DNA of 64,000 bases from Euborellia annulipes (Eukaryota; Arthropoda; Insecta; Dermaptera; Anisolabididae). Position 1 is the stretch's first letter; each line of letters opens with the position of its first letter. The stretch spans positions 62,001 through 126,000 of the forward strand of contig JAKCPI010015784.1 in NCBI GenBank assembly GCA_023213315.1, read 5' to 3'. Below, piece by piece: positions 1 to 64,000 of the stretch. Under the pieces are notes generated by a model, which saw only the letters and a program-made list of their open reading frames with translations, did no database searches and was not told the DNA's origin. The translations under genes were made by a program, and so were the position numbers.

Positions 1-307
1 TCTTTAGGATAGTAAAACAAAACAAAATTTATATTTAAATAATTAACCAGTTCTATATAACTATTTGATTATGAGGAAGATATTAATATTCAATGAATGA
101 CTTGACAAGTCATAAATATATATTTAACAATTTTATGTTTTTTTTTGTTTGTGGGCCAATTGACTCATAACCTCCTGGAACCTGAGATCTCCAGATTATC
201 CTGGTCGATGTGCTATCCTTTACACGATGCCACGGATAGGCTGGAGATCCCGGGACCTATTTGTAAATAATAGAAAGAGAAAAGAAAATTGTATTTTATA
301 TCCCTTT

Positions 308-391
308 CAGGGGCGTATATAGAAATTTTTTCGGGGCCCGAACTGAAAATTTTTCTCCGGAAACCCCCCCCCCCCCTTATATACGCCCCTG
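308..391. mobile_element. hAT-type MITE (CAGGGGCGTATATA family)
   Basis: Ends CAGGGGCGTATATA and TATATACGCCCCTG are perfect inverted repeats. The flanks ATCCCTTT (300-307) and ATCCTTTT (392-399) match at 7 of 8 positions, the 8 bp duplication expected for hAT. A run of 14 C sits just inside the right end. It lies in the HBS1L intron upstream of exon 542-1251; the rest of 1-541 is AT-rich intron with nothing else recognised. Confidence 0.75.
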
Positions 392-541
392 ATCCTTTTA
401 ATAAACACATTTTATTGAAAAAGCAGAAAATGCAATAAAATAAACATTCCCTCGAATTAAAATAAAATTTTCATTTTTTTTCCTTCATGGGAAATAGATT
501 TTTATTTGGCCTTGTTTATTAAGTAATTTGTATTTTTTCAG

Positions 542-1251
542 ATCTCGCGATGTGAAAGCGGATCCCGTCAAGCAATACGAATCCGAGAGAGCAGATGGCA
601 AAGACAATTTGCATATGGTTGTAATTGGGCATGTGGACGCTGGCAAGAGTACTTTAATGGGCCACCTTCTCTATTTGGTTGGCCAAGTCAACAAGAAAAC
701 AATGCATAAATATGAACAAGAAAGTAAAAAAGTAGGCAAGCAATCGTTCATGTACGCATGGATCCTGGATGAAACCGGCGAGGAGAGATCCCGAGGAATT
801 ACAATGGATGTTGCCCAATCGAAATTTGAAACAGCCACAAAGACTGTAACATTATTGGACGCGCCTGGGCATAAAGATTTCATTCCGAATATGATAACGG
901 GAGCAACACAAGCGGACGTTGCTGTCCTTGTGACGGATGCCACACGAGGCGAATTCGAAACTGGATTCGAATCTGGTGGACAGACACGAGAGCATGCACT
1001 TCTAGTGCGTTCACTTGGTGTTAGTCAACTTGCCGTTGTCGTTAATAAACTTGATACCGTTGATTGGTCACAAGACCGTTTTCGTGAGATCTGTTCAAAG
1101 CTTGGCTCTTTTTTGAAATCAGCTGGCTTCCGGGATTCAGATGTCACGTATATTCCTTGTAGTGGATTAACTGGACAGAACCTCGTTTCGTCGCCTACGG
1201 AGGATTCACTTCTCAAATGGTACCAAGGACCTTGCTTGCTCGAAGTTATAG
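542..1251 (+). CDS. HBS1L: HBS1-like GTPase, exon with GTP-binding domain (partial gene)
   Basis: Internal exon of an Hbs1/eRF3-class translational GTPase. In this family the protein pairs with Pelota/Dom34 in the cytoplasm to rescue stalled ribosomes. Visible G motifs: GHVDAGKS (P-loop), GITMDV (switch I threonine), DAPGHKD (switch II), NKLD (base recognition) and an SGL near the end. The stretch [12 protein letters not shown] and the [13 protein letters not shown] block are typical of HBS1 rather than EF1A. The exon begins after a TTTTTTCAG acceptor (AG at 540-541) and ends ATAG|GTAATT. The codon split G|AT gives Asp at the junction with the next exon. The HBS1 N-terminal region is not in the window and must lie upstream. 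No frame break is seen. Confidence 0.95.
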
Positions 1252-1414
1252 GTAATTAGAGATATTTAATCCTTTTAAGACAATAAAAAGCTGAATCACA
1301 ATTTTAATTATTTTCTTTACCAAAAAAGAAAACCAAAATCAAGTTTTGCTTATTCTCTTTTTTTTTTTTTTTTAAGTAAGTTATCAAAAAATTATGGTTG
1401 AGTGATAATCAATA

Positions 1415-1925
1415 GGAGCAGGAGGATGCAGGCAGCCAGCAAGGAATAAAAAAACTTATTTCAATTTCGGGAACGCATCGTTCCTACCCTCAGGAAGATC
1501 AATTGTTAAAGTTGCTTAGGTGGATACATTGCGGTTCATATAAAAATATAATATAAATTTAATTTTTATATATACCATTAGATGACAATTGTTTGTATAA
1601 GAGAATTGTAGTAGGTGCCTGGACCCGAAACATCAGCACAGACTCCACCAGTCTTTCAATCTTGACCAGTGCTGATGTTTCGGGCCCATTTAACACAAAA
1701 AATACAGCCCAGGCATCTAATACAATTCTCTTATGACAAACAATTGTCTTCTAATAGTATATACAAATTAAATATATATTATATTTTTGCATGAACCTCT
1801 ATGTACCCACTTAAGCAACTTTAACAATTTATCGTCCTGAGGATGGAAACGATGGGTCCCCGAAACTTAGGCGAAATATCTGTAAGATTTTTTATACCTA
1901 CATCTTGCAGCTCTCCTGTTTATGT
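1415..1925. mobile_element. Hammerhead palindrome A (decayed), in HBS1L intron
   Basis: Imperfect inverted repeat of about 200 nt arms. Right-arm core CTGAGGA at 1837-1843 continues to GAAACTT at 1862-1868. The left arm (1463-1493, - strand) reads CTGAGGG..GAAATT. Core positions are mutated in both arms, so activity is unlikely. The arms also pair around 1500-1620 and 1690-1830. A second small inverted repeat (CCCGAAACATCAGC and its complement) lies in the loop at 1623-1688. The outer ends carry CAGCC-like sequence. Confidence 0.7.
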
Positions 1926-2321
1926 GCTTTAAGAATATCTAATTTGAAACATCTTATGCCAAATTGAAGTATCGAACTGACGTGTATCACCTTAATTTAA
2001 AGGGTATACTGTCTGATATTAATACTAGGGCTGTGCAAAAAATCGATTATTTAGATTATTTTTCATATTGTTTGAAAAGATGGAATGAGACTCGAATACT
2101 AAAAAAAAAAGAAAAATCAAAGGATTTTCACGAGAGTAAAAAATTGAAATTTTACTAGAGGATAAAAAAAAGGTATCATCGATTATTTCAGATTCCGGAT
2201 TCCAACTAATGTTCAGAATGTTGATCAGAGAAGTGGCTGTTCAACGATTAGAATGATAGACAGGAAGAGAGGATGTCAGCCAAAAGGAGAGCCTCTATCG
2301 AATAAAAATCTCCACTTAGAA

Positions 2322-2353
2322 GACGTTTCTGAATTAGATAAATCCATCATCAG
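2322..2353 (-). ncRNA. Hammerhead ribozyme-like core, palindrome B left arm
   Basis: On the - strand CTGATGA is followed by a stem II of TGGATT pairing with AATTCA, then GAAACGTC. Stem I is AGAA pairing with TTCT, then continuing weakly. All invariant core positions are intact. Confidence 0.65.
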
Positions 2354-2499
2354 TTCTTAAGAGATTACTGGCAATCTCAAGGTGTACACCATTGAGATGC
2401 AGATAGAGTTTTTATATAATTTTGTATATGTTTATATATAACAACTCTATCTGCATCTCAATGGTGTACACCTTGAGATTGCCAATAATCTCTTAAGAA

Positions 2500-2531
2500 C
2501 TGATGATGGATTTATATAATTCAGAAACGTC
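2500..2531 (+). ncRNA. Hammerhead ribozyme-like core, palindrome B right arm (sense to HBS1L)
   Basis: CTGATGA, stem II TGGATT/AATTCA, then GAAACGTC with a GUC cleavage triplet. Stem I forms from AGAA 5' of the core and TTCT 3' of it. It lies in the sense orientation of the HBS1L pre-mRNA. Stem III is only the AC/GU pair with no loop, so a monomer would be weak. Confidence 0.68.
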
Positions 2532-2805
2532 TTCTAAGTGGAGATATTTATTCAATCCTTTTGGCTGACATCCTCTCTTCCTGTCTATCATTCTAATGTT
2601 CAGAACGTTTAATAAAGTTTGATCCAAATGTGTGTTTCTTAAAAATCTTGCTCACTGAGGCGGCTCAACCCCCACATTGGAATTGAATTGATCTTTAATA
2701 AAGGACTAGTAATCTGGACCATACTCATATTTCCTCTTTCGTTCCTGGGCGTCTCACCAATTATGTTTAATATTTGAAAATTTATATTATTCTATTCCCT
2801 TTTAG

Positions 2806-2979
2806 ATAAATTTAAAGCACCTGAACGACCAATTAGCAAACCGTTTCGACTTTCAATCAATGACATCTTCAAAGGGACTGGATCTGGATTTTGTGTATCT
2901 GGACGTGTTGAAACAGGCATGTTACAAGTTGGTGACAAAATACTTGTACAGCCTCAAAATGAAACTGCCACAATAAAAG
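2806..2979 (+). CDS. HBS1L: HBS1-like GTPase, exon for start of beta-barrel domain II
   Basis: Continues the HBS1 frame (…EVI-D-KFKAPERPISKPFRL…). It encodes the linker and first half of the EF-Tu-like domain II, including the conserved KPFRL..NDIF..GSGFCVSGRVETG pattern found after the G domain in HBS1 and eRF3. The acceptor is TTTTAG at 2801-2805 and the donor is AAAAG|GTATAC. Codon GCT is split G|CT with the next exon. The intron before it (1252-2805) carries two hammerhead palindromes. The intron after it is short (2980-3131) with no recognisable insert. Confidence 0.93.
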
Positions 2980-3131
2980 GTATACTCTCATAATTAAAAT
3001 ACAATAGATTAGAATTGATGAAAGCGGATGACGTCCGCCTCTAATGGACATATTCTTTATTTAGAACATTTTTTTTGAATGGCCGTACATTTATATAAAT
3101 AAAATAATATTTATTGATTTCTACTTTGCAG

Positions 3132-3331
3132 CTCTATCAATCCAAGATCAGTCTGTTCAAGTATCTTTTGCTGGCGATCAAGTGTGTGCCACACTCTCTG
3201 GAATAGAAATACAACACGTCTCAGTAGGCTATATACTTTGTGATCCAACTCAACCGATCTCTGTGACGACAAAATTTGAAGCGAGAATTGTTGTCTTCAA
3301 TTTAACAGTTCCAATTACAAGAGGCTATTCG
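3132..3331 (+). CDS. HBS1L: HBS1-like GTPase, exon for end of domain II and start of domain III
   Basis: Reads ALSIQDQSVQ..FAGDQVCATLSGIEIQHVSVGYILC and then the domain III strand KFEARIVVFNL..PITRGYS. These match the HBS1 pattern of a GD(x)V..L.G(x)(x)I..VG..L. block followed by (R/K)F.ARI..FN. The acceptor is TTTGCAG (AG at 3130-3131) and the donor TTCG|GTAAGT is strong. The following 2.5 kb intron (3332-5826) is filled with SINEs and two ribozyme palindromes. Confidence 0.93.
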
Positions 3332-3413
3332 GTAAGTTTGGGCTCCCTATCTATCTTTTTCCTCCTTGCTAAAAACTCCTGTCTAAATGGCCTCAGATGC
3401 TGAAAAAGACCTA

Positions 3414-3684
3414 AAAACAAAAAAAAACACTCACACTTTTTTCTCATTCACACTCACACTCATACACACATTCACACTGTCTTTTCGGCAACTCGGGCCA
3501 TATAAGACATTTACGATAACCGTTATTGATTTAATAATATACATATATGGGGTCCAGGCATTCTTATTTAAGCCATTTGGTATCCAATTGGCTTAAATAA
3601 AATCATCGGACTGCCTGGGGTCCGAACCCGCGACGTTTGGTATACGAGGTTAGCACGCTAACCGCTACACCAAGCCCCGAGGGC
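3414..3684 (-). mobile_element. tRNA-derived SINE, full copy
   Basis: On the - strand it starts GCCCTCGGGGCTTGG. A box-A-like region (TGGTGTAGCGGTTAGCGTGC) and box B (GGGTTCGGACCCC) follow, then the family hairpin around AAGCCAATTGGATACC, a body with GCCGAAAAGAC, a GT/GA-rich tail and an A run. The same consensus recurs about a dozen times in the window. Confidence 0.85.
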
Positions 3685-3837
3685 ATCTAATTATTATTAT
3701 TATTATTACTTTGTCTTTTTAACAATGAACTCACCAGGACTGTAGATAAATACTTATATAGATGATGGGAAAAAGGTCAAATGAATGGAAATAAGCATAT
3801 ACGGTTGTATTATTATTATTTTTTTTTTTTTAATTAT

Positions 3838-3995
3838 AAAAAAAACATTCACACTTTTTTCTCATTCACACTCACACTTACACACTCATTCACTCAGTCT
3901 TTTGGGCAACTTAGGCCATTTAAGACTTTTAACGATATCCGTTAATGATTATTATACATATTGGGGTCCAGGCATTTTTATTTAAGTCATTTGGT
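3838..3995 (-). mobile_element. tRNA-derived SINE, 3' part only
   Basis: Contains the CACTCTTTT..CTCATTCACACTC tail, the AAGACTTTTAACGATA body and GGGGTCCAGGCATT, then breaks off before the tRNA head. It is a truncated copy of the SINE at 3414-3684. Confidence 0.75.
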
Positions 3996-4334
3996 TGTAT
4001 TATTTTTATTATAATACAGTATATTCTTGTTTTCGTTCTCGAAATCTCGTGGACTGATTTGACCTTTTTCACCCATCATCTATAGGCTATATTATTATTT
4101 AATTCCTGAGGACCCAGTGACTTCGCGGTCATTCGTAACTCAAATTCGACAAAAACATTGATGCTAGGATACCTTCCTTTTTTCTTTTTTCCTCTTTCTT
4201 TCTCTCACTCCTTCAGAAAATGAAATGGACTATCCATTTAGTATTTCCTTCAAAGTTTTATTACCCAGTCTTAATGAGATTCACAGGGCATTCCACAAGA
4301 ATCTCCCAGTGATGCTTTGGTTACGCGGCGTACT

Positions 4335-4471
4335 TCGCCCCGCGGGCTTGGTGTAGGAGTTAGTGTGCTGGCCTTGTATACCATGGGTCGCGGGTTCGGG
4401 TATCAGGCAGTCAGATGATTTTATTTAAGCCATTTGGATATCAAATGGCTTAAATAAGAATGCATGGACCC

Positions 4472-4474
<3 letters not shown>
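4335..4474 (+). mobile_element. tRNA-derived SINE, 5' part
   Basis: tRNA-like head (GGGCTTGGTGTAGGAGTTAG and CGCGGGTTCGG), then AAGCCATTTGGATATC and its mirror, ending GGACCCC. A long TA repeat follows in place of the usual body. Confidence 0.8.

Positions 4475-4528
<54 letters not shown>
4474..4528. repeat. (TA)n microsatellite
   Basis: About 27 uninterrupted TA units joined to the truncated SINE and just before palindrome C. Confidence 0.95.
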
Positions 4529-4531
<3 letters not shown>

Positions 4532-4911
4532 GGAATGGAAGAGAGCAAGTACAGGTGCAGCAAATAAAGAGAGCCTTTGGATGCCAAATGCCGAAAAGGA
4601 GATGTTTCGGACAAAATTTATTCGTCCATCCTCAGTCCTCTTTGGCTTATAAACTAATTAGGCACAAAGTTGTCATTGTTGTCGTGGCACAAAAAATATA
4701 CATGTGCACGAATTCGTGCCGCAACAACAATGACAACTTTGTGCCTAATTAGTTTATATGCCAACGAAGACTGAGGATGGACGAATAAATTTTGTCCGTA
4801 ACGTCTCCCTTTCAGCATTTGACATCCAAAGGCTCTCTTTATTTGCTGCACCTGTACTTGCTCTTTTCCATTCCATAACATCAACAGCAACTTCTCTTCA
4901 ATTTATATATA
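4532..4911. mobile_element. Hammerhead palindrome C with right-hand tail
   Basis: Inverted arms 4532-4690 and 4713-4874 share GGAATGGAA at the outside and GCACAAAGTTGTCATTG near the loop. Left core (4601-4635, -): CTGAGGA-T-GGAC…GTCC-GAAACATC, with a G to A change in the ACGU box. Right core (4771-4805, +) is CTGAGGA…GTCC-GTAACGTC, losing one A of GAAA. Stem I of the left core pairs GAGGA with TCCTT. A tail with ACATCAACAGCAAC follows the right arm. It lies in the third HBS1L intron shown. Confidence 0.8.
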
Positions 4912-5250
4912 TTATTAATATAACGGTGTACATCAAGGTTGATCTTTTTATTAGATAGCAATGATTTTAGTTAATAAAAATAAAAACAAACGTAAAATTA
5001 TTGAATGATAAATGATAAGCATTTATTGGAGGTATTTTCAGGCCAAATTAATTTGCCTTTTCGGGAATCTTAGTCTCTCCTTTCATCAGGACTAATGTGA
5101 TTATTAATAAATTAACACTATCCCTGAGTTCGTCATTTGAGAATGAAATTGACAGGCATTTACAAACCAGTAGACGAATTTGGACTGTCGATTTCAGTCT
5201 CATATGACGAAACCAGGGAGAGTGTTAATTTATCAATAAACACATTAGTC

Positions 5251-5285
5251 CTGATGAAGGGAGGCGTTTAGATTCCCGAAACGTC
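5251..5285 (+). ncRNA. Hammerhead ribozyme-like core, palindrome D right arm (sense to HBS1L)
   Basis: CTGATGA, extra A, stem II GGGA…TCCC (with one internal mismatch), GAAACGTC. Stem I pairs TTAGTC 5' with GACTT 3'. It lies in the sense strand of the large HBS1L intron. Confidence 0.68.
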
Positions 5286-5302
5286 GACTTCATAGGGAAA
5301 TA

Positions 5303-5398
5303 AATTTGGCCTGAAAATTACTGCAATAAAAGTGTTATCATTTAGCTTTCAATTTGGCCTGAAAATTACTGCAATAAAAGTGTTATCATTTAGCTTTC
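5303..5398. repeat. 48 bp direct duplication at edge of palindrome D
   Basis: Two back-to-back copies (5303-5350 and 5351-5398) starting AATTTGGCCTGAAAATTACT, apparently identical. They duplicate the outer part of the right arm. Confidence 0.9.
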
Positions 5399-5826
5399 AA
5401 CTATCTAATCTTGACATTTCTCTCAAAATTATTACGTACTAAATTTTTTTTTTTTTAATCTTACGTCCGAGATATATATTCTCAGTTTGCTTGATTGTTG
5501 GTATTTATTATTTATGAACGAAAAGTATTGTTATTAAGAAAGAAATTCATAATATACATATATCCGATGGTTCTTATAACCAGGGCTGGGGTTTCGCCAG
5601 GAAAATATGCCGACACAGAGAAAATCAAACAGGGTTTTATAGATTTTGTTCTTAAAATACTCTAGGACTGTTTGAGAACGTCTGGCGCATGCGCATTAAG
5701 GAAATGCGTTTGCGCATATGATCTTACTCTCTCCGCATGCGCCGAACGTTTGATCTCATATTTTATAAATGAACACCGAAATCCCAATCCTGCTTAATAA
5801 TTTTTTCTTCTTTTTTTTTGTTTTAG

Positions 5827-6093
5827 GCGGTCTTACACACTCAGGCGCTCACTGAACCTGTTGTAATAACAAAATTAATAGCTCAACTACATAAAAGTAC
5901 AGGCGAAATAAGCAAAGCAAAGCCTCGATGTTTGTTAAAAAATAGCAGCGCTATAATTGAGATCTCTACCTCTAAACCTATCTGTCTGGAGCTATATAAA
6001 GACCTGAAAGAATTGGGACGCATCATGCTCCGAACTGGAGGCGTCACAATTGCAGCTGGTTTAGTCACTCAAGTAACTAAAAACAAAAAATAA
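5827..6093 (+). CDS. HBS1L: HBS1-like GTPase, terminal exon (domain III C-terminus, stop)
   Basis: Last coding exon: AVLHTQALTEPVVITKLIAQL, then KSTGEISKAKPR and the conserved end ELYKDLKELGRIMLRTGG..IAAGLVT, closing with a lysine-rich tail and TAA at 6091-6093. GRIMLR.GG.TIAAG is the hallmark C-terminus of the EF1A/eRF3/HBS1 family and suggests an intact gene. The acceptor is TTTTAG at 5821-5826. No clear AATAAA lies close downstream. A terminal-inverted-repeat element starts about 80 nt past the stop, so the 3' UTR is either very short or runs into that element. Confidence 0.94.
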   Translation, partial: AVLHTQALTEPVVITKLIAQLHKSTGEISKAKPRCLLKNSSAIIEISTSKPICLELYKDLKELGRIMLRTGGVTIAAGLVTQVTKNKK

Positions 6094-6406
6094 TTCCTTT
6101 TGAAAAAAAATGAAAAAAAAAATGGTAGAAGCAGTCCAGAAATCACATATATTGATCTATATAGTATTTGGACCGTTTATTTTGAAAGCGGTGCTAGTCC
6201 ATTTAAAAAAAAAAAAAGATATCACGTAATTTGTTCTTAATTTAATGTAAATTTTTCTATGTATAACTAGTTTCTTAAAAAACTCTCATATTTTGTACAA
6301 TTTAAAATTGATGAAAGTGGTGTAAGTCCGATTTAAGGTTCCTATTATGTGTCCAGAGTTAGTAGGTTTGGTTACTTATTAATATAAATATATGAAGCAG
6401 TTATTG

Positions 6407-6686
6407 AGGTATGTCTGTGGCTGGAAGTATTTCTAAGGCGGAGTCAAAAAAAATTGCAAAACATATGCAGCCAAAATTATTTATTTTATTATGCTGTTCC
6501 AGGCTAACGTTTCGGCCATTGGTCTAGGCCTTCAGAGCTAATCACATCACATATTACTATTATTATTATTATTATGATAATATGTATGAAAATATTTTAG
6601 CTCTGAAGATGGCCTAGACCAGTGGCCGAAACGTTAGCCTGGAACGGCATAATAAAAGAAATAATTTTCGCTGCATATGTTTTGCA
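6407..6686. mobile_element. Hammerhead palindrome E with exact 17 bp target duplication
   Basis: ATATGAAGCAGTTATTG occurs at 6390-6406 and 6687-6703. The left side has an unpaired tail of about 46 nt containing TGTGGCTGGAAG (complement CAGCCACA). Arms then run from TTGCAAAACATATGCAGCC (6454) to its mirror. The right core is intact; the left core (6506-6535, -) has CTGAAGG. Confidence 0.88.
6603..6635 (+). ncRNA. Hammerhead ribozyme-like core, palindrome E right arm
   Basis: CTGAAGA, extra T, stem II GGCC…GGCC, GAAACGTT (GUU triplet). Stem I is GCT before the core pairing with AGC after the triplet. Confidence 0.65.
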
Positions 6687-7142
6687 ATATGAAGCAGTTA
6701 TTGCCTCTGGTGCATCATGAATATTTCAAAACACTGCCACATGCAGAGCCTAAGTAAATAATACGAATATCTTGTAAATTTAACAATGTAATTAACGTCT
6801 AAAATTAAAAATACTTCTATTTATATCGTGCTATTATTTGTAAACAAAATTGAATTAATATGAAAAATATTTTAAGTGATATTTGATTTTTCAAAATTGA
6901 AATTACAAGATTTTTTTTTTTTTGAAAGTGGTATAAGTGCATTTGCAGCCCATTATTATACATTAGTTTACTCAAATTCGCCTAAAACAAATTTATATAA
7001 CCAAATTACATATTGATAAATAAGTACAAACATTGCCAGACTTTATATAATTTGTCTACATTTTTTAATGAGATATGCTTACCTTTAATTTTCTCAAAAC
7101 AAGAGAAAATGGACTTGGTCCACTTTCAAAATAAACGGTCCA

Positions 7143-7598
7143 TATATATAATGATACTAGTGTATTCTTTCTTGGACAGTTGGTATGTATTATGGTATTC
7201 CTGGCGGCCGAAACAGAGCTTGCGCCATCTGTAAACTAAATAAACAATTATTTATATTTTTTATTAATTACCCCACTTGTCATTGATTGTCGAAGAAAGG
7301 AAACACCAGTGTCATTATACGTACATATATAAAACTTAATTTATTTAATAAATAAAATTACTTGTTTACGGGTAAACTGTAAGCGGTTACGCCATCCCGG
7401 GCAAAAAGACAAATTACTTCCCCCTTGGGGATATATATCCCCTTGGGAATATATTAATATAGACGCCTATATTATTTTTAAAATCTTCTTCTTTCTTCGC
7501 CCTATTCCCGAGGTGCGGGGTCGGCGGTCTTACTGTATATATATTTGTTAAATAAAGATATGTTTTTTATTTCCAATAAAATCAAAACATTTCATTTA
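7143..7598. other. AT-rich stretch with a dispersed repeat fragment
   Basis: Mostly AT-rich with no reading frame. At 7485-7530 TTCGCCCTATTCCCGAGGTG and GGGTCGGCGG resemble 38675-38705 (CCTATTACCGCGATGCGGAG), so it is a diverged dispersed repeat. Confidence 0.5.
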
Positions 7599-7836
7599 AA
7601 TTGGAAAAAGGAACGGGAGCCTTCCCGGGAACAGCAACCAGGATAAATAAAAAGCTTTATATTTCGTTGCCGACGTTTCGGGTGCTAGACGCACTCATCC
7701 TCAGGACGGCTTCCACCCTAAACGTCGGCAACGAAATATAAAGTTTCTTTATTTAACCTGGCTGCTGTTCCCGGGAAGGCTCCCGTTCCTTTTTCCAATT
7801 TGAATATCTACAGCCATTCAACTCAAGAAATTCTAT
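7599..7836. mobile_element. Hammerhead palindrome F (inner part deleted) with tail
   Basis: Arms AATTGGAAAAAGGAACGGGA… and mirror end at 7800. The left core (7672-7704, -) is CTGAGGA-T-GAGTGC…GCACCC-GAAACGTC with stem I GTC/GGC. The right arm keeps only the part after stem II (TAAACGTCGGCAACG), so the right core is lost. A tail with AATATCTACAGCCATTC follows the right arm. It belongs to the same family as 36270-36702. Confidence 0.8.
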
Positions 7837-7954
7837 CAATTTTATTTAAATTTTAATAAAAGCAGATATTTAGAAAAAAACTATTTTATGAATGTCAGTG
7901 GGGACATTTAAAGTTTACAATATATATTTAAAAAATGATTTATTTAAAATAAAG

Positions 7955-8105
7955 GTCCCTAAGGGCATAGGCCTCTCCTCTCCGACTCTGGTCCTGCCAG
8001 CTCACATTCTTTTTGAGGCTTTTCTGCGTTCCCTCCTATTGTCCAATGGATAATTATTTTTGTCTATCGATGATCATCCATCCATTCTTGCAATATGTCC
8101 CGTCC
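7955..8105 (-). pseudogene. Non-LTR retrotransposon C-terminal fragment
   Basis: The - strand encodes WRWTGHIARMDG before a stop, a hallmark of the C-terminal part of many LINE reverse-transcriptase ORFs. A basic Arg/Lys-rich stretch follows in another frame. It is a very short relic with no flanking LINE body. Confidence 0.5.
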
Positions 8106-8162
8106 ATCTCCATTAAACAAATATTAATATATTGAAATAATAAATACTTGAAAACAATTCGG

Positions 8163-8900
8163 CTGAAAAGTTCGTTGGATAACTAATAAAAAGACTTTTT
8201 TTTGTCAAAATTTGACTTTATTCTTCGTTCTATCATCATTCCAGCGCTTCTCTTACATTTCGATACCTTTTTTGTAGAACGATTTATCTTTGGCTTCAAA
8301 ATAGGCTTCAGTTTCGGCGATCACCGCTTCATTGGGGCCAAATCTCTTTCTCTGAAGCATTTTATTGAGGCCTGCCTTGAGGTAGGAGTCGCTGAAGAAT
8401 ACGGTGGGTGCGGAAGCAATTCGAAGTGTAATTCGTGCAAAACGAGCAACTTGTGACACGGTGCATTGTCTTGATGAAATAGCACTTTTTTCTTTTGCAT
8501 TTTAGTCTGTTTCTTTGCAATTTCTTCGTTCAAATGCACCAATAACGCCATGTAGTATTCACTATTGACTGTTTTACCTTTTTCAAGATAGTCAATGAAC
8601 AAAATTCCGTGTGCATCTCAAAATCCGGTCCACAACCTTTCCAGCCGACTGTTGCGCTTTTTGCCGCTTTGGACGTGGTTCTCGGGGCAATCCACTCAGA
8701 TGACCATTGGTTTTGAGTGTAGTGGTTGATCCATGTTTCATCCATTGTTACATACCGAGCGAAAAAATCTCTTTTATTTCGCCGAAACAGTTCCAATCAG
8801 GCCTCTGAATCACCAACACGATGTTGTTTTTGTTACACTGTGAGCAAGTTTTGGCTTGAACGACAAAAGTAGCGCCAATAAAACCAGTGTAACTTGTTAA
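8163..8900 (-). pseudogene. Mariner-type transposase relic
   Basis: Read right to left on the - strand, successive frames give VTMDETWINHYTQ (first catalytic Asp), then IDYLEKGKTVNSEYY and KKKVLFHQDNAPCHK (second Asp), then LLPHPPYSSATPTS where the family has LPHPPYSPDLAPSD. It continues as KRFGPNEAVIAETEAYFE and DKSFYKKGIE. At least two frameshifts and loss of the third Asp region make it dead. The N-terminal HTH is missing. The left edge GGCTGAAAAGTTCG resembles a mariner end. Confidence 0.85.
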
Positions 8901-9317
8901 CTAATAATCGTATTGTCGATATAAGTTAAAAATATTTTATTGGTTTAATAAATAAAAAATAACAAATAGCAAAACGCTGGCCCCCAAATTTTGGCGCCCA
9001 TAAGGACAGTTCGAGTTTGCTTTCCGCCCTCCCTCAGAACGGGCCCTGTTGTAGTTTATTTGTATAGTAAAAAATAATTAAATTAATTTTCATAAGGACA
9101 AATAATTTGCGTATTATCCGTTTATTTTATATTTGATCGCAGTGTGATGGAATCATAATTTTAATACAAATAACGAGTGTTTTGTAAATCGTCACACATT
9201 CCTAACTAATGGTATTTTAAAGTAAATACGCCCGCCAAGAATAGAATTTTTATAAAATTTGTATCTGTTGCTTGTACTGAAGATGATTTTATCACACTGT
9301 GATCGTCCTTAAGGCGG

Positions 9318-9742
9318 CTAAACATGTAAATGCAAACTTGACAAGCGTGCATGTGCATTCTTCTTGTACATGTACAAGCATGCATAAATTCCCTTTGCCA
9401 CCACACGGCTCAAGCAACCTAAATAACCTAATAAAAATGGGCGAAACAAAAGGTTATTTATTCAAAGAAATACGCACTTGCTTTAAACAGAGATACAATA
9501 AATATTAATATTTAAATTGAAATTTTAAATGAATTAAATAAATATCAAATGTCAAGAGGTCTATAAAATGGCAGAGAGTTTTGCTTGCGCAAATATGCTT
9601 GTGCATGATTAACATTCAATCGGGTATCAAGCCGCTTGCACAATTAACATGCTTGAGTAAAATTCTTCTACAGACGCTACAGTTTGCTTGTACAAAAAGA
9701 TTGTACAGGCATGCTTGTCAAGTTTGCAGTTACCTGTGTATT
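9318..9742. mobile_element. Inverted-repeat element, unclassified
   Basis: ATGTAAATGCAAACTTGACA at 9326 is mirrored by TGTCAAGTTTGCAGTTACC at 9717-9735, with CATGC/TGTACA-rich inner ends. There is no coding capacity and no ribozyme core. Confidence 0.55.
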
Positions 9743-10380
9743 CGCACAATCAATTCAATAGATAATAAAATATAATTAAACCATTTGATCCGAAAACAAG
9801 TAATTTTATTTAATTACAATAATTATTACAACTTTAACTGTCAAAATCCATTCAAAAATCTCTCATCTTTCTTTTTTTTTACAGATTCACAAAATTTAAA
9901 AACGAAAACAAAAAAAAAAGGAACTAAAGATGCGATTTCTTCAGTTTTAATTCCCTTTCTCAACTTAATAATATAATCGAATATTTATTTATATTGATAA
10001 ACGGAATTATCTTCAATTTGTTACCCAGAATCTAATTCATTGATTGACTAATTATCAAAATATATATACGTATATATAGGGGGATATTTAATTTTCAAGG
10101 ATAATCACACATTGTAATATGTATTTAATATTCTTTTTTTTTCTATTTTCCCTTCTGGTTCTCTCCATTAAATAATTTGCTCTTTCTTATTGTTTTTAAA
10201 ATTTTCTTTTCTTTATTTATAATTTTATTTGAAATATTTTTTTTTTATTCTAATTACTAATAAATCGAATTATTTAAAATGTTCTACCTTTTTTTTATGA
10301 ACCTACCCTGAACCTACCTAATTATCATCCCCTTCAGGCTCTCTTTTTAATTAAGGTTATGGAGAAAAAAAAAAGCGACA
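9743..10380. other. AT-rich non-coding stretch
   Basis: Homopolymer A/T runs and no frame of note. I see no repeat family or gene here. Confidence 0.6.
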
Positions 10381-10394
10381 GCTTTCCACGTTAA

Positions 10395-10447
10395 AATAAT
10401 TTATTGGCAAATATTTCGGAATGCCTAACGCCGCAATACATCCTCAG
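10395..10447 (-). mobile_element. Solo hammerhead-bearing arm G (decayed)
   Basis: On the - strand CTGAGGA is followed by a degraded stem and CCGAAATATTTG, then AATAAATTATTTTAACG and AGCTGTCG like the outer block of the paired elements. The ACGU box has become AUAU. No partner arm is found nearby. Confidence 0.5.
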
Positions 10448-10775
10448 TGGATCAACTGGAACATTCAAAGATATGCATGATACAACTGTCTGTTAATTTT
10501 CAATATAATATAATCAATTAACATACAATCCATGATTGTGGAGGCTTTTACAAATTTATAAAATACATGAGAAGCCATTCTATATCTATATATGGAGGTG
10601 ATAAACATTTGATGAGCCAGTCTCTGAAAACAAAATTTATTACAAGATGTCAAAAATTGAACTTACTGCATAGCCTTCATATAATTTTATTTGAAATATT
10701 TTCATTTCATTTCATCGATTTAATCGAAAATTTTTTTATGTCTAGTACTTAATGAAAAACAAATTCTATTAAATA

Positions 10776-12215
10776 AATGAAATAATAAGTTAGCATTAAA
10801 AATAAAAGGAAATTGATAATATGATTTAAAAAAAAAAGTGCAGAAGGTGGATTTGAACTCGCGAAGCTTGGTTACGTGAGGATGGGAAAAAAATATAGAT
10901 TACTTGATAACGACTTAACCACTTGAGCCAAACTTTGTTTTATTGATTAAAGGAAATATAAGCCATATAAGAAACATGAAATAAAAGAAGTATTAAAAAA
11001 ATTTTAATATTCCACAAATGATATATCATTTTTCATTAATTTTTATGCGGATTAATAATTTATAATCGAAATATCAATTGCATGCATAGTTTTCAAATAA
11101 TTCAATGGATAAACGTCAGATTGTTTATGGCTTGATGTAATTAAAACAAAAACTCTATCTAACATATGATACATGTAATTAATTCTTGAATTCCCCCTGA
11201 TTCCAGAGAACTAAAGCCCTTTTAATTATATGATCTAATTTGGGAGTTATTGGCGATCAAAGTTAAGGTTAATTTCCACCTTAATGACATCAACACTCGA
11301 TTTTCTATATTTTCGAAAAAGCTTATTTAGCATTGTCTGATTAAAACCAAATTTTTACCAGAGATTTATAATTAAAAAATGAGTTTTTTTCTAAAGTTTC
11401 ATTGAGATTGGTAAAGAAATAAATAAAATATTGACTATTTTGTAAATTGACTTTTAGAATTCGGGATCTCAGATGGAAGCCCAGAGCCGGTTCATAGACG
11501 GCTCTCTTTACCCATCCGAGATCCCGAATTCTAAAAGTCAATTTACAAAATAGTCAATATTTTATTTATTTCTTTACCAATCTCAATGAAATTTTAGAAA
11601 AAAACTCATTTTTTAATTATAAATCTCTGGTAAAAATTTGGTTTTAATCAGACAATGCTAAATAAGCTTTTTCGAAAATATAGAAAATCGAGTGTTGATG
11701 TCATTAAGGTCGAAATTAACCGTAACTTTGATCGCCAATAACTCCCAAATTAGATCATATAATTAAAAGGGCTTTAGTTCTCTGGAATCAGGGGGAATTC
11801 AAGAATTAATTACATGTATCATATGTTAGATAGAGTTTTTGTTTTAATTACATCAAGCCATAAACAATCTGACGTTTGTCCATTGAATTATTTGAAAACT
11901 ATGCATGCAATTGATATTTCGATTATAAATTATTAATCCGCATAAAAATTAATGAAAAATGATATATCATTTGTGGAATATTAAAATTTTTTTAATACTT
12001 CTTTTATTTCATGTTTCTTATATGGCTTATTTTTCCTTACATCAATAAAATAAAGTTTGGCTCAAGTGGTTAATTCGTCAACAAGCAATCTATATTTTTT
12101 TCCCATCCACACGTAACCAAGCTTCGCGAGTTCAAATCCACCTCCTGCACTTTTTTTTTAAAATCATATTATCAATTTCCTTTTATTTTTAATGCTAACT
12201 TATTATTTCATTTAA
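10776..12215. repeat. Large near-perfect palindrome with tRNA-like ends
   Basis: Two arms of about 700 nt mirror each other around a ~45 nt loop centred near 11493 (GGGATCTC and GAGATCCC close the stem). Each arm contains near its outer end a tRNA-like block (10845-10942 on -, 12045-12145 on +). Its box A-like TTTGGCTCAAGTGGTTAA and box B-like GCGAGTTCAAATCC flank a long insert. No hammerhead core is present. Differences between arms are few and mostly 1-3 nt changes, implying a recent origin or conversion. Confidence 0.85.
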
Positions 12216-12526
12216 CTCTCATTATAACGATAGAAAGGATTTGTGGAATATAAATTTTGGTAACTCTGGAATTTTGACAAATTTTTAAATAATTTTTATT
12301 TATTTATGTTGGCATGAAATTAGTCTTATTTTGACGCCGCCAGTGGCGCTATCTCTGGCCTCTGGTCTGGAACTAAATCCCCCCACCCCTCGCATAAACC
12401 CCACTAGTCCTCTGAAATGGTTCCACCCCTCCCTTCCCAACCTTTCCATATACCATATACTGATTATGATAAAATTAAAATAAAAAATATTTATTTTCAT
12501 TTTTAAACATAGGTGAAAAGTAAACA
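12216..12526. other. Non-coding, no recognised element
   Basis: AT-rich, with a C-rich patch at 12360-12440. A ~110 codon open stretch on the - strand runs through here but has no family features. Confidence 0.5.
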
Positions 12527-12625
12527 AAAATCTGGTGTGACTGATCGCACAACACACATCTTTCTCTAACCCTTCGGCAAGAGAAAGTTGTATTCTGTGC
12601 TTGTCACACCAGATTTTTTGTGTCG
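12527..12625. repeat. R1 terminal hairpin, solo copy
   Basis: AAATCTGGTGTGACTG and its mirror enclose ACACA..TTTCTC and its complement. This is the same ~85 nt foldback that ends R1 copies, here followed by the TTTTTTGTGTCGACATAT flank but without the R1 body. Confidence 0.75.
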
Positions 12626-13109
12626 ACATATGCAGGGGCGTTCCGTGACAATTAAGGGCCTGGGGCGTCTCTAGAAGAGGGGGGCCTATACCTGAGATGT
12701 ATATTGAATTTTTTCAGTGATGGGGGGGGGAGGGGCAACTCATTTTTAAATATCCCCCACCTCCATACACAAAAATATTTTTTTTTTTTTTTTTTTTCTT
12801 TAAGGTCTTTTTCGGCATCTAAGGCCATTTAGACCCCATCCCTATTTATTTCAAATGATTTGTAGTCAAAACAAAAATATTTTAAAAATACTCTCAACCC
12901 CGAGGGCCCCGGGCCTTCTCAAAAACAAATTTACAACAAATTTTTTTTTAATTTAAATTTTTTACGTTTTTGTCTGATGTTTATAAATTTTACATTTGAA
13001 TTCTAATACCTCCCTGATTCTAATGTACCATACTACCCAGAACTAAATATATTCACAACTTTCGATTATCGAAGCTAACAGATATTTGTGTGCTGTGCAA
13101 CGTCACACC
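12626..13109. other. Degraded dispersed repeats
   Basis: Starts CAGGGGCG at 12632 like the hAT MITE ends, with G-runs at 12723. A SINE-tail fragment with TCTTTTTCGGCATC and GGCCATTTAGAC lies at 12805-12860. No intact boundaries are seen. Confidence 0.4.
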
Positions 13110-13812
13110 AGATTTAAAAGAATGCGTTCATTCTACGCGCCATCTCCCCCACTCCTCATTGAACCCCCTCCTTTTTTAAAGAAGAAAGGGAAGCCAGCCA
13201 CCTTTGAAGAGTCAGTTGGCTTTTGGCGCGCCATTCTTTCACTACATATTCGCGTTTTTTATTAAAAGTATTTTTTTATTTTGTGATTATTAGTGTTGAT
13301 CAGTGTTTTAATCAGTGCTCTTGGATAATGGATTATTAATTTGAATGGTGGTCATCTGTCTTACTCTCACACTGCGGGGTCGACTCAGGATTATTATTAA
13401 TGGTATTTATTTAGTTTAATTAATCTCACTCTCTCTCTCTATTCTCTTGTAAAATCGTGTATCCTAAAATTTTCTACCATATAAATTTCTATTTGATAAA
13501 AATCCTATTTCTTATTTTTTTTTTATTATATAAATGTCTTAAATCATTTTAACAAATCGTTATTAAAATAATTTCTAAGAATATCCATTTTACTTGGAAC
13601 CAAGGTATTCTTGGAACTTGAATGTCACGTGCATAAGAGAATCAAATCATACAACAACTATTTAGTTCGAACTCTCGCCGCTTGGTGTCCCTCAAACTGA
13701 GATGATATCAAAGTGCTTTATATATTGAAAGGTATATTTTAATTTTGTTTGTTTTTGGTTGGGAGATTATGATTGGATAAAATTAATAAGTGATGAATAG
13801 AAATCTAATTTT
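13110..13812. other. Single-copy-looking stretch with an E2F-like palindrome
   Basis: TTTTGGCGCGCCATTC at 13212-13227 fits the E2F consensus TTTSSCGC on both strands. No other copies of the neighbouring sequence are visible in the window, and no coding exon is seen. Confidence 0.3.
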
Positions 13813-14660
13813 ACTTTCTCTTACCTCTATATATGTTAATATATAGAGAGAGAAAGTATTGGATTCATGTCAAAAATTCGATGTCGAAATTTTAATGGAT
13901 ATACACGTTTTGAGGTCCCTTGAATCCAAAAAAGTGATTTTCGCGACATGGTCTGTCTGTGTGTGTGTTTGTGTTAGATTTTAAACATGAAGGAATTGAG
14001 CTATGAAATTTTATATTTAAGTTAGGCACCCCCCTGGAGCGTGAAAATAAGCTTTTAAACAAAATCGGCCAAAGAGTACTAGTACTTTACTGCTATGCTT
14101 TTCCAGTTTTTTTTCGATTTTCTCAAAATTTGCTCTATTTTAATTAAAATTCAAAAATCAAATATTTTTTAGATTCTCTTTAAAATGTATATTCTCATTT
14201 TGGCATTGAAATCTTTCGAAGCACACTCTACTCTTGTACTTCATAGATGAGAAATGGTTGCCATGGTAACAAAATATAAATTTTACATCTTGAAATTCGA
14301 ATGTACCGTCAGTGGCGTAGCGAGGGGGGGGGGGGCAAGGGGGTCATCATGCCCCGGGCGCTACTCACAAAGGGGCGCCAAATGGTCCGCAAAACAAATA
14401 ATTGCTGGATATTTTTATCTCGAATTTAAAGCCTAGCTTGAGCCTATGACTATTTATTTTACTTTATTTATTTATTAATTTGCTAGTATATTTAACATAT
14501 AATATTATATGGTTTTTCGAATGTCGGGGCGGGCGCTAAAAAGATATTGTGCCCCGGACGCGAGTTACGCTCGCTACGCCACTGTGTACCGTGATGTCGG
14601 AAACTAAACATATGTCGACACAAAAAAACTGCTGTGCGACCAGTCACACCAGATTTTTTT
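13813..14660 (+). mobile_element. R1 element, nearly full length
   Basis: Begins ACTTTCTCTTACCTCTATAT, which folds with ATATAGAGAGAGAAAGT. It carries the family landmarks GTCTGTCTGTGTG, GGCCAAAGAGTACTAGTAC, GGTTGCCATGGTAAC and ATGTCGACAC, and ends in a shortened form of the CTGGTGTGAC hairpin. A hAT MITE interrupts it at 14310-14584. Confidence 0.8.
14310..14584. mobile_element. hAT-type MITE (CAGTGGCGTAGC family)
   Basis: Inverted ends CAGTGGCGTAGCGAG / CTCGCTACGCCACTG. Exact 8 bp duplication TGTACCGT at 14302-14309 and 14585-14592. It is inserted in R1 and has a G run just inside the left end. Confidence 0.88.
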
Positions 14661-14800
14661 ATAATCGATTATTTTTAAGAAAATAATCAGTAAATAATCG
14701 ATAGCTCTAAACGTATTTTGGAGTTTAGGCTTTCACAGTTGTTATCATTAGTAAAAGAATTCGATTTTCGGTTTAACTGTGGTTTATTTGTAAAAATTAC

Positions 14801-14835
14801 AACGTTTCGGCCCCTCATTCTATGGGCTTCTTCAG
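14801..14835 (-). ncRNA. Hammerhead ribozyme-like core H, solo arm
   Basis: On the - strand: CTGAAGA, extra A, stem II region GCCCATAGAATGAGGGGCC, GAAACGTT. Stem I is GTAC/GTAA. It is the same family as the pair at 15999-16158 (shared AAATAAACCACA block), but no opposite arm is found here. Confidence 0.58.
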
Positions 14836-14895
14836 GTACAATTCAGCTAATAATCGGTAAATAATCGATTAATCTATTATTTTGCGCAGTCCTAA

Positions 14896-15375
14896 TCATG
14901 ACTTCTATTCTTTCCTATTAAATACAAAAGTAAAGTGTGCTTCACAAGATTTTAATGACAAAATGAGAATATACATTTTAAAGAGCATCTAAAAAATAAT
15001 TGATTTTTGAATTTTAATCAAAATCGTAATTTGAGAAAATCGAAAAAAAAATTGAAAAAGTACATCAGTAAAGTACTCATGGGCGTATCCAGGATCAAAT
15101 CTAGGGGGGGGGGGCATGGTCAGATCATGGTCGTCCAAATTGGGACATAGCTTTTTTTTTTATATAGAGGGGTAAAGCCTTCGAATTAAAGGCCTAAAAA
15201 CCCTCGAGTCCTAACAAAAAAAAAACCATTCCCCGTCGCCATCCACCAATTTTGTTTTGTTTCATCACTTTATAAACATTTAATTTTTTTTTTGCTTCTA
15301 GGGGGGGGTCAGCTACCCCCCCTGCCCCCGCTGGGTACGCCCATGAAAGAACTTGTACTATTTGGCCGATTTTGT
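14896..15375 (-). mobile_element. R1 element, internal part
   Basis: Complement of the R1 middle (AAGAGTAAAGTG, GAGAATATACATTTTAAAGA, GTACTAGTACTT and GGCCGATTTTG signatures). Its TAAAGTACT is split by the hAT MITE at 15078. Confidence 0.75.
15078..15345. mobile_element. hAT-type MITE (CATGGGCGTA family), uninterrupted copy
   Basis: Ends CATGGGCGTATCC / GGGTACGCCCATG. The flanking 8-mers AAAGTACT and AAAGAACT match at 7 of 8. G runs lie inside both ends. This copy is the empty-site reference for the insertion at 21359-22963. Confidence 0.85.
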
Positions 15376-15469
15376 TAAGTTGATTTGTAAATGTTAGCGA
15401 GGCGAATAGCTGAATCAGTATGTAGTAGAAAAATAAAATGCCGAGCAGCTAAATTTATTTCTTTAATAG

Positions 15470-15530
15470 AGAACCCACAGCGACGTTTCGGTCGACTATG
15501 CGACCATATTCATGGCTAGAGTTCAGTCAA
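15470..15530 (-). mobile_element. Solo hammerhead-bearing arm I (core damaged)
   Basis: The - strand keeps GGTCG…CGACC as stem II and GAAACGTCGCTG, but the CTGANGA box has become CCATGAAT. AAAGAAATAAATTTAGCTGC lies outside it, as in the paired elements. Confidence 0.5.
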
Positions 15531-15998
15531 CAGAAAAACCTCTTAAGGTGCGCGTCTCGAAAAACCGTTAAAGCACGATTGACTCGAGGCGGCAAGAGAT
15601 GGCGTTAGTTTTCCCCATAGGAATATAAGGGACAAATTGCATTTCATTCTAGAGCTTCCAGCTAATTAATTAAAGGCAAAGAATTAATTATTTTTTAACA
15701 CAATGATTACTAATTTAATTATCTACAACTTATAGAGCTCCTTTTTTTAAATATCTTTTATTTAATGCCATTAATCTAAAAAATTTTTTTTTTTGAAAAT
15801 CAAAAAAAGGGCTTCTAGTAGTTGTAGATATTTTAAATAGCTTTAATTTAAAAAAATTGAGGTCGATAGCTTCAAAATTGTGGCCGCAATCTCACAAAAT
15901 TAGCACCCCGAGACGCGCACCTTAAGTTCTTTGACAGACTTTTCATAAAATACATTACGATCTATCAGATATAATGCATTCAGCGCCAAAGTCAATAT
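15531..15998. other. Non-coding with a short inverted pair
   Basis: AAGGTGCGCGTCTCGA at 15544 and GAGACGCGCACCTTAA at 15909 are mirrored, suggesting a decayed inverted-repeat element of about 380 nt. The inside is AT-rich. Confidence 0.45.
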
Positions 15999-16018
15999 GA
16001 TTTATTTGTAAAAATTAC

Positions 16019-16053
16019 AACGTTTCGGCCACTCATTCTGTGGCCTTCTTCAG
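16019..16053 (-). ncRNA. Hammerhead ribozyme-like core, palindrome J left arm
   Basis: CTGAAGA, extra A, perfect 6 bp stem II GGCCAC/GTGGCC, GAAACGTT. Stem I is TAC before the core with GTA after the triplet. Confidence 0.7.
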
Positions 16054-16099
16054 GTACAATTCAGCTAAGATTACAAAGGTTGTCACAGATGAATTGTAC

Positions 16100-16134
16100 C
16101 TGAAGAAGGCCACAGAATGTGTGACCGAAACGTT
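16100..16134 (+). ncRNA. Hammerhead ribozyme-like core, palindrome J right arm
   Basis: Same family as the left arm; CTGAAGA and GAAACGTT are intact, but stem II has a GGCC to GACC change on the 3' side. Confidence 0.62.
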
Positions 16135-16239
16135 GTAATTTTTACAAATAAACCACAAATCTAATTCTTTTACTAACTCAAAACTTGTATATCCATCAAA
16201 ATCTCGAAATCGAACATATATAGGTAAGAGAAAGTACAA

Positions 16240-16860
16240 AAAAAAAAGGTGTCTCCTCCATTCTGGTTGTTTTTGTTGTTGTGCCGATGGTATCTCATGA
16301 TTTGATGGGTGATCGGGAGAAGGAGAGGAGGGATGGATGGGGGCGGAGATAGAGAGAGAGAGAGAGACCAGAAACACGAAGAGCCTAAGGGCCTGAGAAT
16401 ACCAAGGCAAAAGGAAGGGGGCGGGGGGTGGGGGGACGTCGATCGATTCGCTTGCGTTGCCTCAGGCATCGACGTGATGCCCCAACGACGACGACGACGA
16501 CGACGACAAAAGAGTCCCGAGTTCTATTCCCGGGGGCTCATCTGCATAGATAATGATGTTCCTCTCTCTATATATATATATATATTTTTCCCTTTTACCC
16601 GTCTCGTTATTCCCTTCAAAGTGATGTGTGAAAGCGATGGGCAGTTTGTCCTAAACACTAACATGTTCGCTTATGTTTCCGTCATATATACACACACAGA
16701 GAGAGCGAGTTAGACAGACAATGAGTAAATAGAGATCCATCAAACAGAGAGATCTGTCTCCAATAGCTAACAAACGAATGATAGCGAATTTGCCTTGCCT
16801 GTCTGTCATAAATTGACACACGAGGCAGCAGCCTATCTCAGAGACAATCCTGTGCATGAT
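16240..16860. other. GC-richer, GA- and CGA-repeat island
   Basis: Contains (GA)n at 16348-16368 and an ACGACG run at 16485-16507, within sequence that is not repeated elsewhere in the window except for a mirrored counterpart near 59.55-59.61 kb. Overlapping open frames on both strands arise from the simple repeats and have no protein features. It could be a regulatory island; nothing proves it. Confidence 0.35.
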
Positions 16861-17145
16861 GCCCTTCTAGTATGTATGATATATTATTCAATTTCTAATT
16901 ATGATACATGCTATATGAGTGAGATGCCGTTTCGTTTTTTTTTTTTTTTTTTTATCTAAATGGAACAATGAATGACTTATCTGTTTGAGAGGGAACAAAA
17001 AAAAAAAAAAAATAATGTTCTATTATTCTTTTTCACTATTCAAATTTGAAATATTCATTTGGTGCTTTTTTTTTTCTTTTTTTAGTTGATTGTCAATCGA
17101 TGGTTGATTAAAAAATCTGGTGGGCTGGTCGCACACCAGTGGTTC

Positions 17146-17330
17146 CCAACCTGGGGGCGATCGCCCCCAAGTGGGCGATTTGGGATATCAGGGGGGCGAT
17201 AAATAAGCGGGGGGGCCGATGAGTATTCAAAGGGGGAAAAATGATTAGAGTTAACAAAAATTTAAAAGAATAAATCAAAGAGAAAAATCTCCTATTTCAG
17301 GAAAGAAGAGGAAAAAATATTGTCATAAAA
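17146..17330. mobile_element. hAT-like element end (CAGTGGTTCCCAACC)
   Basis: CAGTGGTTCCCAACCTGGGG followed by GGCGATCGCCCCCAAGTGGG is a classic hAT-type terminus. It interrupts an R1-type hairpin (CTGGTCGCACAC). The opposite end was not found. Confidence 0.55.
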
Positions 17331-17482
17331 ATAAAATAGTCTGAAAATAATTCTAATCTAGAATTAAAACGTCCCAATCTAGAATTGATTAATAATTTTC
17401 ATTAAATAAAGATTGACCGAAAAAAGATCAATTTTTGTTTTCTTCATAAAAATAAAATTATTATTAGATTTTTAAAAGATTA

Positions 17483-17740
17483 CGCCAGGAAAGAATTTAA
17501 TCAATCTTTTATCTAATTTTTAATTTTGATTTCCGACGTTTCGGACGCAAAACGCATCATTCCTCAGGGCAACAGGAAGTATCATATCTGTATTTTACTA
17601 ACTACCGATTGTCCTGAGGAAGGATGCGATTTCCGTCCGAAACGTCGGCAACCGAAATTAAAAATTAGATAAAGATTGATTAAATTTTTGTCTGATTTCT
17701 TACCTGGCTTCCATCCGACTCATATTTGAAAATTTCAACG
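17483..17740. mobile_element. Hammerhead palindrome K with tail
   Basis: Arms run from GCCAGGAAAGAA (17484) to the mirrored CCTGGC near 17708, with AATCAATCTTTATCTAATTT mirrored inside. Left core (17535-17567, -): CTGAGGA…GAAACGTC with stem II GATGC/GCGTC. The right core is listed separately. Confidence 0.83.
17614..17646 (+). ncRNA. Hammerhead ribozyme-like core, palindrome K right arm
   Basis: CTGAGGA, extra A, stem II GGATG/CGTCC (one G-U), GAAACGTC. Stem I TTGTC pairs with GGCAA (one G-U). Confidence 0.68.
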
Positions 17741-18039
17741 TTTCAGTCACTATTTCTGCAGGTGTTGTATTTTTGCACTTTGAAAAGAAAACGTTATCTG
17801 AGGAACTTGGTTGATTCACTTTGAAATAAAGTACTTTTTTGTTAAAAATTTTAAATCATGCAATGAAAAGTGGGGGGGGGATCTCATATCTTTATTTATA
17901 CTTCTAAAAGAACAAGAGGTCCATTTTTTTTCGACCAGTGAGTGTACTTGTGTTTTTTCTTTGCTGACGTTTTTGTTAATAATTTCGTTAATAATTAGCA
18001 TATTTTTATGAATGAATGATTTTTAGAAAGCCAAAGAAC

Positions 18040-18437
18040 TATAGAATATCGTACATATATGTTTTTTGCATTCAGGGATATCTAAAATTGTATTAGGGGT
18101 GACCAAAGCAAAAAAAATCTTGAAAATTTCGATTTTTCTAAACTTTAAGCCGTTTGCGGCACGTCTAAATGACCTCCGATTGGGATGAAACTTAAAATTT
18201 ATATGTATTCTAACTATTTGCATATTTTTATGGGGTGCGGCGTTAAAAATAATTTGAACATTCTAAATAAAAGCCGTTTTAGAGCACATTTTCTATTAAA
18301 ATCTATTTTGCTCTATATCTCTAAAACTGTGCCTGATGGGGAAAATTCTAACTACTTATCTGAATTCAGAATGAAAAAAATGCACTAGATTCACTAATCA
18401 GATTTCTTATAAAAAAAACCTTGCCGACTAGTGTTAT
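18040..18437. mobile_element. Dispersed repeat R5, partial
   Basis: Shares long blocks with 51510-52130 and 63135-64000 (GTTTTAGAGATATAG, TTTTAGAGCACATTTTCT, TGCGGCACGTCTAAATGACC). The right end, ACCTTGCCGACTAGTGTTAT, looks like a terminus. Its intact ATGCACT..AGAATG junction is the empty site for the R1 copy at 63195. Confidence 0.65.
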
Positions 18438-18815
18438 TAATCGTCGACGTTTTGGTCGCAAATAACGATCTTCCTCAGGACGATTAATTGTTAGAATACA
18501 AGGATGACAGTATTATATTCAATTATCAATGTGGTCCATTGATTGTAAGAAGCCCTAAGCGAGCAAGTCACTCACTTTTAATACATATAGCCCAAATAAA
18601 TATTGTATAATTTACAATGGTAATTGAATATAATACTGTCAACCTTGTATTCTAACAATTAATCGTCCTGGGGAAGGTAGTGATTTGCGACCGAAACGTC
18701 AACGGTTAATTAATTAATTAATTAATTAATTAAATAAAATTTTTTTATTTAATTCCTTGACTGTAAAGTCTCCTATACCCAATTCAAAGTCTACAGCCAC
18801 TTATCAACACTAGTT
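18437..18815. mobile_element. Hammerhead palindrome L with tail
   Basis: Left core (18446-18478, -): CTGAGGA-A-…GCGACC-AAAACGTC, with stem I an 8 bp match TAATCGTC/GACGATTA. Right core (18668-18700): CTGGGGA…GAAACGTC. Each arm has one core substitution. The arms pair through TTAATTGTTAGAATACAAGG. The right tail ends TCTACAGCCACTTATCAA. A TTAA microsatellite expanded in the right arm. Confidence 0.78.
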
Positions 18816-19069
18816 AAAATTATTTACGCAAGTAAATAAAATAATACTTTGCAAATTTTCGTGAGTGCCTCATATTTAGATTTTAAAACGGGCAAGCCCG
18901 AGGCATCAGCACCCATGCACTCACTGTACCTACCTGAATTTCAATATTCGAATTCTATACTTAAGACTACGATTCGGGAAATCGCTGTTACCACCAAGCC
19001 TTCCGCTTCTCAGGTCATAGTCTAGAATTGCACCATTTCACTATTAATTTTTTTTAATTTTCCGGTTTC

Positions 19070-19386
19070 GGGAGAGAGCCCCATAAGGGGCGGAGGCCGA
19101 GGGGGCCGGGCCCCCCTCCCGAAATTTTCTAAATGCATATAGCCCTATAGGGATATATAGACAATAATGGGTCTCGGCCCTCCCCCCCCCCCGAAATGTT
19201 TGCTCGGTCCCGCAGCACGAAAATTCCAGGTTCCGCAAAAAAGTGAAATGTTCCGCGAACGGCATATAAAAAAAATTTTGGTTCCGCGGATGGAAAAAAT
19301 TTTGGTTCAGCGAAAAACAAAATTTTTCGCAGAAAAATTTTTGAGAACAGGACCCCCCCGAAAAAAAATTTCTATATACGCCCCTG
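19070..19386. mobile_element. hAT-type MITE (CAGGGGCGTATATA family), diverged left end
   Basis: The right end TATATACGCCCCTG with the AAATTTCTATATACG block is typical. Inside are repeated TTCCGCA/AAATTTTT motifs as at 29762 and 40589. The left end is degraded (GGGGCGGAGGCCGAGG). There are C and G runs on both sides. Confidence 0.65.
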
Positions 19387-19479
19387 TTATATATATAGAA
19401 TAATTATGATGTCATAATTCCTATTCAAAAAAAAAAAAAAAAAAAAAAGAATTTACTACAATAATGAAAAAGCCTCACC

Positions 19480-19990
19480 CCCTTCTCCTCGCCCATTAAG
19501 AGTTTTAAGTCTCTTAATCAATTGCCTTCTCTTCTAAAAGATGCACATAAATATGACAAGAACAAAAACAAAATGGTCAAGAGAGAGAGGGAGAGGGAGG
19601 GGGGGGGGAGAGGACTTTGTGATTTGCCGATGCCCTCTAGCGTTCATTCTTTCTTTTCTCTTGATTATATGAGATGTGTGTGTGTGTGTGTTGAGAGATG
19701 AAGTTTAATGAAGCAGCAGCAGAGAGTAAATTTATTTATTTCAAATAGATTTAAATAGAAAATATTCCAAAGAATAATAATAAAAGAGTTTTTTTTTGAC
19801 TCTGTCTCTCTCTCTACGGGGGAATGAAACCAAGCTATATGGAGATGGTGAATGAATAGGCAAATAAAGGGCTCTCTCTCCCTCCCTTCCCTCTCTTGGC
19901 AAAAGCTCGTTTCATTCAAGCGCCGTCTATAAACAATACCTTGATTGTTACGTGCCGATGCCATCAACGCTTCATTCATTTTTTATCACC
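19480..19990. other. GA-rich island, no gene recognised
   Basis: GAGAGGGAGA tract at 19581-19610, (TG)n at 19676, CT tracts at 19805 and 19875. A 104-codon open stretch on the - strand has no recognisable domain and follows the low-complexity sequence. Confidence 0.4.
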
Positions 19991-20044
19991 CCCTGGATCC
20001 CCTCAGCTGGCTCGGGCCCGCCTATGACTTTAATTTATTTTTAA

Positions 20045-20197
20045 TTTTATTTAAGTTCTTTTTCGGCATCGGAGGCTATTTATTATTTATTTCAATTTAT
20101 TGGTAGCTAATTAAAATTTTGTCGCATGAGACGGGATGCGAACCCGCGATCCTTGGTGAAGAAGGCCAGTACGCTAGCCACTACACCAAGACCCGAG
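20045..20197 (-). mobile_element. tRNA-derived SINE, divergent copy
   Basis: The - strand head has GGTCTTGGTGTAGTGGCTAG and GCGGGTTCGCATCCCG; the body includes GCCGAAAAAGA. It differs in the linker from the main family. Confidence 0.7.
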
Positions 20198-20215
20198 AAC
20201 CCACTGCCCTTTTTT

Positions 20216-20435
20216 TTTCCACTCACACACACATTCACACAGTCTTTTCTACAACTTAGGCCATATAAGACTTTTACGATAACCGTTATTTATTAATATA
20301 TATTTATTTAGAGTCCAGGCATTCTTATTTAAGCCATTTGGTATCCAATTGTCTTAAATAAAATCATGGGGTCCGAACCCGCGACTTTTGGTATACGAGG
20401 TTAGCACGCTAACCCCTACACCAAGCCCCGAGGGC
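20216..20435 (-). mobile_element. tRNA-derived SINE
   Basis: Head (GGGCTTGGTGTAGGGGTTAG complement) at 20434, body and GT-rich tail as in the main family. It lies back-to-back with the divergent copy to its left. Confidence 0.82.
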
Positions 20436-20456
20436 GGCCCACTGCCTTTTCTTAAT

Positions 20457-20752
20457 TGAACCCTGTTACGCATTAGTGCGTCAAGCGCCACCTACCTAGT
20501 TTTGAGAAAATTAACATTAAAGTTTTTTGTTTTGATTGGATTATATATAATTTTTTTTGTCAATTGTGCAAATAACACTAAATTTTTTTAGGACATATTT
20601 CATAAAAAATACTATTAATTATAGTATTAATTAATTTAATACTATTATATTATGGTTGATGATTAATTATAGCATTTGAAACATTATTCCGTGCTTAACT
20701 CAATTTTTAATTTTTTTTTGCGCTTGACACACTATTGCATAACAGGGTTCAA
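20457..20752. mobile_element. Terminal-inverted-repeat MITE (TTGAACCCTGTTACGCA)
   Basis: Ends TTGAACCCTGTTACGCA / TGCATAACAGGGTTCAA, with GCGCTTGACACACTA near the right end. No coding. A second copy in the opposite orientation (about 52640-53190) is split by hammerhead palindrome T, and this copy serves as its empty site. Confidence 0.78.
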
Positions 20753-21459
20753 TTATGAAAAGAAAATTATTATTGCATTCCAATCCAGTGCCTGCTCGAG
20801 TAATTGTTTGGATTCTTAGAAATGCATCAATGCAAAGAATACATAAATGTTTCCTCATGCATTTCCTTTGGGAGAAATCATAACTTTAGAAATTAAAAAC
20901 TCAAAAAGTTAAAGGAATTTCGGGATGAAAATAATAGTTGTCGAGATTTCCCTGGAAGTACATGTCCTCTGAGTTCAAAAAAATGATTTTTGCAACATGC
21001 TCTGTCTGTGTGTGTGTGTGTCTGTGAACAAAATATCTCTATATAGAACGAATTGTTTGAATCAAATTTTACTCTTGTGGCAAATATATTATATTATATG
21101 GAAACAAAATATAAATATTTCAGGAAGAGTGGCTGAAATATATATTGAGTAGTGACATGGGCGTACCAAATCTAGGGGGGGGGGGGCATGGTCAGATCAT
21201 GGTCGTCCAGATTGTGACATAGCTATTTTTTATATAGAGGGGTAAAGCCTTCGAATTAAAGGCCTAAAAACCTTCGAGTCCTAACAAAAAGAATCATTCC
21301 CCGTCGCCAACCACCAATTTTGTTTCGTTTCATCACTTTATAAACATTTAATTTTTTTGATGTAAGATAAGGTGGCTGTAGATATCAGTTGATACAGGAC
21401 AGAGGAGTTGGCAGCCAATTTTAGAGCCTCTATATTAAATAAAAACTCTCAATTCTGGA

Positions 21460-21495
21460 TACGTTTCGGCTTTATTCTACTAAGGCCATCATCAG
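21460..21495 (-). ncRNA. Hammerhead ribozyme-like core, palindrome M left arm
   Basis: CTGATGA, extra T, stem II GGC…GCC with inner TT/AA pairs, GAAACGTA (GUA triplet). Stem I GGGA pairs with TCC(A). Confidence 0.68.
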
Positions 21496-21951
21496 TCCCA
21501 TTAGAGCTGGAAAGACATACATTAATATATAAAGATGACAGTTACAAAATACAAATAAAATATTTTATATAAAATATAAAAATCTCACAGTATTAATATA
21601 TAGAGTTGTTATAATGGAATATTTTTTATATACATTAGTTGGTATATAAATAATTTCTATTTTGTATGCTTCCAGTTTTTAATACGTGTGTATACGTCTA
21701 AGTAACAATTTGATTTGATCAGATATTTCTTAAATTTACAAATATATTTTTCAATGAGATGGGATTATATCAATGACCCTTATTATTAGGACATTGCCTG
21801 AGGTGAGAAGCCGAAATAAATATTTATATAACATATTTGCGTTGTTATTATAGACAAGAAAATCCTATAATCCGGTCAAAAAGGTTAAAAGAATATTGCT
21901 TCTCTATGAAAAAAATAATTTAAAAAACAAAATTTTCCCTTTATATAAAAA

Positions 21952-21984
<33 letters not shown>

Positions 21985-21992
21985 TAATAAAC

Positions 21993-22023
<31 letters not shown>

Positions 22024-22333
22024 AGGATAGGATGGGAGATCACAGACGAGATATTAAGAATAAAAAAACGTCCACAGCCCTTTGCTCTCATGCCACGATG
22101 ACAAATCATTCTTTCGATCTAGATAATGCCATAGTCTTGATGCAAGTAGAAAATACTACAAAAAGGCTGTTTGCGGAAAAATGTTTTGTCAAGGCAATGG
22201 GAAGCAGGGCGCTAAATTTTCAGACGGACTGCGACGGACTAAGCGGTTTTTATATCTCTCTTTCTTGACTAACAATGACGCTCTGTTGAAAATATAGGTG
22301 TGTGCATATATATATATATATATTTTTTATATA

Positions 22334-22368
<35 letters not shown>

Positions 22369-22857
22369 GTTTATTATTTTTTAAAAAAAAAAAAAAAAAA
22401 GTTTTTATATAAAGGGAAAATTTTGTTTTTTAAATTATTTTTTTCATAGAGAAGCAATATTCTTTTAACCTTTTTGACCGGATTATAGGATTTTCTTGTC
22501 TATAATAACAACGCAAATATGTTATATAAATATTTATTTCGGCTTCTCACCTCAGGCAATGTCCTAATAATAAGGGTCATTGATATAATCCCATCTCATT
22601 GAAAAATATATTTGTAAATTTAAGAAATATCTGATCAAATCAAATTGTTACTTAGACGTATACACACGTATTAAAAACTGGAAGCATACAAAATAGAAAT
22701 TATTTATATACCAACTAATGTATATAAAAAATATTCCATTATAACAACTCTATATATTAATACTGTGAGATTTTTATATTTTATATAAAATATTTTATTT
22801 GTATTTTGTAACTGTCATCTTTATATATTAATGTATGTCTTTCCAGCTCTAATGGGA

Positions 22858-22893
22858 CTGATGATGGCCTTAGTAGAATAAAGCCGAAACGTA
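22858..22893 (+). ncRNA. Hammerhead ribozyme-like core, palindrome M right arm
   Basis: Identical in core and stems to the left arm of the same element; the GUA triplet differs from the GUC of most families. Confidence 0.68.
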
Positions 22894-23100
22894 TCCAGAA
22901 TTGAGAGTTTTTATTTAATATAGAGGCTCTAAAATTGGCTGCCAACTCCTCTGTCCTGTATCAATTTAATTTTTTTTTTGTTGCTTCTAGGGGGGGCAGC
23001 TGCCCCCCTGCCCCTCGCTGGGTACGCCCATGAGTAGTGAGGATATCCAAAGCAGCCAAAAGCAATAAAGAAAATTATATATATATTTCATACGTTTTTC

Positions 23101-23132
23101 GACGTTTCGGCCGATATTCCGGCCTTCATCAG
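23101..23132 (-). ncRNA. Hammerhead ribozyme-like core, palindrome N left arm
   Basis: CTGATGA, extra A, stem II GGCCG/CGGCC, GAAACGTC. Stem I TTTTGTC pairs with GAAAAA with one mismatch. Confidence 0.7.
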
Positions 23133-23327
23133 GACAAAATGCTGTTTGCCTCGAGCTCATAGAGGCTCTTGGCAACTCCTGACAATGCGTTTGAGCGAAT
23201 ATTCGTCTGATGTTATGACTTCATCACTAATGAACCAGAAGACATGACATCCGACGAATATTCGCTCAAACGCATTGTCAGGAGTTGCCAAGAGCCTCTA
23301 TGAGCTCGAGGCAAACAGCATTTTGTC

Positions 23328-23359
23328 CTGATGAAGGCCGGAATATCGGCCGAAACGTC
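23328..23359 (+). ncRNA. Hammerhead ribozyme-like core, palindrome N right arm
   Basis: Same as the left arm and complete in every core position. The two opposed cores are about 195 nt apart. Confidence 0.7.
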
Positions 23360-24182
23360 GAAAAACGTATGAAATATATACGTATATAATTTTCTTTATT
23401 GCTTTTGGCTGCTTTGGATATCCTCACTACTCAATATATAAATATTTTCCGTTTATATTTTACATTTCAAATTCTAATGTACTGCCGGAATCGATAAATA
23501 CGTGCACTCAAAAAATCTGGTGTAACAAGCACAGAACACAACTTTCAATTCAAGAGTACTGTGCGACCAGTTACATCATATTTTCTATTGTTAAATATAC
23601 AAAATAGATAATTTGATATTATTAAGAAGACTAAACACAAAATGTGAAGTCTATTTCACAATTACACATCGTCAGTTATTAGAGAACGTATTATTATTAT
23701 TATTATTATTCTGATTGTGTCAAGTCTCGCTCTCTGGCTGCTTTTAACAGATGGAATATGAAATATTCCTGTAGTTGTAATCCCTAGAGTTAAATAAGCA
23801 AATATACCACCACTCTCTCTCTCTCTCTCTCTTTCTCTGCTCATTCAATCTATGTACATTAATCTATTGTTTTCAAATTGTATAGAAATTTCTCCTTAAC
23901 AGTTTATTTTGGTAAATAGAGAGAGAATATCTTATTAAAGGGCTCTCTCTCTTTCACTTTTGCATTTTTATTTTTAATTCACAAGTAGCTACCAGTAGCG
24001 TATCCAGGTGGGGGTGAGGGGGGCGCTTGCCCCCGCCCCCGCCTCTCGATATCGGCATAGACGCCCTAGATCATTCTGCTTTCCGACTTTTTTTTTGAAA
24101 TTTCATAATAAATAAATGCTCGAACAGGATCCGAATACTAAAAAAAAAAGGTCAAATAATATTCGTATAGCCTACTTAAAAA

Positions 24183-25052
24183 AATCTGGTGTGACTGTCG
24201 CCCAGCACACAACTTTCTCTTGCCTTCGGTAATCGAAAGTTGTGTTCTGTGCTTGTCACACCAGATTTTCCGTGTCGACATATATTTGGTTTCCGCCGAT
24301 ATATAGGGTGCCCGGAAATAACAGGTACCTAGAAAAGGAGATGATTCTACATGAAAAAATAAGACCTTTTTTTTTCTATAAACTTAATATGCCCAGACGC
24401 TTCGTTTTCAAGATTCAGGGGGGTCAAAGTTGAATATTTTTTTTTTGTTTTTTGCTAATATATCGAGAACCGTTTGAGATACAATGTTTAGCTTCTGTAC
24501 ACGATTTCAAACATTGCCAATATCTCCTCCGTCTCTCTCTAATTGGAGTTAGACTCTGTAGCTGATATGTTTAATAGGAAAGAGGATGCAGCCAAATAAT
24601 TGCTTATTATTATTATTTGGCTTCATCCTCTTTCCTAATAAAAGTGAAAATTAAAAAAAAAAAAAGAGCATCAAAAAAATAATTGATTTTTGAATTTTAA
24701 TCAGGTTTAGAGCGGATTTTGAGAAAATCGAAAAAAAAAAAAAAAAAAAACTGAAAAAGTACATTAGTAATGTGCTAGTACTTTTTGGTCGATTTTGTTT
24801 AAAAGCTTATTTTCACGCTCCAGGGGTGATGACTAACTTAAATATAAAATTTCGTCCTCCTAGCTCAATTCCGTTTTGCTTAAAATTGAACACAGACAGA
24901 CAGACACAGAGACCATGGTTCGAAAACCACTTTTTTGAATTCAGCGGACCTCAAAACGTGTATATCCATCAAAATCTGGACATCGAATTTTTGACATGAT
25001 CGCAATACTTTTCTCTCTCTATTTATTAACATATATAGAGGTAAGAGAATGT
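24183..25052 (-). mobile_element. R1 element, nearly complete
   Basis: Reverse orientation: terminal hairpin at 24183-24265, then the body (with a gap and a small palindrome at 24577-24640), ending in TATATAGAGGTAAGAGAA at the 5' edge. Confidence 0.8.
24577..24640. repeat. Remnant stem-loop of a palindromic element
   Basis: TAGGAAAGAGGATGCAGCC and its near-mirror GGCTTCATCCTCTTTCCTA enclose a short loop. The GATGCAGCC block matches the outer ends of hammerhead palindromes, but the core is gone. It is inserted in R1. Confidence 0.6.
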
Positions 25053-25109
25053 AAAAATAAATAAGAGTTGTGGTCAGTGTATTCTAAAGACAATAAGAGA
25101 GAAAAAAAA

Positions 25110-26990
25110 TTAGGTGTTAGCTGTGTCTTCTACACAGCCGGTGGCTTTTTAACGTGACAACGTCTTTTGCTTGATTTCAAAAAAAATTTTTTTTCCTTAC
25201 CTATATTGAAATATAAAGAGAGAAAGTATTGTTTTTATTTTTTTTGACGTGACAACGTCTTACAAATCATGTGTCTATAGTGGCATGTTAGAGGGGCATG
25301 CACGAAAAAGTTTATTGGCTTGAATAATTCCTCTGTCTTAAGAGGTATAATTATGAGAAATATACGGTTAGAAAGAATGAGTTTTCAGCTAAAGATTTCA
25401 CCATTTATTTTTTTCCTATCATTTTATTTTACCGCGCTGCGGTAAATTCTAATTTGAAAGTTTAAACCCCTGTAGATTCCGAACGGCTATTCAGATCAGA
25501 CCAAATGAGATGTCATTTGGTGCAGAAAGAAAACCTATAATAGAATAAATAAAAAAATCCCGAGTAATTAACTCCAAAATTGGTTTTTTTCTCGAAAAAC
25601 CTCATTTTTTAGGCAAAAAAATATCGAAAAATAGCCCTACTTGTGCAACGCATAGCTACTTGACCATAAAAGCTACATTAAATCTAAATATAGTTTTAGA
25701 AAGAGTGGTTCAATACCCCCAGGGCTTTTTTTCTTTTTTTTTGATATGAGGTCATTTTTCCGCATAAGAGCACTCGGCGGGATTTCGTTTTTCGAAATTT
25801 TAAACCCCTGTAGATTCCGAACGGCTAATCAGATCAGACTAAATGAGATGTCATTTGGTGCAGAAAGATAACCTCTAATAGAATAAATAAAAAAAATCCA
25901 GAGTACTTAACTCCAAAATTAATTTTTTTTCGAAAAACCTCATATTTTAAGCATAAGTCGCCCTTAATGGATAAAAGTTTGGCCACACCTGTCATATATT
26001 GTTTCAATGAAAATGTTTGAACATGTTTATTTATGAAAACAAACTACTAGTAAAAAAATATAAAAACAATACTTTCTCTCTTTATATTTAAATATAGGTA
26101 AGGAAAAAAAAATTTTTTTGAAATCAAGCAAAAGACGTTGTCACGTTAAAAAGCCACCGGCTGTGTAGAAGACACAGCCAACACCTATTTTTTTACTAGT
26201 AGTTTGTTTTCATAAATAAACATGTTCAAACATTTTCATTGAAACAATATATGACAGGGGTGGCTTTTTTTATCCATTAAGGGCGACTTATGCTTAAAAT
26301 ATGAGGTTTTTCGAGAAAAAACCAATTTTGGAGTTAATTACTGGGGATTTTTTTATTTATTCTATTAGAGGTTATCTTTCTGCACCAAATGACATCTCAG
26401 TTAATCAGATCTGATTAGCCGTTCGGAATCTACAGGGGTTTAAAATTTCGAAAAACGAAATCCCGCCGAGTGCACTCATGCGGTAAAATGACCTCATATC
26501 AAAAAAAAAGAAAAAAAAGCCCTGGGGGTATTGAACCACTCTTTCTAAAACTATATTTAGATTTAATGTAGCTTTTATGGTCAAGTCGCTATGCGTTGCA
26601 CAAGTAGGGCTATTTTTCGATATTTTTTTGCCTAAAAAATGAGGTTTTTCGAGAAAAAAACCAATTTTGGAGTTAATTACTCGGGATTTTTTTATTTATT
26701 CTATTAGAGGTTTCCTTTCTGCACCAAATGACATCCCATTTACTCTGATCTGATTAGCCGTTCAGAATCTACAGGAGTTTAAACTTTCAAATTAGAATTT
26801 ACCGCAGCGCGGTAAAATAAAATAATAGGAAAAAAATAAATGGTGAAATCTTTAGCTGATAACTCATTCTTTCTAACCGTATATTTCTCATAATTATACC
26901 TCTTAAGACAGAGGAGTTATTCTAGCCAATAAACTTTTTCGTGCAAGCCCCTCTAACATGATTTGTAAGACGTTGTCACGTCAAAAAAAC
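25110..26990. repeat. Compound palindrome a-b-a'-b'
   Basis: Block a (25110-25232, TAGGTGTTAGCTGTGTCTTC … GAGAAAGTATTG) reappears inverted at 26066-26192. Block b (25249-26055, TGACGTGACAACGTCTTAC…) reappears inverted at 26195-26987. Block a' sits at the centre of the b/b' palindrome. Within b, a ~165 nt unit starting TTAAACCCCTGTAGATTCC is directly repeated (25463 and 25799). A fragment of a recurs at 59080-59135. No coding and no hammerhead core. Confidence 0.85.
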
Positions 26991-26999
26991 TATTTTTTA

Positions 27000-27680
27000 A
27001 AATCGAGAGAATATTGAAAAGAGTAGCGCTATAAAATAAATAAATACTAGTCGTTTTATACGATTAATTATTTGTCTCTCCCATCCAAGAGAGAGAGCAT
27101 TATTTTTTGTTACTTAACAACAAGTGAAATAATTCTCTCTCGGTCTAATGAATCACTCTATTTAGACGATAGATTTGCGTTGGAGATATTAGAATGTTTT
27201 TAGAAAGGGTTTAATAGTTATTTCCAAAAATAGCCGGCGGGACAATGCCTGGAGGGGAGGTGCAGGCGCCATTTCCCCTCGTCTCGCCGTTTCTTAAGCC
27301 CTAATTAAATACACGTTATAAAAAATAAAAACTTTGCATATTGAATTGCGTACAACTTGCAAACTACGGCCCCAAATTTTATGGGATTTTTTTAATAAGT
27401 CCCGAATTTCATAGAGAAAATGTACTTTAGAATAAAAATTTTAAAAATTTTCATTTTTATTTTCTGTTACTTAAATAATATAGAGGTAGTCATTATTTTT
27501 TTGACTTTTTAATTTAAGAACGTTCACCCCCTAGTGACGTCATTCTCCAAACTCCTGATTGTATAGAAACAGGTTATTGAAATAATTAACGAGATGTCAT
27601 CAATATATACGTAGGCCTATATTCAAATTGCCATATCAAATAAAAAGTTTTTTTTTTATATTCCATCAAAAAATGAATTA
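27000..27680. other. AT-rich non-coding
   Basis: GA and CT patches near 27090-27140 and no known repeat. No gene features seen. Confidence 0.5.
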
Positions 27681-27976
27681 CAGTAGAGTCCCGTTAATCC
27701 GAACTAATTGGGACCGAGGGTCGTTCGGATTATCGGGAAGTTCGGATTAACCGGAATTGTGAACTTGAATTAGTTAATTTTGATAATAAAGTCGTATTTA
27801 TAACGTTGTAAACCGTGAAACTTGTCGGTGATATTAAACTCTAAATAAATATTTCGTATTTTTTAATAAAATAAAGTCCCTTTAATGTCCAATTTTCATT
27901 TATATTCCTCTTAAAAAAAAAATTGTACGCAAAAAGAGTTCGGATTAGCGAGGTTCGGATTACCGGGACTCTACTG
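27681..27976. mobile_element. Pogo/Tigger-like MITE
   Basis: Inverted ends CAGTAGAGTCCCGTTAATCC / GGTAACCCGGACTCTACTG-type (the right end reads GATTACCGGGACTCTACTG) flanked by TA on both sides. GTTCGGATTA repeats inside both ends. The TCC-GTTAATCCGAAC pattern is typical of pogo/Tigger termini. Confidence 0.85.
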
Positions 27977-28084
27977 TATTTATTTTTGATTTTTTTTCTC
28001 TTAATAGTTATATATTTTAATAATAATAAAAGAGAATTATTAATGAATAATATTGGCGGGATCCCTTGATCCTTGGCGGGTTAA

Positions 28085-28255
28085 GCTGACCAATCAGAAG
28101 CCGAGAAAATTGTTACGTCACTCAACAAGCGGTATGTCAGTCTGGTCGACATCTCCTTTATTAGTAGATTTTGAGATTGTGAAGTGTTAACATTGTTTTA
28201 GTGTTTGTGTGTATATCAAGACAACCCCCTTCATTTCATCTCTTCTCATTAAATA
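28085..28255 (+). promoter_or_regulatory. Candidate promoter and non-coding first exon
   Basis: CCAAT at 28090-28094 and a CRE-like TTACGTCA at 28113-28120 precede a ~110 nt stretch without ATG that ends ATA|GTGAGT, a good splice donor at 28256. No downstream exon is recognised. Chance cannot be excluded. Confidence 0.25.
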
Positions 28256-28952
28256 GTGAGTAAAATTAAAATTATTTATTTTATCTGGACCATTTATTAT
28301 AAAAATACAAGTATATTATACGTGTAAATAGAATTTAAAATAAAGGTTAATTAGTTCATCCGAATGACCGCCAGGATGGCGCCAGCGTACGGCTCTTTAT
28401 TAAATTTACCCTTTGCTCTTGGCTCTGGAATCTTGTGCGCTTTGAAATTCTCAGAATGTTTAAGAATCTATTAAAATTTACACAAAAGAAGGAAATAGAC
28501 TTGAATCTTTCATAATAATGTTTAATTAAAATAATAATATTTGCACAAATTTAACAGAAGGTGGTTCATAAAAACGTTTGCTGTTTTGTTTGTTTCTTCT
28601 GAAATCATATCTTATTGATTTTATTTTTTTTTTATTATTAGCCCCCTTAAAAGCTCGTTTAAAATTTTATTGCCCTTATCAAATTATTATTTTAAAATTT
28701 GGTTTTCCTCTTTTGTGACATTTGTATTAATAAACTGAGAGAATACGAGAAGACAATATCTGAAATACCATGCCGGCTGGTCATTTGTCAGTTTTATTTT
28801 ATTATCTCAGTTTTCGACTTGTAGGTAGGGCCATAGACAGGGGGTCAGGGGGTGGGGCTATTGTGGCCAAATTGGGGAATTTTACTCCGCGTCGCACCTT
28901 CGGTGCCCCATAATATTTGATTAATAAAATGCTTATAAATCAAGCTAAGTTT

Positions 28953-29705
28953 GATATGATTTTCGCGACATGGTCTGCCTCTAGGTGGTGTGCGGGTGTG
29001 TGTTCAATTTTAAGTATGAATGAATTGAGCTACGAGGTTTAAATTTTATATTCAAGTTAGGGACCCACATGACACGTGACACGAAGCTCTTGAACAAAAT
29101 CGGCCAGAGTTGTAGTACTTTTTCAGTTTTTTTTTTTTCGATTTTCTAAAAATTCGCTCCAACGAATTTGATTAAAATTCAACAATCAATTATTTTTTAA
29201 ATGCTCTTTAAAATGTATATTCTATTAAAATCTTATGAATACCATTTTACTCTTGTACTTCATAGGAAAGATAGGAGAAATGGTTGCCATGTTAACAAAA
29301 TATATTTTTCTTTTTATAAATTTTACATCGCCCACGGGCTTGGTGTAGGGGTTAGCGTGCTTATACCAAAAGTCGCGTGTTCGGATACCAAATGGCCTAA
29401 ATAAGAATGCTTGGACCCCCATTATGTATATTAATCAATAACGGATATTGTCAAAGTCTTATATGGCCTAAGTTGACGAAAAGACTGTGTGAATGCATTC
29501 ATACAGTCTATGTGTATCAGTCACATGTGTGTGAGTGTGAATGAGAAAAAAGTGTGTTTAAAAAAAAAAAATTTACATCTTTTAATTCAAATGTACCGTC
29601 CTGTCGGAAACTAAATACATGTCGACACAAAAAAAATCTGGTATGACACACACAGAACACAACTTTCTATTACCGAAGATAAGAGAAAATTGTGTATTAT
29701 GCGAC
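28953..29705 (+). mobile_element. R1 element with SINE insertion
   Basis: R1 body (GGTCTGCCTC.., GGCCAGAG, GGTTGCCATG) interrupted at TTTTACATC by a SINE, then resuming and ending in the CTGGTATGACACACACAG hairpin. Confidence 0.75.
29330..29572 (+). mobile_element. tRNA-derived SINE with target duplication
   Basis: Head GCCCACGGGCTTGGTGTAGG, short middle, GT-rich tail, A run. TTTACATC flanks both sides inside R1. Confidence 0.83.
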
Positions 29706-29761
29706 CAGTCTATCTATCTAACTATCATATGTGATGTGTGTATCTCAAAGAAAATATACAT

Positions 29762-29985
29762 CAGGGCCGTATATAAGGAAGGGGGGCCGAGGCCCCCCCC
29801 GAAATTTCCCAAGCACATATACATATATAGGGATATACAGATATCAGCTCAACAAATTTTTCCGCAGGATGGAAAATTTTAGTTCCGCACAGAATTTCGT
29901 TTCTTAAAAAAAAGTTTTCCGCAGAAAAATTTTTGAGTTCAGGCTCCCCCCCCCCCACCGAAAAAAATTTCTATATACGCCCCTG
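29762..29985. mobile_element. hAT-type MITE (CAGGGGCGTATATA family)
   Basis: Ends CAGGGCCGTATATA / TATATACGCCCCTG. Exact 8 bp duplication ATATACAT at 29754-29761 and 29986-29993. TTCCGCA motifs and C runs lie inside. Confidence 0.88.
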
Positions 29986-30218
29986 ATATACATACAGTAT
30001 AATAGAAAAGAACATAAAAATCTGGTGTGACAAGCACAGTACACAACCAGTCTTACTAAGAATTTAAATTGTGCTGCCAGTCCTTTAAGTCTTTATAAAT
30101 TTGAACTTGTTTTCGATACATCTTGTAACAAGACTATACTGAAGACAGTCGCGAACAGTTTTGCAGCTGATAGGATTGGATAGATAAGCCTTATCATAAG
30201 AAATGTAATATAATTTTC

Positions 30219-30556
30219 GCCCTGCACTGGTACGGGTTGGCCCATAGGCCCGTTACCCGCCCGGCCCGCGGGGCGCACGGGAGGCCATGAAAAAATTACG
30301 GGCAGGTAGCAAGTCTAAATAAACGGGTTCGGGCGGACGGGCATGCAAATGAAATTTTATTTAAAAATTGCTAGACATTCGTTCATTCATTCACTAAATC
30401 TCGGGGGGAATGGGCGGGTTTGAAAAAATTCCGGGCGAGCTCGGGCGGGCCTGAAGGATGGTAAAAAATTACGGGCCGTGTATGGGCGGGAAATAAAAAA
30501 AAAAAAAATACGGACACGGGCCGGTACGGGCCAAAAAAATCGGCCCGTGCAGGGCT
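30219..30556. mobile_element. GC-rich inverted-repeat MITE
   Basis: Left GCCCTGCACTGGTACGGG and right CGGCCCGTGCAGGGC are mirrored. The inside is rich in GGGCGGG/ACGGGC repeats. Its boundaries and target duplication are unclear. Confidence 0.5.
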
Positions 30557-30813
30557 CTACCACCCTCTCTTTTGTAGAGTTAAAATAAAAATTAATCCAT
30601 AATAATTAAATTAAATTTAAACTCATTTAGTCGACTGTATTATTATATATGGATGATGGAAGACGACAGACAGCCTGGGGAAATGAAGTCACAAATTAGT
30701 TTAATTTGAATTTATTATTATTATTAATATTATTATTATTCTATGAAACTATCATATTTGATGAATGTATCTCCAAGAAAATATACATACAGTATAATAG
30801 AAAAAAACATAAA

Positions 30814-30895
30814 AAATCAGTTGTGACTGGTCGCACAGCACACATTCGGTAACCGAAAGTTGTGTTCTGTGCATGTCACACCAGATTTTTTATGT
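30814..30895. repeat. R1 terminal hairpin, solo, inside a longer inverted repeat
   Basis: CAGTTGTGACTGGTCGC and its mirror CACACCAGATTTTTTATG. The flanks ATACATACAGTATAATAGAA and TTCTATTATACTGTATGTAT are themselves inverted copies, so the hairpin sits in a symmetric context. Confidence 0.65.
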
Positions 30896-31149
30896 TTTTT
30901 TCTATTATACTGTATGTATATTTTAGTTTTTGAAATTAAATATCTAATGGTTGCTTATCAAATTCAGCAATAAGCATTTTGCAATCCGGCCTCTAGTCAT
31001 CAGATATATAAATATACGAAATCCCTAAATGACGACAACAGCCGAGATGGCAAATTAAAAAACAAAAAATTTTTTTTAAGACGAATTTAATGAGGATACT
31101 TTACTATTTCTTATCATACTATAATGATAAGGGTCTAAAAATGTATTAA

Positions 31150-31225
31150 ATCCACATGAAGATGGTCCAAACATAGAACCGAAACGTTAGCTACGCAAAT
31201 AAAATTAAAAAAAAAAAAAAAAAAA
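31150..31225 (+). mobile_element. Solo hammerhead-bearing arm O (decayed), with A run
   Basis: ATGAAGA (first C lost), extra T, stem II GGTCC…GAACC, GAAACGTTAGC, then a run of more than 20 A. Only one arm is present. Confidence 0.48.
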
Positions 31226-31803
31226 AACATAGCTCAATCTCTCTTGGCTTAGTGAAAAATCAAATAATAAAATAAAATAAATATCTTAAATGAAAAATAA
31301 TAAAAATTGTTATATAAATACATTTTATTTTACTTTTTATTGACCCAAATTAAAACTTGCTCTTAGAATAAAAATTTTTAGAGGAGTAGAGAGATTGTCT
31401 CTCACTCTCATCAACGAAAACGCGCAATTAGGTATCACCTGTAGGGATGTTCGATTTCGCCGACCCCGCATCCCTACTAGTGAACCCATGGGTATTAAAA
31501 AAAAAAAACCGCTACTCCAGACACAAGAAGACAGTCTAACGAAATTTCATTTTATTTGCCTTCTACAGAATAATGGATCTAAAGACAAAATAAAAACACT
31601 GGTTGCATCGTGCACGGTGATACGCATCAACTAAATAACTTTCAATTCCAAGACAAAATTATTCATCTCTTACAAGATGTGGATTTTATAGCTGGATAGT
31701 CATTAGCGTATAAAGAAAAGAATTGCAGCTATGAATATTCCATTTATTAAGGCCTTTATGTTGACGTTTCGGTCTTGGTCAAGACCATATTCAGAGCTAT
31801 AAC

Positions 31804-32120
31804 CATGGATGGGCAGGATCGAGATCCTTTTGGATCTAAATCCGAATCCGATCCAGGATCTCCGGATCTGGATCGAGATCCTTTTTTTAATGGATCTCGG
31901 AACTGGATCGCGAACCGAATCGTAAGAGGGGTGAATTTAAGGATTTTGATCGAAATCCATTTTCTCTCTGGATCTAGGACCGGATCGCTTCCTTTTTAAA
32001 AGAAAACCAAACTCGGGTTTTCCCCCCTTTTTTCAGGATGATAATTCTTCAAAACTTTTTAAAAAAAATAACCCCTTCTTCCCTTTTTTTTTATTTTTTT
32101 TTTTTTTTTTTTAAAAAAAA

Positions 32121-32156
<36 letters not shown>

Positions 32157-32359
32157 ACCTTTTGAATGTATAAAAACAATGCCTATTTTAATAAACCTTC
32201 AATTAAAATTTTTTTTTTTTCGGATCTTGGATCGGATCTGCGATTCTTTTTCCAAACCGGATCGGATCGGATCTGTGGATCGGATCGCGACCTTTGAAGC
32301 GTGGCCCGGATCTGTGGATCGGATCACTGATCCTTTTTAAAGGATTTTGCCCATCCCTG
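31804..32359. mobile_element. hAT-type MITE dense in GGATC repeats, 8 bp duplication
   Basis: Ends CATGGATGGGCA / TGCCCATCCCTG. Exact duplication GCTATAAC at 31796-31803 and 32360-32367. Both subterminal regions are packed with GGATC/GGATCGGATC motifs. Confidence 0.85.
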
Positions 32360-32380
32360 GCTATAACAACACAGAGTATA

Positions 32381-33345
32381 TTACTTTCTCTTACCTATGT
32401 ATATATGTAAATATATATATAGAGAGAAAGTATTGGATTCATGTCAAAAATTCGATGTCGAGATTTTGATGGATCTTCACGTTTTGAGGTCCCCTGAATC
32501 CAAAAAAGTGGTTTTCGCGACATGGTCTGTCTGTGGGTGGGTGGGTGTGTGTTCAATTTTAAGGATGAAGGAATTGAGCTAGGAGGTTGAAATTTTATAT
32601 TTAAGTTAAACACCCCCGGGACCGGAAAAATAAGCTTTTAATCAAAATCGGCCAAAGATTACTAGTACTTTACTGATGTACTTTTTCAGTTTTTTTCGAT
32701 TTTCTCAAAATTTGCTCCAACGATTTTTTTAAAATTCAAAAATCAATTATTTTTTAGATGCTCTTTAAAATGTATATTCTCATTTTGCGATTGAAATCTT
32801 CTGAAGACCACTTTACTCTTGTATTTCATAGGGAAGATAGGAGAAATGGTTGCCATGGTAACAAAATATAAATATTTTCCCATACTTATAAATTTTACAT
32901 CTGAATTCAAATACAGCCCACGGGGCGTGGTGTAGAGGTTAGCGTGCTAACCTCATATACCAAACGTCGCGGGTTCGGACCCCAGGCAGTCCGATGATTT
33001 TATTTAAGCCATCTGGATACCAGATGGCTTAAATAAAAATGCCTGGACCCTAATATATATAAATTCATAAATAACGGTTATCGTAAATGTCTTATATGGC
33101 CTGAGCTGCCGAAAAGACAGTGTGAATGTGTGTGTGAGTGTGAGTGTGAATGAGAAAAAAGTGTGAATGTTTTTTTTTATAAAAAAAAAAAAAAAAAAAA
33201 AAAATTCAAATATTCCCTACTGCCGGGAACTAAATACATGTCGACACAAAAAATCTGGTGTGACAAGCACAGTACACATCTTTCGATTACCGAAGGTAAG
33301 AGAAAGTTGTGTGCTGTGCGCCAGTCACACCAGATTTTTTTATTT
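32381..33345 (+). mobile_element. R1 element with SINE insertion
   Basis: Complete landmarks from ACTTTCTCTTACC to the CACACCAGATTTTTT terminal hairpin (33255-33342), with a SINE inserted at ATTCAAATA. Confidence 0.85.
32916..33203 (+). mobile_element. tRNA-derived SINE, full copy
   Basis: Head, paired AAGCCATCTGGATACC block, body GCCGAAAAGAC, GT tail and a long A run. ATTCAAATA flanks both sides. Confidence 0.86.
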
Positions 33346-33468
33346 GTGTAATTTTACAATATTATGACGTAGTGTAAATCATAGGAATTATAATTACCAT
33401 GCAGGTTGTCAATATAGGCATACAATCAAATATTCAATTGTAAATAATTAATATTATTAATATGTTGA

Positions 33469-34024
33469 GAGGGCTCGCTGGTGTAGTGAGCTAGGGTGTC
33501 GGCTTCTACAAAGAAGATCCCCGTTCAAACCCTTGGCGTGCGGGATTTTTCATTAAATAAAAATATTTATTTAATGTAAACAAATCCTCAAGCAAGCCCT
33601 GGATTGGAATATAGGATCTTTCTTTCCACAATAGCCCTCAGGCAACTCTACGAGGAGAGGGAGTTGCTGTGACATCCCGTCCTGTGGAAGGGACGTAAAG
33701 AAGGTTCCCTCTCAGTGATGCATTCTTCAAAAGGAGCAGGCTACACGCCGGTGCTGAGGGAGTCCCTCCTCAACCAGGACATCCTCCATAGCATAGAAGA
33801 GGTTGGATATAAGGAGCCGGTTGCAACCAGAAATAAGGATTAGTTCACTAGCTAGAAATACAGGAGGAGTAAGAGATAGGAAATAATGTAACTTCACGGG
33901 GTGCCGGTAGATGGCTATGGCCAGAGGCCGGTTGGGTTTGAGGTGTGTGTCTTCGTGCACGAAAGCACCTCGGGTAAAGAAACGGGGATCCCGACAGGAA
34001 TTTCAAAAATAAATAAAAAAAATA
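33469..34024 (+). mobile_element. Second SINE family (0.56 kb), 14 bp duplication
   Basis: TATTAATATGTTGA at 33455-33468 and 34025-34038. A tRNA-like head (GCTCGCTGGTGTAGTGAGCT and CCCGTTCAAACCC) is followed by a GC-richer body with no intact frame and an A-rich end. Confidence 0.8.
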
Positions 34025-34317
34025 TATTAATATGTTGAATGATTGAATAATAATCAAGAAAATACAATATTATAAACAACAAGCCAATCAGTTAAGTACA
34101 GGCAGTGGATAAGGGAGTTAGGCAACCCATGGTTATAATAGTTCCCCCACTCTGACGTAGCAAAACGAAGAATCATTACGCAGCTCACCGCTTTAAAATA
34201 TTCCTATACAAGTATATAGTAGATCGATTGTCCTGTTTGAAATTTACAGTATTGTTTAAAAATTGCCTCTAGAGTCAACCTCTTGTAATAATTGTCCTGG
34301 AACCCTAGGATTTTTAC

Positions 34318-34349
34318 CTGAAGATGGTCTTGACCAAGTCTGAAACGTC
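34318..34349 (+). ncRNA. Hammerhead ribozyme-like core, palindrome P right arm
   Basis: CTGAAGA, extra T, stem II GGTCTT/AAGTCT (weakened), GAAACGTC. Sequence 5' of the core has been lost, so stem I is poor. Confidence 0.5.
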
Positions 34350-34896
34350 AGCATAGAGGCCTTAATAAACGAAATATTCATAGCTACTATTCTTTTCTTT
34401 ATACGCTTATTCATCTCTCTTCGCATTCCAAAATTTATGTATTTTGTTTTATACTATTGCTTAAGAAATTTGTGTAACTGAAAATTAAAAGATATAACAA
34501 TTTTTATTGGGATCCTGATAGGAATTTTAAATAAAGTAATCCATTTTTTTCTATCAAATATTATTACCTGTTTGGTCAGTAAAATAGAAACTGGTCCAAG
34601 GTTTTAGAGATAAGAGTCTCTTTAAGTTAACTCCTTTCAAATGTCGTGTGTACAGCAGAGAAGTCACTTGTGTTGCCTGTGTGCCAGGCGTTTCCAAGTT
34701 TCATAAATAAACTCGGATTATTTTTTACTTTTTTTATATTTATTTACTAAATAACTAATGACATGAAAATTTTGATTTTATTAAATTTTCATAAAGTTTT
34801 GAGATTATCCTGATTTTAAGGAAAAGGCACGTTTTTGTCTCTCAACAAAATTGATTTATTTATTATTGAGAAAGATGTAGATAATTAAAACGTGGA

Positions 34897-35508
34897 GATG
34901 ATTATCAGGCTAATTTATTTGGATCGTCTCCTCCCAACGTTTCGGCGTTCTAACGACTCCTTCTTCAGGACAATGCGGGGTTAACAATTAAATTTGCACT
35001 CAATTTCGTCATAATAAATAGTTGAATAATGATTTCGCTAGTCTACTTAAAATTAAATGTGCCCTCGGGGCTTGGCGTAGAGGTTAGCGTGCTAACCTCG
35101 TATACCAAACGTCGCGGGTTCGGACCCCAGGCAGTCCGATGATTTTATTTAAGCCAATTGGATACCAAATGGCTTAAATAAGAAGGCCTGGACCACAAAT
35201 AAATATATATTATATAAATACGAGTATCGTTTAAAGTCTTAAATGGCCTAAGTTGCCTAAAAGACTGTGTGTTTGTGTCTGTGAATGAGAAAAAAGTGTG
35301 AGTGTTTAAAAAAAAAAAAAAAAAAAAAAAAAATTAAAGGTTTTTTTCTGGCTGCACTAGCGAAATCATTAATCAAATATTTATTATGACGAAATTGAAG
35401 GCAAATTTAATTGTTAATCCCGCATTGTCCTGAAAAAGGAGTCGTTAGAACGCCGAAATGTTGACATATAGCGGGAGAAGTCGGTCCAAATAAATTAGCC
35501 TGATTATT
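34897..35508. mobile_element. Hammerhead palindrome Q, loop occupied by a SINE
   Basis: Left core (34936-34968, -): CTGAAGA…GAAACGTT. Right core (35430-35462): CTGAAAA…GAAATGTT, damaged at two positions. The arms share GATTATCAGGCTAATTTATT and ATGATTTCGCTAG mirrors. Confidence 0.8.
35044..35333 (+). mobile_element. tRNA-derived SINE inside palindrome Q
   Basis: Head GGGGCTTGGCGTAGAGGTTA, full body, A run of about 30. AAATTAAA occurs on both sides. Confidence 0.85.
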
Positions 35509-35859
35509 TATTTATTTTCGAGATTTACTAATTGTAAGTCATAGAGATATACATATATATATATTATAATATATCTAACTAAGCTGTGAGTGTTATTTAT
35601 TGGCGAGGCCAAACATCCCATGGCCCCCGGGAATCGAACTCTGATTATTTATATTTTGTTACTATGGCAACCATTTTTAAACTTTTTCAGTTTAAAAAAA
35701 AGGGGTTTTCGATTTTCTCAAAATTCGCTCCAACGATTTTGATTAAAATTCAAAAATCAATTACAATTGATGATTGGGAAAGCCTGGCGCAGACTGATGA
35801 ACAAGAAATTAAAACGTTGGAGGTATTTTCAGGCCAATTTTTAATCCCACTATATAGTC

Positions 35860-35894
35860 GACGTTTCGGGAGACTAAACGCCTCCCTTCATCAG
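35860..35894 (-). ncRNA. Hammerhead ribozyme-like core, palindrome R left arm
   Basis: CTGATGA, extra A, stem II GGGAG/CTCCC, GAAACGTC. Stem I TAGTC pairs with GACTA. Confidence 0.74.
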
Positions 35895-36121
35895 GACTAA
35901 TGTGGTTTTAAGCAATCAACCCTCACTGGTTTAGTCATAAGAGAATAATATATAGTCCAACTTCGCCTGCTGTTAATAGAAAGGCATTCATGAGGCGAGT
36001 TCTCAATATAATCTAATCTAATAATAGAATGCCTTTCTATTAACAGCAGGCGAAGTTGGACTATATATTATTCTCTTATGACTAAACCAGTGAGGGTTGA
36101 TTGCTTAAAACCACATTAGTC

Positions 36122-36156
36122 CTGATGAAGGGAGGCGTTTAGTCTCCCGAAACGTC
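36122..36156 (+). ncRNA. Hammerhead ribozyme-like core, palindrome R right arm
   Basis: Identical to the left arm: 5 bp stem I (TAGTC/GACTA), 5 bp stem II, complete core. Confidence 0.74.
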
Positions 36157-36269
36157 GACTATATAGTGGGATTAAAAATTGGCCTGAAAATACCTCCAAC
36201 GTTTTAATTTCTTGTTCAAAAATCAATTATTTTTTAGATGCTCTTTAAAATGTATACCGGTATTCTTAA

Positions 36270-36702
36270 TTAGGAGAGGACGGGAGCCTTCCCGGGACAC
36301 AGCAGCCAAGTAAAATAAAAAAACGTTATATTCTCTCGCTGACGTTTCGACCGCTAGTCGCACTCATCGCTCATCTTCAGGGCAAGCAGAATTGTCAAAA
36401 ATAAGTACAGGTGGTGTGCAATGAACGAGAAAACTTTCAACAACCAACTATGCGACTGAAACTATATTGGAACAGCACTTGCTGTTTGTACAGACATATT
36501 TATGCATGACAATAATATACAGTACCACACCACCTGTACTTATTTTTGACAATTCTGCTTGCCCTGAAGATGAGTGCGACTAGCGCTCGAAACGTCGGCG
36601 AGGACAGAATATAACGTTTTTTTTTTTTATTTTACCTGTCTGCTGTGTCCCGGGAAGGCTGCCTGTCCTCTTCTAATTTGAATATCTAAACTCAACAATT
36701 TT
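36270..36702. mobile_element. Hammerhead palindrome S with tail
   Basis: Outer arms TAGGAGAGGACGGGAGCC and mirror; inner arms GACAATTCTGCTTGCC. Left core (36341-36380, -) has a 7 nt GATGAGC duplication next to the core. The tail ATTTGAATATCTAAACTCAA on the right matches that of palindrome F. A GTATATTCTTA-like duplication is imperfect. Confidence 0.85.
36564..36596 (+). ncRNA. Hammerhead ribozyme-like core, palindrome S right arm
   Basis: CTGAAGA, extra T, stem II GAGTGC/GCGCTC (6 bp, one G-U), GAAACGTC. Stem I TTGCC pairs with GGCGA. Confidence 0.73.
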
Positions 36703-37017
36703 GTATATTCTTATTTTGCTATTGAAATCTTCTGAAGACCACTTCACTCTTGTACTTCATAGAGAAGAGGGAAATGAGGTAAAAATATAAATATTTTCTC
36801 ATTTTTATAAATTTTACATCTTGAATTCTAATATATCAACGGAAACTAAATATATCTCGACACAAAAAATCTGGTGTGACAAGCACAGAACACAACTTTC
36901 GATTAACTAATGTAAGAGAAAGTTGTGTGCTGTACGACCATTCACACCAGATATTTGTTGTTAAATTTTAACGTCTGTTTTTAGAGAATAGACCCGTTAT
37001 TTGTAAAAATATGGTAT

Positions 37018-37128
37018 ATTTGGTATCCAAATGGCTTAAATAAAATCATCGGACTGCCTGGGGTCCGAACCCGCGACTTTTGGTATACGAGGTTAGCACG
37101 CTAACCCCTACACCATGCCCCGAGGGCA
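37018..37128 (-). mobile_element. tRNA-derived SINE, 5' part
   Basis: tRNA-like head and the AAGCCATTTGG block only; truncated before the body. Confidence 0.8.
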
Positions 37129-37329
37129 AACCCAGTTTTTTTTTTTTTTACATTTCTTTTTTATTTCTATAAATTATATGAAATTGTATTTGTAGATATT
37201 TATATGTTCGGGTATAAATTCAAGCCAGATGTATGTGTAGGTAATTAAAAAAAAAATAGCCGCCCATGGCTGGCTGGTGGTGCTATTGGCGGCGGGGCGG
37301 TGACTATAAGAGCGGAGTGGGAGGGGCAA

Positions 37330-37741
37330 ACGCCTCCAGGCATTATTAACCAGCGAGTGTTTGGCCTGCGGCAACAGAGGCGGCGGCGGCGGCGGTGGCG
37401 GCGGCGACGGTGCCAGTAGGGGGAGGTTGCCTCGGCCTGTTGAACCGAACGCCAGTACGAGACTTGACGTCCGCTGTGCCACAACTCTCTCTCTACTTTT
37501 TATTTGCCACCCTCTCCTCTCTCTCTCTCTCTCTCTCTCGCACACATTCACACACATAAACACAAACACTCAATTACCCGAACAAATTAATTTTGAAAAC
37601 GTCGCGTTAATAATTTGTTTTGTTCACGTGTCGTGGAGGACGCAACGGCAACCGTGAATATTCCGGTGCTGCGTGTGCCGAACGTTGTCACCGTGGAGAA
37701 CAGAGGCGCCGTCACGCTGGACCCCACGTGCCATAAGCGGT
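37330..37741 (+). promoter_or_regulatory. Candidate GC-rich promoter and first exon of an unidentified gene
   Basis: The most GC-rich single-copy stretch of the window: (GGC)n at 37380-37405, CpG-rich sequence, a CT tract, then CACGTGTCGTGGAGGACGC… ending CATAAGCG|GTAAGT, a near-consensus donor at 37741-37746. The last ~120 nt are open in one + frame (ending …DPTCHK), but no in-frame ATG is found after the upstream TGA. It is best read as 5' UTR or a non-ATG exon. The following 2.4 kb to 40160 has no recognisable exon. Confidence 0.4.
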
Positions 37742-40160
37742 AAGTCACACAAACAAACCTGTCAAAATTATTATATATGTAAACATAATAAGATTTATTC
37801 TTTGCTATAAAATTCATCTATCAAAGAGTCTTTTTTTTTTAACTATGAAATCACTTACATGGATAGATAAAAATAAACTCATTTTTCCTAGAAATAATCT
37901 TTTATAAAATTACAATTTCTCTTTTCTTTTTTTGTTTGACAAAACTTCAAATTATTTTATAAATAATGCTTTTTATTATTATGGTTTAATATTTTTTTTT
38001 AATAATGATTCTATTGTTGATTGTTTTTTTTTCTCTCTCAATTAGCCATTGTTTAGTCTAATAATAGTTTTTTTATTATTATTTTTAACAATAATGAGAA
38101 AAAAAAATAGAAATTTCTAGATTGAATTAAAAAAGGGGGGGGGTCCCTTTGTGGTGTGGGGTTTGTAATATTAAACATTTGTAAGTAAATCACAAATAAT
38201 TAATTCATGAAATAAAAATAGAATGTTTGATAAAAGAGAAATTCTTTCTTTTTTTCTGACATTTTTATTTTATTTTAATCTTCAATTAGTTTATAACACT
38301 TAAGCCTTTCCTCGAAATTTAAATCACAGAGTAAAAACTCTTTCATTAAATTATAAAAGTCATTTTTTGAAGCCTTTTCGGCATCAGGTGCCATTTAGAC
38401 TTCATTTATTTATACCAATTGATATAAATAAATATTAATCTGAATGCCTGGAGTCCGAACCCACTAAAACTAATAAGTTTATCAATATTGACATTTCTCA
38501 GTATCTTAACCTCTCGGCTTTTATGAATTTATTATATTGTATATATGGGAGTTGAAGGGGAGTTTTTTTTTTTTTAATAGGATCTTAATGAAATTCAATC
38601 TTTAAATGATGATTTATTATTATTTTTATTGAATATCATCAACTTTGTTATGTTTTTGGAACTCTTCTTCTGTCCTTGCCCTATTACCGCGATGCGGAGT
38701 CGGCGGACCTAACTTTCGTCCTCCAGTCCTATCATTCGTTGTTGCGACCGGAAGAAATAGGACAGGCCGGCCCGTCGCACGGTCTGACGCCTATTGAACA
38801 TTTTTTACTATACCCATCCTGTTTATTATCATAAACGTTTCTAAAACCGAGGCTGGGGCTTCTTTGTACAAAAATTGCATTCTTTTTGGTTTTGCGAAAA
38901 ACTAATCAAGGTGTATAACTGAATATGGCAAATACTAGGTGCGTTGTACTATTTTTAAGCAGAAAATCAAGATTTTATAAAATAAGCCCAATGTCTAGAA
39001 TACGGCCAATGATTTTTTACTGTAAGTAAACTAAAAAGGGTTTCTTTCTTTATCCATTCTCTTTATTAGAAAAGAACGCGGAAAGCCAATTTGGACCAAA
39101 TATCTCTAAAAATAACGAAAATATAGAATGAAGATATATAAAAAAGGTATTTTAACTTACTTTTTTGAGTTTTTTCTTCTTCAATTGTATTTATCATCTA
39201 AAAACAACTTTGCCGGGTTCGGTCCGGTTAAGGTTTAAAAAAAAAAACAACTAGGGAACTCTCGGCTAGAAAAAAATACCTAATGGTAAGGTATAATACT
39301 TTTCGTTTAGGCTATGTCATCTCATATTTCTTCTATATTTTTGTTATTTTTAGAGATATTTGGTCCAAATTGCCTTTCCGCGCTCTTATTTAGGCTAAAG
39401 AGTTTGGATAAAGAAAGAAACCCTAAAATGTTTACTAACATAGTAAAAAATAATTAGCCGTATTCTAGACTCGCGCCTAAAATAAATTTTATTTACTCAA
39501 AGCATTGAACTCTTATTACTAACTCTATGGTAACAATGAGAAATGACTGTTAACTAAAACCAAGAACAACTTTTCCTAAAAACTTAAATTTGACAACTTT
39601 ATTGGATTGCTGTAAATGATTAAGAAGAGCATCATATTATCTTCGAAAGGCTCGTCATCTTCAGATCACTATGCACCCCTTGCTCTTGTTTAGACAAAAC
39701 AGAGAGGCGACCGCATTTTTTTTGGTTATATCTTCCAAGGATTGGTTCGTGGGATTTTCGTGCAATTCGGCAGCTCGTTTTTTTGACATGCCATTTTTGA
39801 CAGATTCCCAGTAATTTCCTACCATTTTTATTCACCTATAACAAAAAAGAAACGAATAAAGCAACAAAAAAAAAGAACATGACCGCCTCAGCGGTGACAA
39901 AGTAGCCTAGTACTTTTTTGAATTTAGGCAACCCAGTACTTTTGGGTATTTTTACTTTTTCTTTGAGCTATACCGAAATCTATTAGTCTGCTGTTGATTT
40001 TCCTAAAATCTAATGACAAGCACAAAACATAACTTTCATAATTACCCAAGGAAAATGTGCTTTGCGACCAGTCACACCAGATTTTTTTAAAAGACAGGAT
40101 TAGCTCTGATTAAGGAGTGCGGGGAAATTTTTTTTTATTTTTCACTCCCCCTCGTTCTAA
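37742..40160. other. AT-rich, probably intronic; no gene recognised
   Basis: Homopolymer A/T and TTATT repeats, a decayed SINE piece (38370-38465) and a diverged repeat at 38670-38770. A mirrored pair lies around 39030-39135 and 39310-39435 (TTTGGACCAAATATCTCTAA and its complement), with ACTAGGGAACTCTCGG near the centre. Confidence 0.45.
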
Positions 40161-41057
40161 TGCCTGGTTTACACGTTGCCAGTGACTGACAAGTAGTGAC
40201 TTGCAAGCTGTTAACACCCTCTTGCCAGTGACTGACAAGCCTGTGGGGCCAGTCACCGACGATGCCAGTAAAACAAAAAAGTTTGTTTTACTGGTACTTT
40301 CCTCCACCATTTTTTTGGCGACTGGCATTTCATTGTTTATATAAAAGAAAATGAAAATTTTTATTGGAAATTTTCTAGGTTTGAACCATGAACATTTCCA
40401 TTAAAAAAATATAAAAACAATGAAATAATCACACGTAGAAAACACATGGATGGCACTTAATATTGTCCTTCATTGTACATGCCAATTGATAGCTGTTGAT
40501 AGCCCATGTCGTACATATAACATTTATATGTATAAACAGAAATTCATACGACTGAGGAACAAACGCACATCGCGTTTGTATCGAGAACCAGGGGCGTATA
40601 TAGAAATTTTTTTCGGGGGGGGGGGGCTGAACTCAAAAAATACTTCTGCGGAAAATTTTTTTTTTTAAAGAAACTAAATTTTTTTTCACACGAAATTTTT
40701 TGCGGAACATTATTTCTTTTGGGGATTCAAAGTTTTCCACTCTGCGGAAAAATTTGTTGCGCTGATGTCTGTATATCCCTATATATGTATGTGTGTTTGG
40801 GAAATTTCGGTGGGGGCCCGGGCCCCCTCGCCCCCCCCCCCCCCTTATATACGCCCCTGTCGAGAACATTTATTTTTATTAAATTGCAAGGCACCAATTG
40901 TTTACATTTTGCCTTGTGCTTAATGTAAACGATTGGTGCCAGTACTTGCAGTCGGAAAACTACATCTTTCATACAAGTTAACGGCAAACAGCCTGTGCTG
41001 GGATTCTAGTAACTACCTCAACTGGCATTCCAGTAACTGGCAACTGTAAACCAGGCA
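40161..41057. mobile_element. Inverted-repeat DNA element (TGCCTGGTTTACA)
   Basis: Ends TGCCTGGTTTACACGTTGCC / AACTGTAAACCAGGCA with subterminal CAGTGACTGACAAG/CCAGTAACTGGC repeats. No transposase. A hAT MITE is inserted inside. Confidence 0.75.
40589..40859. mobile_element. hAT-type MITE (CAGGGGCGTATATA family)
   Basis: Ends CAGGGGCGTATATA / TATATACGCCCCTG. Exact 8 bp duplication TCGAGAAC at 40581-40588 and 40860-40867. G and C runs of 9 or more sit inside each end. Confidence 0.9.
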
Positions 41058-42245
41058 TATATAAAATTATTTGGGGTCTAAATGGCCTCAACACTTTCAT
41101 CCTCCCCTTTATTGATGTTCATAAGGGCGGTCTTTATTTTTTTTTTTTTTAACTTCAAGATCTCCAAACGAATTTCTAAAAAACAAAAAAAACAAAGGCT
41201 TTTATATCAAAGAAACTCCCAAAAGACAGTTTAATAATGAAAATGTCATAATCTCTTCAAATAAGTGTGAGAAAAAAAAAATTATAATACGGCGTTATAT
41301 AACCTAAAATAAAATTGCAATTATCGCTTATATTAAAATATTATTTAAAATTCACTAATATAATAAATATTAATGGTAGTTAGTTACCTGTTGTTCAGAA
41401 TTTATTCTTCATTCTTTCGTGATTATGAATAACAAAGAGGAGAATGTAAATAAACAAATCCGTTACTAAGACGAGAATAATTGTTTATTTATTAATATTA
41501 TTACGTCATTAAAGAAATTCAATAATTATTTAAATATGAATTTCATTTTATTTTATTTATTTTATTTTATTTTTTTTTTTAATTAATCATGCCAATAAAA
41601 TAATTTTAATATTTTAGATATTTGTTTTTTAATATTTACTTGCCCTGCTGCTGTTCGTTTTATTTTTAAACCATTTTGTGAATGCATCTCGATAAAATGC
41701 AAATTAAAAAAAAATATATATTTCACTAATTAAAATACAAATTCATATAAATTGCAATGCATTCTCAAATGTATTGAAAATAATACATTTTTAAAAAATA
41801 ATTCATTTAAATATATTTATATATATATACATTCTCCATCCCTTTCACATATATATACAGACACACACAGACTCCATCGTTTGAATTATATTAAATTGAT
41901 TCTCCAATTCTTTTTCAATAACATTTGTTGAAAATTTTGCATATATTATAATAAATTTATATTATTATTTATTTAATAATAATAATAATAAAAAAAAAAT
42001 TTATATTAAATTCTCCCTTTATATAAATAGTTATATATATATCTTTTTTTGTATGGTTTCAAATTACTAAACTGAATACGTATCTCATATTTATTTATAT
42101 ACTATATATATTTTACTATTATTTTATAATTTAGCTCTTTATTTGCTATAAAAACAATATATAAATAGAATAATTTGGAAAATTTAATGCTATTTGTTGG
42201 TTCAATATTTTTCTTTAATGATGTTTCGGCAGTAAAAATTGTTAC
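41058..42245. other. Very AT-rich non-coding
   Basis: Long A/T homopolymers and TATATA tracts; nothing recognised. Confidence 0.6.
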
Positions 42246-42990
42246 AAACTAGCCGTCGCCCGCCTTTGGCGGACTACTGAACTTTCCTCGAACTGGTTTC
42301 GTTCTTTTTTAATAATTCGTTTTATAATTCCTACGGGCTCTGGAGATACCCAACGAATTCTATGCCTATATACTTCTCAGATATGTATTTCAATTAAAAG
42401 AAAATAAATTTAATTAAGAATTTTTATAATTTAACTTTAGACGTCGCTCCTGAACTCCCTTATGCCTTTACACTATCCTCATAACTAATATTTTAAAAAA
42501 CACCGTAGTCTCCTAAGCTACCTTCTCGTTTTTCTCGCTAGATTTCAACACATGTACTACTCTGGAATTCATGATTTAATAGATACTAAAACCAAAGAAG
42601 TGAAAAATATGGGTTAGGCCGTTCTGGCACTGAAGGCCTCATAAGAAGATTTGGGAACCCGGTTTTTTTTCCTGTAATCTCCATAACATTCTCTTGAATG
42701 AAAATGGGATTACCTGAGCTGTTGGTTGAGGGAAGAAGGATTGATTACGAGAGATGCCTTACAAATCTTTGGATGCGCTTTGAAACTACTCTGTTTTGAA
42801 GAGAGCATATGTGTGGCATCTCAATTTACTGTCCTAAATTAAGAGATTAGGGGATACAATCAACTAGAGCCAATTTGGTCAGTACACTGATATTGCCAAT
42901 AATACGTAGATTATGGTTGCCTAGTTTACAACGATCTGAGTGGGGAGATGGACTTAGGCTGGGCAGGCTATTGAACGCATGTATCAGGTA
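42246..42990. other. Helitron 3' end relic and unassigned sequence
   Basis: CTAGCCGTCGCCCGCCTTTG at 42251 is the complement of a Helitron 3' hairpin-CTAG terminus. Beyond about 42500 the sequence is less AT-rich with no frame or repeat identified. Confidence 0.4.
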
Positions 42991-43118
42991 CATTGAGCGC
43001 CACAATTAAGTCCCCACGGGGTATCTAGAGGTAAAATAAGGATCTGGTTACCTTTTCGGTCACCATATATACTCAAGGCTCTAGCTCCCGGGTGGGGACT
43101 TAATTGTGCCGCTCACTG
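42991..43118. mobile_element. Short TA-flanked MITE
   Basis: CATTGAGCGCCACAATTAAG and its mirror CTTAATTGTGCCGCTCACTG, TA on both sides, and CCCCAC/GTGGGG inside. Confidence 0.75.
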
Positions 43119-43287
43119 TATATTTACTGGGTGCCATGGTTCCACCATATTTCCCCAGACTATAAGAAGCTAAATTGCCGAACAGGCGCAGGTATTTCAT
43201 GCAGGTGTTCCTCGAACGGATTTTTCAAACGGGCGGGCCGAAATATATAAGAGATCTTTTTAATTTTAGGGAGCCTGCCAGTAGATT

Positions 43288-43564
43288 ACCCACACAGCAC
43301 AAAATATTGCAGCAATGTTGTAGAAATATTGCGAATCTTGCATAAATTGCCAATTAATATTGCAGGAATGTTGCAAATCTTGCAAAATATTGGCAACATT
43401 GCAGCGGCAATATTCCAAGCTAGGAATATTGCAGCAATATTCCTATGTCCGCCTTTTTGAAACATTGCAGAAATATTGCATCAATGTTGCTGCAATATTG
43501 TCAATATTGAGCAAGATTGGCAATATTGCTGCAACATTGCAGCAATATTTTGTGCTGTGTGGGT
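43288..43564. mobile_element. Inverted-repeat MITE built of GCAATATTGC repeats
   Basis: Ends ACCCACACAGCACAAAATA / TATTTTGTGCTGTGTGGGT. The inside is an array of TTGCAGCAATATT-type motifs in both orientations. It is inserted in a LINE relic. Confidence 0.75.
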
Positions 43565-43665
43565 TGTGCATCCCTAGCCACAGAACAGAGGCCTCCTTGT
43601 GGAACAGTTTGCCACAGGACTTGCAACCTTCAGAAGGAATCTATACATCAAAGAGTAGCTGAATG
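43565..43665 (+). pseudogene. Non-LTR retrotransposon C-terminal relic
   Basis: The + frame gives SHRTEASLWNSLPQDLQ and then EGIYTSKS. LWNSLP is the conserved tail of many LINE reverse-transcriptase ORFs. The upstream part is displaced by the MITE. Confidence 0.5.
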
Positions 43666-44035
43666 ATGAGGGGAGATTTTGATAATATGACGGGGTGTGT
43701 TTTTGTTGTTGTAGAGTGGTTGCCCCTTAATTATTTACAAGAAATCGTAACTCAAAAAGGTTTAGGGATTTCGGAACGGAAATAATTTTTCCGTAACCCT
43801 TAGGAGAGACGGGCATTAGCATCGAATTGACAATTAAATATAAAGTGGATGACACAATGAATTTTTATTAATAATAGTAAACTCAATCAACACCGGAATA
43901 GTTAATTAGTGGCAGCCACCAATTTTTCTAATTTACATTTAGCCCAAAGGGAAAAATTTAATTAGCAATTAGATTTCGTTTATTTATCAAACATAGAAAT
44001 AAAAAAAAAAAATTATTTATCAACGTGTAATCTTG

Positions 44036-44805
44036 CCCACGGGGCTTGGTGTAGAGGTTAGCGTGCTAACCTCGTATACCAAACGTCGCGGGTTCGGACC
44101 CCAGGCAGTCCGATGATTTTATTTAAGCCAATTGGATACCAAATGGCTTAAATAAGAATGCCTGGACCCCAAATAAATATTTTATTTTATTTTTTTCTTT
44201 ATATATATAATTCTTCTGTACGTGTGTATGTGACTGAACTCCTCCTAAACGACTGAACCAATTATGATGATATTTTCTGTATATGTTTGTGAGAGTCCCG
44301 GACAGGTTTTGTTTCACAAATAACAATAAGTTAATGAGTAATTAACCGTTAAAATAAGAAAAAAATAAAAATTAGGAGAAATGGTTGCCATGGTAACAAA
44401 ATATAAATATTTACCCATGTTTACGATTTTTTTTATTTATTTACATTTTGAATTCTAAAATATCGGGGTAAATTTTTTGTCTGTGTACCGGGAGAGTCCC
44501 GGAAAGGATATAATTCACAAAAAATCTTAAGTTCATGAATGATTAACCGTTAAAATAGTTTCTATATATAAAAATGAAAGGGAAAAATGTATGTACCAGT
44601 ATGTATATAAGTAGGCGAGCAAGGGGGTCCAGGGGCGCAGCCCCGCTAGACGGAAAGCCCCGCCGAAGACGGGGCTTTCCGTCTAGTATTATATAAATAC
44701 GAGTATCGTTTAAAGTCTTAAATGGCCTAAGTTGCCGAAAAGACTGTGTGAATGTGTGTGTGATTGTGAGTGTGAATAAAAAAAAAAAAAAAAAAAAAAA
44801 AGTGT
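44036..44805 (+). mobile_element. tRNA-derived SINE split by a Helitron
   Basis: SINE head to GGACCCCAAATAAATA (44036-44195), Helitron, then SINE body TATTATATAAATACGAGTAT, GCCGAAAAGACTG, GT tail and A run (44687-44805). Confidence 0.83.
44196..44686 (+). mobile_element. Non-autonomous Helitron
   Basis: Starts TCTTTATATATATAATTC and ends in the hairpin AGCCCCGCC-GAAG-ACGGGGCT followed by TTCCGTCTAG and T. There is no target duplication inside the SINE host. Same family as 46606-47955. Confidence 0.8.
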
Positions 44806-44924
44806 ACTCTTTTTTTTTTCCCTATGTGATTTTTTAAAACTTAATTAATTTTAAGGACCCCTTACTTAAAAGTAGAGGAAAAATTATAAAAAAAAAACTT
44901 CTGAAGCACACAATTTTCAATGAG

Positions 44925-45850
44925 CTCGTATAATCCGCTGATTATTAGTCAGAGTGTCACGCTCTTTTTGGGTAACTTCCCATTGGAATTGCGACTCTTT
45001 TAGGGGTTAACAGGGCAAATTGTTTTCGTCCCGAAATTTAAAGTTATTAATAGTTGAAGTTACAATTTCTTTTTATAGCATATGTATAGATAAACATTTA
45101 AATGTATTCTTTACGTTAACTGTTTGATCCGTCGGAATTTCAAAATATTATTTTCGGGTCCCAAAAGGGAGCTCAAAATATTTTGAGAATTTTCGTATTG
45201 GCTTCTAACTTCTATCATTCTATCTTTGTCAAAAATCAAAGCCAATTAAATAAAAAATTATAAAAATTGTCAAATAATTCGTACTTTCTCTTACCTCTAT
45301 ATGTTAATATATTGAAAGAGAAAGTATTGGATTCATGTCAAAAATTTTGTCGAGATTTTGATGGATTTACACGTTTTAAGGTCCTCTGAATTCAAAAAAG
45401 TGGTTTTCGCGGCATGGTCTGTCTGTGAACAAAATACCTCAAGAACGAAAATAGCTAGGAGGCTAGAATTTTATATTTAATTTATGCACCCCCCACCCCC
45501 TGGGAATTAACACCAAGCTTTTGAACTAAATCGACCAAAGAGTACTAGTACTTTACTGATGTACTTTTTCAGTTTTTTTCGATTTTCTCAAAACTCGAAC
45601 CAACGATTTTGATTAAAATTCAAAAATCATTTCTTTTTTAGATGCTCTTTCAAATGTATTAATATATTCTCATTTTGCTCTCAAATTTGTTTGAAGACCA
45701 CTTTACTCTTGTACTTCATAGGAAAAATTTCTATGAATGAGATTTCCCAAGTTTATAAATTTTTACATCTTAAATTTTAATATATCGGTGAAAACTAAAT
45801 AACAAAAAAATCTGGTGTGACAAGCAGAGAACACACCACATTTTTTTAAA
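44925..45850 (+). mobile_element. Helitron-like sequence hosting an R1 copy
   Basis: GTCACGCTCTTTTTGGGTAACTTCCC and GTTTTCGTCCCGAAAT match the Helitron at 53197. From 45283 to 45848 an R1 element follows, ending in a shortened CTGGTGTGACAAGCAGAG hairpin. Confidence 0.6.
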
Positions 45851-46605
45851 ACTAATTTCGCCAGATTTTAAAGTAATTATAACAAGATAAAAGAGAAGTT
45901 AATTTCAAACTTAAAAAACTCCAGAGCCAGCAAGCAGCACTACCATAATTTCCTTTATAAAATCATAATAATAATAATAATAATGAAAAATTTAATTGTA
46001 AGTTTAATAATCATTCTAATAATAATAAAATGGCTTGACGAATTTAGCAACTTGTAAGAGAGCGGAAGTGTAAAAGCAAAGCAACGGCAACGATGATGGG
46101 TACGCGCGGTCGTGTATACGCGCACTAACATCGGTAAATGCCATAATTCAATCACTCTTTGAAACCGTGCAGCTTATCATACAAAAATTAATCTCGTTAA
46201 AACACAAGCCTGCCTTCTTCTCTTCGGAGATAATAATAGAGAGAGAGGCTGCGCTGCAACACTAAAAAGAAAAGTTAGATCAAAGGCAATTTTGCAATGC
46301 TAAGTGAATATAATATTTTTTTTTTTAAATTAAAAGGCTACACACACACACATAAAAGGGAAGGGTGCAAAATATTTATGTATTCTTATTAATGAATCTT
46401 GTTAAACAATGGATTACAAATAGACAACTTTTGTTAAACTATCATCAACCGTTTGGGTTGGAAAGGACCAATGTTAATTAAATAATGGCTCAGACTAAGC
46501 CGAGCGCACTACTTTGCCCACCCACTATTCAAGAAAAAATATTTGTCCCCTCCGCTCTAGAGCCCCTCCCCCCCAATGGTCCGATGTTTATCATATTATA
46601 TTATA
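45851..46605. other. Non-coding, (ATT)n repeat
   Basis: ATAATAATA tracts at 45964-45985 and 46015-46030; the rest is single-copy-looking, with no exon recognised. Confidence 0.45.
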
Positions 46606-47131
46606 CTAGACGCAAGCCCCGCCTTCGGCGGGGCTTCACCTAGCAGGGGGCTGCGCCCCTGGACCCCCCTTGCTCGCCTTCATTGAAAATTGTGAATTTC
46701 TATAGAACATATACATATATACATACTGGTACATACATTTTCCCTTTCATTTTTATAATATAGAGAGATTATTTTAACGGTTAATTATTCATGAACTTAA
46801 GATTTTTTGTGAATCATATCCTTTCCGGGACTCTCCCGATACACAAACAAAAAATTTACGCCGATCTTTTAGAAATCAAAATGTAAATAAATAAAAAAAA
46901 TAGTAAACATGGGTAAATATTTATATTTTGTTACCATGGCAACCCTTTCTCCTAATTTTTATTTTTTTCTTATTTTAACGGTTAATTACTCATTAACTTA
47001 TTGTTATTAGTGAAACAAAACCTGTCCGGGACTCTCACAAACATACACAGAAAATTTCATCAAAATCGGTTTAGTCGATTAGGAGGAGTTCAGTCACATA
47101 CACACGTACAGAAGAATTATATATATAAAGA
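46606..47131 (-). mobile_element. Non-autonomous Helitron, first of an abutting pair
   Basis: On - it starts TCTTTATATATATAATTCTT (47131) and ends AAGCCCCGCC-GAA-GGCGGGGCTT.. then GCGTCTAG at 46606. Confidence 0.82.
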
Positions 47132-47955
47132 CTAGACGCAAAGCCCCGCCTTCGGCGGGGCTTTCCGCCAGCCAGGCGGCTTCGCCCCCTGGACCCCCTT
47201 GCTCGCCTTCGGCGGGCAAGTTTTTTGCCAATTTAGAATATGCATGTGTTCAGATGTTAAAAAAGGCTCTTGAGTTCAAGCGAGGTTATCGGCTGGGGAC
47301 AGCAAAAGGGTCTATTACTACTCTATTCTTTTTTATTTTCAACTGGTTGCGTAGCTTATCCCACAGCCCTAGTCGTATACCTGGAAAGCTGGGACTCGGA
47401 GCTACAAACTTCCTCCTCTAATTTCCAAGTCAACTTCCCTTTTTTAAGAAATTTGTTTACTATGTTTCTCCCTGGTTCATATATGTGTACTTAATTCATT
47501 CAATAGATTCATTGAAAATTGTGAATTTCTATAGAACATATACTTATATACATACCGGTAGCCTACATACAAACATTTTCCCATTTCATTTTTATTATAT
47601 ATAGAGTTTATTTTAACGGTTAATTATTCATGAACTTAAGATTTTTTGTGAATCATATCCTTTTCGGGACTCTCCCGGTACACAGACAAAAAATTGACGC
47701 CAATATATTAGAATTCAAAATGTTAGTAAACATGGGTAAATATTTATATTTTGTTACCATGGCCACTATTTCTCCTAATTTTTATTTTTTTCTTTTTTTT
47801 AACGATTAATTACTCATTAACTTATTGTTATTTGTGAAACAAAACCTGTCCGGGACTCTCACAAACATACACAGAAAATTTCATCATAATTGGTTCAGTC
47901 GTTTAGGAGGAGTTCAGTCACATACACACGTACAGAAGAATTATATATATAAAGA
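47132..47955 (-). mobile_element. Non-autonomous Helitron, second of the pair
   Basis: Same family and orientation; its CTAG end (47132-47135) directly touches the TC start of the previous copy. 5' start at 47955. A ~270 nt extra segment (47220-47505) is absent from the neighbour. Confidence 0.82.
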
Positions 47956-48002
47956 AGAAAAAATATCATTTTACTTGGTAGCAAGTCTACTCTCTGATTA
48001 TA

Positions 48003-49511
48003 TAAAAAAATCTGGTGTGACTGGTCGCACCAGATTTTTTGTGTCGATATATACCACTGTGATCAAAAAGTAAGGTGAATTTGTTTATAAAATGTAAATT
48101 CTTTATTTATTCTTCCAAATCAATTTCATCCCCTTCAAAGTAATCCCCGCCCGATAAAACGCACTTTTTCCAACGATTTTTCCAGTCCTCGAAACAGTTG
48201 GAATAGTCATTTTCCGGTATAGCCTTCAAGACCTTCTTCGATTCGGTTTTTATCTCCTCAATCGTGTCAAAACGGCGTCCCCGCATTGGCCTCTTGAGTT
48301 TGCTGAATAGCCAGAAGTCGCACGGAGCCAAATCAGGCGAATACGGTGGTTGCGGAACGATATGAGTCGAGTTTTTGGCAAAAAAAGTCGCGAAGAACCA
48401 ATGCAGTATGACATGGTGCATTATCGTGATGAAGGAACCAAGAGTTGTTCGCCCATAATTCCGGCCGTTTCAGACGAATAGCTTCACGCAACACTATCAG
48501 CGAGATCTCTAATTGTCAATCGACGATTTTCAAGCACCAAATCTTTGAGTTTTTGGACGTGGCCCTCGTCGGTAGACGTTGATGGTCGTCCAGAGCGCGG
48601 TTCGTCTTCAACGCGTTCTCGGCCCTCTTTGAACTCGTTGTACCACTTATAAACGTTTTTTTGTGCCATAGTTTGATCACCAAAGGCCTTCCGCAACATT
48701 TTCAACGTGTCCGCACAAGAATATTCGCTCCGCAAACAAAATTTGATGCAAGTTCTTTGCTCAACAAAATCACCCATTGTAAAAATCGAAAAATTCACTT
48801 TTGGTTGTTTACAAAAACACGTGTAACTCGGAGATAATTAAACCTTTTGACAAACAGACGCTTGGCAAATGTTATAGACAGTCCTACCAACCTAGGAAAA
48901 AAATTTACCTGCCTTCCTAATGCCCGGGAGTTTTAAATGACAATTTCACCTTACTTTTTGATCACAGTAGTATTTAGTTTCCGACAGAAAGCTACATTTG
49001 AATTTAAGATATAAAATTTATAAACATGAGAAAATATTTATATTTTGTTACCATGGCAACCATTTCTCCTATCTTCTCTATGAAGTACAAGAGTAAAGTG
49101 GGCTTCAGAAGATTTCAATGACAAAATGAGAATATACATTTTAAAGAGCATCTAAAAAATGATGGATTTTTGAATTTTAATCAAAATCGTTCGGCAGCGA
49201 ATTTTGAGAAAATCGAAAAAAACTGAAAAAGTGCATCAGTAAAGTACTAGTACTCTTTGGCCGATTTTGTTCAAAAGCTTCGTGTCACGTCGCAGGGGGG
49301 TGTCTAACTTAAATATAAAATTTCAACCTCCTAGCTCTTTTCTTTCTTGAGATATTTTGTTTACATACACACACCGACAGACCATATCGCGAAAACCACT
49401 TTTTTTGGATTCAGGGGACTTCAAAACGTGTATATCCATCAAAATCTCGACATGAATCCAATACTTTCTCTCTCATATATATTAACATAAATATAGAGGT
49501 AAGAGAAAGTA
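48003..49511 (-). mobile_element. R1 element split by a mariner
   Basis: Terminal hairpin (short form) at 48006-48042, TGTGTCGATATA, mariner, then TATTTAGTTTCCGACAG and the full R1 body to TATAGAGGTAAGAGAAAGT. Confidence 0.85.
48052..48970 (-). pseudogene. Internally deleted mariner transposon
   Basis: Inverted ends CCACTGTGATCAAAAAGTAA / TTACTTTTTGATCACAGTAG, flanked by TA. The - strand gives an N-terminal transposase part (QRTCIKFCLRSEYSC, KNVYKWYNEFKEGRERVED, RSGRPSTSTDE, the paired-HTH region). After a stop and frame loss come FLHHDNAPCHTALVLRD…PQPPYSPDLAPCDFWLFSKL. The last two catalytic Asp residues are 34 residues apart, as in DD34D mariners. The first Asp region is deleted, and the element is about 0.92 kb where full mariners are near 1.3 kb. 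Confidence 0.92.
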
Positions 49512-49539
49512 AAAATGAATCTCCATTTGAAGCTACGTC

Positions 49540-49930
49540 CAGTTGGTTTAAGAGAAATGAATATTTTATTTAAACAAGAGAGAGAGAGAGAGCAAACAAA
49601 TGAGAAAAATTCCAGAGAGAAGAATCCAGACAGCCCTGTTGATGATGAAGGGTTGATCTCCGAATAGAGAGAAGACCCTTCGGGCGTTCTCTCTCAGTCA
49701 GTGGAGGGCCCTCATTTTCTGCAAGAGGCCCGAAGGGCCGAAACTGAAAATACCTACCGCCTCCGCAATCGAAAACCCCGAGGGCGTTAAGGGTATGGTA
49801 TGAGGGGGCAGAAAGAGACCGAGAGAGAGAGAGAGAAAAAGAGCCTTAAGGCCATTCATTCCTCGAAATAACCCACCTGACCCAAGCTATTGCTTGCTGC
49901 TGCCGCCGCCGCCTCATAATCACTTTCCTT
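49540..49930. other. GA-rich single-copy-looking island
   Basis: GAGAGAGAGA tracts at 49578 and 49818, with a less AT-rich stretch between (CCCTTCGGGCGTTCTC, GCCCGAAGGGCCG). GCTGCTGCCGCCGCCGCC lies at 49897. No reading frame of note; possibly regulatory. Confidence 0.3.
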
Positions 49931-50081
49931 TTTAGATGTGAATTCTTTAAAAATATAATTATGTGAAAATACCTATTCGATGATTTTAGAAATGCTATTT
50001 TATTTTGAAAGGAAATATCGAAAAATATTCAAATGTCATTGTCACTGGACTATTTTTCATGATAAAATTAATTCCAATAAA

Positions 50082-50752
50082 AAAATCTGGTGTGACTGGC
50101 GCACAGCACACAACTTTCTCTTACCTTCGGTAATCGAAAGTTGTGGACTGTGCTTGTCACACCAGATTTTTTGTGTCGACATGTATTTAGTTCCCGGCAG
50201 TAGGGAATATTTGAATTCAGATGTAAAATTTATAAGTATGGGAAAATATTTATATTTTGTTACCATGGCAACCATTTCTCCTATCTTTCCTATGAAGTAC
50301 AAGAGTAAAGTGTCCTTCAAACAATTTTGAGGGCAAAACGAGAATATACATTTGAAAGAGCATCTAAAAAATAATTGATTTTTGAATTTTAATCAAAATC
50401 GTTAGAGCGAATTTTGAGAAAATCGAAAAAAAACTGAAAAAGTACATCAGTAAAGTACTAGTACTTTTTGGCCGATTTTGATTAAAAGCTTATTTTCACG
50501 CACCCGGGGAGTGTTTAACTTATATATAAAATTTCAACTTCATAGCTCAATTCCTTCATGTTTAAAATTGAACACACACACCACACACCCACAGACAGAC
50601 CATGTCGCGAAAACCACTTTTTTGGACTCAGGGGACCTCAAAACGTGAAGATCCATCAAAATCTCGACATCGAATTTTTGACATGAATCCAATACTTTCT
50701 TTCTCTATATATATATAACATATATATATAGAGGTAAGAGAAAGTAAAAAAA
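50082..50752 (-). mobile_element. R1 element, complete, nearest to a consensus
   Basis: Runs from the full hairpin (AAATCTGGTGTGACTGGCGC … mirror, 50083-50170) through all family landmarks to the 5' palindrome ACTTTCTTTCTC…GAGGTAAGAGAAAGTA. No insertion inside. Confidence 0.88.
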
Positions 50753-50935
50753 CCCGGTTCATCCTCAAAGATTTTTGAGAATTTTACCATTGGAAAGCAT
50801 TGGGTTCTATCTTTCATGAAAATTGAAGCCAAATTAATAAAAATTGTTATATAATTAAATTTTTATTTATTTATTTATTTTTTCCTAAGCAAGAGATCGA
50901 GGATGGGCCCCGCCGAAGGCTGGCGCTCCGGCTAG
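50753..50935 (+). mobile_element. Helitron 3' end relic
   Basis: Ends GGGCCCCGCCGAAGGCTGGC..CCGGCTAG followed by T. The body resembles 45170-45280. Confidence 0.55.
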
Positions 50936-51305
50936 TTTATTTAAATTCATCCAAAATTGACTAAAAAAAAATCATTCTGTGATTTTATGAAATCACGATA
51001 CACGACGAAACTTTTTTTTCGATTCGTAGGCGTTTAACTGTACCGAAAATTTTCAGAAAATTATTAAAATTTGGTTTTTACAAATGTATTAAAATAAAAT
51101 ATAGATATAGGTAATTAAAATTAAATAACTAAATCTCACAATTATTATTTTATAATTCGTCTTATATATTAAATTTCAACTTTTCTGTTTTTGTCATATA
51201 TATGGTTGAAGATAATTTAGTAGATCCTGATATGCATTAGTGCTTTAAGCACGGATTATTGTTTCAAATGTTATAATGGGGGGGGGGGGCGGCAGATATC
51301 AGGGG

Positions 51306-52494
51306 TAGGGATGTGGTATCGAAAAAATGTATCGATACTTGTACTTGGTATCGTATCGAAAAGAAAGTATCGATACCAGTAGGTATCGAGTATTTTTTAA
51401 AGTCTGAGTATTTTTTCTTTTTTTTAAAGTCTTTTCGGCATCTTAGGCTACTGACGTCGTTCAAAGGGCCCAATAGAAGTCTGTCCAATTTCACTGGTCG
51501 ACAAAAATGAACATTTTTTCTTTCACAAGAATACAGATATGAGATTCTAGAAGTATTTTTTATAAATTCAAGTATAATTTCAGTTTTTCTCCATCAGCCA
51601 CAGTTTTAGAGATATAGAGAAAAATAAATTTTAATAGAAAATGTGCTCTAAATGACTTTTATTTTGACATAATTAAATATTTATTAATTCATAAATCCGA
51701 AAAAAATAAGGATGTACCGCCGAGAGTCGAACCACGGATCATCCAAATTGTACTCGGAGTGCCCTTTTATTTTGCACTATCAAGATTTTTTTAAGGCGAC
51801 AACCCTTAAAAATATGCAGATAGTTTTACTACATATAAATTTGATGTTTAGACCCAATCGGGAGGTCATTCAGATGTGCCGCAAACGGCTAAAAGTGTAG
51901 AAAAATCCAATTTTTCAAGTTTTTAAAAATTCAAAATAAGTTCCATTTTAGAGCACATTTTTTCTATTAAAATTTATTTTTTTTCTATATATCAGCCTGA
52001 TGAACAAATTCTAAATACATATCTGACATCAGTATAAAAAAATATACTATTGTACTAGATTCTAAATCAGATTTCTTGGGAATAAAACCTTGTAGACAAG
52101 TGTTATTATTTAGTTTATAATTTGGCTTTTCCATTTAATATTTGCGAAACTTTTAAATTTACTAAATACAGTATGCAATAATACAAAAAAAATTTAATTA
52201 GAAATTTAATGTTATTAAATGAAAGGGTTTTTATTAAAAATTATCAAATTTTCCATTATTAATAAATAATTATAAGGAATATGATGAAATAAAGTCTATC
52301 CCACAAATATCGACCTTCTGTTAAGTCTATATGGCCTAAGATTCAGAAAAAAAGAAAAAATATTTGAATGAGTACTTTTCATTCGATACCGTCACTCAAG
52401 TACTCATATGAGTAAAGTATCGAGTAAAAAACGTACTAGTATCGAAACAAAAGTATCGTTACCAGGAAGTATCGATACTTTTTTCGTGTCCCTA
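51306..52494. mobile_element. hAT-type element with 8 bp duplication, carrying R5 sequence
   Basis: Ends TAGGGATGTGGTATCGAAAA / TTTTTTCGTGTCCCTA. Exact duplication ATCAGGGG at 51298-51305 and 52495-52502. The subterminal parts repeat GTATCGATACTT-type motifs. The inside (51510-52130) is R5 repeat. No transposase frame. Confidence 0.82.
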
Positions 52495-52810
52495 ATCAGG
52501 GGATATCAATTAAAAAAAGATTTACTAAAAAAAAAGGTAAAATGATATGAATTTTGTATAGAAAATTTTAAGGAGGGGGGCGGAAAATTTTACCCCCCCC
52601 CCTAAAAATCTCGTAGTTCCGACCCTGGTTATAATTAAATAGTATTTATTATGAAATATGTCCTAAAAAAATTTATATTTAATGCTACTTGCACAATTGA
52701 CAAAAAAAATTATATATAATCCAATGAAAACAAAAAAAAAACTTTTATGTTAAGAGGATGCGTTACAAGGGCAGCCAAGGCGAAAAATAAAACAAAATCT
52801 ATTTTTTGTC

Positions 52811-52843
52811 GACGTTTCGAGTGCCGATCGCACTCTTCATCAG
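52811..52843 (-). ncRNA. Hammerhead ribozyme-like core, palindrome T left arm
   Basis: CTGATGA, extra A, 6 bp stem II GAGTGC/GCACTC, GAAACGTC. Stem I is an 8 bp match TTTTTGTC/GACAAAAA. Confidence 0.78.
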
Positions 52844-52998
52844 GACAAAAATGATGTCAATTCGTCAGGTCGTTTGACATGGCAGTATAGCTAGCATTCG
52901 ACCTCGAAATACTAGAGTCTTCAAGTAAATGTAAAAATGGTTAAAACGTTGCTATACTGCCATGTCAAACGACCTGACGAATTGACATCATTTTTGTC

Positions 52999-53031
52999 CT
53001 GATGAAGAGTGCGATCGGCACTCGAAACGTC
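52999..53031 (+). ncRNA. Hammerhead ribozyme-like core, palindrome T right arm
   Basis: Identical to the left arm: 8 bp stem I, 6 bp stem II, every invariant position present, GUC triplet. Confidence 0.8.
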
Positions 53032-53196
53032 GACAAAAAATAGATTTTGTTTTATTTTTCGCCTTGGCTGCCCTTGTAACGCATCCTCATATCATAATAT
53101 CCAGCCATCAAGAAACAACTTTTATGTTAATTTTCTCAAAATTCGGCAGGTGGCGCTTGACACACTAATGCGTAACACGGTCCAAATAACGTAGCA

Positions 53197-53997
53197 TCTA
53201 TATATATAATTCACTAATGTCCGTCCGTCTGTCTGTCTGTCTGTCACGCTCTATTTAGGCAACTTCCCGTTGGAATTTTGAAATGAAATTTTTTATACAT
53301 AAATAGGACCTTCTCGGGATTACAGGAAAATTATTTTCATCCCGAAATTCCCATAACTTTTTGAGTTATTAATTTTTTAAAGTTACGATTTCTCCCATAG
53401 GAAATGTATAGAGAAATATTTAAGTATTCTTTTCATTTGTGTATTCCATGAATGTAAACAAATCTTCAAACAGGCACTGGTTTGGAATAGTAATGATAAT
53501 TTTTTTTCATAATTAAGAAGAAAAGGCGAGGGTCCGCCGCAGGCGGGCCCGAGCCAGCTGGAGGGGGTCCAGGGGGCGAAGCCCCCTGTCTAGACGCAAA
53601 GGCGGGCGCCACGGGTTCTCATAATTAAGAAAAAGCGAGGGTCCGCCGCAGGCGAAGCCCCCTGTCTATATGTAAAGGCGGGCGCCACGGGTTCTCATAA
53701 ATAAGAAAAGGCGAGGGTCCGCCGCAGGCGGGCCCGAGCCAGCTGGAGGGGGTCCAGGGGGCGAAGCCCCCTGTCTAGACGCAAAGGCGGGCGCCACGGG
53801 TTCTCATAATTAAGAAAAAGCGAGGGTCCGCCGCAGGCGAAGCCCCCCTGTCTATATGTAAAGGCGGGCGCCACGGGTTCTCATAAATAAGAAAAGGCGA
53901 GGGTCCGCCGCAGGCGCGCCGAGCCAGCTGGAGGGGGTCCAGGGGGGCGAAGCCCCCGTCAGACGCGAAGCCCGCCGAAGGCGGGCGACGCGGCTAG
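53197..53997 (+). mobile_element. Non-autonomous Helitron with internal tandem array
   Basis: Inserted after A (53196) and before T (53998). Starts TCTATATATATAATTCACTA, then (GTCTGTCT)n, GTCACGCTCTATTTAGGC, ending in the hairpin GCCCGCC-GAA-GGCGGGC then GACGCGGCTAG. No target duplication, as expected for Helitrons. Confidence 0.85.
53525..53990 (+). repeat. GC-rich tandem array inside the Helitron
   Basis: A ~185 nt compound unit (a longer and a shorter GGCGAGGGTCCGCCGCAGGC block) is repeated about 2.5 times (starts near 53525, 53710, 53896). Each unit carries its own copy of GGCGGGC and GTCTAGACGC, resembling stacked Helitron 3' ends. Confidence 0.88.
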
Positions 53998-54127
53998 TAG
54001 TAAAGAAACTTGGTGTGTGACGTCACAGCTTGTACGCGACATGCTGATACAAGAGCGAAAAAATTTGAGACCATCAAATAAAAATTTCATTTAAAAATTG
54101 CTTCTAGATCATATATTTTTTATTTTT

Positions 54128-54366
54128 TTTTTAAACACTCACACTTTTTTCTCATTCACACTCACACTCACACAGTCTTTTCGGCATTTTAAGACTTTGA
54201 CGATAACCGTTAATTATTAATATATTTATTTGGGGTCCAGGCATTCTTATTTAAGTCATTTGGTATCCAAATGGCTTAAATAAAATCATCGGACTGCCTG
54301 GGATCCGAACCCATGACCTTTGGTATACAAGACTAGCACGCTAACCCCTACACCGAGCTCGTGGGC
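54128..54366 (-). mobile_element. tRNA-derived SINE
   Basis: Complete from the GAGCTCGGTGTAGGGGTTAG head (complement) to the GTGAGTGTGAATGAG tail. Confidence 0.83.
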
Positions 54367-54689
54367 TTGCAAAATGAATTTTCACAGAAATAATTGAATA
54401 GCATTTGCACCGCCCCCCATGGGGTCTATATTGACCACTTGATTTAGATAGACATTACATTAATATGGGAAAGTAGACCTAGTGAATTCGGTTGTTTTTC
54501 TCTCTCTCTCTCTCTCTCTCCAATGACCTGTTTCAAAATTTTATTAACCCTAGGGGTATCGAAACATTTCTTTTGGTTAATCAAATAGAATTAGTTTTCA
54601 AAGAATATGCATATCAAGTCGATAGCGGCGTTTTTTTTTTTCAATTGCTCTTTATATATAATTCTGCCCGGAAGGTAAAGTAAAAAAAG

Positions 54690-54840
54690 AGGAGGAGGAG
54701 GAGGAGGAGGAGGAGAAACGTTGAGCAAGGGGCTGTTGCCAGAGGCTAGGGACGGCGACCAGGATCAGGACCCGGCTTCACTCTGGACCCCTCTGGCTCC
54801 AGCGTCTTGCTCCATTTGCAGCGAGAGTCACTCAGCTAGC
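54690..54840. other. GAG-repeat and GC-richer island
   Basis: (GAG)n at 54689-54713 followed by a single-copy-looking stretch rich in CpG and CTCC, with (GCTA)n at 54835. No exon evidence. Confidence 0.3.
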
Positions 54841-54966
54841 TAGCTACAAGCCCAACAACTTTCCAAAACGTGCTTTGCCATTATTATAACATTTTTTTAA
54901 TTTTATCCATGAATATTTGTTTTTAAAGGTGGTGTGTTTAGAACAAGAGATTTTTTTGAGTAATCT

Positions 54967-55240
54967 ATCTATATAATAGTGGAGTGTCTGTCTGTCTGTC
55001 ACGCTCTGGTGGAATTTTGAAACCAAATTGTACAGTCTTATAGAGGACGTTCCGGGAAAAATACTCGGTTCCCGAAATTCCTGTAACTTTTTGAGTTATT
55101 AATTCCTAAAGTTACGATTTCTCCCATAGGAAATGTATAGAGAAATATCTTTGTATGCTTTGCATTTTATATATTCTATGAATGTAAACAAATCCTCAAG
55201 CAGGCACTGGATTGGAATAGAAATATGATTTTTTTTAAAA
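54967..55240 (+). mobile_element. Helitron 5' part
   Basis: TCTATCTATATAATAGTGGA, GTCTGTCTGTCTGTCACGCT and CTTTTTGAGTTATTAATTCC match the start of the Helitron at 53197; the 3' end is missing. Confidence 0.6.
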
Positions 55241-55544
55241 ACCCTTTTCGGCTAACCGAGGCCATTTGGGGGTTATTTCTTTATACGTATAATTTTTAAT
55301 TACAAGTACCAATGACTACCGAGGGGCGTTCCACACGCTGATTACTCGGGGTCACCAATCCCAAAATTTCGCCGAGCTCGGCATCACTGAACCACAACGA
55401 TTGTGGTGATTGTTGCTCTTCTCCGTTGCCAGGCTCCCCGGCGAATTTTCTTTTGATAATTAAGAAAAAGTGCCCGCGGGCTTTGTATAGGGGTTAGCGT
55501 GCTAACCTATAACTAAAATATACGGAATTTCATCATTTTATTGT
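55241..55544. other. SINE fragments
   Basis: TTTTCGGCTAACCGAGGCCA (55244) is a SINE-tail piece; GCCCGCGGGCTTTGTATAGG at 55472 is a SINE-head piece cut off after CGTGCTAACC. Confidence 0.5.
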
Positions 55545-56198
55545 TATTACTGTCTCTTATCTATGTATATATGTAATATAAGTAGTAATAGTAATATAAG
55601 TAGTAAGTATTGGATTCATGTTCATGATTTTGATGGATCTTCACGTTTTGAGGTCCCCTGAATCCAAAAAAGTGGTTTTAGGGACATGGTCTGTCTGTGG
55701 GTGTGTATTCAATTTTAAGCATGAAGGAATTGAGCTAGGAGGTTGAAATTTTATATTTAAGTTAGGCACCCTCCTGGGACGTGACACGAAGCTTTTGAAC
55801 AAAATCGACCAAAGAGTATTAGTACTTTACTGATGCACTTTTTCAGTTTTTTTCGATTTTCTCAAAAATTTGTTCCAACGATTTTGATTAAAATTCAAAA
55901 ATCAATTATTTTTTAAGATGCTCTTTCAAATGTATATTCTCGTTTTGCCCTCAAAATTGTTTGTAGCACACTTTACTCTTGTGCTTCATAGAAAAGATAG
56001 GAGAAATGGTTGCCATGGTAACAAAATATAAATATTTTCCCATACTTATAAATTTTACATCTGACAAATGTTCCGTACTGTCGAAAACTAATTATATGAC
56101 GACACAAAAAATCTGGTGTGACAAGCACAGAACACAACTTTCGATTACCGAAGGGTAAGAGAAAGTTGTATGATGTGCGACTAGTCTCACCAGATTTT
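55545..56198 (+). mobile_element. R1 element
   Basis: Diverged 5' palindrome, then GGTCCCCTGAATCC, GACCAAAGAGTATTAG, GGTTGCCATGGTAAC and the full terminal hairpin (56110-56196). Confidence 0.82.
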
Positions 56199-56542
56199 TT
56201 TTAATTTCATATTCCCCTCTCCCATTGCGTCTCATTTTTTAACAGTTTAAAATGTTTTGTATAATATACAATAATATTTTATGAATGTGTGTATATAGTA
56301 GTCAAGATTCCAGTGACGCGTTAGAATGATGATATCGAGTTATTTCTATTTTCTATTGATTGTTTGTTTAGAAACATTGCAAATAGCAAAATGACAGGAT
56401 AGGAAATTCCTTAACGTCTAATCGACATATTCATCATCTGATGCTTACATTTAAATGACTAAAATAGATTCGTAATCTTGATTGATTGATTTTTATTCAT
56501 ACTCTAATTTCCACTCTTGATTAAACAAAAAAAAAAAAAAAA

Positions 56543-56840
56543 ATCTGGTGTGAATGTTCGCACCATTTCTCCTATCTTTCCTATGAAATACAAGAGTAAA
56601 GTTGTCTTTAAACAATTTTGAGAGCAAAATGAAAATATATATTTTAAAGAGTATCTAAAAAATAATTGGTTTTTGAATTTTAATCAAAATTGTTTAAAAC
56701 GCAAGTTTGAAACTAAGGTGCTATGGGAAACTAAATATATCTCGACACAAAAAATCTGGTGTGACCAGCACGGGGCACAACTTTCTCTACCGAAGGGTAA
56801 GAGAAAGTTGTGTGCTCTGCGCTAGTCCCACCAGATTTTT
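56543..56840. mobile_element. R1 pieces in opposite orientations
   Basis: A - strand piece (CCATTTCTCCTATCTTTCCT … TTTTAATCAAAATTG) is followed by a + strand 3' end with a complete hairpin (56753-56838). Confidence 0.7.
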
Positions 56841-57975
56841 TTTATCTTTTTTTATAAAATAAATTCTCATTTTATTTTTATTTTTTGTTATTTTTTTTAT
56901 TTCGAGCAGATAACTCAGGGGCAAGTTTGTCGGGATGGGGGGGGGGGCGATTTTTTTTTTTTTTATTTAAGGACTTTGTTGGCATCTATGGCCATTTAGA
57001 CCCCTTTCCTATTTATTTAAATTGATTGGTAACAAATTCAATTGAAATTAAAGAGCGGAAATCATAATTTCTTTAGATTACTAGTTTTGAATTTCTTCTC
57101 GGGGGGGGGGATTGCCTTCACCGCCCCCCCCCCTCCTTAATCCGCCCCTGCCCTGTCTTACCACCCCCCAGTCATCCACCCCCCGACGGATACTGTTTGA
57201 TATATTCCACATATGGCATAATTGAATCGCTGAGTCTATCTTTTACGCTTTGTTTGACCAATAATTGCTGTAACCACATCTCTAAAACGACGCTACACTT
57301 TGACTAGACGCGAAAGCGGGCAGCGCGGCTAGTAGTAACCAAGTTATTGTATTTTTGAACTAGGTATATTCGAAAATGTCCGTTTCTATCTTCGTCTCTT
57401 CTAGTTAGCAAGAAATTAAATGGGGATTTGGAATAAATAAAATCTTTTCTAATAATCTCTCTTATTATGATGATATCTTAACACACGCACACACTCACGC
57501 ACACACACATATAGATAAGGATTTATTTCAAATGATAACTCAAGCGGAAAATTGATTTGATCTAAATTTTATGAACTCAATCATTTTGGTAAGGAAACTC
57601 TCTTCTCTAACAAGTGAATCTTCTCATTAAATTAATTAACATTTTATTTGGAAAATAAGTACTAGCAGCGACACCCGCATTCGGCGGGAGATATGATGCG
57701 TGTATATAAATTTATTTATTCTATTTTAAACAAATGGAACCCCCTTTCAGCATGTTTCCGCCAATAAAATGACGTTAATGATCTTAAGGGGGCTCAGGAG
57801 CGACGTCTAAACGTACTAAAAAAAAAAAAAAAAACTAGACTATTCTAAGGAATTTTTCAATGCGGTTTATTTTAAAATGAATTAAATTCATAGAGCTATA
57901 ATTTGTTTAATGACTTATTAAAAAATTATCGTAATTAATTTTTTTGTTATCAAGCAAATACAAAAAAACAATCTG
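56841..57975. other. Degraded repeats and AT-rich sequence
   Basis: A G-run-bearing CAGGGGC..GCCCCTG stretch (56917-57149) looks like a decayed hAT MITE. Helitron 3' relics lie at 57302-57334 and 57664-57695. A (CACACG)n patch is at 57483. No gene seen. Confidence 0.4.
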
Positions 57976-58034
57976 GATAATTATGGGCAGGAGCAGCCAA
58001 TAAATAGACTCTGTATGCAGATTCAATCACCGGA

Positions 58035-58071
58035 GACGTTTCGGTTCCTTTTATTTAAGAACCATCTTCAG
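58035..58071 (-). ncRNA. Hammerhead ribozyme-like core, palindrome U left arm
   Basis: CTGAAGA, extra T, stem II GGTTC/GAACC, GAAACGTC; stem I GGA/TCC. Confidence 0.72.
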
Positions 58072-58339
58072 TCCTTAGATTGAAATACAAAGGCACAGAG
58101 TTAGTCAATGTTATCTTTGGCATATACATTGTTGTTTCGTCATAAAAATGTTACACATGTATATTCCAGGTCAAAAAATATTTTACGATGGTCTCACTGG
58201 TGAGTATGTTATATCAATGATATAATCAAATATTTTTTGACCTGGAATATACATGTGTATCATTTTTATGACGAAACAACAATGTTTATGCCAAAGATAA
58301 CATTGACTAACTCTGTGCCTTTGTATATCAATCTAAGGA

Positions 58340-58376
58340 CTGAAGATGGTTCTTAAATAAAAGGAACCGAAACGTC
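58340..58376 (+). ncRNA. Hammerhead ribozyme-like core, palindrome U right arm
   Basis: Mirror copy of the left arm with the same core, stem II GGTTC/GAACC and stem I GGA/TCC. Confidence 0.72.
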
Positions 58377-58483
58377 TCCGGTGATTGAATCTGCATACAG
58401 AGTCTATTTATTGGCTGCTCCTGCCCATAATTATCCATCTTCACATCTCACAGCCACTACTTCGAACATAAAAAAACAATCTG

Positions 58484-59280
58484 TCCCAACAATCTTTAAT
58501 TTGTTTTAAATTTAAAAATGAATTTATTGTTATTATTAATCACATATTAATTAAGAAATTTTTAAAATAAGCTTAGATGATTTATTTAAAAATCAACTGT
58601 CAAATTAGTTCAGCATTCTTGCAATAGATGGCAGGCTAGTCTAACAGCTGATCGCCTAAAAGCCTATATATGTCCTATATGTATATGCATTTATAAAAGA
58701 TACATAATATATAATAACATTTATAAAGTATTTATTGTTAAAAGATCAATGAAAATCAACCAAATGCATTAAATATTATTAGCTACCATTCTGACATCTC
58801 TTGGCAAATTTTTGAATTACTTGATTTTTTGGGCACACTTTTAATGACACACAACGCCATCGTAGCGGGAAAAACATACGTAAACACTTCGCTCCTGCCC
58901 CGCCTTAAAAAGTTAGCCAAAAAAGCCCAACTATTACGGAAATTTGCCAAGAGATGGCAGAATGGTAGGGCTGTATTTAATCTCATGTAGCCCTTGGGCT
59001 TGGCGTAGTTGGTAGCGCGCCTGCCTTGTATATCAAGGGTGGAAGGTTCGGTATGTAAAATTAGTTTGAACTCAGGTAAAAGACGTTGTCACGTTAAAAG
59101 TCCACCGGATGTGTAGAAACAACACCAAACTTTTTGTCTCTGGTAGTCAAATTGAATTGAAATACAAATTTCTCTCACGAGAAACCGAATTTTTATCACA
59201 AATGCTGGATTATCGAATCTTTTAAAATTCTTCTCTGTAATTTTTTATTAAAAAAAATTCAATGAGGAAGACTAGAAAAG
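58484..59280. other. Non-coding with SINE and block-a fragments
   Basis: A divergent tRNA-like SINE head at 58986-59060 (GGGCTTGGCGTAGTTGGTAG, GGAAGGTTCGG) is followed by a piece of block a of the 25.1-27.0 kb palindrome (AAAAGACGTTGTCACGTTAA). At 58785-58990 a mirrored TCTTGGCAAATTT / AAATTTGCCAAGAGA pair marks an inverted-repeat element. Confidence 0.5.
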
Positions 59281-59700
59281 TAATTACTTAGATCTTTTTT
59301 TCTCTCTGTCGATTGTAACGCCCCCACACACATCCACACCAATTGATTGCAATCTGATTAGTATAACTTCTTTTTTTTTTTTTTCCTTACTGGCCTCCCC
59401 ATCGCATCATCTAACGAAGGCGATTTGAATAATTCATCTCCGAAAACCGTTTCTATTTGAGAATCTATCATTGGCCATAAATTGTGTCCAGAGTGACGGT
59501 AGTGGGCCTCAGGGCAATTCTAAATGTGATTCCCCCCCTCCTCTCTTTGAAATGAATTCTCTCTCTCTCTCTCGTTGATGTTGTCGTCGTCGTCGTCGTC
59601 GTCGTTTTGGTCTCTGGTGATTGACGGCCGAACACACCCAAGAGCAGCACACATAATGATGGATGATTAAACTAGAGAGTGTGACCCGCCCTCGGGAAGG
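59281..59700. other. CT- and CGT-repeat island
   Basis: (CT)n at 59557-59575, (GTC)n at 59580-59606 and GC-richer surroundings; a near mirror image in composition and order of the island at 16240-16860. No exon evidence. Confidence 0.35.
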
Positions 59701-59796
59701 ACTCCCCCTCCCTATTCCCTTTTCTAATTAATTATACCTAATCCCTAGTTATTTTATTTTTCTACTTATCTTGATTTTAAACAACATGTTTCTATT

Positions 59797-60536
59797 GATA
59801 AGAGTGTAAAAATGAGAAATGCAGCTAAGGTTATTTCTTTATTTGGTTAATTCACACAGCTGCCGTTTCGGTTTCGTGTTTGAACCATCCTCAGAGCTCT
59901 AATCATACATATACAAGCGATATCAGAAATTATTACAATTATTACAATCAATAGAAATTCAAATTATATGAAAGTGTCATAGTGGATTTTATACATTATT
60001 GAAAAATTCTTATATAATAAATATATACACAGTGTGAGACCACCAGGTACGACCAGGTACACTGTGTATATATATATATATATATATTGATTGTAATAAT
60101 TGTAATAATTTCTGATATCGCTTGTATATGTATGATTAGAGCTCTGAGGATGGTTCATACACGGAACCGAAACGGCAGCTGTGTGAATTAACCAAATAAA
60201 GAAATAACCTTAGCTGCATTTCTCATTTTTACCCTCTTTTTTTTTTAAACACTCACTTTTTTCTCATTCACACTCACATTCACACAGCCTTTTCGGCAAC
60301 TTAGGCCATTTAAGACTTTATACGATAACCGTTATTTAATAATATATATTTATTTTGAGTCCAGGCATTCTTATTTAAGCCATTTGGTATCCAAATGGCT
60401 TAAATAAAATCATCGGACTGCCTGGGGTCCGAACCCGCGACGTTTGGTATATGAGGTTAGCACGCTAACCTCTACGCCATGCCCCGAGGGCTTTTACCCT
60501 CTTATTAATATAACATCTCAGCTATAAATTGTTTAT
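59797..60536. mobile_element. Hammerhead palindrome V with exact 16 bp duplication and nested SINE
   Basis: ACAACATGTTTCTATT at 59781-59796 and 60537-60552. Arms GATAAGAGTGTAAAAATGAG and mirror. Left core 59862-59894 (-), right core 60144-60176 (+): CTGAGGA-T-GGTTC…GAACC-GAAACGGC in both. The right tail ATAACATCTCAGCTATAAAT follows the nested SINE. Confidence 0.92.
60239..60491 (-). mobile_element. tRNA-derived SINE with 12 bp duplication, inside palindrome V
   Basis: Full - strand copy; TTTTACCCTCTT at 60227-60238 and 60492-60503. Confidence 0.88.
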
Positions 60537-60616
60537 ACAACATGTTTCTATTTCATTACATTTTTGAAAATTACCGAAATGTCATTTCTAACTCTTCAAT
60601 TGTTTTATGTTTTCTT

Positions 60617-60910
60617 ACTTTCTCTTACCTCTGTATATATATATATGTTAATAATCGTCGCCTATATATAGAGAGAAAGTATTGGATTCAGGCAAAAAAT
60701 TCGATAACGAGATTTTGACGGATATACACGTTTTGAGGTCCTCTGAGTCCAAAGAAGTTTGTTTTCGCGATATGGTCTGTCTGTGGAAAAAATATCTCAA
60801 GAACGAAAAGAGCTAGGAAGTTGAAATTTTATATTTAAGTCAGAGACCCCCCCCCCCTGGCACTTGACACGAAGCTTTTAAACAAAGAAATCGGCCAAAG
60901 AATATTAAAT
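60617..60910 (+). mobile_element. R1 element, 5' part
   Basis: ACTTTCTCTTACCTCTGTAT through GGTCTGTCTGTGG and AAATCGGCCAAAGAATA, then cut off. Confidence 0.75.
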
Positions 60911-61340
60911 GAATACTTCATTTAAATTAGTTGAGAAACAAAATGGCTACCATATCTCGACATGCACGACATCTGCGATTGCAGCGCCTCTACATACATT
61001 CTGACACAAAATTCAAATATTGTATTTTACTTTCTCTTACCTCTATATGTTAATATATAGAGAAAGTATTGGTTTCATGCCAAAAATTCGATGTTGATAA
61101 TCAAAATCGGCCAAAAAGTACTAGTACTTTACTGATGTGGCTTTTCAGTTTTTTTTTTTTTTCGATTTTCTCAAAATTCACTCCAACGATTTTTTTTATA
61201 AATTCAAAAATCAATTATTTTTTAGATGCTCTTTAAAATGTATATTCTCATTTTTCCATTGAAACCATCTGAAGACCACTTTACTCTTATGCTTCATAGG
61301 AAGCATAGGAGAAATGGTTGCCATGGTAACAAAATATACA

Positions 61341-62468
61341 TTTTTTTTTTTTTTTGTTATTTGGATTGACTACTAGGTCATACCATTACAAACTAACAAA
61401 TAGATAAAATATAATAATAATATATACTACAATATAACGTGAAAAATTATGTATTATTATTTATGTGGAATTATAACCAATGTCTATATACTGCATTTTA
61501 AAAGTAAATTTATCAATAACATTTTTTAAAAAGTTGATAGTTTTTTAACATTTGTTCCCATTATTTTCTATGATTTTACTTGCCAAATTATCGAGGTTTG
61601 GATACTTGCGTAATTCATTTTTAAAAAATTCTTCATCCTCTTTAGAGATATTGAACGTTGACAGGGCTACTTCATTTGTAACCACTTTCTTTAAAAAGTT
61701 ACTTAAGACTGCTTGATGATTATTAGGATCACATATGTTTTCAATGTAGACCATTTGGGAAGTAATTGGAGTAGAAGGGCATATATTACTGGATATATTT
61801 TGTTGAACTTCAAAATGTCGAACTTCTTTTGGTTTAGGACTACGCGGGCGAGTAGGAGCAATTATTTTTTTATGTAATTTGTTTTCTGTTGTTGAAAGAG
61901 ACTTATTCGTATTAAGTTGTTGTGGAGAAGTATTGAGTTCGATATTAAGTGCAGGTGATGAAACTTTTTTGGCATAAGATCTGTTATCCTTCAATGATAG
62001 AAGAGCTTCTTTGAAAGACATCAACTTATTCGTCATAAGGTTTTTAATTTGTTCTTGTTTAAGATACTCTGGACATTTTGGGTCTGTACCATAGTGTGGG
62101 CTTTGGCAATGAATACAGCAAATTGTAGCCTGACACGAATCATTCTTGTGCTCTTCCGCACATCGATTGCAGTGGGGTGGAGAAACGCAAGAAGATTGAA
62201 AATGTCCATAAAAAAGACAGTTTCGGCACTGAATAATCTTTTGTTTATAAATATCTACCTTACAGATAACTCCTAAAATTTTTATTTCTTTGGGTATGTT
62301 TTAACCTTTAAAAGTAAGTACCACTAAAGGGGTCGGTACACGTATATTTGTTCCATTTTTATCCATTTTATAAATCCTTTTAGCTTTAACAACCTGCTGT
62401 TCTGAGACCATATACTCTACAATTTCTTCGTCAGATAAGCAATAATCCACATCTCTAATAATCCCTTG
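61341..62468 (-). mobile_element. Non-LTR-type insertion carrying only an ORF1
   Basis: On the - strand: a 5'-truncated ORF1, about 190 nt of 3' sequence, then an A run (T run at 61341-61355). No ORF2 lies between the ORF1 stop and the A run. Confidence 0.65.
61545..62468 (-). pseudogene. ORF1 (gag-like) protein of a non-LTR retrotransposon
   Basis: Reads RDVDYCLSDEEIVEYM…VVKAKRIYKMD…TPLVVLTFKG, one in-frame TAA near 62303, then PKEIKILGVICKVD. Three CCHC zinc knuckles follow: CRNCLFYGHFQSSC, CNRCAEEHKNDSC and CIHCQSPHYGTDPKC. The C-terminal half (MSFKEALLSLKDNRSYAKKV…) is Lys/Ser/Pro-rich and unstructured. Three knuckles after a small RNA-recognition-like region are typical of ORF1 in Jockey/I-type elements, where it coats the RNA. 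The N-terminus is missing. Confidence 0.8.
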
Positions 62469-62625
62469 CCTATATATTATATATTAATAAATTTTACATC
62501 TTGAATTTTAATATATCGGCGGAAACTAAATATATGTCAACACGAAAAATCTGGTGTGAAAAGCATAGTATTACCTTCGGTAATCGAAAGTTGTGTGCTG
62601 TACTACAGTTACACCAGATTTTTAA

Positions 62626-63134
62626 AATAGAGCACATTTTCTAATAAAATATAATTTTCTGTATTTTTCTAAAATTAGAGCAAAACTGATGTTAATTTAG
62701 GAATCAGCTCTACCCATATACTCAGGAATAGCTCAAAATCACTGTTATTATTTATGTCCTCCAATTTAGGCTTATAATTAAAAACAAACTGCATCCATTT
62801 ATTTTATTTAATTATTCATATAACAGGAGAGAGTAGAGGGGGAGGGGGGATTTATTTTGTGGCTGCTGCTGCTGCTGTGGTGCTAAATTCGCCAAGTCAT
62901 GCAATCTGTCCATTCATTCATGCAATTAATTAAACGCCTGTTAACTGCGATGTCTTTGAGTATAGGCGGGGGATAGATTTATGTTCTATGCATCATTCAT
63001 GCTTTTCTTCTCTCAATTTTCTATATTATAATTTATATATTATAATTCTCTCACGCTATGTTTGGCCAACGAAATTTATGAATTACAGAAAAATTGTTTT
63101 CGTCCCGAAATTCCTATAATTTTTTGAGTTATTA
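62626..63134. other. R5 fragment and a (GCT)n patch
   Basis: AGAGCACATTTTCTAATAAAA at 62629 is R5-like. GGCTGCTGCTGCTGCTG at 62861 lies in a less AT-rich stretch, and TCTCTCACGCTATGTTTGGC at 63049 with GTTTTCGTCCCGAAATTCCT is Helitron-like. Confidence 0.4.
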
Positions 63135-64000
63135 ATAACACTAGTCGACAAGGTTTTTTTCACAAGATATCTGATAAGTGAACCTAGTGCATTTTTACTT
63201 TCTCGTACCTCTATATATATGTTAATATATAGAGAGAGAAAGTATTGGTTTCATGTCAAAAATTCGATGTCGAGATTTTGATGGATCTTCACGTTTTGAG
63301 GTCCCCTGAATCCAAAAAAGTGGTTTTCGCGACATGGTCTGTCTGTGTGTCTGTGTGTCTGTCTGTGTGTGTGTGTGTGTGTCTGTGAACAAAATATCTC
63401 AAGACCGAAAAGAGCTAGGAAGTTGAAATTTTATATTTTAGTTAGGCACCTCCATGGGACCTGACACGAAGCTTTTGAACAAAATCGACCAAAGAGTACT
63501 AGTACTTTACTGATTCACTTTTTCAGTTTTTTTCGATTTTCTCAAAATTTGCTCCAACGATTTTTTTTAAAATTCAAAACTCAATTATTTTTTAGATTCT
63601 CTATAAAATGTATATTCTCATTTTGTGATTGAAATCTTCTGAAGACCACTTTACTCTTGTTCTTCATAGAAAAGATAGGAGAAATGGTTGCCATGGTATC
63701 AAAATATAAATATTTTCCCATACTTATAAATTTTACATCTTGAATTCAATTGTACCCTACTGTCGGAAACTAAATACATGTCGACACAAAAAATCTGGTG
63801 TGACAAGCACAGTACACAACTTCCGATTACCGAAGGTAAGAGAAAGTTGTGTGCTGTGCGCCAGTCACACCAGATTTTTTCATTCTGAATTCAGATATGT
63901 AGTTAGAATTTTTCCATCAGGCACAGTTTTAGAGATATAGAGCAAAATAGATTTTAATAGAAAATATGCTCTAAAACGGCTTTTATTTAGAATGTTCAAA
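63135..64000. mobile_element. R5 repeat, split by an R1 copy, running off the window
   Basis: AATAACACTAGTCGACAAGG (63134) to GTGCATTTTT, R1, then TTCATTCTGAATTCAGATAT to the window end. Removing R1 restores the sequence seen at 18240-18437. Confidence 0.75.
63195..63878 (+). mobile_element. R1 element with a defined empty site
   Basis: ACTTTCTCGTACCTCTATAT to the terminal hairpin (63789-63875). The flanks are only a T run; the empty site at 18370-18392 shows the insertion fell within that run with no clear duplication. Confidence 0.88.

Follow-up and report, generated by a model that had tools for sequence, protein, structure and literature searches.

Outward-facing hammerhead pairs in Euborellia annulipes as probable head-to-head insertions of Penelope-like elements

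Pairs of hammerhead ribozyme motifs that face outward from palindromes recur across the window, by which we mean the whole 64,000-nucleotide stretch of Euborellia annulipes DNA analyzed here. The best overall explanation, and in our judgment a probable one, is that these loci are insertions of Penelope-like elements (PLEs), often with two copies placed head to head through priming from both strands of the target. The PLE identity of the elements, taken alone, is close to certain.

Hammerhead loci in the window

Searching the window with the regular expression CTGANGA..GAAAC returned 28 matches, versus a mean of 0.6 and a maximum of 2 in 60 first-order Markov control sequences. A covariance model (R1) built from 36 window motifs, with stems I and II included, detected 37 hammerhead cores of at least 33 bits, the next best window match at E <= 10 scoring 13.9 bits. 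As 36 of the 37 sites scored had also served to train the model, less circular support comes from covariation and from the loci of other families, which the hammerhead model also matched. Stems I and II covary with a score of 0.556, compared to 0.192 +- 0.025 for shuffled and 0.14-0.23 for slid partners. The motif is of the minimal type I, PLE-type form with no stem III (helix III) hairpin, and the hammerhead ends about 50-75 nt from the untailed 3' end of the arm. An Rfam scan of the window, which the original prediction had recommended, left this minimal motif unreported, with no hammerhead at the gathering score and none at E <= 10, and it was the window-built model that recovered the cores. 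Rfam microRNA and sRNA matches to the palindromes fell under the model cut-offs and were taken as hairpin artefacts, and a genome search with RF00163 gave no match, the controls being equally without any. At the level of sequence, we regard the hammerhead loci of the window as confirmed.

Both cores are present in 16 opposed pairs (B, C, D, E, I, J, K, L, M, OP, Q, R, S, T, U and V), and in all 16 the left core is on the minus strand and the right core on the plus strand, that is, facing outward. Loci A and F are further opposed pairs with one core decayed or partial, bringing the opposed loci to 18. Single hammerheads at G, H and N and a decayed core, W, complete a window total of 21-22 loci. 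These counts agree with the original prediction of about 22 loci and about 17 outward palindromes, with the correction that the cores at ~31.75 kb and ~34.3 kb, formerly two loci, most probably belong to a single interrupted dimer (OP), whose outer sides both carry the same 12-bp sequence. Target duplications of 12-17 bp that exceed their own mismatched controls were found at seven of the 18 opposed loci (B, E, L, OP, R, T and U), and the remaining 11 showed no convincing duplication against such controls. By eye, a tail is recognizable in 10 of the 18, on one arm only in each case, and none is recognizable in the other eight.

Among the seven loci with a duplication, dimer B (2206..2605) has hammerheads at 2311-2365 (-) and 2488-2542 (+), a left-arm tail and CTAATGTTCAGAA on both flanks (2206-2218 and 2593-2605). 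Dimer E (6390..6703; hammerheads 6495-6547 (-) and 6591-6646 (+); left-arm tail) carries the 17-bp repeat ATATGAAGCAGTTATTG at both ends. Dimer L (21346..22976) consists of arms at 21389-21970 and 22383-22964 that are 100% identical, with hammerheads at 21449-21507 (-) and 22846-22904 (+), a left-arm tail and a T-rich 13-bp repeat at both ends. In OP (31659..34418) about 2.5 kb separates the cores at 31752-31806 (-) and 34306-34360 (+); it has a left-arm tail and is bounded by TTATTCATCTCT on both sides. Window locus R (35749..36229) has 100% identical arms (35798-35989 and 36027-36218), hammerheads at 35849-35906 (-) and 36110-36167 (+), a left-arm tail at 35764-35797 and TTCAAAAATCAATTA at both ends. 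Window locus T (52740..53130) has arms at 52745-52891 and 52951-53097, hammerheads at 52800-52855 (-) and 52987-53042 (+), a right-arm tail of roughly 30 nt and AACTTTTATGTTAA at both ends. The 99% identical arms of locus U (57962..58483) lie at 57974-58183 and 58228-58437, with hammerheads at 58024-58083 (-) and 58328-58387 (+), a right-arm tail and AAAAAAACAATCTG at both ends.

The remaining opposed loci include dimer C (4520..4914; hammerheads 4590-4647 (-) and 4759-4816 (+); right-arm tail), where TA-rich 11-bp repeats at both ends are not above control, and a decayed dimer resembling family R at locus D (5044..5296; hammerheads 5044-5101 (-) and 5239-5296 (+)). Dimers were also found at I (16008..16145; 16008-16065 (-) and 16088-16145 (+)), J (17524..17657; 17524-17579 (-) and 17602-17657 (+)), K (18435..18711; 18435-18490 (-) and 18656-18711 (+); right-arm tail), M (23080..23380; 23090-23144 (-) and 23316-23370 (+)), Q (34925..35473; 34925-34980 (-) and 35418-35473 (+)), S (36330..36607; 36330-36392 (-) and 36552-36607 (+)) and V (59787..60251; 59851-59906 (-) and 60132-60187 (+)). 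Locus A (1452..1880) pairs a right hammerhead at 1825-1880 (+) with a decayed left core at 1452-1505 (11.8 bits), and locus F (7613..7820) has a left hammerhead at 7661-7716 (-), a partial right core and a right-arm tail. Single arms lie at G (14790..14847, minus), H (15471..15525, minus, with a TAGCTG/CAGCTA tail) and N (31144..31199, plus), and the decayed core W, at about 10411-10447, is beyond the reach of model R1.

Relationship to Penelope-like elements

Scoring 150 of 710 candidates in the genome gave 118 GIY-YIG matches, in frames of up to 852 aa. Of 30 loci fetched, 13 have a hammerhead model match 3' of the GIY-YIG domain and on its strand, 10 of these at 417-508 bp, and no same-strand model match was found downstream in the other 17. 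Eight of the 13 represent one family, with one weak match (20.4 bits, E 0.0018), and in L077, a member of that eight-locus family, the 3' side of the core reads GAAATATAT instead of GAAACGTH. In the frames of L077 and L068, GIY-YIG is over the curated cut-off and RVT_1 just under it; in that of L089, RVT_1 is over the cut-off and GIY-YIG appears in a scan restricted to the C-terminal part, not in one of the whole frame. Among 48 listed relatives of L089, many are 820-840 aa long with RVT_1 and PF26215, and GIY-YIG is named in two; L089 had no match to solved structures at E <= 0.01.

Only two window loci connect directly to these elements. At locus E the two arms match the region 3' of the L078 GIY-YIG gene at 90% and 93% identity, and locus L contains the C-terminal remnant of a PLE endonuclease (22029..22262, plus strand), 5' of the right hammerhead arm and on the same strand, that aligns with the L076 frame (80 aligned residues, 41%, E 1.5e-15). 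Loci E and L look like 5'-truncated copies of autonomous PLEs. The Penelope-type origin proposed originally is supported by the GIY-YIG and RT frames of the same genome, by E and L and by the L076/L077 dimer. The statement that no reverse transcriptase (RT) is nearby holds for the window itself, where tblastn with 36 PLE frames found no RT, and needs amending for the endonuclease remnant in L. Regular expressions for the window gave none for GIY-YIG and six matches for YxDD, all in short or interrupted frames.

Autonomous elements can adopt the same layout. L076/L077 is an RT/GIY-YIG dimer whose arms are 99.5% identical; it has a 10-bp AT-rich duplication, and 29 nt are added to one arm but not to the other, which is the one-tail arrangement. 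Three other autonomous dimers (C8739, C18298 and C4577) showed no convincing duplication, and two direct-orientation GIY-YIG pairs within 6 kb occur among the listed GIY-YIG matches. Neither family T nor family R yielded an autonomous parent, and the architecture that they share with PLEs suggests that both are members of the PLEs. The description of the elements as non-autonomous suits these two families and seems not to fit L and E.

Families T and R and the mode of insertion

The units of both families are short and non-coding, about 231 nt long in T and about 249 nt in R, and their 5' ends are nearly uniform. Pairing is optional in family T, where 16 of the 30 loci are head-to-head dimers and 14 are single. 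A target duplication of at least 9 bp is present at 25 of the 30 (15 of 16 dimers and 10 of 14 singles), compared to 14 of 870 mismatched flanks; its length varies among loci, and a single duplication encloses the whole dimer. Half of the T dimers are joined at short overlaps and some junctions are blunt or have a short mirror insert (L016, L014). All 16 junctions differ from one another and, judged from their sequences, are independent. The palindrome was therefore most likely made at insertion, and the proposal that these elements were amplified as foldback units is contradicted by the differing junctions and by the 14 single loci.

The ends of the arms are far from symmetric. T partner arms start anywhere from unit position 1 to 162, and their 3' ends are fixed, at unit 198-209 in 14 of 16 compared to 229-231 for the main arms; the partners in L024 and L027 are exceptions, ending at 175 and 138. 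The L027 end lies no more than 1-2 nt from the predicted cleavage site, and in this single case the template had possibly self-cleaved. Because the T query contained part of the tail, the one-tail rule could not be tested on T. In family R (21 loci, duplicates removed), a 3' tail of roughly 30 nt appears on exactly one arm in 18 of 18 dimers, and two singles have no tail. A small hairpin at the tail, NGCTG...CAGCN, is the best stem in 10 sequences, where 7-26 of 100 shuffles were equally good; significance was reached in no single sequence, and in loci K and R a different stem ranks best.

Near-perfect inverted arms flanked by a duplication are also what a foldback or MITE-type DNA transposon would leave, in which the arms would be terminal inverted repeats mobilized by a transposase. 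Symmetric terminal repeats, which the original prediction had named as evidence against itself, and a fixed duplication length were absent from T and R. The single tail makes the outer ends asymmetric, the arms are 5' truncated at varying points, and the single loci, variable duplications and differing junctions of T all speak against a transposon, an explanation to which we give almost no credence. Equally improbable is a later origin of the inverted arm, through gene conversion or a local inverted duplication in an element already inserted. High identity between arms would fit such an origin; however, both arms lie within the duplication, the second arm ends 3' at a site of its own, and arms in T are no closer to their own partner than to the arms of other loci. 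Among the 30 T loci, none was noticed in which a duplication enclosed just one copy and left the inverted arm outside.

Variants are shared between the two arms of R dimers. The arms have 41 of 83 substitutions in common (15 pairs, duplicated loci dropped), and in a partner-shuffled control the mean was 0.115 and the maximum 0.333, with none of 1000 shuffles as high as the real pairs; before duplicated loci were dropped the count was 42 of 92 (17 pairs; shuffled mean 0.104). The arms of R dimer L040 differ at a TA-repeat stretch. The two arms of one R dimer thus appear to derive from the same source. Common variants would be expected too if a single PLE RNA (antisense, in the bdelloid Penelope model) folded back and primed itself, being copied into a palindrome whose second arm has no target priming of its own. 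The elements would remain PLEs, the blunt or mirror-insert junctions in T agree with such an event, and PMC3846280, in the part drawn on here, infers self-priming from palindromes at inverted junctions. However, self-priming predicts the same 3' end for both arms, whereas the observed ends fall at two sites ~30 nt apart, and a partner may start deep in the unit beside a near full-length arm (at 162 in T locus L008 and at 213 in R locus L031). We consider self-priming rather unlikely.

Under two-strand priming, which we favor, the PLE endonuclease would make a staggered cut in both target strands, and each freed 3' end would prime reverse transcription of element RNA, either of the short non-coding T or R type, presumably mobilized in trans, or of an autonomous PLE that yields a 5'-truncated copy, as in L and E. 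Reverse transcription of the tailed arm would begin 3' of the NGCTG...CAGCN hairpin and that of the untailed arm ~30 nt upstream, within its loop, so that the hairpin may have a part in the choice of start site. Both cDNAs would run toward the RNA 5' end, mostly halting at different points, and then be joined head to head, and filling in the stagger would create the target duplication. Since both arms keep their 3' ends, the hammerheads would be retained as a rule and face outward. The opposed hammerheads would then be a by-product of insertion and not a functional unit.

A more elaborate possibility, which we hold only tentatively, is that T and R are SINE-like passengers of PLEs with their own fixed-length RNAs, and that insertion is symmetric and two-ended, using two RNAs of one source locus. 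The RNAs might be paired through the palindromic ACGU of open hammerheads, each being copied from one target strand, and the conserved 3' hairpin would give each strand its own start site. If so, the hammerhead would be an RNA-pairing element besides, or in place of, a cutter.

The portions of PMC3846280 and PMC11167929 used here leave the mode of PLE insertion open. Young families of short dimers provide insertion products that are numerous, independent and exactly bounded, so that models of two-strand priming, of self-priming and of start sites set by a hairpin become testable by counting, with opposed hammerhead pairs readable as insertion scars.

Comparison with known hammerhead elements

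Minimal type I hammerheads with stem III almost absent were reportedly described in PLE pseudo-LTRs (pLTRs) by Cervera and de la Pena in 2014 and Lunse et al. in 2017; the same two studies are said to propose that they cleave as dimers, and to find thousands of them scattered through animal genomes. PLEs with inverted pseudo-LTRs, with tails and with minimal hammerheads are already in the literature. Our literature search found no description of short non-coding units whose 5' ends are nearly uniform, of a strict one-tail rule as in R, or of arms from a shared source. The type I core lacking stem III resembles the minimal PLE hammerheads cited in PMC7761336, which are dispersed or tandem there, the part consulted making no mention of the opposed arrangement found here.

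Animal retrozymes, non-autonomous hammerhead elements that spread through small circular RNAs, are another parallel. As in the metazoan non-LTR retrozymes of PMC7229834, in the part consulted, T and R units are small and non-coding, have a type I hammerhead and co-exist with PLEs in the same genome, and target duplications would fit as well. However, in those elements the hammerheads are canonical and make tertiary contacts, the repeats are direct tandems and the RNAs are circular, whereas T and R lack helix III and occur single or head to head with no direct tandems, and unit 5' ends lie away from the cleavage site (in T the unit begins 139 nt ahead of that site). A retrozyme origin is therefore very unlikely.

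Among PLEs, the PAc protein (Poseidon, Anolis carolinensis) cleaves and extends both target strands, reverse transcription starting internally at a stem-loop, which accounts for the tail, and the hammerhead lies near the pLTR-ORF junction (PMC11167929, in part). The elements described here are similar in hammerhead position and, we infer, in a tail from an internal start and in a two-strand reaction, although PAc forms tandem or partial-tandem arrays and not head-to-head dimers. A close match to the arrangement is Penelope of the bdelloid rotifer Adineta vaga, in which, according to the section of PMC3846280 used here, an inverted pLTR lies head to head with another copy, with 8-10 bp duplications, an optional 31-bp tail at one inverted pLTR, solo pLTRs and junction palindromes. 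The original prediction could not match the loci to a described family, and this combination of inverted copies, optional tail and target duplication supplies one. The Adineta vaga copies are mostly coding and few, however, whereas short non-coding families are common here, and the tail, optional there, is present exactly once in 18 of 18 R dimers.

Opposed hammerhead motifs in the window

Within the 64-kb window, which lies on contig C11923 of the 903-Mb assembly (G000), the core pattern CTGANGA..GAAAC matches 28 times; 60 Markov controls average 0.6 matches. In an alignment of 36 motifs, stem I flanks the core and stem II lies inside it, and covariation across both stems is 0.556 versus 0.192 after shuffling and 0.14-0.23 in slid controls, in agreement with the dispersed hammerheads of the original prediction. 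A covariance model built on this alignment recovers 37 window sites at 33 bits or more, the next score being 13.9. The Rfam search that had been suggested returned no hammerhead match in the window. The 3' part of the core is GAAACGUH in most motifs with no loop, and therefore stem III is either very short or formed only intermolecularly. Both cores are present at 16 loci and face outward at all 16, as had been described; A and F are two further pairs in a decayed state, and single cores occur at G, H, N and the decayed W. Two sites originally listed as separate loci are best read as one dimer of head-to-head arms (OP) that was interrupted later. Across 53 loci fetched from the same genome, the model detects further pairs in L015, L025, L027 and L040, outward in 4/4, as well as several single sites; these flanks are a non-random sample, and the counts apply to the 53 loci alone.

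On the forward strand, a GTP_EFTU domain at 498-1259 (Pfam E 7e-49) marks a translational GTPase gene that we take to be HBS1. By our own reading, exon-like GTPase stretches follow on the same strand at approximately 2800-2980, 3130-3330 and from 5825 onward; a Pfam scan of 3065-3403 gave no match. Several palindromes sit between these stretches. An inverted repeat pair of 83% identity at 3524-3684 and 4337-4497 appears tRNA-like by eye and is possibly a SINE. A palindrome with 716-nt arms (97%) and a 9-nt loop at 10774-12214 has no model match and lies outside the described loci, and a nested inverted repeat cluster (arms 79-459 nt, 92-99%) occupies 25104-26960. On the reverse strand are a Mariner-type transposase remnant in two frames at 48107-48837 (HTH_48, with DDE_3 below cut-off) and a 251-aa frame at 61545-62300 in which a pattern resembling a zinc knuckle can be seen by eye. 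This frame, which may be ORF1 of a non-LTR element, gave nothing above cut-off in a Pfam scan.

Target duplications and dimer anatomy

Of 1572 candidates in a genome search with an arm of T, a short non-coding family, 40 were scored, each of them 98-100% identical; 30 loci were fetched, including the window's own copy. Partner detection by BLAST (E < 0.01) separated these into 16 dimers and 14 singles. One direct duplication encloses the entire insertion, whether dimer or single, and reaches at least 9 bp in 25 of the 30 loci (15/16 dimers and 10/14 singles) against 14/870 mismatched flanks, with a median length of 11.5. Within the window, repeats of 12-17 bp at B, E, L (where the repeat is T-rich), OP, R, T and U exceed each locus's own mismatched controls. 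At the remaining 11 opposed loci, candidates are of low complexity at C and Q, fall within the arms at F and J, and measure only 8-9 bp at M, S and V; no flanking candidate was found at A, D, I and K.

One arm of a T dimer bears an extra 3' tail. In all but one of the 16 dimers this arm begins within unit positions 1-21, the exception being L018 (58), and across all T insertions the main arm starts at 1-21 in 29/30, a near-uniform 5' end. The partner starts anywhere from position 1 to 162 and ends at 198-209 in 14 of the 16 (175 in L024 and 138 in L027), without the final part that reaches 229-231 on the main arm. Junctions comprise overlaps of 1-12 bases in eight dimers, no overlap in two and inserts of 1-40 in six. 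All 16 differ, indicating that the palindrome arises at each insertion and not by copying, contrary to the proposal that these elements were amplified as foldback units. At L027 (1296-1442), the partner arm ends 1-2 nt from the predicted hammerhead cleavage site, beside the target duplication; in this single case, the sequence is consistent with a partner that may derive from self-cleaved RNA.

Family R permits a fairer examination of the tail, because the T query included part of it and the R query was an untailed arm. Here 40 of 1268 candidates were scored and 30 loci fetched; five were second listings of the same place, split loci were merged (L042 with L055 and L047 with L048) on the basis of contig and orientation, and the duplicated L046 and L054 were left out, yielding 21 loci, 18 of them dimers. 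Excluding pieces under 40 bases, exactly one arm extends to unit position 253-263 and the other stops at 220-234 in 18/18 dimers. Either the tailed or the untailed arm can be the truncated one, the tailed arm of L031 being only 48 nt. Of the three singles, L037 is tailed and L038 and L051 are untailed, and no tail motif was found near the latter two. As in T, 5' ends are near-uniform, with an arm starting at 1-22 of a reference derived from the window copy in 17/21 loci. L041 and L042/L055, which have one flank in common (97% identity), are possibly related copies.

With duplicated loci dropped, R arms from the same locus have 41/83 substitutions in common over 15 pairs; the partner-shuffled mean is 0.115, and 0/1000 shuffles reach the observed sharing. 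In three cases a substitution occurs in both arms of a single R locus and in no other (one in L049, two in L060). The T arms point weakly in the same direction (2/19 shared over 16 pairs; 11/1000 shuffles). Part of this sharing could also stem from gene conversion between the two arms after insertion.

Tailed arms, compared in 12 sequences, carry NGCTG ahead of the untailed end, with CAGCN following in the tail, a putative 3' hairpin. The N pair is G-C in B, E, F, L, T and U, A-U in H and OP, and U-A in C and L077; the best stems of K and R differ. Single-stem significance was not reached in these 12 sequences, and we regard the hairpin as a lead suggested by one covarying pair and a recurring position among related families.

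Relationship to Penelope-like elements

Scoring 150 of 710 candidates for the GIY-YIG endonuclease domain (PF01541) gave 118 matches, which lie in frames as long as 852 aa. Neighboring matches less than 6 kb apart, assessed by eye in this list, are outward in nine cases, inward in none and direct in two; an inward pair on C12946 is 9.3 kb apart. In 13 of the 30 loci fetched, the hammerhead model detects a site on the strand of the domain and 3' of it. Ten of these sites lie at a distance of 417-508 bp, and eight of the ten belong to one family with a weak 20.4-bit match and a variant 3' core (GAAATATAT in L077). The L078 site scores 51 bits. Frames at L077 and L068 contain GIY-YIG, with the reverse transcriptase domain RVT_1 slightly below its curated cut-off, and the L089 frame contains RVT_1, with GIY-YIG at its end when that end is scanned alone. 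Among 48 listed relatives of L089, many are 820-840 aa with RVT_1 and PF26215, and two name GIY-YIG.

The Penelope-type origin first proposed for the window loci gains support from two of them. Family E shows 90-93% identity to the sequence lying 3' of the L078 endonuclease gene, and at locus L, 80 residues align with the C-terminal end of the endonuclease frame in L076 (41%, E 1.5e-15), this remnant lying upstream of the right hammerhead arm on the same strand. Comparison of 36 frames from the 30 GIY-YIG loci with the window at E <= 0.01 gave nothing besides the locus L match.

L076 and L077 form an autonomous pair with arms 99.5% identical, in which a 10-bp AT-rich duplication abuts the untailed end and 29 extra nt are found at the other; of four autonomous pairs searched, the remaining three gave no convincing duplication. 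Core end and untailed 3' end are separated by ~60 nt in both T and R, and by ~70 in L077. L088/L089 (C4577, 109391-117587) are outward autonomous arms 99.96% identical over 2367 bp, and are very recent or gene-converted.

Comparison with published systems

The opposed-hammerhead loci are real, largely explained and of a kind already known, and their details sharpen how such pairs may form. Short non-coding Penelope-like families with opposed hammerheads found no description in the open-access papers searched, judged by titles and the opening of abstracts, which leaves their absence unproven; a paper on butterfly transposable elements contains the words 'nonautonomous Penelope' once (PMC6685494). 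Minimal hammerheads are described both in Penelope-like elements and as motifs dispersed through animal genomes (PMC7761336, PMC7229834, PMC6155905). The PAc protein is reported to cleave and extend both strands and to begin reverse transcription within its RNA (PMC11167929). Work on Penelope of Adineta vaga describes inverted pseudo-LTRs, one with an optional 31-bp tail, 8-10 bp duplications and a preference for head-to-head arrangement, and proposes a self-priming model (PMC3846280).
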